A stretch of DNA of 34,726 nucleotides, from assembly GCA_023228245.1 (NCBI GenBank), contig JALOBN010000031.1:1-34726 (forward strand), read 5' to 3'. This DNA comes from Candidatus Pacearchaeota archaeon (lineage in GTDB: Archaea > Nanoarchaeota > Nanoarchaeia > Pacearchaeales > GW2011-AR1). The position numbers were made by a program, and so were the translations under genes. Below are positions 1-34,726 of this stretch, in pieces; position 1 is the first letter of the stretch; each line of letters begins with the position of its first letter. The notes under the pieces were generated by a model. That model was given only the letters and a program-made list of their open reading frames with translations. It was not told the origin of the DNA and ran no database searches.

Positions 1-51
1 GCTCAATCGAGGGCGAAAAGCGTCTGCTTGCAGGATTTTTTTTAATGTGTT

Positions 52-72
52 CCGTGCACAAACGGTGTACGG
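52..72. promoter_or_regulatory. dyad in the leader of the packaging operon
   Basis: CCGTGCAC and GTGTACGG face each other across five bases, giving an 8-bp stem with one G-U pair if read as RNA, or an operator-like dyad if read as DNA. It follows a run of eight T and lies about 125 bases before the first gene. The rest of positions 1-198 shows no supportable gene. Its role is inferred only from position. Confidence 0.3.
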
Positions 73-198
73 GCATGGGTTTATGATCGAGGGTTGTCAT
101 GGCAGGCGATTTTGACGCGTCGGCGTTAGTGACACGTAGTCACCAGGGACAGAGAGTGACAGTGTAAGGACCGTTGGAGCAAAGGACAAGGGGTTTTG

Positions 199-1260
199 GT
201 GGATGAATCGGCACTGACCATCGCCGGCAAACGGCGGCATTTGTTCCTGCTGGAGAAGATCCGGGAGAACAAACCGCTGACCCGTGCGGAGGTCGCCGAA
301 TTGGGGCAGTACGAAAGGGGCATGGAAGGACAAGGACAACACACCGATGCGGCGCAGGCGGGCCAGGCCCCGGTCCCGCGGTCCAAGCTGGCGCCGGATA
401 CGGTCCGACAGGCGGCGATGGTGTCCGCCTCGATGTCTGAGGCCGGTGAGCGGCTCGGCGTCGTAGACCTGGCCGCCCGGCTGGAAAAATCGAAACGCCT
501 GACGGCGGCGTGGGATCGCGGCCAACTGTTGCGGCGGGTTCAGGAGATCGCCTCGACGACGATGATCGTCGCGGAGAAGGCGGACCGGGCCCTGGGCCTG
601 GCGGCGGGGGAGTTTGTGACGATCCTGGCGACGGACCGGATCGTCCGCGACCTCTGGGAACAGAGTCGCTTCGAGTTCTGGCTCCAGCAGCAGCAGTCGA
701 TGGCGAAGAAAGTCGCGGAGGGTGACGCCCGGGCGGCCGCGATCTTCCAGCAGCTCTTCCCCGAGGTCCACGCCGGCGAGGGTGGCGCCGACCTGGTGGA
801 CTTCACGCGCCTCAGTCCCACCCAGATGGAGAAGGCGACGGGTGTATTGCGCCAGCAGATCCTCCGGTGGCACAAGCAGCACGGGTTGCCCCGCAACGCC
901 GATCACACATACAGCATGCCGGCGTTTGTGACCTGGCTCGAGCGGTTCACCAAGGCCAAGATCTCCGGCCAGGCGTCGCCGGGGACGAATCCCCTCACGT
1001 CGGTGAAGGCCGAGCGGCTGGAGCTGGAGCTCCGAAAGAGAAAGGGGGAGCTGGTCGAAGTCGAGGCGGTGACGGAGGGTCTATTCGCCCGGGAAAAGGC
1101 GCTGGTGGCCGTGCTGGAGCACAAACCCGAGGAGCTGAGCCACGTGCTCGAGGGCAAGACCCGCCAGCAGATCAAACCCGTTCTTGAGAAGTTCACAGAA
1201 GATCTCCGCCGCGAATGGGCGGAGGCGATAAAAAGGGAAACGGAAAACGCGACGGAGTAA
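199..1260 (+). CDS. putative terminase small subunit (Nu1-like)
   Basis: This would be the DNA-recognition subunit that loads phage DNA onto the large terminase. The protein is about 353 residues. An N-terminal LTRAEVAELG segment looks like a helix-turn-helix or DNA-binding-motif start. The last 100 residues are a charged helical region (ERLELELRKRKGELVEVEAV, then an EKFTEDLRREWAE end), the arrangement known from Nu1-like small terminases. I prefer the GTG at 199, placed after an AAGGGG ribosome site; a TTG at 196 is possible. It leads the packaging block, with the large terminase 1.6 kb downstream. It is longer than typical small terminases (about 180 residues), so the middle is unexplained. 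The call rests on position and the C-terminal pattern. Confidence 0.6.
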   Translation: MDESALTIAGKRRHLFLLEKIRENKPLTRAEVAELGQYERGMEGQGQHTDAAQAGQAPVPRSKLAPDTVRQAAMVSASMSEAGERLGVVDLAARLEKSKRLTAAWDRGQLLRRVQEIASTTMIVAEKADRALGLAAGEFVTILATDRIVRDLWEQSRFEFWLQQQQSMAKKVAEGDARAAAIFQQLFPEVHAGEGGADLVDFTRLSPTQMEKATGVLRQQILRWHKQHGLPRNADHTYSMPAFVTWLERFTKAKISGQASPGTNPLTSVKAERLELELRKRKGELVEVEAVTEGLFAREKALVAVLEHKPEELSHVLEGKTRQQIKPVLEKFTEDLRREWAEAIKRETENATE

Positions 1261-1266
1261 CACAAG

Positions 1267-2394
1267 ATGGGAACCATCATAAGGCGGGAAATCGTCCATG
1301 AATTTGTGAAGAAGGCCTGGCGGAACGGCCAGAAGGTTGTATTGACGAACGGTTGCTTTGACGTCCTGCATCGGGGACATTTCGAGACGATGAAGATGGC
1401 GGCGAAGCAGGGGAGCTGCCTGATTGTCGGCGTGAACACGGACGAATCGATTCGCGTCCTGAAAGGTCCGCATCGGCCGGTCTATAAATTGGAGGACCGG
1501 ATGTTCATGGTCTCTCAGATCACGGGCGTCGACTACGTCGTCCCGTTTGGAACGGCAGAGGACCCGAGTGTCGAGCCGCTGGTTGAGTTGATCCGGCCCG
1601 ACGTCCTCGTCAAGGGCGGCGACTATTCGCCTGACGGCGTCGTCGGCGCTGCCGTCGTGCAGAGGTACGGCGGCCGGGTGGTCATCGCGCCGAAAGTGGA
1701 GGGAGCGTCGACGACGGAAACCATCAGCAAGTTGACCATCGATGATCCGGGGACGAACGAGCCGCGCATGGGGATTCGCCCGGAGGATCAGTTGGCAGGC
1801 ATCTGCAAAGCCCGAGCGGCGGACTGCGAGCGAGAGTCACCGCCACTGCTTGCCCTGGTTGATCTCGACGGTGTTCTCGTCGACTTCGTCGGGGCGATGG
1901 CGAAGGCCTTGAACGTGCCCTATCGGCCTGACCAGATCCGGGGTGAGTACGACGTGGGCAAGATCTTCGGCCTGAAGACTGATCTGTTCAGTCTTTTCGG
2001 GCCGGATTTCTGGGAGGCCTGTGACTGGATGCGCGACGGCCAGGCAATTCTGCAAACCGTGATCCGGGCGGTGGGTGAGGATCACGTCTGGATCTGCTCT
2101 TCGCCGACGCACGAATCCTCGTCGCCGATGGGCAAGCTCCGCTGGATCGAGAAACACTTGGATGACCGGTGGGCGAGGCGATACATCTTCACGCCGCACA
2201 AGGATCTCTTGGCCAAGCCCGGGACGATTCTGGTAGACGACAGTGACGCGGTCATCGATGCCTTTCGCAAGGTGGGCGGCCAGGCCGTTCGGGTCGCTCG
2301 CCCGTGGAATTGTGAGTGGCCCATCGCGGGACAAGCTCTCGATTATCTCGCAGAGGATCTGAAACGGGTGAACAGCGAGAATGATCGATCATAA
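1267..2394 (+). CDS. HldE-C-type sugar nucleotidyltransferase fused to a HAD phosphatase
   Basis: This is a two-domain enzyme of 375 residues. Residues 1-160 form a cytidylyltransferase-fold domain: NGCFDVLHRGH at 28-38 holds the HxGH nucleotide-binding motif, KGGDY is near 116, and a GASTTETI segment is near 146. This is the pattern of the HldE (RfaE) C-terminal domain, which makes ADP-heptose from heptose-1-phosphate. Residues about 195-375 are a HAD domain with VDLDG (nucleophile Asp near 199) and LVDDSD near 325, closest in style to 5'(3')-deoxyribonucleotidases. The sugar-kinase half of HldE is absent. The gene begins six bases after the small terminase and overlaps the RuvC-like gene by 14 bases, so it belongs to the operon although its function is not packaging. 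The true substrate is unknown. Confidence 0.8.
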   Translation: MGTIIRREIVHEFVKKAWRNGQKVVLTNGCFDVLHRGHFETMKMAAKQGSCLIVGVNTDESIRVLKGPHRPVYKLEDRMFMVSQITGVDYVVPFGTAEDPSVEPLVELIRPDVLVKGGDYSPDGVVGAAVVQRYGGRVVIAPKVEGASTTETISKLTIDDPGTNEPRMGIRPEDQLAGICKARAADCERESPPLLALVDLDGVLVDFVGAMAKALNVPYRPDQIRGEYDVGKIFGLKTDLFSLFGPDFWEACDWMRDGQAILQTVIRAVGEDHVWICSSPTHESSSPMGKLRWIEKHLDDRWARRYIFTPHKDLLAKPGTILVDDSDAVIDAFRKVGGQAVRVARPWNCEWPIAGQALDYLAEDLKRVNSENDRS

Positions 2395-2911
2395 ACCATC
2401 CATCATTCTGGGCCTCGATCCCTCATCGACGGTGATCGGCTATGGGGCGCTGACCGCCGGCGGACAGTTTGTCGAGGGGGCGATCATCCTGCCGGACAGC
2501 CGCGGCGATGGGAGCTTCGATCGGATCATCGCCATGCACGGCGAACTGGTCCGCCTGTTCGAACGTCTGCGGCCATCGATCCTGTTGGTCGAGTGGACCA
2601 GGGGCAAGGTCAACACGAACCGTCACGGAGGCCTCGGGGCCGGCCTGGCCGTCTACGGCTGCGGCGTGGGGGCGGCTGCTCTGGCGGCCTGGCAGTGGTC
2701 ACAGGGTCATCCGGAATGCCGGATGGCGGCGGTCTGCGAGAACGACTGGACGCGGGGTGTGCCGAAGAAGGACCGGCAGCTCGCGATCGCGGCCGCCCAC
2801 CCGGAATATGGCGCCCATCTCGGCGAGGACGGCGGCGGGGACATCGCCGACGGGATCGGTCTGGCCGCATGGTGGATTCAGGAGCAGAAGGTGGAAAAGG
2901 GGCTGTTCTGA
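2381..2911 (+). CDS. RuvC-like Holliday junction nuclease
   Basis: RuvC-family enzymes cut branched DNA; in phages this clears junctions before packaging. The 176-residue protein has the expected acidic residues: Asp13 in GLDPSS, Glu71 in LLVEW, and Asp154 and Asp157 in GGDIADGIGLA. The length matches RuvC (about 170). It overlaps the upstream fusion gene by 14 bases, and its TGA shares bases with the ATG of the large terminase, so translation is probably coupled. Its place next to the terminase fits a role in resolving replicated DNA for packaging. The family call is from motifs I can see; the role is inferred. Confidence 0.78.
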   Translation: MIDHKPSIILGLDPSSTVIGYGALTAGGQFVEGAIILPDSRGDGSFDRIIAMHGELVRLFERLRPSILLVEWTRGKVNTNRHGGLGAGLAVYGCGVGAAALAAWQWSQGHPECRMAAVCENDWTRGVPKKDRQLAIAAAHPEYGAHLGEDGGGDIADGIGLAAWWIQEQKVEKGLF

Positions 2912-4860
2912 TGGCCATCGAGCGACGCCGAACGCGAAGCGGCCCTTCGGGACCGACGAGTCACGAACCACGGACCAAGCCGCTTGGCCTTTTCGCGGAG
3001 GAGCTGGAGATCATACTGCCCCGGGCGAAGCCCGACATGGTGGTCTGGGCTCAGGAGCACTACGTCCTGCCCCGCGAGACCGCCCAGATCCACGGACGCT
3101 GGTCTCCGGACTATGTCCCCTTCTGGCTGGAGCCGATGAAGTGGTGGAGTGGGGGCTCGATGCGGCAGCTCAACGCCGCGGCCTGCACGCAGGCGGGCAA
3201 GACGGAGTTCGCCAATATTGCCCTGGGCTACGCGGCGGACGTGGACGCAGGTCCCTTCCTCGTCGTCCTGCCGACCCAGGACGTCGCGACCCAGCGGCTT
3301 GCGACCCGCATTCGTCCGATGTTCCGCTCGTGCCCGCGGCTGATGAAGAAGATTGGCAATGATCTCGCGAACTTCAACATCGGCAAAGAGACGATCATGG
3401 ACGACATGATCCTCTACATCGCCTGGGCGAACTCGGCGATCACCTTGAGTGACCGACCCATCCGGTATGTCGTCTTCGACGAGCCGACGAAGTACCCTTC
3501 AAGCGTCGGGACGGATACGGACCCGATCTCGCTCGGCAAGCGGCGTCAGCGCGGCTTTACCCTCAATGCGAAGACCTACTGCTGTTCGAGTCCCGTCCTC
3601 GAGGATGACCTCTTCTGGAAGGAGTGGGAAAAGGGCGATCCCTACGACTGGCATGTCCCGTGTCCGAAGTGTGGCCGGTGGCATCAGATGGCATGGGAGC
3701 GGGTGGAGCTCGACAAGGACGATCAGGGTCGGTTGCTCGACCCGAAGGAGTATACCAGAGGCGGCCATGCCCGCTACGTCTGCCCGCACTGCAAAGGCCG
3801 CTGGACGGAGTACCAGCGATGGCAGGCCGTAGAGGCCGGCCAGTGGGTCCAGGCGGGCGCCCACGTGGTTCAGGACGGCCGGATTGAGGGCGGCCGGCCC
3901 GCAGGGCCGGTGCGGAGCATCCGGATCTGGGCGGGGATGCTGCACCCGATCTTCCAGACGATGGACGGTCTGGCGGCCGAGTGGGCGGCGGCCCAACTCG
4001 CCAAGCGGCAGGGCAACGTCAAGATTCTTCAGGACTTCATCAATAACCAGCTTGCGGGGCCCTGGCGGGAAACGGCGAAGGCCACACCCGTTGAGCAGCT
4101 CCGCACGCACATCGATCCGAAGTACCCGACGGGCGGTGTCCCTCAGCAGGTCCTGTTCACGACGCGGGGCATCGACGTGCAGCTCGACCACTTCTACGTC
4201 GCGGAGGTCGCCTGGGGCGATCTCTCCGAGTGCTGGGTGACGTTCTACGCCCGGATCGACACCGGGGACACACAGCAGCTCGCCAACTGGGGACCCCTTG
4301 AGGACTATCTCAAGAGCGGAACTCCCCTGGCGGAAGACCCCTCGCGGCGGGCGCATCCGGCGATGACTAGCATTGACTGCGCCTATCACACGGAGGAGGC
4401 GATCGCCTTCTGCCGGCAGTGCCAGCGGCAGGGCATCCCGATCATTCCTTCCCGCGGCTCCGAGCACATGCGGCGTGGGATCATGCAGCCGTTCAAGGAT
4501 TGCAGTAAGCAGATTCTCCGATACGACTTCAACGAGGACTATTACAAGGGCATTTTGCACTCTATGCTATTCCTGGCAGCCGAGCCGGGTCCGGGCTACA
4601 TGCACCTGCCGGCCGACACGACGGACGAGTTCCTCGATCATCTGACGAGCGAGGAGGCGAGGGAGATCCCGGTCCGGGGCCGGCGGATCACGATCTGGGT
4701 GAACAAGGGTGGCGGGGCGAACCACTGGTGGGACTGCCTGGTCCACGCGCGGAATGCGGCGGAGAAGGTGGGTGTCCGCTGGCTCGATCCGAGGGCCACG
4801 GCCGGCCCGAAGCCCGAGGGGCGGCCGGTGGGCCGCAAACCGATCCGAACACGCTACTGA
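2911..4860 (+). CDS. terminase large subunit (GpA family)
   Basis: This is the ATP-driven packaging motor and nuclease that cuts concatemers and fills the prohead. It has 649 residues, near the lambda gpA length. Walker A is CTQAGKT at 92-98, and Walker B with the catalytic Glu is VVFDEP around 187-192. A zinc-binding insert has CPKC at 251-254 and CPHC at 291-294. The nuclease domain shows GIDVQL (Asp422), SIDCAY (Asp489) and a late Asp608. The start overlaps the upstream TGA. Residues 15-22 are encoded by three period-7 units at 2956-2976, so a dispersed repeat has become part of the N-terminus. GpA-type terminases generally work with cos sites, but no cos site can be identified here. Confidence 0.95.
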   Translation: MAIERRRTRSGPSGPTSHEPRTKPLGLFAEELEIILPRAKPDMVVWAQEHYVLPRETAQIHGRWSPDYVPFWLEPMKWWSGGSMRQLNAAACTQAGKTEFANIALGYAADVDAGPFLVVLPTQDVATQRLATRIRPMFRSCPRLMKKIGNDLANFNIGKETIMDDMILYIAWANSAITLSDRPIRYVVFDEPTKYPSSVGTDTDPISLGKRRQRGFTLNAKTYCCSSPVLEDDLFWKEWEKGDPYDWHVPCPKCGRWHQMAWERVELDKDDQGRLLDPKEYTRGGHARYVCPHCKGRWTEYQRWQAVEAGQWVQAGAHVVQDGRIEGGRPAGPVRSIRIWAGMLHPIFQTMDGLAAEWAAAQLAKRQGNVKILQDFINNQLAGPWRETAKATPVEQLRTHIDPKYPTGGVPQQVLFTTRGIDVQLDHFYVAEVAWGDLSECWVTFYARIDTGDTQQLANWGPLEDYLKSGTPLAEDPSRRAHPAMTSIDCAYHTEEAIAFCRQCQRQGIPIIPSRGSEHMRRGIMQPFKDCSKQILRYDFNEDYYKGILHSMLFLAAEPGPGYMHLPADTTDEFLDHLTSEEAREIPVRGRRITIWVNKGGGANHWWDCLVHARNAAEKVGVRWLDPRATAGPKPEGRPVGRKPIRTRY

Positions 4861-4886
4861 CAATCGTAAACTTGAAGGGATTCGAC

Positions 4887-5243
4887 ATGGCTGACGAAGA
4901 AAAACAGGATGAGGTTTCAAACAAGTGGGTCTTCCCGCCGAGGAGGTGCCCGCGGTGCAAGACGTTCAATAGTATTGCGACGCACACCGACTCCGTGAGG
5001 GGTATCCAATATCGGCGGTGCCGGACGCCCCTGTGCCAGGCGACGAAGGTGCGGTTCAGCGTCAAGGGAGTCGCCGTGGAGTCCCAGGTTGATGACCCGG
5101 TGGACGAGTCGGCGTCGTTTACCTGCCCGCACTGCCAGATGGCGTACAAGCGTCGGGGCGACCTGACGAAGCATCTCAATAAGGTCCACGGCGTCCCAGT
5201 AGCGCCGGAAAAAGGAGATTCGACTGATGGACGAGAAGAATGA
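4887..5243 (+). CDS. double zinc-finger protein with a C2H2 finger
   Basis: This is a 118-residue protein with two likely metal sites. The first is a ribbon with Cys21, Cys24, Cys45 and Cys50, reminiscent of phage Ogr/Com-type zinc proteins. The second is a canonical C2H2 finger: Cys80, Cys83, His96, His101, spaced C-x2-C-x12-H-x4-H, with Tyr87 and Leu93 at core positions. Such classical fingers are common in eukaryotes and rare in bacteria. The ATG follows GAAGGGA at the right distance. A nucleic-acid-binding regulatory role is likely, but the target is unknown. It sits between the large terminase and the portal, and its end overlaps the next gene by 17 bases. Confidence 0.7.
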   Translation: MADEEKQDEVSNKWVFPPRRCPRCKTFNSIATHTDSVRGIQYRRCRTPLCQATKVRFSVKGVAVESQVDDPVDESASFTCPHCQMAYKRRGDLTKHLNKVHGVPVAPEKGDSTDGREE

Positions 5244-5604
5244 GGTACCTGAATCGGGAACGATGAGCGACCAGGCTCCAGACCCAAGGAAGGAGTCGCC
5301 GGCCGCGTCTGCCGCCGATCCCGGCGTGCTCGACGAGATCCTCCGTGGGAAGATCGCGGCCAATCCCTGCCTGGTGATGGCCCTTCGCGAGGCCTTCGAC
5401 TGTGGCCGGTATCTGGTCACGGTGCACCGCAAGGTCAAGGACTCGCCGCCGGACGATCTCCGGGGTCGCTCGGTGCAGGTGGACTTCCCCGCCGATTGTG
5501 TCGTGGATGCGATGCAGGGCCTGTGTCGCGGCATCCTGGCGGACGAGGCCAAGCGGCTCGAAAGCGAGCAGCGCAAGACCGCGATCCGGCCGTTGTGGAG
5601 ATGA
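5227..5604 (+). CDS. hypothetical protein, 125 residues
   Basis: I do not recognise this family. The protein is soluble and acidic at the start, with a proline/serine-rich N-terminal 35 residues followed by a compact segment holding two short helices (VLDEILRGKIAANP and VVDAMQGLCRGILADEAKRL). It overlaps the zinc-finger gene by 17 bases and shares the GC-rich codon usage of the block, so it is very likely expressed. The ATG at 5227 follows AAAAAGGAGATT, a good ribosome site. Confidence 0.6.
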   Translation: MDEKNEVPESGTMSDQAPDPRKESPAASAADPGVLDEILRGKIAANPCLVMALREAFDCGRYLVTVHRKVKDSPPDDLRGRSVQVDFPADCVVDAMQGLCRGILADEAKRLESEQRKTAIRPLWR

Positions 5605-5608
5605 ATCG

Positions 5609-5692
5609 ATGGTTGTTTGGATATGGATACTCTCGGTTTTGTTGCTGCTGAATGGTGTTGTGCAGGCATGGATCTACCTGCACCGCAGGTGA
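5609..5692 (+). CDS. 27-residue single-pass membrane microprotein
   Basis: A very short frame with a GGAG ribosome site eight bases before its ATG, starting four bases after the previous stop. The product (MVVWIWILSVLLLLNGVVQA followed by WIYLHRR) is one hydrophobic helix with a basic tail, which predicts a membrane protein with the basic end in the cytoplasm. No family is recognisable. It could be a small membrane effector or simply a chance frame. It is the last frame before the terminator-like hairpins. Confidence 0.4.
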   Translation: MVVWIWILSVLLLLNGVVQAWIYLHRR

Positions 5693-5782
5693 AGATTCTT
5701 CCAGATTCTGGAACTATTTTTGAGAAAGGGCTTGCAGGGGGATTGTGGTGATGTAGCGGATTGGTTTTGATGAGGTCTGCAG

Positions 5783-5824
5783 AAAGAGGTCGGCCAGGAC
5801 CAATGGGTTCGGACCGGCCTCTTT
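5783..5824 (+). terminator. hairpin before the packaging/capsid junction
   Basis: AAAGAGG at 5783 pairs with CCTCTTT ending at 5824, and the stem extends inward by four more pairs (one a wobble) to about 11 bp around a loop of about 20 bases. A T-rich stretch follows. It may be an attenuator or the first of two tandem terminators. Confidence 0.45.
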
Positions 5825-5837
5825 GATTTTGAGCAAC

Positions 5838-5887
5838 GGGCCACGTCGGCCAGGGCTGGCCCCCTGACGGCGCGGCCCTTTTTCTTT
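5838..5887 (+). terminator. putative intrinsic terminator after the packaging block
   Basis: GGGCC at 5838 and GGCCC ending at 5878 close a GC-rich stem that also pairs CGTC with GACG, and TTTTTCTTT follows at once. This has the form of a rho-independent terminator. The flanking stretch 5693-5940 has no gene. A period-7 repeat follows directly and leads into the next start codon. Confidence 0.6.
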
Positions 5888-5906
5888 GGGGGCCGAGCGG
5901 CAGGAC

Positions 5907-5940
5907 ACGAATCACGAGCCACGGGGCACGGGACACGAAT
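5907..5940. repeat. heptamer array (ACGAnnC)n
   Basis: Five degenerate 7-base units (ACGAATC, ACGAGCC, ACGGGGC, ACGGGAC, ACGAAT) run directly into the ATG of the next gene, leaving no room for a ribosome site. Similar units occur at 2956-2976 inside the terminase gene and at 19149-19176. Confidence 0.7.
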
Positions 5941-6213
5941 ATGGCACTGACCGGAACGAGCACGTTGGCGGACGCCCTGACCCAGTACAAGGCCTCGCTT
6001 CGCTGGTGGACCTCGAACAATCTGGCGGCGGACCTGTACGAGGCGGTCCTGTACCTGCTGGCCTGCAAACCGGAGACGATCTCGGCGGCGGACCAGAGCA
6101 TCAACTTCGCCTCCCTGGAGCCGCTGCGTGCGAAGCTCGAATCCATCGTGGTCAATTGCGACACGTCCCGCCAGCGGGCCAGTTTTGTGAGGGGGACATC
6201 GCGGTACTACTGA
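5941..6213 (+). CDS. small head protein between terminase and portal (gpW position)
   Basis: A 90-residue, mostly helical protein with no motif I can assign with certainty. Lambda-like phages keep a small head-joining protein (gpW, 68 residues) in this slot, and the size fits loosely. Its TGA overlaps the portal ATG, so it is translationally coupled to the portal. The ATG at 5941 has no ribosome site because the heptamer array abuts it. Codon usage matches the neighbouring structural genes. The gpW role is inference from position only. Confidence 0.55.
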   Translation: MALTGTSTLADALTQYKASLRWWTSNNLAADLYEAVLYLLACKPETISAADQSINFASLEPLRAKLESIVVNCDTSRQRASFVRGTSRYY

Positions 6214-7847
6214 TGCGACGCGAGCTTTCCATCCTGGACTCTACGGGCCGCCCGATCCGGCGCGAGGTGTCCCACGCGCCCCGCCCGGGCACGGATCGGC
6301 TCGACGTCGTCCAGCATCGGGGAACCTATGGATTCACGGGCTACGGCTACCGATCGGCGACGACGGCGACGGCGGACGGGCGCGCCTTTCTGTCCTTCAG
6401 CGGCGATGCCCACCTGGATTTCCACCGCAAAAGGCTGCTCGCCCAGAGCCGTGACTTCGAACGGAACAACGCAATCTACGTGGGCATGGTCGAGCGGATG
6501 GTGGCCTACATCGTGGGCAACGGGTTCGGCCTGAGGGTCAAAACGAGTGATCGCCAGGCCAATCGCACGCTGGAGAAACTGTGGCGGCAGTGGTGGCGCC
6601 GGCCCGAAATTCGCGGGGTCCTGTCCGGTCCCCAGGTGATCCGCCAGATTTGCCGCGAGGTTCTGGTCGCCGGGGACACGGGCGTGCTCAAGACGGACAA
6701 GGCGACGATCCGCCTGATTGAGGCCGAGCAGATCGATCACGCGCAGTTGACGGATGGAATCTCGAAGGACGACTTCGGGTCCCCGATCTACTACTACGTT
6801 GCGCCGTATACGTCGAGCGGTCGCGTCGACGTCCGCAAGGCGATGGGCATTCAGCCGGTGAACTTCCTCTTCCTGACGAACCCGACCCGCCCGAGCCAGA
6901 CGCGGGGCGTGCCCCAGTTCCAGTCGGCGTTTCCCATTATTCACATGCTGTTCGACATCATGACCAGCGAGGCCGTGTCCTGGCAGCAGTTGTCGCGATA
7001 TGCGGTCTCGATCACCCGCGAGGGCGGCCCGGCCATGGGCTACATCGAGAGCAACGTCGACGAGAACAAATCCGACGACGAGGCGAACGACACGACGACG
7101 CGGGTGACGGAGCTCGACTACGCGCTGCTCTTCCACGGGGAGCCGGGAGAAAAGATCGAGGGCGTCAACCGGACGATCCCCGGCGTCAACTTCCCGGAGA
7201 GCGTGCGGATGTTCCTGCGTCTCCTGGGTCTGCCCGCCGGCCTGCCGCTGGAGATCATCCTGCTCGATTGGACGAAGAGCAATTACTCGCAGAGCCGCGC
7301 CGTGCTCGAGCAGGCGTTCGAGACCTTCCAGACGTACCAGGACCTGCTCGAAGAGCAGTTCTACACGCCGATCCTCGCCTGGAAGCTGTCCCACTGGTCC
7401 ACGGAGATTGGCGCCGAGGCAATGGACGAACTCGTCAGTGGGGTTCGGTCCGACGACACGCCCAGCTATGAGTGGATTCGGCCGACCTACCCATGGCTCA
7501 ACCAGAAAGAGGAGGCCGAGGCCTACGCGGCCAAGCTGGACAGGTCCATGACCACGCACGCCCACGTCTGCAAGAGCCAGAAGCTCGATAGGGAAGACGT
7601 TCTGAGCACCCGCCGTGCGGAGGTGGAGGAGGCCATCGAGATCGCCGCGGGTATCGAGGACAAATTCCCCGGCGCCAAGGTGCCCTGGCAGATCTTCGCC
7701 GGGCTCGCCGCCCCGGCGGCCGCGGCGGCGACGACGAAGGAAAACCGACCCGAAGGCGAGGGCGAGGGCGAGGCGGCCGAGGAGGACAAAACAGAGGATA
7801 GTACGACGGGGCAACCGCGACAGGAGGATAAATCGGATGAGACGTGA
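6213..7847 (+). CDS. phage portal protein (lambda gpB type)
   Basis: The portal is the twelve-subunit ring through which DNA enters and leaves the head. This 544-residue protein has the lambda-family features: an N-terminal NAIYVGMVERMVAYIVGNGF segment, a middle QVIRQICREVLVAGDTGVLK segment, and a stalk-like region with VSWQQLSRYAV and LDWTKSNYSQSRAVLEQAF. The last 60 residues are alanine/glutamate-rich and disordered. The ATG overlaps the upstream TGA. The 3' end overlaps the protease gene by 11 bases, and the AGGAGG ribosome site of that gene lies within this frame. Confidence 0.92.
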   Translation: MRRELSILDSTGRPIRREVSHAPRPGTDRLDVVQHRGTYGFTGYGYRSATTATADGRAFLSFSGDAHLDFHRKRLLAQSRDFERNNAIYVGMVERMVAYIVGNGFGLRVKTSDRQANRTLEKLWRQWWRRPEIRGVLSGPQVIRQICREVLVAGDTGVLKTDKATIRLIEAEQIDHAQLTDGISKDDFGSPIYYYVAPYTSSGRVDVRKAMGIQPVNFLFLTNPTRPSQTRGVPQFQSAFPIIHMLFDIMTSEAVSWQQLSRYAVSITREGGPAMGYIESNVDENKSDDEANDTTTRVTELDYALLFHGEPGEKIEGVNRTIPGVNFPESVRMFLRLLGLPAGLPLEIILLDWTKSNYSQSRAVLEQAFETFQTYQDLLEEQFYTPILAWKLSHWSTEIGAEAMDELVSGVRSDDTPSYEWIRPTYPWLNQKEEAEAYAAKLDRSMTTHAHVCKSQKLDREDVLSTRRAEVEEAIEIAAGIEDKFPGAKVPWQIFAGLAAPAAAAATTKENRPEGEGEGEAAEEDKTEDSTTGQPRQEDKSDET

Positions 7848-9156
7848 CAGCACACTTCCCGGTGTCCTGGCGGAATGGGCGGCCGAGCCCTGGGCGATGG
7901 AGCCCGCGAGATGCGAGGCCCTCTTCGCGAGGTTGTCGCCGCTGGCGGATCGGATCGAGGCGTTATCCAGGATCGAAGTGACTCGTGAGCCGCCGAAGCT
8001 CAACATCGTGGACGGGGTGGCCGTGATCCCGATCTCGGGCATCCTGCTCAAGAGCGTCCCGCCGTGGCTGGCCTTCTTCGGCATCGACGCATCGAGCTAC
8101 GGTCAGATCGCATCGCTCGTGAACCAGGCGGTTGCCTCGCCGCAAGTGGCGTCGATTCGCCTGGAGGTGGATTCGCCGGGCGGAACCATAGCCGGCCTGC
8201 TGGAGGCGGCGAGGGCGATCCGAATGGCGAGAGACAGCAAACCCGTGACGGCACGGGTGCAGGACCTCGCGGCCTCGGCCGCCTACTGGCTCGCCTCCCA
8301 GGCCGGTTCGATCCGGGCGGATCTGAACGCCGAAGTGGGCAGCATCGGCGTCTATATGGTCTATTATGACATGAGCAAGATGGCCGCGGAGGAAGGGGTG
8401 ACCGTCCATGTTATCGCCTCCGGAGAGCACAAGGGCATGGGAGTTCCGGGTGCCCCGATTACGGATTTGCAGATCGCGGCGACGCGAGAAGTCATCGAGG
8501 GCATCGCCGATAATTTCATTGCAGCCGTGGCCGACGGTCGAGGCATGGCGCCCGCCGAGGCTCGGGCCCTGGCCACCGGCCGCCTGTGGGAGGCGAAGGC
8601 GGCGCTCGCGAACAAGCTGATCGACAGGCTCGGCGAAGAGCCGGCCTTGTCCCTGTCGTCCACACCAAACAGTCAATCGTCAATCACCTCTATTGGAGAA
8701 TCCAGTATGGAACCTCAGAAGAATGAGTTGCCGGCGGTGGACGCCGCCGCGAGCGAGGCAAAAGGCCGTGAGGCCGAGCGGGGCAAACTCGCCGAGTTCA
8801 AGGCCGCGTTTCCGAACGATCTGGAATTTGCCGTGGCCAGCTACGAGAGCGGCGTCACGGTCGAGCAGGCGAAGGCGTCCTATGCCATCTGGCAAAAGAG
8901 GGCGGCCAGGGCCGAGACCGCCACGGGCGCCGACGGCCGCATCGGGGCCCAGAGAAGCGAGGGCAACGAGTCCGCACAGGAGGGTCCGGACTTCATGGCG
9001 GCCTCCCGCCAGTACGCGGCCGAGCATAAGTGCTCGATGACAGAGGCGATGAAGGCCGTCCAGGCGAAGGACCCGGCTCTGCACGAGCGGTTCCTCGAAG
9101 CCGCCGAGACAAACGCCCGCCCGGTGAAGAAGGGTAAGGATCGGGTCACCATCTGA
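7837..9156 (+). CDS. S49 (SppA-like) prohead protease with C-terminal scaffold domain
   Basis: This is a capsid maturation protease that digests scaffold during head assembly. It has 439 residues. The ClpP/crotonase-fold domain contains DSPGG near 110, the nucleophile Ser147 in AASAAYW, and the general base Lys199 in GEHKG, the Ser-Lys dyad known for phage S49 enzymes. From residue about 290 the protein turns into a charged helical, scaffold-like region (MEPQKNEL onward). This matches lambda gene C with its nested scaffold Nu3. AGGAGG precedes the ATG at 7837 by nine bases. Confidence 0.92.
   Translation: MRRDSTLPGVLAEWAAEPWAMEPARCEALFARLSPLADRIEALSRIEVTREPPKLNIVDGVAVIPISGILLKSVPPWLAFFGIDASSYGQIASLVNQAVASPQVASIRLEVDSPGGTIAGLLEAARAIRMARDSKPVTARVQDLAASAAYWLASQAGSIRADLNAEVGSIGVYMVYYDMSKMAAEEGVTVHVIASGEHKGMGVPGAPITDLQIAATREVIEGIADNFIAAVADGRGMAPAEARALATGRLWEAKAALANKLIDRLGEEPALSLSSTPNSQSSITSIGESSMEPQKNELPAVDAAASEAKGREAERGKLAEFKAAFPNDLEFAVASYESGVTVEQAKASYAIWQKRAARAETATGADGRIGAQRSEGNESAQEGPDFMAASRQYAAEHKCSMTEAMKAVQAKDPALHERFLEAAETNARPVKKGKDRVTI
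8707..9156 (+). CDS. nested in-frame scaffold protein (Nu3-like)
   Basis: An internal ATG at 8707, in the frame of the protease, is preceded by TTGGAGAA at a good distance and by two TCAATCG-type heptamers, the same kind of leader used before separate genes in this window. Translation from here would yield a 149-residue charged helical protein, the size and composition expected of a head scaffold. Lambda Nu3 is known to be made in just this way within gene C. Expression of the short form is inferred. Confidence 0.6.
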   Translation: MEPQKNELPAVDAAASEAKGREAERGKLAEFKAAFPNDLEFAVASYESGVTVEQAKASYAIWQKRAARAETATGADGRIGAQRSEGNESAQEGPDFMAASRQYAAEHKCSMTEAMKAVQAKDPALHERFLEAAETNARPVKKGKDRVTI

Positions 9157-9211
9157 CCCGATTGGCGGAAATCACACAGAGCAGAACATCCATTTGAACT
9201 GGAGATTCATC

Positions 9212-9625
9212 ATGGCAAATCAAAGAAACAGTCCGGCGAGTTTCGAAGCCGGCGAGGCCGTGGAGCAACATCGGCGTGTGCTGATCACCCCCTCGGGCAC
9301 CGTGAAGTACGCCGACTCGGGGGATTACGGGATCGGCGTGACCCAGCAGAAGGCGGCGAGCGGGGCCCCGGTGGCGGTGCGAGACTACATGCACGGGGGA
9401 TCCTGCCGGATGGAGGCGTCCTCGGCGATCACGCGGGGCCGCAAGGTCTACGCCTCGAACGACGGAAAGGTTGCGGCGACGGGGACGCTCATCATCGGAA
9501 CCGCGGTTCAGGAGGCCAGTGCGTCCGGCAGCATCCTCGAGGTCTGGCCGCATCCCGGCCTCGGCCTCCAGTCGAGCCTGTCCTCGAGCTCGTCCTCCAG
9601 CAGTTCCTCCAGCTCCGGCTCGTAA
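9212..9625 (+). CDS. capsid decoration protein with poly-Ser tail (DUF2190-like)
   Basis: This 137-residue protein resembles the DUF2190/gpD-type cement proteins that sit on the outside of the capsid: GEAVEQHRRVLITPSGTVKY, then a beta-rich core and a GTAVQEASASGSILEVWP end. The gene lies just before the major capsid gene, as in lambda. After the domain the last 17 codons (9572-9622) are almost all serine, written with TCC, TCG, AGC and AGT. The tail would project from the capsid surface. GGAG at 9201 serves the ATG at 9212. Confidence 0.82.
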   Translation: MANQRNSPASFEAGEAVEQHRRVLITPSGTVKYADSGDYGIGVTQQKAASGAPVAVRDYMHGGSCRMEASSAITRGRKVYASNDGKVAATGTLIIGTAVQEASASGSILEVWPHPGLGLQSSLSSSSSSSSSSSSGS

Positions 9626-9690
9626 TCGCCGGGTGAACCGATCATTGACAACGCATTCGGCCGGGCCAGCGGCGGTAAGGAGACAGACAG

Positions 9691-10647
9691 ATGATTACCT
9701 ACGGGACCTACGCTGTTCCCCGCGCCGATCTCGGCGAGGCCTTTCACGAATTCAACCCGGCGGGCATGACGTTCATTGCGGATGCCATTCTGCCGGCGTA
9801 TGGGGTGCCGAAGGAAGATGGCACAATCACGGTCATCACCCGGGAGAACATCCGGATTGACGACGACACCCGCGCCGATGGCGGCACGTTCAACCGGATC
9901 GACATGGAAGGGGAGGACCTGGCCTATGCCACACAGGACAAGGGCCTGGAGATTGCCATCACGGACCGCGAGCGACGCAAGTACGCGAAGGACTTCCAGG
10001 TTGATCTGGAAAAGACCGCGATCCTCAAGCTCCGCATGTTGCTGAAGCGAGAGCTTCGCGTCAAGAACCTGGTCTTCAATACGGCAACCTGGACGGGTTC
10101 GACGCTCTACACGGACAACTCGGGCTCGCCCTGGGACAACATCGCCACGGACATCATCGGCCAGATCGTCGCTGCGAAGGAGAAGGTCCGCCTGAACACA
10201 GGCGTGCGGGCGAACGCCCTGATCGTCGGGGAGTCGGCCGTTCAGAACATGATCAAGAACACAGCGATCAAGGCCCGTTTCCAGGGCACCACCACCATTA
10301 CGGTGGATATGATCCGCGCGGGGCTGGCCTCCCTCGTCGGCCTCCAGCAGCTGATTGTCGGGGACACGGTCTATAACTCGGCCGATGAGGGGCAGACCTT
10401 CAGCGGCTCCGAGATCTGGCCGGACGACTATGCCACGGTCGCGGTGGTCGCCTCCGGTCCGGGGATGCCGGTGACCACGCCGTGCGTGGGCCGCACGCTC
10501 CGGTGGACCGAGATGGCGGACGGTCTGCTGGTGCCCGAGATGTATCGGGAGCCGCAGACCAAAAGCGACATCCTCCAGGTGGAAGACTACGTCGACGAGA
10601 AGGTGTTCGATCCCTACTTCGCACACCTGATGAAGATCGACGCCTGA
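9691..10647 (+). CDS. major capsid protein (gpE-like, HK97 fold)
   Basis: This is the main shell subunit. It has 318 residues, close to lambda gpE (341). The N-terminal part has FIADAILPAYGV and a GTFNRIDME region, followed by a helical spine segment (KTAILKLRMLLKRELRVKN) and a beta-rich C-terminal domain ending VFDPYFAHLMKIDA. The ATG follows TAAGGAGACAGAC. It sits directly after the decoration gene, in the order decoration then capsid. Unlike its neighbour it has no serine tract, which suggests the tracts are confined to surface-displayed or tail proteins. Confidence 0.9.
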   Translation: MITYGTYAVPRADLGEAFHEFNPAGMTFIADAILPAYGVPKEDGTITVITRENIRIDDDTRADGGTFNRIDMEGEDLAYATQDKGLEIAITDRERRKYAKDFQVDLEKTAILKLRMLLKRELRVKNLVFNTATWTGSTLYTDNSGSPWDNIATDIIGQIVAAKEKVRLNTGVRANALIVGESAVQNMIKNTAIKARFQGTTTITVDMIRAGLASLVGLQQLIVGDTVYNSADEGQTFSGSEIWPDDYATVAVVASGPGMPVTTPCVGRTLRWTEMADGLLVPEMYREPQTKSDILQVEDYVDEKVFDPYFAHLMKIDA

Positions 10648-10674
10648 CGAAGGCTTTCGTGAAGGAGGTAGTCG

Positions 10675-10908
10675 ATGGCGGACAGGAATGATCTGGCCTG
10701 GCTGAACGAGCCGGTCGTGCGGATGGTCATCAAGGAGGTGTCTCGCGAGGTCACGCAGGAGGTGATCGCCGAGCACGTCAAGGCCTGTCCCCACGGCCGG
10801 CGGATCGCCAACCAGGTCGCCCTGCTCGTCGGGGTCGCCATCGGGTCGGGCACCGCCGGGGGCGGCATTGCCCTGGTGATTGCCAGGGCCGTCTCCGGCC
10901 TTCCGTAA
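10675..10908 (+). CDS. small membrane-associated head-region protein
   Basis: A 77-residue protein with an amphipathic N-terminal helix, a CPHGRR motif near residue 38 and one glycine-rich transmembrane segment (VALLVGVAIGSG to ALVIARAV). AAGGAGG precedes the ATG by six bases. It is tightly packed between the capsid gene and the head closure gene. I do not recognise the family. A second holin-like or ejection function is possible, but nothing in the sequence decides it. Confidence 0.6.
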   Translation: MADRNDLAWLNEPVVRMVIKEVSREVTQEVIAEHVKACPHGRRIANQVALLVGVAIGSGTAGGGIALVIARAVSGLP

Positions 10909-10917
10909 AGGGGCATC

Positions 10918-11256
10918 ATGACGGATTTCGCGACAGCGCTGGGTTTGGGGGCCGAGGCGGCGATGGCGTTCCTGGATACGGAATCCATCACGTACACGCC
11001 GCTGGCCGGCGCGGGGGTACCGAGAGACGCCCTCGTGGAGCGGCTGGGTCCGCAGAGGCTTTCGGGTCTCGGCAGTGTGCCCCTGGCCCGCGTGACGCTC
11101 CGGAACGATGCGGCGGCCGGTCGCCCGGCGTCGGGGATCGATACGGGCGGCGACACGATCACGTGGTCGCCCAAGCGGGGCGGCGCGACGCGGGTCTCCC
11201 GGGTCCTGGAGATCGAGTGGCAAAATGGCGGGTTCGTGGGGCTTTTGATTGGGTGA
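10918..11256 (+). CDS. head-tail connector / head closure protein
   Basis: A 112-residue beta-rich protein with an ITYTP segment near residue 23 and a C-terminal WSPKRGGATRVSRVLEIEW hairpin, the style of small gpFII-like or head-closure proteins that join the portal to the tail. It starts nine bases after the previous stop and comes before a gpZ-like protein, the usual location for such connectors. The exact family is not certain. Confidence 0.6.
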   Translation: MTDFATALGLGAEAAMAFLDTESITYTPLAGAGVPRDALVERLGPQRLSGLGSVPLARVTLRNDAAAGRPASGIDTGGDTITWSPKRGGATRVSRVLEIEWQNGGFVGLLIG

Positions 11257-11261
11257 CGTCG

Positions 11262-11924
11262 ATGGAAGGTCCGTTGATCCAGGTTCGCTACGACAGGCAG
11301 GCGGTGGAAGCCATAGAGAAATCGCTTGCGGCCATCCCCAACGCCCTGCGGCGGATAGCCCCCTCCGCCCTGAATCGCACGACGAGTTGGACCCGTGTGC
11401 GGGTGAAGAGGCAGCTCGCCGCCGAACTCGCCTGGAAACAGGCAAAGGCCAACGCCTTGATGGTGATTGACAGGGCGACGGCGACGAAACTAAACAGCCA
11501 GCTCCAGGTAGCCAACCGCGTGATCCCTGTGGGCCAGTTTGCGTCCCAGGCCGCCGGCGGTGTGACGGCGATCTTCCCCTCGGGGCAATCGCGGAGCTAT
11601 CTGCACGCGTTCATGGCGACGATGCCCGGCGGTCATACCGGGGGGTTTTTGCGGTACCGCTGGGCCAAGCGGGGCAGCTACGAGAAGAATGGTCTGGGTC
11701 GAATTCGGCGGGAATGGCGAACCAGTCCGACGACGGGCCGGCGGTACAAGACGGAGCTTCCGATCTATGAAGTTCGCGAGCGGGCCCACGTCGTTCTGGA
11801 CCTTGAATTTCTCAAGCCCCTGGCCGCCCAGGGCCTGGCCCGGCTCGACGTCGAGCTCGCGGATCGGATCAAGGCCCTGGTTCTGGGCAAAATGAAATCA
11901 CGGCGCGGCCGGCAGGCCGCATAG
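11262..11924 (+). CDS. minor tail protein Z-like
   Basis: A 220-residue basic protein resembling lambda gpZ, which is needed to connect head and tail in working form. Seen here: an AVEAIEKSLAAIPNALRR start, an ALNRTTSWTRVRVKR motif and a LPIYEVRERAHVVLDLEF end, all typical of the family. The chosen ATG is at 11262; a GTG at 11253 overlapping the upstream stop is an alternative. The ribosome site is weak, so coupling to the upstream gene is likely. Confidence 0.78.
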   Translation: MEGPLIQVRYDRQAVEAIEKSLAAIPNALRRIAPSALNRTTSWTRVRVKRQLAAELAWKQAKANALMVIDRATATKLNSQLQVANRVIPVGQFASQAAGGVTAIFPSGQSRSYLHAFMATMPGGHTGGFLRYRWAKRGSYEKNGLGRIRREWRTSPTTGRRYKTELPIYEVRERAHVVLDLEFLKPLAAQGLARLDVELADRIKALVLGKMKSRRGRQAA

Positions 11925-11936
11925 AAGGAGAAAACC

Positions 11937-12350
11937 ATGCTGGGCAAAGGAACCACGCTGACCGGGTCCGTGACGGGTCTGATCGGCCACATTCGCAACT
12001 GGAATTTCGCCGGACGGAGCGTCGCGGATCTCGACAACACGGACGCCGACACGACCGGGTACCATCGCACGTACGAGCCGGGCCTGATCGAGAGCGGTCA
12101 GTTCACGTGCGAGGTCCTCTACAACGCGACCTACGCCTACAAGGTGGAGAAAGCGCTGAAGAACCGCGTCACCGAGTGCTGGTGTGTGAAGTTTGCCGAC
12201 AACAACAAGCGGTATTTCTGGGGGTACCCGAACTCCTCCGAGCTGTCCGGTCCCTACGACAATCTCGCGAGCTTCAACTTCGGGATCAAGATCACGGGGG
12301 AGATCAAGAGTTCGTCGTCCTCGTCGAGCAGCTCCTCGAGTTCGTCGTAG
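11937..12350 (+). CDS. tail tube protein with poly-Ser C-terminus
   Basis: A 137-residue protein in the tail-tube slot, between the gpZ-like gene and the tail chaperone genes. It begins GKGTTLTGSVTGLIGHIRNW and has strands typical of compact gpV-like tube subunits, including FTCEVLYNATYAYK. The last 13 codons (12309-12347) are all serine in mixed codons. Because the tube is built from many stacked rings, each virion tail would carry many serine tails on its outer surface. AGAAGGAGAAAACC precedes the ATG. Confidence 0.8.
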   Translation: MLGKGTTLTGSVTGLIGHIRNWNFAGRSVADLDNTDADTTGYHRTYEPGLIESGQFTCEVLYNATYAYKVEKALKNRVTECWCVKFADNNKRYFWGYPNSSELSGPYDNLASFNFGIKITGEIKSSSSSSSSSSSSS

Positions 12351-12399
12351 CTGAAGGATTGCACCTGTGTTGAGGCGGTGACTTGAAAAGGAGAAACGA

Positions 12400-12762
12400 A
12401 TGTCGATTCTGACGAAGCAGCAGATCCTGGGTCAGAGCAAGAAACTCAGGCAAAAGACGATCCCCTTCCCCGAGCTGGGCGGCGAGATCCTCTTCCAGGA
12501 GATGAGCTATGCGGATTGGGACGCCTTCGACAAGAAGGCCCCCCTCTACGCCCTGAGGCTCTTCGCCGCCTCGGCGGTGGACGAGAAGGGCGTGCGGCTC
12601 TTCAGCGAGGAGGACGCCAATCAGCTCGCCGCGCGGGGTTCCCACCTGATCGAGCGGGGCGCCCGCGCGGTCCTGGAGCTCAACGGACTCCTGGAGGAGT
12701 CGCCGGGGGCCATCCTAAAAAACTCGCCGAAGATCCCGACGCCGCCCGCGACTGGCGAATAG
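12400..12762 (+). CDS. tail assembly chaperone gpG-like
   Basis: A 120-residue protein in the gpG position between the tail tube and tape measure genes. It contains ELGGEILFQEMSYADWDAFD and a helical second half. Family members coat the tape measure protein during tail assembly and are absent from the virion. An A AAA AAC slippery heptamer in the zero frame near its end allows a longer fusion product. AAAGGAGAAACGA precedes the ATG. Confidence 0.75.
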   Translation: MSILTKQQILGQSKKLRQKTIPFPELGGEILFQEMSYADWDAFDKKAPLYALRLFAASAVDEKGVRLFSEEDANQLAARGSHLIERGARAVLELNGLLEESPGAILKNSPKIPTPPATGE

Positions 12763-13046
12763 CAGCGCACCTGGGCTACGGATCGCGGGACGAGATGCTC
12801 GCGGCGACGGCCGCCAGGGACGTGGTGACCTGGCGGCTGTTGGATCGGCTCGGCGAGTTTGGGGAGCGTCGCCGGGACCGGAGGATCGCGAAGATGACGA
12901 TGCACATCGTGGCCTGCCTCAGGACGGCGAAGTCCGGACCGGTGCAGTTTCGGGAGTTCCTCCTGCCGGCGATCGACGACCGCGAGGAGCCGCCGTCGGA
13001 CGCTGACGAGGTCGAACGGTTCGACAGGGCGGCGGGGCTGAAATGA
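12400..13046 (+). CDS. gpGT-like chaperone made by -1 frameshift
   Basis: The frame opened at 12400 can shift back by one base at 12717-12723 and then runs to 13046, adding about 107 residues (beginning LAEDPDAARDWRIAAHLG). The fusion is about 215 residues. The extension has the look of lambda gpT domains (GYGSRDEMLAATAARDVVTW and a long basic helix). It has no start codon of its own with a ribosome site near the junction. Production of both short and frameshifted forms is known for lambda-like tail chaperones; the frameshift here is inferred from the perfect slippery site and frame geometry. Confidence 0.75.
12717..12723 (+). promoter_or_regulatory. programmed -1 frameshift slippery site
   Basis: A AAA AAC is placed exactly as X XXY YYZ in the zero frame (CTA AAA AAC). 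It is the only obvious slip point in the overlap between the two frames. A slip here joins the two tail chaperone frames. Confidence 0.72.
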
Positions 13047-13055
13047 AAGGAAGAT

Positions 13056-13137
13056 AGCCACAGAGAAAGAAGAGCACACAGAGAAGGAAACTGAAAACTC
13101 GAATTGCGACTCTGTGTCCTCTGTGTCCTCTGTGGCT
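13056..13137. repeat. inverted nonamer array before the tape measure gene
   Basis: Left arm units of the CACAGAGnn type and right arm units of the CTCTGTGnn type face each other across about 25 bases. The outer bases AGCCACAGAG and CTCTGTGGCT are perfect complements, so the transcript can form a hairpin. It lies between the chaperone extension and the tape measure start, and supplies potential upstream codons to the latter. Confidence 0.75.
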
Positions 13138-13155
13138 GCATATTCCTGGTGGTTT

Positions 13156-15534
13156 ATGTCGAGTGGACTGATTCAATCCGGGATTGAATACATCATCAAG
13201 AACTCCACGGCCGCCGGTACGGCCGGGGTCCTCGGCTCTCTCAAGAAGATCGAGAAGGAGGTCACGGGTGTCCAGTCCATGCTCAAGACCGGCCTGACGA
13301 TCGGCCTGGGCGTACTCGGGATCTCCTCCGTCGTCAGCGAGATCCGCGAGGTCGCCGACGAGATCGACAAGACGGCCAAGGCGAGCGACCGGCTGGGAAT
13401 CAGCACGGAGAGCTACACGTCGCTCCAGTACGCGGCGAGCCGGGCGGGCGTCGGGGTGGACCAGCTCCGCGTGGGGATCGAGCAGATGACCCGCAAGGCC
13501 TCCGAGGCGGCCCAGGGGACGGGAGAGGCCCGCAAGGAGATCGCCGAGCTGGGCGTCAACGCCGCCGATCTGGCCAGACAATCGCCGGAGCAGATGCTGT
13601 ACGAACTCGCGGACGCCATGGCAGGGGTCGAGAACCCGGCGGACCGCGTCCGGATCGCGATCAAACTGTTCGGGGAATCGGGCGCCCGCATGGTGAACAT
13701 GCTCCAGGAGGGCTCCGGGGCCCTGCGGGACACGCAGGCCGAGGCGGCCCGGCTCGGGATCACGTTCAGCCGGATCGACGCCGGCCAGGTCGAGGCGGCT
13801 AAGGACGCCTGGGCCCGCATGAGCAGTATCATCAAGGGGATCGAGACGCGGGCCATCATCGAGCTGGCGCCCTACGTGGAGGGGATTACAGAGGCTCTCA
13901 CGGATGCGATGACGGCCGGCGGCGGGTTTGGAGAGGTCATGGTCTCCGTATTTGAAGCGGTTGGAATTGCGGTGAGCGAGACGTTGGAGGAGATCCAGAA
14001 GTTGGCCAATCCCCAGAGATCGATTGGCAACTGGGCGTATAACCAGGGGCTCGCGACTGAGATCGATACGGAGACCCGACGCCGCTACGAGGCGGCGCTC
14101 GGCCAACAAAAATACAGACAGTCTCCCTATGAGGATCAGATCGTCGGCGGTTTCGGAACGGTGGTTGCTCATCAGCAAGGGGCCCCGAGATATCAAGACA
14201 TGTTCGACGCCATCCAAAAGCAGGTGACGGCGGATTTCGCTCAGTACACGGACAATCCATACGCCGGGCCGGATTACTCAGGGCGGTTTGAAAAGATCGT
14301 CGCCGACGCGAGAGAGAAGATCGCCGAGGCGCAGAATCGCGGACTGCTCGACACAATCCGCCAGATGTATGAAGGCACGACAGTCGAGCAGGGGACAAAC
14401 CCTCTGGAGTCGATCCTCCCCGAGGACTTGGGGCTGGGCTTGAATACGGGCCTCTCCGAGTCGTCGCTTTCGTCGGTGGAGATAGGGACCCAGTGGACCC
14501 AGGAGGCGGCCAATATCGAGCAGGCGATTGCCAAGGTCCGCCAGCAGGCGGAAGCCTTGCAACAGACGCTGGCTGGCGTCTACAAAGCGGAAGATCGTCT
14601 CGCCTTCGCGGACCAGGCGGCGGGCGCCTTCGGGGAAGGGACGAGCGCCTACGCGGACGCCGTCAGCCGTTACGGCGAGGCCCTCGATGCCCTGAAGTTT
14701 CAGGAGACGGCCCAGGAGGCCCAGGAGGCCCGCAGTCAGGTCAGTCAGCTCGGGGCGGCCCTCGACACGGAACAGGAGATCATCGGCCGGCTCACGGAGT
14801 CTCACGACCGGGCGGCGGACATGGTCGAGTACGAGCGGGCGGTCCGCCGCGGCTACGCGGAAGACCTCGAAATGCAGACCATGCTGATCGACAGGTACCG
14901 TGAAGGCCTCGACAAGCTCCGCGACGCGGAGTTCGTGAATCAGCAGATGGAGTCGCTCGGTGACACGCTGTCCGAGATCGCTGTCGATTTCGAGAACGCG
15001 GCGGATGCGGCGGAGAGCTTTCTGCGGAGTCTCGCCCAGCAGTCGATCAGCCAGTACATCACACAACCGATGGTCAGCGGCATCGGCTCCTGGTTCTCGC
15101 AGTTGGGGACGGCGGGGACGGCGACGGGCGCCACGGACATCAGCTCGGGGATTTCCGGCACGGCCTACGTGCACAGCGGTGGTGTGATGGGTGTGGACAG
15201 CCTGCCCCGCCGGGACGTTGACGCATCGGTCTTCCGGGGCGCTCGCCGATGTCACACGGGTCTGATGCCGGGTGAAGTGCCGGCGATCCTCAAGCGGACA
15301 GAGGGCGTCTTCACGGAGGGTCAGATGGCGGCCCTCGGCCGCGGGATGGCCGTGCCGGCGACGGGTAGTGCCGCGAGTCCGAAGAACCTCAGTGTTCGGA
15401 TCGTCAACGAGAGCAGCTCGGCGGTCCAGGCGGATTCCGCGGGAATGGACTTCGACTTGAACGACGCCGTTGTGAGCATCCTGCTGCGGGACCACGACAC
15501 GGGCGGCCGCACGCGGGGAGGTCTGCGGAGATGA
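13156..15534 (+). CDS. tape measure protein
   Basis: This protein sets tail length and is ejected with the DNA. It has 792 residues. The N-terminal part has SLKKIEKEVTGVQSMLKTGL and SDRLGISTESYTSLQYAA, a signature of tape measure families, followed by long helical stretches rich in Ala, Glu and Gln (for example from residue about 450 to 620). The C-terminal 150 residues are globular, containing GIGSWFSQLG and VPAILKRTEGVFTEGQMAALG, as in lambda gpH-type ends. The start is taken at ATG 13156. Codons upstream of it come from the nonamer array and are probably untranslated. It lies downstream of the frameshifted chaperone as expected. Confidence 0.9.
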   Translation: MSSGLIQSGIEYIIKNSTAAGTAGVLGSLKKIEKEVTGVQSMLKTGLTIGLGVLGISSVVSEIREVADEIDKTAKASDRLGISTESYTSLQYAASRAGVGVDQLRVGIEQMTRKASEAAQGTGEARKEIAELGVNAADLARQSPEQMLYELADAMAGVENPADRVRIAIKLFGESGARMVNMLQEGSGALRDTQAEAARLGITFSRIDAGQVEAAKDAWARMSSIIKGIETRAIIELAPYVEGITEALTDAMTAGGGFGEVMVSVFEAVGIAVSETLEEIQKLANPQRSIGNWAYNQGLATEIDTETRRRYEAALGQQKYRQSPYEDQIVGGFGTVVAHQQGAPRYQDMFDAIQKQVTADFAQYTDNPYAGPDYSGRFEKIVADAREKIAEAQNRGLLDTIRQMYEGTTVEQGTNPLESILPEDLGLGLNTGLSESSLSSVEIGTQWTQEAANIEQAIAKVRQQAEALQQTLAGVYKAEDRLAFADQAAGAFGEGTSAYADAVSRYGEALDALKFQETAQEAQEARSQVSQLGAALDTEQEIIGRLTESHDRAADMVEYERAVRRGYAEDLEMQTMLIDRYREGLDKLRDAEFVNQQMESLGDTLSEIAVDFENAADAAESFLRSLAQQSISQYITQPMVSGIGSWFSQLGTAGTATGATDISSGISGTAYVHSGGVMGVDSLPRRDVDASVFRGARRCHTGLMPGEVPAILKRTEGVFTEGQMAALGRGMAVPATGSAASPKNLSVRIVNESSSAVQADSAGMDFDLNDAVVSILLRDHDTGGRTRGGLRR

Positions 15535-15553
15535 GAGCGCGGAAAGAAAGAGA

Positions 15554-15648
15554 GCCACAGAGGGCACAGAGGACGCAGAGATGAGACATAAGGATAGAGT
15601 ATATCCCTTTGTTCTTCCGTCTCTGTGCTCTCTGTGTCCCTCTGTGGC
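15554..15648. repeat. inverted nonamer array after the tape measure gene
   Basis: GCCACAGAGGG and two more CACAGAG-type units at the left are mirrored by CTCTGTG-type units ending CCCTCTGTGGC at the right, with about 45 bases between. The transcript can form a hairpin between the tape measure gene and the next tail gene. Confidence 0.75.
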
Positions 15649-15675
15649 CCAACGCATTTTTGTCTGGAGGGCGCC

Positions 15676-16182
15676 ATGAGTTCCTCGATCTCCTCCTCCT
15701 TCTCCTCCTCCAGCAGTTCGTCGTCCTTCTCGGCGGATCAGACGGTCCTGGAGCGGATCAGCGACTGGCTCCGGGTGCAGGTCGCCTCGGCCGTCACGGT
15801 CTACCGCGCCAAGCGGGTGCACTGGTCCGATCCGCTCACGGCGGATGCCTCGGCCGTCGTGGTCCAGGGCGAGGGGCGGGTGTTGTATGAGGGATCGGGC
15901 GATGTGGTGATGGAGCAGGCGTTCGAGATCGCCGTGGCGGCGATTGGGTCCGACTCCGAGACGGATTCCTCCGAGACGAGGGCGGGTCTCTTGATGTCGC
16001 GGATCGTCGAGGCCCTGGGCAGCGACGACGCCTGCGGGGGCAATGCGATGTACGGAGGCCTCGCCGTGGGGACGGTGTCGCCGATCGCTGACGAGGCCGG
16101 TCACGTCACGGGCAAGAGCCTGGATCTGGCGGTGACCTATTCCCATCGGGCGAGTGACCCGACGGTTATCGGGGTGCGGTGA
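15676..16182 (+). CDS. tail terminator-like protein with N-terminal poly-Ser
   Basis: A 168-residue protein. Residues 2-19 are serine with Ile and Phe interruptions. The folded part begins ERISDWLRVQVAS and ends DLAVTYSHRASDP, an alpha-beta pattern that resembles gpU-like tail terminator or completion proteins. In lambda gpU lies earlier in the map, so the position here after the tape measure is unusual and weakens the assignment. GGAGGGCGCC precedes the ATG. This is the only one of the six serine-tract proteins in which the tract is N-terminal. Confidence 0.5.
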   Translation: MSSSISSSFSSSSSSSSFSADQTVLERISDWLRVQVASAVTVYRAKRVHWSDPLTADASAVVVQGEGRVLYEGSGDVVMEQAFEIAVAAIGSDSETDSSETRAGLLMSRIVEALGSDDACGGNAMYGGLAVGTVSPIADEAGHVTGKSLDLAVTYSHRASDPTVIGVR

Positions 16183-16183
16183 C

Positions 16184-17212
16184 ATGTCCTTCGTGATACG
16201 AGACAGCTACTGGGATTGGTCGGAGACCAACTTCTACATCCTCGCAGGCAGCGCCGAGCGAAGATCCCAGAGCTTCATCGCTTCGGGCGACTATCCCCTC
16301 GGAATCGTCGAGCTGAGAATGGTTGCAGCCTACAGCGACCAGTTGAATGGGAACGTGGTTGTGGAAATCCACACGAGCTACGGCAATAAGCCCTCAGGCA
16401 CCGTGCTGGCCTCGTGTTCTCGATCCCTTCAATCCATCTACGACGAAGAAGAACCGGTGATTCATGCATTCCCCTTCTCCCCTGCGGTCGCTGTGGAGGA
16501 CGGGGAACAATATCACGTCGTCGTGTACAGCACCGGGGACACGGTGTTCTTCTACTACCGCGTGGGTGCGAGTAACACGCTCTACGCCGACGGGGCGATG
16601 TGTACGTCCTCGGATGGCGGCGTATCCTGGACAGAGCTGGGGGCGAGTCAGGACGCCCCGTTCCGGGCCTGGGAATCCTCCTCCAGTTCCAGCAGCTCTT
16701 CCTCGTCGTCGTCCTCCTCCTCTTCCACGTCCTCGTCGCCCTCCTCTTCCTCCTCCTCTTCTTCCACGTCCTCCTCTTCCGATTCCTCCTCGAGCAGCTT
16801 CGTGCCGCTGGTCTGGCCGGCTTTGTCGAAGGGAGTGGACCTGGTCGTGAGGGAGGAGCCGATGGATTCGGAGATCTCGATGCCGCTCGGCTGCGGGCGG
16901 AACAAGGTCCGGCCGCGGTTCACGCGGGGCCGCCGGCGGTGGAAGGTGACGATTTCCCTCATGACCCTGGCGGACCGCCTCGCGATGGAGCGGTTCTACC
17001 TGGTGTATTGTGAGCTGTCGAAATACGCCTTCGAGTTCGTGGATGCCAAGGTAGGCCAGACCTGGCTGGCCCGCTGGGACCCCGAGACGCCGGCGGTGTT
17101 CCGGTCGGACTCCCGGATCAAGGGCAGGCATTTCTTCGAGGCAACCATGATCGAAAACACGGCGGGGAGCTACGGCGCCGGCGGATATGGAGCGGAGTAC
17201 TACGATGGGTGA
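16184..17212 (+). CDS. tail-tip protein: jelly-roll-like domain, poly-Ser linker, gpM-like domain
   Basis: This 342-residue protein has three parts. Residues 1-164 are a beta-sandwich-like domain (SQSFIASGDYPLGIVELRMV and EDGEQYHVVVYST), the style of surface-exposed carbohydrate-binding or choice-of-anchor domains. Residues 165-205 are serine with Thr, Pro and Asp breaks (16676-16798). The last 137 residues begin VPLVWPALSKG and look like a minor tail protein of the lambda gpM region. The next gene has a homologous C-terminal domain but a different N-terminal one. The lectin-like part may be a tethered receptor-binding or display module. It starts two bases after the upstream stop. Confidence 0.68.
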   Translation: MSFVIRDSYWDWSETNFYILAGSAERRSQSFIASGDYPLGIVELRMVAAYSDQLNGNVVVEIHTSYGNKPSGTVLASCSRSLQSIYDEEEPVIHAFPFSPAVAVEDGEQYHVVVYSTGDTVFFYYRVGASNTLYADGAMCTSSDGGVSWTELGASQDAPFRAWESSSSSSSSSSSSSSSSSTSSSPSSSSSSSSTSSSSDSSSSSFVPLVWPALSKGVDLVVREEPMDSEISMPLGCGRNKVRPRFTRGRRRWKVTISLMTLADRLAMERFYLVYCELSKYAFEFVDAKVGQTWLARWDPETPAVFRSDSRIKGRHFFEATMIENTAGSYGAGGYGAEYYDG

Positions 17213-17235
17213 CTCAGCACAGAGGGCTCTGGTTC

Positions 17236-19149
17236 ATGGCCTATAACCCGGCATCCGATCCGAATTGTCAGGCCTGGTGGCGCTTGGAGGACGGCGCCCT
17301 GGAGACCGACTCCAGCGGCAAGGGCAATACGCTCACGAATGACGGGGTGGTCTCCTCATCGACTCACAAGGAGGGGTCCTACAGCGGCGACTTCGAAGTG
17401 ACCGAGACGGACTTTCTGCTCCGTACGGACGCGAACCTGTCGGCGAACTTCCCGCTCAAGAGCGGTGACACGACCAAGGACATCACGCTATGCTTCTGGT
17501 GTCGTTTCGAAAGTCTCGTCTCGACCTACGCCGTGAGCAAGTTCGATCTGAGCCTCAACAAAGCAAGCTTCGGCGTCGTCGTCACGAACGCCGGGAAAAT
17601 CGGGCACAACATCGGCACAGGCACCGGCTCCACGTATGAAGTGAACTGGGGCACGCCGACGCTCACGACCGGCCGCTGGTATCACGTCGCGGCCACGTAC
17701 CTCGGATCGACGCGGGCCTGGAAACTCCGCGTCTGGGATGATACGTCGAGCTCGGTAGTCGGCAACGACAGCGGGACCAAGACGGGCACGCTTGCGGTGA
17801 CGACGGCGTCGTGGGTCATCGGCGCAGCGCAGGAAGGGGCGTCGTCCCATTTCGACGGTCTGATCGACGACGTGGTAGTCTTCAATCGCGTGCTGACAAA
17901 CGACGAGATCGACGAGATCCGCGGGCAGACATTCAGCTCCTCCTCCTCGTCGTCGGAATCGTCGTCCTCGTCAAGCGAGTCCAGTTCCAGCAGCAGCAGT
18001 TCCTCGTCCTCGGAATCGTCAAGCAGCAGTTCGTCGTCCTCGAGCGAGTCCAGCTCCAGCAGCAGTTCGTCGTCCTCGAGCGAGTCCAGCTCCAGCAGCA
18101 GCTCGTCTTCGTCCCAATCGTCCAGCAGCAGCTCCTCGTCTTCGAGCGAGTCCAGCTCGAGCAGCAGCTCGTCCTCGTCCGAGTCATCGAGCAGCAGTTC
18201 GTCGTCGTCGAGCGAGTCCAGCTCGAGCAGCAGCTCGTCTTCCTCCCAGTCGTCGAGCAGCAGTTCCTCGTCATCGAGCGAGTCCAGCTCGAGCAGCAGT
18301 TCGTCCTCGTCCCAATCGTCCAGCAGCAGCTCCTCGTCATCGAGCGAGTCCAGCTCGAGCAGCAGTTCGTCCTCGTCCCAATCGTCCAGCAGCAGCTCCT
18401 CGTCCTCGAGCCAGTCCAGTTCCAGCAGCAGCTCGTCATCATCCCAATCATCGAGCAGCAGCTCCTCGTCCTCGAGCCAGTCCAGTTCCAGCGGCAGCTC
18501 GTCTTCGTCCCAATCGTCCAGCAGCAGCTCCTCGTCCTCGAGCCAGTCCAGTTCCAGCGGCAGCTCGTCTTCGTCCCAATCATCGAGCAGCAGTTCCTCC
18601 TCATCGTCGGAGTCGTCCTCCCTTTCCAGCTCCTCCGAATCGAGTTCTTCGATGAGCAGCAGCTCTACGTCGTCCTCTTCTTCGAGCACGAGCTCCTCCT
18701 CTTCCTCAATCTCCTCATCTTATTCCTTCTCCTCGAGCTCGAGCAGCTCGGTTGCCCCGCTGGCCTGGCCGGCGCTGTCGAAGGGGTTCGAGCTGGAGGT
18801 GGGGGAGCTGGTCGACGACGCCGGCCAGGACGCCTCGGACTCGGGGGCGGGCGTCGTGAATGTCGCTTCCCGGTATCTGCGGCCGGTTCACCGGCTGAAG
18901 ATCAGCTACCGCCTTCTGCCGCGGGCGGACCGTGTGACCCTGGAGCGATGGATCATCGAGCAGGCCTGCGGAGGCGTCAAATGCTTCGAGGTCACGGACC
19001 CGACGACGGCCTGGCTCTGGCGATGCCGATTCGATCCGGCGGGGACTCGGAAGTGGTCCACGAACGCCGACCACCCGGACAAACACGATTTCTCGGCGGA
19101 CCTGATCGAGGACCCCGAGGACAAGTATCTTCCGGAGATCTACGCATGA
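17236..19149 (+). CDS. tail-tip protein: LamG-like lectin domain, 272-residue poly-Ser region, gpM-like domain
   Basis: This 637-residue protein has residues 1-233 forming a concanavalin A/LamG-type jelly roll (CQAWWRLEDGALETDSSGKG, ITLCFWCRFESL, GRWYHVAATY, FDGLIDDVVVFNRVLTNDEI). Then comes a serine region of 272 codons (17935-18750) in which Glu or Gln occurs about every 11th residue. The last 133 residues begin VAPLAWPALSKG and are paralogous to the end of the preceding protein. The lectin domain is presumably held far from the tail tip on a flexible or glycosylated stalk. I chose ATG 17236 after AGAGGG; a GTG at 17209 overlapping the upstream stop is possible. Confidence 0.75.
   Translation: MAYNPASDPNCQAWWRLEDGALETDSSGKGNTLTNDGVVSSSTHKEGSYSGDFEVTETDFLLRTDANLSANFPLKSGDTTKDITLCFWCRFESLVSTYAVSKFDLSLNKASFGVVVTNAGKIGHNIGTGTGSTYEVNWGTPTLTTGRWYHVAATYLGSTRAWKLRVWDDTSSSVVGNDSGTKTGTLAVTTASWVIGAAQEGASSHFDGLIDDVVVFNRVLTNDEIDEIRGQTFSSSSSSSESSSSSSESSSSSSSSSSSESSSSSSSSSSESSSSSSSSSSSESSSSSSSSSSQSSSSSSSSSSESSSSSSSSSSESSSSSSSSSSESSSSSSSSSSQSSSSSSSSSSESSSSSSSSSSQSSSSSSSSSSESSSSSSSSSSQSSSSSSSSSSQSSSSSSSSSSQSSSSSSSSSSQSSSSGSSSSSQSSSSSSSSSSQSSSSGSSSSSQSSSSSSSSSSESSSLSSSSESSSSMSSSSTSSSSSSTSSSSSSISSSYSFSSSSSSSVAPLAWPALSKGFELEVGELVDDAGQDASDSGAGVVNVASRYLRPVHRLKISYRLLPRADRVTLERWIIEQACGGVKCFEVTDPTTAWLWRCRFDPAGTRKWSTNADHPDKHDFSADLIEDPEDKYLPEIYA
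17935..18750 (+). repeat. coding repeat: Ser10-Glu/Gln units
   Basis: A stretch of 272 codons, nearly all serine, with an 11-residue unit of ten serines and one Glu or Gln (33 bases). Neighbouring units often pair into 66-base repeats. Ser codons mix TCC, TCG, TCA, TCT, AGC and AGT. Glu units dominate on the left and Gln units on the right; two Gly replacements appear near 18490 and 18556. The last part breaks into Ser with Thr, Met, Ile, Tyr and Phe. Confidence 0.95.
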
Positions 19150-19176
19150 CGAATCACGAGTCACCAGTCACGAGCG
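19149..19176. repeat. heptamer array before gpL
   Basis: Four 7-base units (ACGAATC, ACGAGTC, ACCAGTC, ACGAGCG) start just after the tail-tip stop codon. They match the arrays at 2956 and 5907. Confidence 0.65.
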
Positions 19177-19204
19177 ACGGCGGCCTCCCGCGGGGAGACC
19201 GCAA

Positions 19205-19819
19205 ATGAAAACGATTCCAGGTCTCCAACTGGCCGAGTCCGCGAAGCTCCAGAGCCCGTACATCTGGGTGGAACTGCTCGACTTCGCCCTGCCCTACGGC
19301 CGCCACTGGCGAATCGCCAACAACACAGAGCCCGTCACCTATCAGGGGAACGTCTACGAGGCCGCCAGTTTCACACCCGAGGTGATCGCCCTGAATAAGG
19401 ACGCCGCCATGCCGGTCTTCTCGCTGACGCTGGCGGGGCTGGGGGGTCAGCTCGATCAGTGGCTCAATCGCGCCGGCGGCCTGGAGGGCTGCACGCTCAC
19501 GGTCGCCGTCGTCAACACGATGGCCCTGGGGGCGGACTGGTCCGACTACACGACGGTCTACGATATCCGGGGCCACGGGGAGTCGGACGACAGTGTCGAG
19601 TTCACGATCGGCGGGCCCAACTGCTATCGGTTCGCGTTCCCGTTTCGGCGGTACATGCCGACGCTCTGCGAGGTCCGATTCAAGGGCCCGCACTGCGGGT
19701 ATGCAGGCGTGGAGTCCTCCTGCCAATACACGCTCGCCGATTGCCGCAGGCTGGGGAACGCGGCTCGGTTCGGCGCCTCGCCCGGTGTGAGGGCCAATAC
19801 GCTCAAGGTGGTGTCATGA
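19205..19819 (+). CDS. minor tail protein L-like, Fe-S
   Basis: Lambda gpL is a tail-tip assembly protein known to hold an iron-sulfur cluster. This 204-residue protein has the family end: Cys155, Cys164, Cys173 and Cys180 in CEVRFKGPHCGY and SSCQYTLADC, plus FGASPGV. Earlier parts (ESAKLQSPYIWVELLDFAL, TPEVIALNKDAAMPVFSLTL) also fit. GGGGAGA serves the ATG. Its TGA overlaps the next ATG (ATGA), so translation is coupled to the fibre protein. The gene follows the tail-tip proteins in the lambda order M-L-(K-I)-J. Confidence 0.88.
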   Translation: MKTIPGLQLAESAKLQSPYIWVELLDFALPYGRHWRIANNTEPVTYQGNVYEAASFTPEVIALNKDAAMPVFSLTLAGLGGQLDQWLNRAGGLEGCTLTVAVVNTMALGADWSDYTTVYDIRGHGESDDSVEFTIGGPNCYRFAFPFRRYMPTLCEVRFKGPHCGYAGVESSCQYTLADCRRLGNAARFGASPGVRANTLKVVS

Positions 19820-22200
19820 GTCAGCAAGGCAGACAGTTCGGGTTGTATGTGGGAATGCTGGCCCTGGCGGTGGCGGCGCCCTGGGCCGGCGGCGCACTCC
19901 TCGGCCTCCAGGGGCTGGCCCTGGCCGTCTTCGCCGGCGTCGCGACGATGGGCGGCGGCATGATCTTGTCGCGGGCCCTGGCGAGCAGCCAGCCGTCGGA
20001 CGACGACAGTGGGGCCAGGGACGTCTACTCCTGGCATCCGACTACCCGGCAGCAGGCGTCGGGCGTGATCCCGAAGCATTACGGCCGCAACCGTCTTCAC
20101 GGCAACGTGGTCGCCTGCTATACGGAGGAGGTCTACGAGACATCCAAGCCGGGCAACTTCACGTTCTCCAACAAGCAACGTCTGAACGTCCTGATCGATC
20201 TGGGCGAGGGTCCCATCGAGGGCACCGTGGAGGCCGCCGCGATTGACAGTGTCCTGATCAATGGCCAGGCGGCGTCGGAGTTCCCGGACGTGGCGGTGGA
20301 ATTCCGACGTGGTTTGCTCAACCAGACCGCCTGCTCCAAGTTTGCGGCGGAGCTGAAGATTCAATACCCGGTCAACATACCGGTGACGTGGGACGACGGT
20401 GCGATCATATACACCACGCCGGACGCCGACTTCGACGACCTGGAGATCGTCCTGTCCTATCCGAACGGGATGTATCAGATCGATAAGGAAACGGGCGAGG
20501 TCAAGAACATCACGAGCCCGGCCCAGGCGGCGAAGATTGAGATCTCGCCGCACGGCGAGGCAGCGTGGGTGCAGCTGGTCAAGTATTGGACGTGGGGGGG
20601 GTATCTGGAGACCATCTACGCCACGTTCCGGGCCAGCACCCTGTATAGCTCGTGGTTCGGCACCGCGGTCACAATCCAGAGGGGCAAGCAGTACGACATC
20701 CGGGTGACCAAGATGTGTGCCGACTACGCGGAGGGTTATCAATACGGCAAGAACGACCTGGCCCTCTATGCGATCAGGGAGATACTCTCTGTGGGGTTCA
20801 CGTACCCCGGCCGGGCCCTCCTGCAGGTCTCGGCCCTGGCCACGGACAAGCTCAGCGGTTCGCTCGATGTCTCCGTCGAGGTCGACGGGGCCATCGTGAA
20901 TACGGACATGACGGGCGGAACGACCCTGGAGTACTCGAACAATCCCGCGCATGTGCTCGCTGACATGGTGACCATGCCCGTGATCGCGGGGGACGGCGAC
21001 GCCGTTCCCTACACCATTGTGGACACCATGGGCCCCGTCGCCCGCTCGGACCTGATCCTGCCCCTCTTCGCCGCCGAGGAGAGCACGGCGGATGCGCTCG
21101 TCGGCGACGGCGAGGGCGGCACGGAGAAGCGGCTGACGTTCGACGGGATCTTCGACGGGGAGAGCACCGTCGGCGACGCCTCGCAGGAGGTCCTGGCCGT
21201 CTCCCGGTGCCTGTGGAAGTGGGAGGGCCGCCGTCTGGGCCTGACGCTCGACATCGCCCGGTCGCCGGTGATGGTCCTGTCGGACGGCAATTGCCGTCGC
21301 GGCCGGCTGACGCAAAAGTTGATTCCGACGACGGAGCGGGCGACCGAGGTCGAGGTGCAGTACCGCGACAAAGCCCTCGACTACGCCAAGACGCCGATGC
21401 TCGTGCGGAATCCGCGGATGGCGGGCCGTCACCGCGTGACGCTCCAGCTCAACGGGGTGACGAAGCAGTCGCGGGCGGCTCGCCTGATGAATTTCGAGCT
21501 GCTTCGCAACGAGGTGGTCGTTCGCGAGCTCTCCCAGACGTCGCAGATCGATGCGGGGATTCTGGAGATCGGCGACGTGGTGTATTCCCAGCGTCCTCGC
21601 CGGTCCTGGGGCGGCCGGCTCGCCTGGGTCAGCGGCCGGCGGGTCCGGATCGATAGGAAGGTCCGCCGCTCCAAGGCGGACCGGATCATCGTCCAGGTGT
21701 ACGACGTGGCTACGGGTGGCTGGATCATCGAGAGTCACGCCTGCAAATGGGTCGAGGGCCGTCTCATCGAGATCAGGGACGACTGGTCCGACACGGCGCC
21801 GAAGGTGGGGGATGTGTACCTCTTCGGTCCGGACGACATTTCGACGGACACGTTCGAGGTGGTGGGCATCCGCCGGGCGGGCGACCACGAGTACACGTTG
21901 ACCCTGACGACCTACGCCGCGGTGCTCTATGCCGCAGACGACACGCCGCCGGTGATCGTGACGGACGTGGGGCTCTCGCCGGCCCGCAGTTCGTCGCTCA
22001 GCGTGATCGCCTCGCCGACCCGCGCCCAGATCGCCCAGATCAATCCGCTGAACGCCTGGTCGAGCAGCAGTTCCTCCTCTTCGTCTTCGTCGAGTTCGTC
22101 GAGCAGCAGTTCCAGCTCCTCGACCTCTTCGTCCAGCTCTTCCTCCTCGATCTCCTCCTCGTCGGTGTCGTCGTCGAGCAGTTCGAGTTCCGGAGCGTGA
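19816..22200 (+). CDS. central tail fibre / host specificity protein (gpI-gpJ-like) with poly-Ser tail
   Basis: This 794-residue protein has an N-terminal hydrophobic Gly/Ala-rich stretch (residues about 10-55) like gpI tail assembly proteins, followed by a gpJ-like body (GRNRLHGNVVACYTEE, LNVLIDLGEGPIEG, GDVVYSQRPRR). gpJ forms the tail tip and binds the host receptor in lambda. It is shorter than gpJ (1132 residues). After residue 748 the protein ends in 44 codons of serine with Thr, Ile and Val breaks (22060-22191), so the serine tail lies at the tail tip. No gpK homologue is visible between gpL and this gene. Confidence 0.82.
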   Translation: MSQQGRQFGLYVGMLALAVAAPWAGGALLGLQGLALAVFAGVATMGGGMILSRALASSQPSDDDSGARDVYSWHPTTRQQASGVIPKHYGRNRLHGNVVACYTEEVYETSKPGNFTFSNKQRLNVLIDLGEGPIEGTVEAAAIDSVLINGQAASEFPDVAVEFRRGLLNQTACSKFAAELKIQYPVNIPVTWDDGAIIYTTPDADFDDLEIVLSYPNGMYQIDKETGEVKNITSPAQAAKIEISPHGEAAWVQLVKYWTWGGYLETIYATFRASTLYSSWFGTAVTIQRGKQYDIRVTKMCADYAEGYQYGKNDLALYAIREILSVGFTYPGRALLQVSALATDKLSGSLDVSVEVDGAIVNTDMTGGTTLEYSNNPAHVLADMVTMPVIAGDGDAVPYTIVDTMGPVARSDLILPLFAAEESTADALVGDGEGGTEKRLTFDGIFDGESTVGDASQEVLAVSRCLWKWEGRRLGLTLDIARSPVMVLSDGNCRRGRLTQKLIPTTERATEVEVQYRDKALDYAKTPMLVRNPRMAGRHRVTLQLNGVTKQSRAARLMNFELLRNEVVVRELSQTSQIDAGILEIGDVVYSQRPRRSWGGRLAWVSGRRVRIDRKVRRSKADRIIVQVYDVATGGWIIESHACKWVEGRLIEIRDDWSDTAPKVGDVYLFGPDDISTDTFEVVGIRRAGDHEYTLTLTTYAAVLYAADDTPPVIVTDVGLSPARSSSLSVIASPTRAQIAQINPLNAWSSSSSSSSSSSSSSSSSSSSSTSSSSSSSSISSSSVSSSSSSSSGA

Positions 22201-22205
22201 ATTCG

Positions 22206-22231
22206 CCACAGAGCCACAGAGATCACAGAGA
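22206..22231. repeat. nonamer array after the fibre gene
   Basis: Three degenerate CACAGAG units lie between the fibre stop codon and the AAGGAGAAAG ribosome site of the methyltransferase gene. There is no right arm. Confidence 0.6.
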
Positions 22232-22251
22232 AAACAGAAGGAGAAAGAATA

Positions 22252-22896
22252 GTGGACCCGCTTGTGCATGGCAAATCGCAAATCATCGATTATCAGGACA
22301 TCCTCGCCCGCGGCAACCGCCGCATGACGGAGCACGACCTGAAGCTGCTCGTAGGAACCTGCGAGGCGGTGCACGCCGAGACGGTGGTCGAGATCGGCAG
22401 CAAGGACGGCTGCTCCACGCTGGCCCTCGGCTCCTGGCTGGGCCCGCGGGGGGGCAGGCTCTTCTGCGTGGAGCCGGTCCCCACCGGCCGTTGGCAGCAG
22501 AACGTCCGGGAGTACGGCATCGAGGGCTGCATCATTGCCATCCGCGCGTTCAGTCCCTGGATTCCGCCGGACCAGGTTCCCTGCCCGATCGATGTGCTCT
22601 TGATCGATGGGGACCATCGGACCAGCCGCGCCGTCGCGGATTACATCTTCTGGGGCCGGTTCGTCCGCAAGGGGGGCAGAATCGCCTTCCACGACATCGA
22701 CGGCGGCAAGGGTGTCGCCGCGGACATCCGCAAGGCGGTCGAGATCTGTGAGCGGGACGACAATCTGAGCAGTCCCCAGGGTCCGGACTGGCTCATCAAG
22801 GAGGTGGCCCGCACGCCCCCGGCACACGATCGCGGCCTGATCGTCTTCGAGAAGGGCTCGCCCGCCTGGCCGCTGACCGAGGGGGGTGTCGCGTGA
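22252..22896 (+). CDS. class I SAM-dependent methyltransferase
   Basis: A 214-residue protein with the Rossmann SAM site VVEIGSKDGCS at about 44-54, and VLLIDGDHRTS plus GGRIAFHDIDGG further on, the pattern of Methyltransf_24 enzymes that often act on sugars or small molecules. The start is GTG 22252, after AAGGAGAAAGAATA. It opens a four-gene cassette of sugar-related enzymes and overlaps the radical SAM gene by four bases (GTGA). The substrate is not known. Methylation of a virion glycan is an attractive inference. Confidence 0.8.
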   Translation: MDPLVHGKSQIIDYQDILARGNRRMTEHDLKLLVGTCEAVHAETVVEIGSKDGCSTLALGSWLGPRGGRLFCVEPVPTGRWQQNVREYGIEGCIIAIRAFSPWIPPDQVPCPIDVLLIDGDHRTSRAVADYIFWGRFVRKGGRIAFHDIDGGKGVAADIRKAVEICERDDNLSSPQGPDWLIKEVARTPPAHDRGLIVFEKGSPAWPLTEGGVA

Positions 22897-23690
22897 GTCC
22901 CGTCCGTCCCCTCAGTCCCATCCTCTACGAGCGGACCAGACGGGTCCGCGACCGGACGGTCCGATGCTACCTGACGCTGGCCTGCACGAGGGCCTGTGGA
23001 TTTTGCAGTGCCGGCGTCCCGGGTGTGCCGGCCGTCCGCAAGGAGATCTGTCTGCCGGCCGGGGACTGGGCGGCGGGGATCAACGCCCGGCGTCGGGCGT
23101 GCATCCTGGCCGGCGGCGAGCCGCTGCTCTATCCGGGCCTGGCCGAGCTGCTCCGTCGGATCGACGGGTCGATCCCTATCGAGATCTACACGAACCTCGA
23201 GGGGGATGTCTCCCCGTTGCTGGCGGCCCCGGCCCGCTACAGGGTCCTGGCCTCCCTGCATAAGGACGTTGTGGATCTCGGCGATCCCTGGTTCGATTCG
23301 CTGGCCGCCGTGGTGCACGCCGGCCACAGCGTCCGCTGCCACGTCGTCAAGGCCGGCAACTGGCGTCACCGGGTGGACCTCTTGAATCAGGTCGGCGTCA
23401 AGACCACCTGCTGCGGCGATCAGCGGTCCGGGGTCAAGTCACGCGGTCGGATCGGGCGGGAAGTCCGGTGTGTGAACACGATCTACCTGTTCGGTCCGGA
23501 CGGTTTCCGCTATCCCTGCGTCACGCTGCTCGGCAGGGGCGAGCGGCCGATGGAGCACATCGCCGCGCCGGACGGCCCGGACGGCATCGAGATCCGATGT
23601 GATCTCTTCGGCTCCTGCGTGGGCTGTGACAACAATATCGAGGGGCGAGCCGAAGCGGTGGAAGTGGAATGTGGGATGGTTGATGGTTGA
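22893..23690 (+). CDS. radical SAM protein
   Basis: Radical SAM enzymes use a 4Fe-4S cluster and SAM for difficult C-H chemistry. In this 265-residue protein the cluster motif is Cys31, Cys35 and Cys38 (ACTRACGFC), followed by the GGEPLLYPG motif. Several Cys pairs near the C-terminus (KTTCCGDQ, YPCVTLL, GSCVGCDNN) suggest an auxiliary cluster as in SPASM-type proteins. It is shorter than most SPASM enzymes. The GTG start overlaps the upstream TGA. Its position among glycosyltransferases suggests modification of a sugar or a peptide, perhaps a serine-rich tract, but this is inference. Confidence 0.8.
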   Translation: MSPVRPLSPILYERTRRVRDRTVRCYLTLACTRACGFCSAGVPGVPAVRKEICLPAGDWAAGINARRRACILAGGEPLLYPGLAELLRRIDGSIPIEIYTNLEGDVSPLLAAPARYRVLASLHKDVVDLGDPWFDSLAAVVHAGHSVRCHVVKAGNWRHRVDLLNQVGVKTTCCGDQRSGVKSRGRIGREVRCVNTIYLFGPDGFRYPCVTLLGRGERPMEHIAAPDGPDGIEIRCDLFGSCVGCDNNIEGRAEAVEVECGMVDG

Positions 23691-23762
23691 TGGTGTATGG
23701 AGGCGGGCGGGGCCCGCAGGACAGGTGAAATCCGAAATCAAAAATCAAAAATCAACAATCCT
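23675..23762. repeat. two heptamer arrays at the radical SAM / GT9 junction
   Basis: GATGGTT-type units (three and a half copies, 23675-23700) are followed by AAATCAA-type units (five, 23728-23762). The first contains the radical SAM stop codon and the candidate GT9 start. The second is translated as part of the GT9 N-terminus. Confidence 0.7.
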
Positions 23763-24450
23763 CCCGGCCTGGTTCGGCGAGTTCGGCTGGGAGGTGATGA
23801 GCTGGTCCCCGTGGTGTCGCGCCCGGGCGAGGGAATGCGGCGGTGCCATCATTACCAGTTTCGGTGCCAGCCGGGCGTTGTACGAGGATTTCGCCACGCG
23901 GTTCCGCGACCATGGGGGCCGAGACCGGTCGCTGGAATATCCGAAGGACATGAGGATGTACCGATCGGACGGGCCTGGTTTCGAGCATCGGCGGTTCGGG
24001 AACCCGGACAACGCCGAGCCGTTCGACGTCCTGATCCACGCCCGGGGGATCGCACGCAAGGCCTCGATCAACTATCGCGCTTGGGATCTTCTCTGTGGTC
24101 TCTGTGCCCTCTGTGGCTACAAGGTGGCGTCCATCGGCACGCGGGTCGATGGGCACATCCCCGGCACGAGGGATCTGCGGCAGATTGCCCTGGACCGGCT
24201 GATGGACGTCATGGCCGCGGCCGGCGTCTGCGTCGGCTGCTCCAGCGGCGTGATGCACCTGGCGGCGGCCTGCGGATGCGACCTGGTGGTCTGGGGCGAC
24301 ACGAAGACCCGCTACGGCCAGACGCTCGAGCGGCGGTATAAGGAGACCTGGAATCCCCAGCATGTGGCGGTCGAGTGGCTCGATGCAGACGACTGGCAGC
24401 CGGCGGCTGCCAGGATCATGCAGGCCATCGAGAAGAGATTGAACGAGTGA
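23683..24450 (+). CDS. GT9-like glycosyltransferase with in-frame repeat
   Basis: A protein of about 255 residues whose second half has the GT9 (heptosyltransferase family) C-terminal pattern: GTRVDGHIPGTRDLRQIALD, then CSSGVMHLAAACGCDLVVWGD. The N-terminal half (WFGEFGWEVMSWSPWCR) is like a shortened GT-B donor/acceptor domain. Two oddities: residues about 16-27 come from AAATCAA heptamers, and residues 136-145 (LLCGLCALCG) come from a CTCTGTGnn nonamer array. The start is uncertain: ATG 23683 overlapping the upstream stop, or GTG 23725 after AGGA. It is likely to transfer sugar, perhaps in partnership with the next gene. Confidence 0.65.
   Translation: MVDGVWRRAGPAGQVKSEIKNQKSTILPAWFGEFGWEVMSWSPWCRARARECGGAIITSFGASRALYEDFATRFRDHGGRDRSLEYPKDMRMYRSDGPGFEHRRFGNPDNAEPFDVLIHARGIARKASINYRAWDLLCGLCALCGYKVASIGTRVDGHIPGTRDLRQIALDRLMDVMAAAGVCVGCSSGVMHLAAACGCDLVVWGDTKTRYGQTLERRYKETWNPQHVAVEWLDADDWQPAAARIMQAIEKRLNE
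24091..24117. repeat. nonamer array inside the GT9 gene
   Basis: Three CTCTGTGnn units read in frame as Leu-Cys-Gly, Leu-Cys-Ala, Leu-Cys-Gly. Nine bases equal three codons, so the array keeps the frame open. It is the only array in the window lying in the middle of a protein. Confidence 0.75.
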
Positions 24451-24452
24451 AA

Positions 24453-24514
24453 CCACGAAGGGCACGAAGAAATAAGTGCTCTTCCTTCGTGTCACTTCGT
24501 GGTCTTCGTGGTGG
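24453..24514. repeat. inverted nonamer array, CACGAAGnn variant
   Basis: CCACGAAGGGCACGAAGA on the left faces TTCGTGTCACTTCGTGG-type units on the right. A transcript hairpin would form between the two glycosyltransferase genes. The sequence is a variant of the CACAGAG arrays. Confidence 0.7.
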
Positions 24515-24535
24515 AAAAGAAATGGAGAAACGGCA

Positions 24536-26542
24536 ATGCACTATTTTGACACGATCGACGTGACAGGACCGCTGCGCGTCCTGCTCCGCAACACGCAGGC
24601 GCTCCTCGGGGATCGAATGGCCTTTACGCCACTGGTCCGAGACCTCAAGCACACCTATCCCCGATGGCAGATCTTCGTGGTCGCCGGCGACGCTGCGGTC
24701 TGGGCGAACAATCCGCACATCGCCGGCCTGGTCCTTCCGGGCGATCCGGAGCCGGACAAGATCGACCTTGCGGTAGACGTCGGCCCCTATCGCGCCACCC
24801 AGGGCAGCAAGAACAATGGCGTCCACTTCATGCGGGCCTTTGAGTACGGCTTTACCCGGGTCACCGGGTTGCCCGTTGCGACGGGGCCCTGCAAGGCGGA
24901 CCTGCACCTCTCGGAGGAGGAGCTGGCATACCGCCCCGTCGCGGGTTGCTACTGGGTCTTAAACGCGGACACGAACAATATGGGCGCGAAGCGTTGGCCT
25001 GTCGATCGCTGGCGGGCCCTGATCCGGTCGATGCCCCAGATCCGGTTCGTCCAGGTGGGCCGGTCGGAGCATTGTCTCGCGGATCTCGGCGATGAGCCGA
25101 ACGTCACGAGCTTAGTGGGTCGCACGGACGTCCGGCAGCTCTTCGCCCTGGCCTCGCACGCCCAGGGCTGTGTGTCTCTGGTCTCCAGTCTGATGCACGT
25201 CGCCGCGGCCTTCGACAAACCCTGTGTCGTTTTGGCCGGCGGCCGGGAGCCCCACACGTTCGAGCAGTACCCGTCTCACTACTACATCAGCCGCGTCGGC
25301 ATGCTCCCCTGCGCGAAGGACTTGGCATGCTGGAAGAATTCGATCACGGCCTGCAAGGACCAGGTCCAGACGCCGGCGGGTCCCGTCGCCCGGTGCATGA
25401 CGACGATCTCCGTCGCGGACGTCCGCCGGGGGATCGAGCTGTACTACGAGGGCGGCCGGTTGGCCGAGGGGGGGAAGAGGGACTTTATTGACCGAATTGA
25501 CCCCATTGCCAACGAGGTCAACAGGGTCAATCCGGTCCCATTTTCCTCGTCCCCGCCGCTCCTACGCATCGTCACGAACGGAAAGTGCTTCGGCGGCGCG
25601 GAGCGGTCCTGCGCCCGGATCGCCGGGATGTTCCGCGAGCGGAACTGGCAGGTCGAGATCGCGACGCGGCAGCCGATGTGCCCCGAGATGGCGGCGGCGT
25701 TCGACGCCGTGGCCGTCCGCACAGACAGGATTTCTGGGCCCTGCGACTGCCTGCTGTGGTACGCGAGCGACCAGGTGTATGACGCTCACTTGGCGGAGTT
25801 TGAGCCCCTGGCGAAGGCGGCAGGGGCCGCCAAACGCAAAGTAATGGCGATCACCTACAAACTGGGAAAAGTCCCGGACCTGCCCTGGTGCCGGGACTGG
25901 GACTCATACCTCTTCCTGTCCTCGGTGATGGCTGGGGCCTTCGTGGCCCATGCCACGTGCCCCGTGACCCGAACTGCGGTCCTCGCTCCCCCGGTCGACC
26001 TCGCCCCGTTCCTGGCCCTCCAGCCGACTTATGACGCCCCGATCCGCGTGGTCCGGCACAGCTCGCAGGGCGACAACAAGTGGCCGCCCTTGACGGGCCC
26101 GCTGGTGGAGAGCTGCCCAAACGCCCGCTTCGATTTCATGCCCGCGCCCTCCTGGCTGCCGGATCTGCCGAACTTGACCCGCCGGCCTCACGGTGAGATG
26201 GAGGTTCCGACCTTTCTCGCCTGCGGCAACCTGTTCCTCTACCTGCTGCCCGAGGGCTACACGGACCAGGGGCCCCGCGTTGTGGTGGAGGCGATGGCGG
26301 CGGGCCTGCCGGTCGTCTGCGGGCGGCGGGATGGCTGCGCCGATCGTGTCACGGAAGACACGGGCTGGTTCGTATCAGGCCACCAGGAGACGGTCGAACT
26401 GATCCGGACCGTCACGCCGGCCCTCCTGGCGGTCAAAGGCCGTGCGGCCCGCGAGCGGGCCAGGACGGAGTTCGACCCGTGGAACTGGTACACAGCGATC
26501 AGTGGTGAAAATCATCCATCATCCATCATCGATCATCAATGA
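24536..26542 (+). CDS. bifunctional GT9-GT4 glycosyltransferase
   Basis: This 668-residue fusion has residues 1-300 forming a GT9 (ADP-heptose:LPS heptosyltransferase-type) unit: LLRNTQALLGDRMAFTPLV, then RWPVDRWRALIRSMPQIRF and CVSLVSSLMHVAAAFDKPCV. Residues about 340-668 form a GT4-type unit: VTNGKCFGGAERSCARI, then EGYTDQGPRVVVEAMAAGLP and CADRVTEDTGWFVSG. The two domains may add successive sugars. The C-terminal residues PSSIIDHQ come from the ATCATCC heptamers at 26511-26538. GGAGAA serves the ATG. Its pairing with the HldE-C-like gene at 1267 suggests that heptose is a donor, though GT9 members vary. Confidence 0.85.
   Translation: MHYFDTIDVTGPLRVLLRNTQALLGDRMAFTPLVRDLKHTYPRWQIFVVAGDAAVWANNPHIAGLVLPGDPEPDKIDLAVDVGPYRATQGSKNNGVHFMRAFEYGFTRVTGLPVATGPCKADLHLSEEELAYRPVAGCYWVLNADTNNMGAKRWPVDRWRALIRSMPQIRFVQVGRSEHCLADLGDEPNVTSLVGRTDVRQLFALASHAQGCVSLVSSLMHVAAAFDKPCVVLAGGREPHTFEQYPSHYYISRVGMLPCAKDLACWKNSITACKDQVQTPAGPVARCMTTISVADVRRGIELYYEGGRLAEGGKRDFIDRIDPIANEVNRVNPVPFSSSPPLLRIVTNGKCFGGAERSCARIAGMFRERNWQVEIATRQPMCPEMAAAFDAVAVRTDRISGPCDCLLWYASDQVYDAHLAEFEPLAKAAGAAKRKVMAITYKLGKVPDLPWCRDWDSYLFLSSVMAGAFVAHATCPVTRTAVLAPPVDLAPFLALQPTYDAPIRVVRHSSQGDNKWPPLTGPLVESCPNARFDFMPAPSWLPDLPNLTRRPHGEMEVPTFLACGNLFLYLLPEGYTDQGPRVVVEAMAAGLPVVCGRRDGCADRVTEDTGWFVSGHQETVELIRTVTPALLAVKGRAARERARTEFDPWNWYTAISGENHPSSIIDHQ
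26511..26538. repeat. heptamer array at the end of the GT9-GT4 gene
   Basis: Four ATCATCC-type units that encode the last residues of the glycosyltransferase. Confidence 0.7.
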
Positions 26543-26565
26543 ACACAGTCGTTTCTCCGTTTCTC

Positions 26566-26593
26566 GGGGGCGGTCGGCCTTCCGGCCGCCCCC
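26566..26593. terminator. strong hairpin between convergent genes
   Basis: GGGGGCGG and CCGCCCCC close a stem of about 12 bp with a CCTT loop. It lies 24 bases after the plus-strand glycosyltransferase stop and 90 bases beyond the minus-strand gene end. There is no T tract on either side, so this is a likely bidirectional terminator but not a textbook one. Confidence 0.5.
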
Positions 26594-26684
26594 TCTGCGA
26601 AGAGAGCATTTTCGCGGGGTCGTGGCCCTACTCGCGCTCCAATCGCGTCTCGTCAGACCACGCCCGCCCCACAGATAAACGGGT

Positions 26685-27728
26685 CTAATCGCAATCGTCA
26701 ACGGTCCAGGATCGGAGTACGACGTCGCGGATGATCTCGATCTCGCCGACGGTCATTTGGACCTCCGCCACGGTCCAGCGGAATTTCATCAGCGTTCCGT
26801 CGTCATCGTCCGTAACATCCTCACTCACGCGGTACAGCCTAATCGTGGCGGTCGGCAGGGCGGTCTTGATTGTCCTGAGGGCTGTATACTCATCAGCCCT
26901 CAGGTAGAGGATACTCGTATACAGACTGCCGGGTCCGCCGACGCCGCCGCTGGCGAGTATGGGCAGCGTGTAATCGGCCAGAGGGGCCAGAGCCTCCTGC
27001 TCGATCAGCGCCACGGCCTCGCGGGGGCTCATCAGTCCCTCGGACCATCGGTCCCGCTGCTCCTCCGTACCCAGCCGCTGGACAGCCTCGGTGAGCTGTG
27101 CATATTTTCGGGCCTTCACTGCCTTGGCTTGCTCCGCCTCCAGGGCCTTTTGCTCCTGGTAGGCGTCTTTTGCTCGCTCAGTGATCTCCTGATTGCGGCG
27201 ATCTCGCTCGGCTATCGCGAGGGACCAGACATCCGGGTGTAGGTCCTGGAGTGCGTCGGACAGTTTTTGGGCGACCTCGTAGCCATCGAGATGATCTATT
27301 CCGCACTCATGTTGCCGCGCGGGGATCGCGGCAGGTTGCATAAACACCCCGACCCCGTCCCGCTCGAACGCCTCCCACTGTTCCTCAACGGAGGCGAGGT
27401 ATGCGGTACGTTTGGCGTCAGCCTCCGCCGCGAGTGACTCGATATGTGCGTCGACCATCTCGGATGTCAGCCCCTCGACCTCGATATCAGCGGCCACTGC
27501 CCGCTGGCCGCTGCCGCTCCAGGCATGTATCCGTCCATTTTGGTAGACATCGATGGCGGACAGGTCATCCGGATAGCTCCCTCCCCACCACTCGATGATC
27601 CGGGTCCGCGTGCCCACGGCCAGACTGGCGGGATCGATTTTCGCCACGACGCATTCCGGGACATTTCGTCCGGTGGCGATGGTCTGGGCCTTACAGTACG
27701 ACTCGCTGCGTTTGATTTTGACGTTCAT
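26685..27728 (-). CDS. hypothetical protein with central coiled coil
   Basis: A 347-residue protein I cannot place. It starts NVKIKRSESYCKAQTIATG with beta-rich segments and has WWGGSYPDD near residue 40. The middle (about 180-240) is a charged helical stretch (AKDAYQEQKALEAEQAKAVK) that predicts a coiled coil, and the end is beta-rich (MKFRWTVAEVQMTVGEIEII). AAAGGAACCC precedes the ATG at 27728. It is the last gene of the minus-strand island. Its function may be regulatory or accessory. Confidence 0.6.
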   Translation of the reverse strand: MNVKIKRSESYCKAQTIATGRNVPECVVAKIDPASLAVGTRTRIIEWWGGSYPDDLSAIDVYQNGRIHAWSGSGQRAVAADIEVEGLTSEMVDAHIESLAAEADAKRTAYLASVEEQWEAFERDGVGVFMQPAAIPARQHECGIDHLDGYEVAQKLSDALQDLHPDVWSLAIAERDRRNQEITERAKDAYQEQKALEAEQAKAVKARKYAQLTEAVQRLGTEEQRDRWSEGLMSPREAVALIEQEALAPLADYTLPILASGGVGGPGSLYTSILYLRADEYTALRTIKTALPTATIRLYRVSEDVTDDDDGTLMKFRWTVAEVQMTVGEIEIIRDVVLRSWTVDDCD

Positions 27729-27820
27729 GATGGGTTCCTTTCCGCCCCCGGTCGGGGGCCTGTCGTATGCGGCATGTGCCGGTCCGCTCGGACCAGTCGC
27801 CATGCCCGCCGAGATACTAC

Positions 27821-28231
27821 TCATCTGCCGCTGCCGCTGGCCAGGACGCGAGCCACGGATCCGCGGCGGGCGATCAGATTGCGAGCCTCCTCGCGGGGCA
27901 GTTGTCGCCGGACCGTGGCCCGTACATGCCGCACGATCTCGGCGGCAGTCGCACCGTGATCGAGGTAGGCGGCCACGGCGCGGGAAAATGCTGCGATGCT
28001 CCGGGTGCCCCGGCTGCTATTGCATCGATGGCAGCAGGTGCCGAGATTTCCGTGGTGGTTTTTGCCGCCGCGACTGACGGGTGTGATGTGATCGAGGGTG
28101 AGTGTGGCGCCATCCTCTACGGTCGCCCCGCAGTAGATGCAGGCGAGTCCATCGCGGAGGTAAATTGCCAGGCGGGTGGTCTGCCGGACCCAGTTCATTC
28201 CGGTCCAGCGGTCGTTTCGCAGGGTACTCAT
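27821..28231 (-). CDS. HNH endonuclease
   Basis: A 136-residue nuclease with the full motif: Cys31 and Cys34, Asp47-His48 (LTLDHITPVSRGGKN), Asn62 and Cys67/Cys70. Phage HNH proteins are known to assist terminase cutting or act as homing nucleases; here it stands far from the terminase and on the opposite strand. GGAAGG precedes the ATG. A TAATAT -10-like box at 28296-28301 with a weak -35 may drive it. Confidence 0.88.
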   Translation of the reverse strand: MSTLRNDRWTGMNWVRQTTRLAIYLRDGLACIYCGATVEDGATLTLDHITPVSRGGKNHHGNLGTCCHRCNSSRGTRSIAAFSRAVAAYLDHGATAAEIVRHVRATVRRQLPREEARNLIARRGSVARVLASGSGR

Positions 28232-28354
28232 TTTTTCATCCTTCCGGCGGTCGCCGGTAAAAGGCCCTTGTCAGGGCACCATCATTGTGCTCACTATATT
28301 ACAGACTCCCATGCCCCCCGAAAAATCATGGGAATCCGGAATTTCGCAGAAAAA

Positions 28355-28513
28355 TCAGCCGAACAGTCGGCCGATGGCCGCCAGGGCGAATCCGCCGACC
28401 GCCCATTTCGCCGCGATCGCCGCGAGCGATCCGATGCGGACCATCCAGAGGCAGGCGGCGGATTTTCGGACGGGCGCAGGCGCCGGGGCCGGGGTCGTCG
28501 TGGTCGGGGTCAT
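28355..28513 (-). CDS. small membrane protein, 52 residues
   Basis: A short protein with a Thr/Pro/Ala-rich start (MTPTTTTPAPAPAP) and one likely membrane segment (SLAAIAAKWAVGGFALAAIG). GGAGGG lies nine bases before its ATG. It starts three bases after the upstream minus-strand stop, and the pair look like an operon. No family is recognisable. It could be one half of a small membrane-active pair. Confidence 0.5.
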   Translation of the reverse strand: MTPTTTTPAPAPAPVRKSAACLWMVRIGSLAAIAAKWAVGGFALAAIGRLFG

Positions 28514-28516
28514 GGC

Positions 28517-28645
28517 TCAGACCCTCCCCAGGACGTGTTCGGTGATTCGGCCGGCGAGGTAGTCGCTGACCTGCCAGGCGGCGTAGACGGCTGCCCAGAG
28601 CGACCAGAGGAACAGGGTGACGGGCGTTAAAATCAGGGCGATCAT
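28517..28645 (-). CDS. small membrane protein, 42 residues
   Basis: A 42-residue protein (MIALILTPVTLFLWSLWAAV followed by a basic/acidic tail ending EHVLGRV) with one hydrophobic N-terminal helix. GAGGAGAATT serves the ATG. It is the first gene after the minus-strand promoter at 28728-28757. No family is recognisable. Confidence 0.5.
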   Translation of the reverse strand: MIALILTPVTLFLWSLWAAVYAAWQVSDYLAGRITEHVLGRV

Positions 28646-28727
28646 GGCAATTCTCCTCACGCGATCATTCAGCGATCTCATTTTCGTGCGTCCGCGGTTG
28701 CCGTTTCAGCGCCTCCATGCTCCCTAT

Positions 28728-28757
28728 ATTCTACTCGATTCCGGGGGGTGGAGTCAA
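28728..28757 (-). promoter_or_regulatory. putative sigma-70-type promoter for the minus-strand island
   Basis: On the minus strand TTGACT (28757-28752) is followed, 18 bases on, by TAGAAT (28733-28728). Transcription would start near 28720 and run into the 42-residue membrane protein at 28645. Confidence 0.6.
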
Positions 28758-28779
28758 GATAATTCCGGATTGTTTTTTT

Positions 28780-28939
28780 GCCACAGAGGGCACAGAGCAC
28801 ACAGAGAGATCGAATAGGAGTGCACCTACTCCGAGGGCGTGAAATTATTCGCGATTTTATGCGTTTGAGTCAAAGAGTCAAAAACCCGCCGACCTGGCTT
28901 GACCGCTCAAGCATCCTCCCCCTCTGTGTCCTCTGTGGC
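28780..28939. repeat. inverted nonamer pair with long spacer
   Basis: Left arm GCCACAGAGGGCACAGAG at 28780 and right arm CTCTGTGTCCTCTGTGGC ending at 28939 are near-perfect complements about 115 bases apart. It lies in the divergent region between the two promoters. Confidence 0.65.
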
Positions 28940-29061
28940 TGCCTTTTTTTGGCTGGTTTTTTACGCCCGTCGGCATCTCTGCATCTCGCGTTGGCTACGG
29001 GGGTTGCGCGAATTCCGGTGGACACCTGCAAAAAATGTGCGGGCGAATTCCAGTTTTTCCC

Positions 29062-29090
29062 TTGACGGCCTGGCGGGATGTTTTTATCCT
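29062..29090 (+). promoter_or_regulatory. putative sigma-70-type promoter for the right arm
   Basis: TTGACG (29062-29067), 17-base spacer, TATCCT (29085-29090). Transcription would start near 29097 and enter the structured element at 29219. Confidence 0.6.
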
Positions 29091-29218
29091 CTCGGCAGAT
29101 TAACGCGGTCGACGGGCTCGTCGGGCCGCGAACGCCCCATAAGATATGATATGTTGGCCTTTGTGTAGCGATTATATCGACAAAAGGGAAGGTTGACGGA
29201 ATGGAGAGACACGAGCAT

Positions 29219-29308
29219 GCGGATGGATATAGCGTCCGGCCGTTAATCTGTTTCAGTTCGCGTGCCAGCGAACTGGATCCTCCTCCCCGGACGTCCATCC
29301 GCCTTTTT
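29219..29308 (+). ncRNA. structured RNA candidate with nested stems and T tract
   Basis: The outer stem is GCGGATGGA at 29219 with TCCATCCGC ending at 29302 (9 bp). After a 5-base bulge comes CGTCCGG with CCGGACG (7 bp). Inside is a perfect hairpin CAGTTCGC / GCGAACTG (29254-29261 with 29268-29275, 6-base loop). CTTTTT follows the outer stem. Together with the promoter at 29062 this would make an RNA of about 210 bases ending at an intrinsic terminator, or a leader that controls downstream genes. No known RNA family is recognised. Confidence 0.5.
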
Positions 29309-29317
29309 CGCAGTCAC

Positions 29318-29374
29318 ACCCCCAGGGACATCTCGCTTCCTCTCCCTCCAATTCCTGGGGGTCTTTTCGATTTT
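29318..29374 (+). terminator. second hairpin-terminator in tandem
   Basis: ACCCCCAGG (29318-29326) and CCTGGGGGT (29354-29362) are perfect 9-bp complements, followed by CTTTTCGATTTT. Together with the element ending at 29308 it forms a double stop. Confidence 0.6.
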
Positions 29375-29560
29375 CCCGGGCGCCGGCCACAGGCTTCCCT
29401 CAACCAAGGGTCATACCGTTTCACTGTATCCCGCCGCGTGTGTCAGCGTGGCGGTTCGGCCGGCCCCGCTTTTTTGAGCCACAGGTTCGCTCGCATCATG
29501 GGATTGCGGCAAGGGGGAATGGATGCCCCCGCGCCGAGTCCCAGCCGGGTGAAGAGAGTT

Positions 29561-29588
29561 AGCCACAAAGAACACAGAGGACACAGAG
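29561..29588. repeat. nonamer array before the 29599 gene
   Basis: Units of the CACAGAG type (GCCACAAAG, AACACAGAGG, ACACAGAG) end ten bases before the ATG at 29599. No ribosome site is visible between array and start. Confidence 0.6.
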
Positions 29589-29598
29589 CATCCTCGCT

Positions 29599-30030
29599 AT
29601 GGCAAATACCAGGACCAGATCGAAACGGGCCACGGGCCGCGAGCCGCGGGACACGCCCCGTGGTTGCGTCGTGCGGTACGACCTGGCCATCGGGGAGCTG
29701 ACGGGCCTGATGCGGCTCAGCGAGGTCCCCTGGGACACGCCGGGCACGTGGTGGGTCGATGCCCTGGTCACGTTCGAGGTCGGGGACGGCGTGCGGCGGA
29801 CGGACGGCTACGAGATCGGCGTGACGATGGAGCCGGGTGCGTTCGCGGCGGCGGTCAAGGCGCGTCTGCAGTTCCTGCTCGGCCGGATCTGCGCCGTCGA
29901 GGCGACGGTGACGCACATCCGGCCGCCAATGGACGTCGAGACGATTTTGCGACTCCAGGAGATCAACGCGGGCCTGGTCAAGGAACGGCGGGAAGCCGCG
30001 AAGGAACACAAAGGTGAAAACGGGAATTGA
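29599..30030 (+). CDS. hypothetical protein, 143 residues
   Basis: I do not recognise the family. The N-terminal residues (TGREPRDTPRG) follow a degenerate ACGGGCC heptamer pattern. The main body is an alpha-beta mixture (YDLAIGELTGLMRLSEVPWD, then DALVTFEVGDGVRRTDGYEI) and ends in a charged helix. There is no clear ribosome site before the ATG; a GTG at 29671 would skip the repeat-like part. It overlaps the next frame. Codon usage is like the structural genes. Confidence 0.5.
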   Translation: MANTRTRSKRATGREPRDTPRGCVVRYDLAIGELTGLMRLSEVPWDTPGTWWVDALVTFEVGDGVRRTDGYEIGVTMEPGAFAAAVKARLQFLLGRICAVEATVTHIRPPMDVETILRLQEINAGLVKERREAAKEHKGENGN

Positions 30031-30259
30031 GATGCACAGTGGTAACGACATGGACATCTACGGTGGGCCGGGGCCGGTCCAGGCGATCCTGATCCCCAGA
30101 CCGGGCGGCGACGAGTCCTGCCCGCTCAAGGAGCGGGGCAAAGTGGGGTCCATGGTCTACGGGCTGCGGTGTCCGCCTGGCTGTCGGGTCTGCGTGGACT
30201 TCGCGGAAGAAATGCACCACAGAGGCACGGAGAACACAGAACATGGAACCGCAGAGTAA
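30014..30259 (+). CDS. hypothetical protein, repeat-derived C-terminus
   Basis: A protein of up to 81 residues with an IYGGPGPVQAILIPRPGGD core and CPPGCRVC near residue 53. The last residues (HHRGTENTEHGTAE) are read from the nonamer array at 30215-30246, as if the original stop had been lost to repeat insertion. The start may be GTG 30014 or ATG 30032. It overlaps both neighbours. Weak evidence for expression. Confidence 0.4.
   Translation: MKTGIEMHSGNDMDIYGGPGPVQAILIPRPGGDESCPLKERGKVGSMVYGLRCPPGCRVCVDFAEEMHHRGTENTEHGTAE
30215..30246. repeat. nonamer array forming a gene end and a gene start
   Basis: Units of the CACAGAG type. They encode the C-terminus of the upstream frame, and the ATG at 30243 of the CxxCxxCC protein lies within the array. 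Confidence 0.6.
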
Positions 30260-30599
30260 CGCTGATGAACGTAGCGAGCACAAATGCTCGAGGTGTGGTC
30301 TGTGCTGTCAGCAAGGTACGATCTGGGTCAACAGCCAGCATCCGCTGATCCAACGAATCGTCAAAGTGCTATATGGCTATGGTGCTCTGAGTGACGGATT
30401 TTTCCGCAACGATGGCCCGTGTGACATGCTGGTTGTTCGGGATGGGGCTGCGACCTGCCTGATTGAGAAGTATCTGGGGTTCGAGTGCAAGCCGGACGCC
30501 TGCCAGGATTACCCAGGGGAAGACAAATGCGTGGGTCAAGACAACGGGGGAGAACAGGAAGAATCAATCACGGAGACCACAGAGGACACAGAGAGATGA
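30243..30599 (+). CDS. CxxCxxCC (YkgJ-family) metal-cluster protein
   Basis: A 118-residue protein with CSRCGLCC at residues 15-22 and later Cys residues (GPCDMLV, TCLIEKY, KPDACQDYP), the pattern of the YkgJ family, thought to bind a zinc or iron-sulfur cluster. The role in phages is unknown. The start codon lies in one nonamer array and the last residues (ITETTEDTER) come from another (30567-30596), so both ends of the gene are framed by repeats. Confidence 0.72.
   Translation: MEPQSNADERSEHKCSRCGLCCQQGTIWVNSQHPLIQRIVKVLYGYGALSDGFFRNDGPCDMLVVRDGAATCLIEKYLGFECKPDACQDYPGEDKCVGQDNGGEQEESITETTEDTER
30567..30596. repeat. nonamer array at the end of the YkgJ-like gene
   Basis: Three CACAGAG-type units that encode the last residues of the protein and precede a heptamer-plus-ribosome-site leader. 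Confidence 0.6.
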
Positions 30600-30632
30600 A
30601 GACGAGTGAATCATCAATTCAGAAAGGGATGT

Positions 30633-30962
30633 ATGATTACCAGAGCGACGATTGAACGGATTTATGGTCATCTGAGAGAGATAGAGGCGGGGAACCAGTT
30701 GCTTGCGGACATGGAACGCGCTGCCGAGGAGGGCAGCGACGAAGGGCATTCCTGCGCACCATTGACGGACGTCTTCGGTTGGAAGCGGCAGCTCGAACTT
30801 GGCATCCCGTGCGGGAAAAACTGTCACCGGCTACTGCAGGTGGCTCCGGAGCTTGCGGTGTGCGTGATTCGGGCGCATATCGCAAAACAGGAGGCGGAGC
30901 TGGTGGAGGCAAACGAGCAAGCAAGGATCGAGCTGGGCATGTCCACCCGGTCACCTTCGTGA
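30633..30962 (+). CDS. hypothetical protein, 109 residues
   Basis: A helical protein (MITRATIERIYGHLREIEAG, LLADMERAAEEG, and a C-terminal helix rich in Glu and Ala). There are three Cys (SCAPL, IPCGKNCH). The start ATG 30633 follows AGAAAGGGA at an ideal distance, and this leader is shared in outline with the genes at 31006, 31657 and 33236. The final residues STRSPS overlap a CTTCGTGnn array. The family is not recognised. Confidence 0.55.
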   Translation: MITRATIERIYGHLREIEAGNQLLADMERAAEEGSDEGHSCAPLTDVFGWKRQLELGIPCGKNCHRLLQVAPELAVCVIRAHIAKQEAELVEANEQARIELGMSTRSPS

Positions 30963-30973
30963 CCTTCGTGGTG
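30952..30973. repeat. nonamer array, CTTCGTG variant
   Basis: CACCTTCGTGACCTTCGTGG contains two TTCGTG-type units. It covers the end of the upstream gene and precedes a TCATCAATT leader. Confidence 0.5.
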
Positions 30974-31005
30974 AAGTGAATCATCAATTGTGAAAGGGAT
31001 TTCGG

Positions 31006-31308
31006 ATGGCAAAGGTATGGATGTCGTGGTGCGTGATGGCGGTGTTGTGTGTGTCCTGCTCGACGGTGTACGGTTTGGACCTCGGGTCGAATCGGTTCAC
31101 GGTCGACGGCGCGTTCGACTATGAGACCAGCCAGGTCGCGGCCTCGTTCGGACAATTCACGGCATGCGGTCGACCCATGGATAGTCAAGAGACGTCGGCA
31201 CGCGGACCGCGCACCTTCCCGCGAGTACCGGCTGGCTTGCGATGCAAGAGCTGTGAGAGAATCTACGAGGTGGGTAACCGGGGCATGGGAGTATCGGACA
31301 ATGGGTGA
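31006..31308 (+). CDS. truncated, chimeric copy of the secreted protein at 31657
   Basis: The first 46 residues include a signal-peptide-like start (MAKVWMSWCVMAVLCVSCST) and a VYGLDLGSNRFTVDGAF stretch that matches the gene at 31657 through 82 identical bases (31064-31145). After residue 46 the two diverge and this frame continues with unrelated sequence (CKSCERIYEVG). A second frame in the same DNA, from about 31146 to 31375, looks more protein-like (YRLACDARAVREST, GALRGGCFSEGG) and may be the 3' part of another gene. The locus may be a recombination product. GAAAGGGA precedes the ATG. Confidence 0.4.
   Translation: MAKVWMSWCVMAVLCVSCSTVYGLDLGSNRFTVDGAFDYETSQVAASFGQFTACGRPMDSQETSARGPRTFPRVPAGLRCKSCERIYEVGNRGMGVSDNG
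31064..31145 (+). repeat. 82-base duplicated segment, copy 1
   Basis: By reading, identical to 31712-31793 over 82 bases, with divergent flanks on both sides. Copy 2 lies in the intact secreted protein gene. Confidence 0.9.
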
Positions 31309-31361
31309 CGAGCACAATAGCTATGGTGCGTTGAGGGGCGGTTGTTTTTCCGAGGGTGGAC

Positions 31362-31562
31362 ATGAGGCTGTATGAGTCCAGTGATACCGTCAGGGTAGGT
31401 GATGCACCGGTCGGTTTGCTACTGCTCAGTAATGGCACAGTGATATGCAAGAGCGAGTACAGGTGCTCCGATGGCAAGTGTGATTGCACGATAGTCGAGA
31501 CTGGCGAACGGTACTGTGGCGAGGGCGACGAGGCTCTATGCCATCCGCTCGTCGTGAGGTGA
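31362..31562 (+). CDS. small cysteine-rich protein
   Basis: A 66-residue protein (MRLYESSDTVRVGDAPVGLL) with a central ICKSEYRCSDGKCDCTI cluster and CGEGDEALC, six Cys in all, suggesting a metal site or disulfides. CGAGGGTGG precedes the ATG. It sits between the two copies of the duplicated segment. The family is not known to me. Confidence 0.55.
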   Translation: MRLYESSDTVRVGDAPVGLLLLSNGTVICKSEYRCSDGKCDCTIVETGERYCGEGDEALCHPLVVR

Positions 31563-31564
31563 TT

Positions 31565-31638
31565 TCTCTCTGTGATCTCTGTGCCTCTGTGGTGGAAAAG
31601 AAGTGGAAAATAGTAAGTCGTCAATAGTAGATCGTCAA
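31565..31638. repeat. nonamer array followed by heptamer array
   Basis: CTCTGTG-type nonamers (31565-31594) are followed by TAGTAAG/TCGTCAA heptamers (31611-31638) and then by GAAAGGAGTCT and the ATG at 31657. The same order occurs at 33148-33235. Confidence 0.7.
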
Positions 31639-31656
31639 TTCTGAAAGGAGTCTCAA

Positions 31657-32181
31657 ATGAGGTGCGTGGCATGGATGTTGGTGGCGGTGTGGGTCGTGGT
31701 GGGGTGCTCGCCGGTGTACGGTTTGGACCTCGGGTCGAATCGGTTCACGGTCGACGGCGCGTTCGACTATGAGACCAGCCAGGTCGCGGCCTCCTGGTGG
31801 CCGGACCCGAACGGGGGGATTGGCGTGATCGCCGTGACGGATTCCTCGATCAGCGGGGAAACGCAGGACAATTACGCGATCGGGCCGTGCGTGACGTTTT
31901 CCCTGACGGAGGCGTACAGGGCCCTGTTCTCGACGGTCCTGCCGGCGATCAGCCTGCCGGCGGATGTCCCGTTCACGATGTACGGGCGGCTCGGCCTGAC
32001 CTGGGATATTGACGATGACGCCGACCTGTCGTTCATCGGGGCGACGGGGATCATGCTCATGCCCGACTCGACGTTCCAGCCGACGATCTGGGCGCAGTAC
32101 GTTGTGCCGGAAGGCTCCGCGGACGAGGAGCAGGAGGTCCGCACGATGTTCGGCGTGACGATCTGGATTGGCAAACCGTAA
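31657..32181 (+). CDS. secreted or outer-membrane-type protein, 174 residues
   Basis: The N-terminus MRCVAWMLVAVWVVVGCSPVYG is a signal peptide; VVGC could be a lipobox. The mature part is beta-rich, with YGRLGLTWDIDDDADLSFIG and PTIWAQYVV strands, like a small outer-membrane beta protein or a capsule-facing lipoprotein. The first 27 mature residues share 82 identical bases with the copy at 31064. AAAGGAGTCT precedes the ATG. A role in superinfection exclusion or receptor masking is conceivable but not shown. Confidence 0.6.
   Translation: MRCVAWMLVAVWVVVGCSPVYGLDLGSNRFTVDGAFDYETSQVAASWWPDPNGGIGVIAVTDSSISGETQDNYAIGPCVTFSLTEAYRALFSTVLPAISLPADVPFTMYGRLGLTWDIDDDADLSFIGATGIMLMPDSTFQPTIWAQYVVPEGSADEEQEVRTMFGVTIWIGKP
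31712..31793 (+). repeat. 82-base duplicated segment, copy 2
   Basis: Partner of 31064-31145. It lies in the N-terminal half of the intact secreted protein gene. Confidence 0.9.
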
Positions 32182-32243
32182 TTCTCATCCTCTTTGGACT
32201 TGCCGGGCGGTGTGTGCCGCCCGGCGTTTTCTCGAATGATTCG

Positions 32244-32272
32244 GCCACAGAGACTGCAGAGGGCACAGAGAG
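32244..32272. repeat. nonamer array before the methylase
   Basis: GCCACAGAGACTGCAGAGGG and a further CACAGAG unit lie just before the methylase gene, after a short GC-rich hairpin (GCCGGGCGG with CCGCCCGGC at 32200-32225) and TTTT that may terminate the previous transcript. Confidence 0.6.
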
Positions 32273-32305
32273 ATGTGGACAGTCGGTAGCATGGTGGAGA
32301 GCCCG

Positions 32306-33157
32306 ATGAAAATGACCGCGATCGCGCCGTGGGCAGGGTGCAAGCGGACTCTGGCCGCCAGGCTCCATCAGGTCTTCGGCCCGCACGATGCCTACTGGGC
32401 TCCGTTCTGCGGGGGACTCGGCGAGTATATGACCAAGCCTGTATCCCGGATTGAGGTCCTGAACGATCTGCACGGTGACGTCACCAACCTGATGAAGGTC
32501 ATTGCTGATCGAAAGCTCGGACCGATGCTCTACCGCAGGCTGCGCCGTGTGGTCTTCTGCCAGCAGATTCACAGGGAGGCCCAGGACCGACTGGAAGATG
32601 AGACAGACCCCCTGGAACGGGCATACCTGTATTTCATCAGGGCGTGGATGTGCTGGAGTGGAACGGCCGGAACGACGCGGGGCGGACGCAAAATGTCGAT
32701 TCGCTACACGAACAACGGCGGGCATCAGGCGAATCGGTTCCACAGCGCCGTGGCCTCCATCCCTGCATGGCGCCGCAGGATGCGGAACGCCACGATTCTG
32801 AACATGGACGCATTCGAGCTGATCCAGAACATCGAGGATGTGACGGGAACGCTCGTTTACTGCGACCCTCCGTACATAGTGAACTCCCTCGATTACGAGC
32901 ATGACTTCCTGCCGCTCGACCATATCACCCTCGCGCAGCTCCTGAACAGATTCCGTCGCACCCGAGTAGTGGTGAGCTACTACCGCCATCCGGCTCTGGC
33001 CGACTTGTATCCCGGCTGGTCCGTGACAGAGATCGAGGTCACCAAGGCGATTGCACTGATCGCCAAGCGTGAGAGCTGTCGACGGAAGGCCGTCGAGGTC
33101 CTGCTTGTCAACGATCACGGGAGACAAGGGAGGTTGTTTGAATGGCCTTCTCTATGA
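32306..33157 (+). CDS. D12-class N6-adenine DNA methyltransferase (Dam-like)
   Basis: The protein has 283 residues. The N-terminal SAM site is PWAGCKR with FCGGLGEYM, and the catalytic motif is CDPPY near residue 190. This is the D12 (Dam/DpnM) family, which methylates adenine in a short site. Phages use such enzymes to evade restriction. GGAGA lies five bases before ATG 32306; upstream in-frame starts (ATG 32291) are possible. It is a solitary methylase with no restriction partner seen. Confidence 0.85.
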   Translation: MKMTAIAPWAGCKRTLAARLHQVFGPHDAYWAPFCGGLGEYMTKPVSRIEVLNDLHGDVTNLMKVIADRKLGPMLYRRLRRVVFCQQIHREAQDRLEDETDPLERAYLYFIRAWMCWSGTAGTTRGGRKMSIRYTNNGGHQANRFHSAVASIPAWRRRMRNATILNMDAFELIQNIEDVTGTLVYCDPPYIVNSLDYEHDFLPLDHITLAQLLNRFRRTRVVVSYYRHPALADLYPGWSVTEIEVTKAIALIAKRESCRRKAVEVLLVNDHGRQGRLFEWPSL

Positions 33158-33216
33158 TCTCTGTGTCTTCGCGTGAGGAAGTCGAAAATAGTAAATCGTC
33201 AATAGCAGATCGTCAA
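33148..33216. repeat. nonamer array followed by heptamer array
   Basis: CTCTGTG-type units (33148-33178) overlap the methylase end. TAGTAAA/TCGTCAA heptamers follow (33189-33216). The block is a near copy of that at 31565-31638 and leads into a GAAAGGAGTCT ribosome site. Confidence 0.65.
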
Positions 33217-33235
33217 TCTTGAAAGGAGTCTTCTC

Positions 33236-33553
33236 ATGTCCGAATCGATGACGGTTCAGTTGACGCCGCAAATGCTGACGGTGATTCCCATCCTGGCTCT
33301 GGCGATCCAGATGCTGAAGAAGCAGGCGCCCATCGTGTTCGAGAAAATCCCCCCGATCCTGGTTGCGGTCGTTGCCTCCATTGGAATGGCGATCCTGATG
33401 AAGATGGGGACGGGTCTGCAGGACCAGGTGGTCTCCGGGATCATCATGGGCCTTGCCACGGCCGGCGGCTACGATGCGGCGAAGGGCACCGGCAAGGCGG
33501 CCGTCCAGGTGCCGACGAGCCAGGCGGAGCTGAAGAAATGGCCCCTGCCATGA
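33236..33553 (+). CDS. putative holin
   Basis: A 105-residue protein with two or three hydrophobic helices (LTVIPILALAIQMLKK, ILVAVVASIGMAILM, VVSGIIMGLATAGG) and a short charged C-terminus, matching small phage holins in size and topology. GAAAGGAGTCT precedes the ATG. It is followed by a spanin-like pair, which supports a lysis role. No endolysin is recognised nearby. Confidence 0.6.
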   Translation: MSESMTVQLTPQMLTVIPILALAIQMLKKQAPIVFEKIPPILVAVVASIGMAILMKMGTGLQDQVVSGIIMGLATAGGYDAAKGTGKAAVQVPTSQAELKKWPLP

Positions 33554-33822
33554 TAGCCATCGCGACGGCCGTGACGGCGGTAGTCGGCCTGGTGCTGTAC
33601 CTGCTCAAGCAGCGGACCGACCCGGCCGTCCGGTACAACGCGGCGTGTCAGGCGTACAAGGAGGCGTTGAAAGATGAAACGCGGATACAGGCCCTGCTCC
33701 AGGCGGAATTGGACAAGGACGCTCCTGATCGCGATCTGGTTCGGGGGTTTAGCAATAGCCTTGCTGTGGCGTCTCGCTGGGTGCGGGAGTGCCGCGAGGC
33801 CCGGGATCGTCTACGTCCCTGA
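33538..33822 (+). CDS. putative inner-membrane spanin (Rz-like)
   Basis: A 94-residue protein with an N-terminal membrane segment (MIAIATAVTAVVGLVLYLL) and a charged helical remainder (YNAACQAYKEALKDETRIQ onward), the layout of an Rz-type i-spanin. It overlaps the holin gene by 16 bases. A lipoprotein gene begins inside it in another frame, as Rz1 does inside Rz. Confidence 0.6.
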   Translation: MAPAMIAIATAVTAVVGLVLYLLKQRTDPAVRYNAACQAYKEALKDETRIQALLQAELDKDAPDRDLVRGFSNSLAVASRWVRECREARDRLRP

Positions 33823-33964
33823 CACGGACAAGATCCTCTTCGTCTCGCCGGGCGACCGGATCGTGGACCCGAACGGGGCGACGCGGGACGTGGTGGCATA
33901 CAAAGGCGTCGTGCTGTCGAACCAGCGGTATATCGAGCTGCTCAAAGGGGCGGGCGGCGAGTGA
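33674..33964 (+). CDS. putative outer-membrane spanin lipoprotein (Rz1-like)
   Basis: A 96-residue protein with a basic start, a hydrophobic stretch (TLLIAIWFGGLAIALLW) and the lipobox LAGC with Cys37, so it should be a lipoprotein. The mature part (GIVYVPDTDKILFVSPGDRI) differs from the short proline-rich Rz1 of lambda, but similar lipoproteins occur in phage lysis cassettes. The first half of the gene overlaps the i-spanin-like gene out of frame. The pairing is inferred from this arrangement. Confidence 0.62.
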   Translation: MKRGYRPCSRRNWTRTLLIAIWFGGLAIALLWRLAGCGSAARPGIVYVPDTDKILFVSPGDRIVDPNGATRDVVAYKGVVLSNQRYIELLKGAGGE

Positions 33965-33982
33965 CGGATGAAGGACGGGAAA

Positions 33983-34726
33983 ATGGACGACACGGTGGCA
34001 AAGTGGGAACTATATCCGATAGGGAATGGGGGCGGGCGAAGGGTCGAAGGCTGCTACGTGACGATCACGCCGTCGGGCGGGTCGGCGATCAGTCGCGAGA
34101 TCGCGCGGAACTTGTCGAACGCGGACGGGTACGTGCGGATCGAATACGACAGGGAGGGTCGGAAATTGCGGCTGACGCCGACGTCCGACCCGGTGGGCGG
34201 GTCTCTCAAGCTGCTGCGGCCCTCCCCTGGTCAGGGGACTCAGATCCGGATCGGAACGCGTCGAGGGTTCCGCGACTGGGGATTGATCCCCGGCACGCCC
34301 ACGCGCTACGTTGCCTCGTGGCTGAATGGGCAGATTTTCGTGGACCTGGCCCGGGCCTGCGGTGAATCCGGCCCCTTCGAAGTCGCAGCGGAGAGCAGGT
34401 GGCAAGAGCCGCCGGAGCCGGAGGCAGTGTCGGCGAGTGTGTCGCCCTCGCCGACGCCGTCGTGTGCCACGTGCCTGCACGGAACGGGATTGGTAGGCCA
34501 CGAGCAGCGGCTATGTGATTCGCGGACGGGTCCGAACAAAAGGAAGCTCATGACCCCCGGTGGTCTGTGCAACGAGTACGAGGCGAGCGCCCGGCTTCTG
34601 CCGGGCGGCGAGGGTCGCAAGATCGCCGAGGAAGGGGCAACGCCGCCAGGCCCTCGGACGAAGCAGATCTGCGCGGTGTGTGGGACATCGCACGTGATGA
34701 GTTCCAAGGGCCTCTTTCCGCACGAT
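33983..34726 (+). CDS. hypothetical protein, cut by the window edge
   Basis: An open frame of 248 codons that reaches the right edge with no stop. The start ATG 33983 follows AAGGACGGG; ATG 33968 is an alternative. Residues 1-105 are a beta-rich domain (VEGCYVTITPSGGSAISREI, LRLTPTSDP, YVASWLNGQIFVDL). Next is a Pro/Ser-rich linker, then two Cys clusters (CATCLHGTG with CDSR, and CAVCGTSH) that resemble zinc knuckles. The family is not recognised. Confidence 0.65.
   Translation, partial: MDDTVAKWELYPIGNGGGRRVEGCYVTITPSGGSAISREIARNLSNADGYVRIEYDREGRKLRLTPTSDPVGGSLKLLRPSPGQGTQIRIGTRRGFRDWGLIPGTPTRYVASWLNGQIFVDLARACGESGPFEVAAESRWQEPPEPEAVSASVSPSPTPSCATCLHGTGLVGHEQRLCDSRTGPNKRKLMTPGGLCNEYEASARLLPGGEGRKIAEEGATPPGPRTKQICAVCGTSHVMSSKGLFPHD

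Follow-up and report, generated by a model that had tools for sequence, protein, structure and literature searches.

Why do six virion genes of one phage locus carry runs of serine, and what might the glycosyltransferase (GT) genes that come after its fibre gene have to do with them? The locus lies in a stretch of 34,726 nucleotides, analysed whole and referred to here as the window. A first-pass annotation, made from the letters alone, had proposed that the phage makes an activated sugar of heptose type and coats its serine tails with it. The reading that we favour, and regard as likely from gene content and its recurrence in relatives, is phage-encoded O-glycosylation of the virion Ser tails by the phage's own cassette, which would give a mucin-like coat.

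Serine tracts are restricted to decoration, tube and tail-tip or fibre proteins

Each of the six tracts is read in frame with the gene to which it had been assigned. The decoration (cement) protein (9212–9625, + strand; PF09956, 39.5 bits, queried from 9215) has a C-terminal poly-Ser tail, a 12-Ser run (nt 9581–9616) that stops two residues short of the C-terminus, and the final 13 residues of the tail tube protein (11937–12350, +; phrog_158 major tail protein, E 3.3e-8) are all Ser. A tail-terminator-like protein (15625–16182, +), assigned by BLAST to relatives' ORFs between the neck and tube genes and lacking a match in PHROG or Pfam, likelier starts at the ATG at 15676 and has an N-terminal 8-Ser run (nt 15703–15726). 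Two further tracts are linkers: 41 Ser-tract residues (nt 16676–16798) in a tail-tip protein (16154–17212, +; weak phrog_384 match) and 272 residues (nt 17935–18750) in a LamG-domain protein (17209–19149, +; PF13385, E 1.4e-19), where runs of about ten Ser are separated by E or Q and Ser makes up 272 of the 646 residues of the whole protein. Lastly, the central tail fibre J (19816–22200, +; phrog_31, E 4.7e-87) bears a C-terminal tract of 44 residues (nt 22060–22191), again two residues short of the end. The terminase, portal, major capsid protein (MCP) and tape measure had been described as free of such tracts; indeed, neither they nor the protease contain a Ser run of at least four.

The codons of the tracts point to selection on Ser as an amino acid. 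All six Ser codons occur when the six window tracts are pooled, with shares close to those of Ser elsewhere; the earlier statement to that effect does not extend to the tracts taken singly, since TCA is missing from five of the six. Same-codon neighbours are as frequent in each window tract as in shuffled versions, departing from them by no more than about 1.4 standard deviations, and across the window and ten relatives (GC 33–63%) same-codon succession is below expectation in seven genomes, equal to it in one and slightly above it in three (the window, G012 and G016), the largest share of any codon among tract Ser being at most 37%. Because of this mixing we reject an origin of the tracts by microsatellite slippage, although the 17209 linker did lengthen through tandem duplication of a 66-bp unit, present in 8.4 copies with 91% match. 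The selection that the first-pass annotation had claimed is thus supported indirectly, by mixed codons and no excess of same-codon succession. Nor do the tracts seem to mirror a preference of the host: 254 kb of the metagenome-assembled genome (MAG; about 3.5 Mb in total) that holds one relative contain no run of eight or more.

The restriction extends to relatives. Among 28 chosen contigs of poly-Ser type, a Ser run of at least six occurs in 39 of 40 decoration ORFs and a Ser run in 24 of 25 tail tube ORFs, the one tube ORF without a run being cut by a contig end, and the capsid, portal, terminase, protease and tape measure proteins never have one. The proposal that tracts are limited to surface proteins gains indirect support from this, in that only presumed surface proteins carry them in the window and these 28 contigs. 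Of 29 decoration proteins in loci found through the large terminase subunit (TerL), 23 end in Ser; two of the six misses are cut by contig ends and four proteins bear other C-terminal extensions, in loci mostly too short to show the cassette. The six-tract pattern as a whole is less conserved: decoration and tube tracts recur, but the terminator-like protein has a Ser tract in 0 of 11 relatives and the J tract is not general. One relative (G437) encodes a homolog of the tail-tip protein with a 7-Ser run, and another (G016) a poly-Ser relative of the LamG protein.

Such runs are rare in the background. A Ser run of at least ten was found in 17/17 MCP relatives (IMG/VR) and MAG contig, and in all ten contigs found through the GT fusion described below (three shared with the MCP-relative set), against none of 80 loci picked from IMG/VR by an arbitrary 16-mer (742 kb, median GC 63%), one of which has a run of 8 Ser in a 53-aa ORF. 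The decoration core yielded one database homolog, ending in 8 Ser, and the tail tube five, all Ser-tailed, with a query that contained the tail itself. IMG/VR scans with the single window J or GT9-GT4 sequence found no relative, and alignments were used instead. Among deposited phages there was no match to the fusion, the small GT or the tail tube; the MCP was matched by three records at 23–28% and TerL by 735 at <60%.

The cassette behind the fibre gene and its candidate sugar

Four genes come after J, either overlapping or separated by gaps of 52 and 26 bp: a methyltransferase (Methyltransf_24; 22252–22896, +; PF13578, 55.3 bits, cut-off 26.3), an accessory radical SAM protein (22893–23690, +; PF04055, 26.6 bits, just under the cut-off of 29.5), a small GT9-like glycosyltransferase (23683–24450, +; PF01075, 23.4 bits, barely above the cut-off of 22) and a GT9-GT4 fusion (24476–26542, +; PF01075, 53.9 bits, cut-off 22; PF13692, 33.7 bits, cut-off 27). 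Near the start of the window, one gene joins an HldE-C-like nucleotidyltransferase to an NT5C-like phosphatase (1267–2394, +; TIGR02199, 159 bits; PF06941, 28.7 bits). Domain searches confirm the gene content first given for both places. Methyltransf_24 homologs are present in relatives' cassettes, the radical SAM gene has a homolog in one only (G014, 53% identical), and many relatives' cassettes also hold a sugar-nucleotide SDR and a GT-A-like ORF.

The fusion (model pLDDT 88) is 45–69% identical to most aligned homologs, and Foldseek finds the fold of TibC and WaaF in its GT9 half. When the matches that cover one half alone are ranked, the Ser O-heptosyltransferase TibC comes first (E 2.7e-11); this rank says little, because WaaF, 3tov and WaaC are close behind (1e-9 to 1e-8). 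The first row overall is 8qoy, a two-domain capsule enzyme (rmsd 26), and in a second structure alignment TibC was not among the 50 matches listed, mostly matches of the GT4 half. For the small enzyme (pLDDT 86) the matches are WaaF (3.1e-6), 3tov (7.3e-6) and TibC (1.7e-5). The catalytic Asp is kept in 28 of 28 fusion homologs with sequence there, and the Lys in 31 of 31; in the same 31, the Asp of the N-D-S-G motif (1psw, 3tov) is replaced by V, I or L. The LPS heptosyltransferase II model (TIGR02195) gives 33.4 bits, under its cut-off of 134.6. Cellular planctomycete GT9 proteins nearest the GT9 half came from five genomes besides G008 among 392, with at most three candidates scored per genome.

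Is the sugar, then, specifically derived from ADP-heptose? We consider this reading, in which virion glycosylation is real and the sugar is the one first proposed, rather improbable. A GT9 enzyme need not use heptose, and ADP-heptose is one option. Favouring it are the rank of TibC, the retained catalytic Asp and Lys, the HldE-C-like gene itself, and a row of hldE, gmhA, gmhB and waaF-like genes in the MAG, an LPS-type heptose operon; against it stand the nearly equal WaaF, 3tov and WaaC matches, the replaced N-D-S-G Asp and the SDR of relatives, for which the heptose epimerase model gives a lower score than those for dTDP-glucose dehydratase and GalE. Moreover, the HldE-C-like domain, at 159 bits far above the other nucleotidyltransferase models listed, falls below the TIGR02199 cut-off of 181.5 and was found in no relative contig, so it is rejected as a conserved part of the system; G447 has only the nucleotidase half, in an ORF without NCBIfam match. 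A link between this gene and glycosylation is doubtful, a supply of activated heptose encoded by the phage lineage itself is not supported, and the heptose half of the first reading, as judged from sequence, is weak.

Serine tracts are linked to glycosyltransferases, also in unrelated phages

GT genes lie close to virion genes in the window and its relatives. Eight poly-Ser relatives, detected through MCP or TerL, lie on contigs that extend to the cassette, and all eight have the GT9-GT4 fusion (partial in G005). None of these eight combines Ser tracts with a lack of GT genes, the pattern named beforehand as one that would refute the first-pass proposal. Four TerL relatives lacking poly-Ser have no GT9, GT4, GT2 or Methyltransf_24 match and no fusion (0/4); their capsid genes also differ, and this joint absence could reflect module exchange. 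The fusion was searched for in 30 of 54 TerL records, the remaining 24 being short fragments. In eight of the ten contigs found through the fusion, a poly-Ser ORF starts at most 1.7 kb behind it, and the other two contigs end within 0.6 kb. One relative (G016) has cassette and poly-Ser, yet no virion homology to the window beyond the LamG protein. The contigs compared share ancestry. A Ser-codon pattern added unrelated phages: 20 matches, 14 of them with short runs or none and four with runs of at least ten; in three of these four, GT2/GT4 or GT25 genes lie next to the poly-Ser ORF. Left out of the count were L063/G028 (several 6–7 Ser runs, two weak GT2 matches) and L066 (an 8-Ser run in a 50-aa ORF). 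In G038, which bears a Ser/Gly tract, GT2, GT4 and GT9 gave no match, in a contig that stops 285 bp behind the tract ORF. Against the linkage, four of seven contigs with a distant GT9 show no poly-Ser in the stretch examined; against tail glycosylation, G437 has the cassette and a decoration C-terminus that is not Ser, yet its tube is Ser-tailed.

The tails might instead be unmodified hydrophilic bristles or spacers, with the cassette acting on the surface of the host, for seroconversion or superinfection exclusion, or on some other target. Poly-Ser linkers are reported in bacterial polysaccharide-processing enzymes, in passages that claim no glycosylation (PMC6821194); GT9 enzymes are mostly known from LPS, for which the MAG has its heptose operon, and serotype-changing phage GTs have been described (PMC12619734). 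This alternative is nonetheless improbable, given that tails and cassette are present or absent together, that poly-Ser ORFs adjoin GTs in most contigs and that unrelated phages have different GT families beside poly-Ser. That the GTs decorate phage DNA is very improbable: phage GTs that glucosylate DNA are known (PMC12619734) and the window has a Dam-like DNA methyltransferase (32273–33157), but the cassette sits with tail and poly-Ser genes in every contig with a readable neighbourhood, and the 50 best Foldseek matches include no DNA glycosyltransferase.

For glycosylation without a named sugar, the linkage provides strong, if indirect, support. Of the original proposal, Ser selection, presumed surface restriction and GT linkage are indirectly supported, and own heptose supply is not. 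Ser homopolymers on exposed ends and linkers would be flexible acceptor tails, Ser being the presumed acceptor, on which the GT9-like enzyme, the fusion and the methyltransferase would build short, possibly methylated O-glycans inside the infected cell, joined in relatives by the SDR and GT-A-like ORF. One of the GTs, whichever it is, would start the chain, the methyltransferase would act on the sugar, and the resulting mucin-like coat may serve shielding, adhesion or stability. Judged by their genes, the virions of these uncultured bacterial viruses are probably sugar-coated; the host of at least one relative is probably a planctomycete (Planctomycetota).

Comparison with known glycosylation systems

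Serine-rich repeat adhesins with GtfA/GtfB or SdgA/SdgB type enzymes are one close known system. Another is TibC, which acts on protein Ser through a GT9-type GT-B catalytic domain preceded by an N-terminal beta-barrel (PMC4358343). The fusion resembles TibC and AAH in its GT9-type GT-B domain, catalytic Asp and Lys, and four C-lobe Cys (invariant, 31/31). It differs in lacking the beta-barrel (residues 1–97 of TibC; the first Rossmann strand is at model residue 19), in its Cys spacing (5-7-13 versus 2-15-11 in the TibC iron finger), in its fused GT4 half and in lying far under the family cut-off (TIGR04414, BAHT, 200 bits), which a phage copy in G008:C92 misses at 22.7 bits and for which the window fusion is not listed at E 0.001.

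Poly-Ser virion tails are described in none of the titles and abstracts listed by searches of open-licence PMC papers. We lean slightly towards the view that the Ser homopolymer is a portable glycosylation tag, which unrelated phage groups each combined, on virion proteins, with a neighbouring multi-GT cassette drawn from another GT family, mucin-like coats having arisen repeatedly in bacterial viruses. If virion glycosylation is correct, sugar-coated phages could be predicted in metagenomes from a simple sequence signature, GT genes next to the gene of a virion protein with a Ser homopolymer, and a minimal acceptor with compact enzymes would be at hand for protein O-glycosylation. In Rhodococcus phages, phage-encoded GT and methyltransferase genes have been taken as a sign of virion glycosylation (PMC13313380), and mycobacteriophage virions are reported to carry glycans at the C-termini of capsid and tail tube subunits (Freeman et al., 2023, as described in PMC12619734). 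The present phages, known from genes alone, differ from the latter in the Ser-homopolymer candidate acceptor, in a decoration rather than capsid protein and in the GT9-GT4 fusion; they resemble the latter in having the tail tube C-terminus as a candidate site, and the Rhodococcus phages in encoding a GT and a methyltransferase. If glycosylated, they would offer a second system besides the mycobacteriophages for studying the means and purpose of virion glycosylation.

Phage type, relatives and serine tracts

The gene set of the window (TerS, TerL, portal, protease, cement protein, neck, tube, tape measure, gpL-like and J-like) identifies it as a contig from a tailed phage, with a tail module that is long and lambda-like. 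Scans with its major capsid protein (MCP) recovered 17 contigs in IMG/VR and, in the MAG of a Phycisphaerae bacterium, a single contig, G008:C92; among deposited phages, the MCP has three weak matches and the tube protein none. The composition of G008:C92 is that of its bin (GC 0.476 vs. 0.478; tetranucleotide correlation to the bin 0.90, the bin's own pieces reaching 0.85-0.97), making Planctomycetota a plausible host group for this relative. The GC of the window is 0.63. Adjacent small proteins at 31006-31308 and 31657-32181 both carry VYGLDLGSNRFTVDGAFDYETSQVAAS after a hydrophobic N-terminal part, and look as if a single gene had been duplicated.

Reading the window ORFs confirmed all six poly-Ser tracts of the first-pass annotation, in frame and at the positions it gave: in the decoration (9212-9625), tube (11937-12350), terminator-like (15625-16182), 16154-17212, LamG (17209-19149) and J (19816-22200) genes. 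A slipping DNA repeat yields one codon repeated over and over. The tract codons instead match genome-wide Ser usage, with same-codon neighbours in each window tract about as frequent as in shuffled sequence; across eleven genomes (the window plus ten relatives, 33-63% GC), codon adjacency was below expectation in seven, equal in one and slightly above in three, and no single codon exceeded a 37% share. Because the tracts mix codons, the Ser residue itself appears to be under selection, in agreement with the earlier claim of selection on amino acid identity. The 272-residue linker of 17209-19149 stems partly from tandem duplication of a 66-bp unit.

Placement of the tails was surveyed in 28 chosen relative contigs (four poly-Ser-negative TerL relatives excluded), with ORFs assigned by BLAST and a run of at least six Ser as criterion. 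Such runs occur in 39 of 40 decoration, 24 of 25 tube and 3 of 16 J ORFs, and in none for MCP (0/28), portal (0/18), protease (0/19), TerL (0/16), TerS (0/14), neck (0/19), tape measure (0/14), gpL (0/14) or the terminator-like protein (0/11). The lone decoration miss is contig G437 and the lone tube miss is truncated by a contig end. In the wider TerL-found set, Ser tails were present on 23 of 29 decoration and 13 of 14 tube proteins, the misses of L265 and L293 and the tube miss of L250 being contig-end truncations. The other decoration misses, L249 (the record of G437), L272, L283 and L292, bear different large C-terminal extensions (ORFs of 285-405 aa), which suggests that this site on the capsid serves for display. 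We infer that the decoration C-terminus faces outward, with which the swapping of one extension for another fits.

Co-occurrence with the glycosyltransferase cassette

ORFs with at least ten consecutive Ser were found in 17/17 MCP relatives, in 10/10 contigs recovered through the GT9-GT4 fusion (three also in the MCP set) and in 3/7 contigs with distant GT9 only, vs. 0/80 random loci; the MAG's other contigs (254 kb) hold no Ser run of eight or more.

The cassette behind J (22252-26542) shares Methyltransf_24, a small GT9-like enzyme and the fusion with its relatives; in the MAG contig no small GT9 was recognised, and a 178-aa ORF with a weak glycosyltransferase-model match takes its place. 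Eight contigs also encode an epimerase/dehydratase-like sugar-nucleotide SDR and a further ORF, judged GT-A-like by eye from its LDxD-type motif and matching no family model; in their place the window has a radical SAM gene, found elsewhere only in G014 among the relatives compared. From J to the fusion, the window genes all run on one strand, overlapping slightly except at two gaps, of 52 and 26 bp. A poly-Ser ORF starts at most 1.7 kb behind the fusion in eight of ten GT-found contigs, and the remaining two end within 0.6 kb; the window has none there.

The TerL scan gave 54 loci, and the fusion was sought in 30 records. Eight poly-Ser relatives from the MCP or TerL scans reach the cassette, and all eight carry the fusion (G003, G005, where a contig end cuts the copy, G007, G008:C92, G010, G011, G014 and G437), so that a search for relatives keeping Ser tracts without a glycosyltransferase returned none among these eight. 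G002 and G452 end at the Methyltransf_24 gene, and the remaining poly-Ser contigs stop earlier. Four TerL relatives (G440, G441, G443 and G454) extend at least 7 kb past J with no Ser run of seven or more, and searches for the fusion, GT9, Methyltransf_24, GT2 and GT4 gave no match in them. A split of nine (window included) against four is expected once in 715 shuffles of the labels, a figure that is only a guide because the contigs share ancestry and the negatives have other capsid genes.

Outside the family, G016 matches only the LamG protein among packaging and virion queries; behind its copy of the cassette come two poly-Ser proteins, 949 and 869 aa long. Viral contigs L053, L056 and L057 pair poly-Ser ORFs with methyltransferase-GT9 fusions, the genes adjoining in L056 and L057. 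A Ser-codon pattern search blind to glycosyltransferases returned 20 loci, of which four hold runs of at least ten Ser, and GT9 was absent from all four. Two poly-Ser ORFs flank an 813-aa GT2/GT4 protein in G030, and in G036 a poly-Ser ORF begins where GT4 and GT2 genes end. In G034 a gene of GT25 type (29.1 bits, cut-off 24) lies roughly 1 kb downstream from the poly-Ser ORF, the scanned ORF having been chosen by eye; G038, whose contig ends 285 bp behind its Ser/Gly ORF, gave no GT2, GT4 or GT9 match. The G030 locus (55386-64797; L224, L318-L321) lies in a 94-kb phage record that the searches did not link to this family, its flanking ORFs holding 357 and 265 Ser in runs. By linkage, glycosylation of the virion on its Ser tails is the best reading and a probable one, with heptose as one of several sugar options.

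Enzymes and donor sugar

The MAG holds a row of genes whose best matches are hldE, gmhA, gmhB and waaF, several below curated cut-offs; ADP-heptose may thus be at hand in this bacterium without a phage HldE-C, as a candidate donor only. At 1267-2394, an HldE-C-like nucleotidyltransferase is fused with an NT5C-like phosphatase, and relative G447 has the phosphatase half alone. Among 392 Planctomycetota genomes (at most three candidates scored per genome), the fusion was found in the phage contig only. Planctomycetota also encode cellular GT9 proteins that resemble the GT9 half of the phage enzyme (L200-L205, about 185 bits); they keep a Cys-rich C-lobe and likewise lack the N-D-S-G Asp.

Among 31 aligned fusion sequences, the catalytic-type Asp is kept in all 28 that cover the site, the KRW motif retains its Lys and Trp in 31/31, as are four Cys retained, and at the position of the N-D-S-G Asp seen in 1psw and 3tov all 31 have V, I or L instead. 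The fusion's structure model is confident (pLDDT 88), its top Foldseek row being 8qoy, a two-domain capsule enzyme. Among rows confined to the GT9 half, TibC chains come first (E 2.7e-11), ahead of WaaF (1e-9), then 3tov and WaaC (about 1e-8), by small differences. This half folds like TibC and WaaF; the score falls short of the bacterial autotransporter heptosyltransferase (BAHT) family model, and the TibC beta-barrel is absent. With a TibC-like GT9 fold outside that model and lacking the barrel, the fusion may act in the manner of protein O-heptosyltransferases and yet not belong to the BAHT family.
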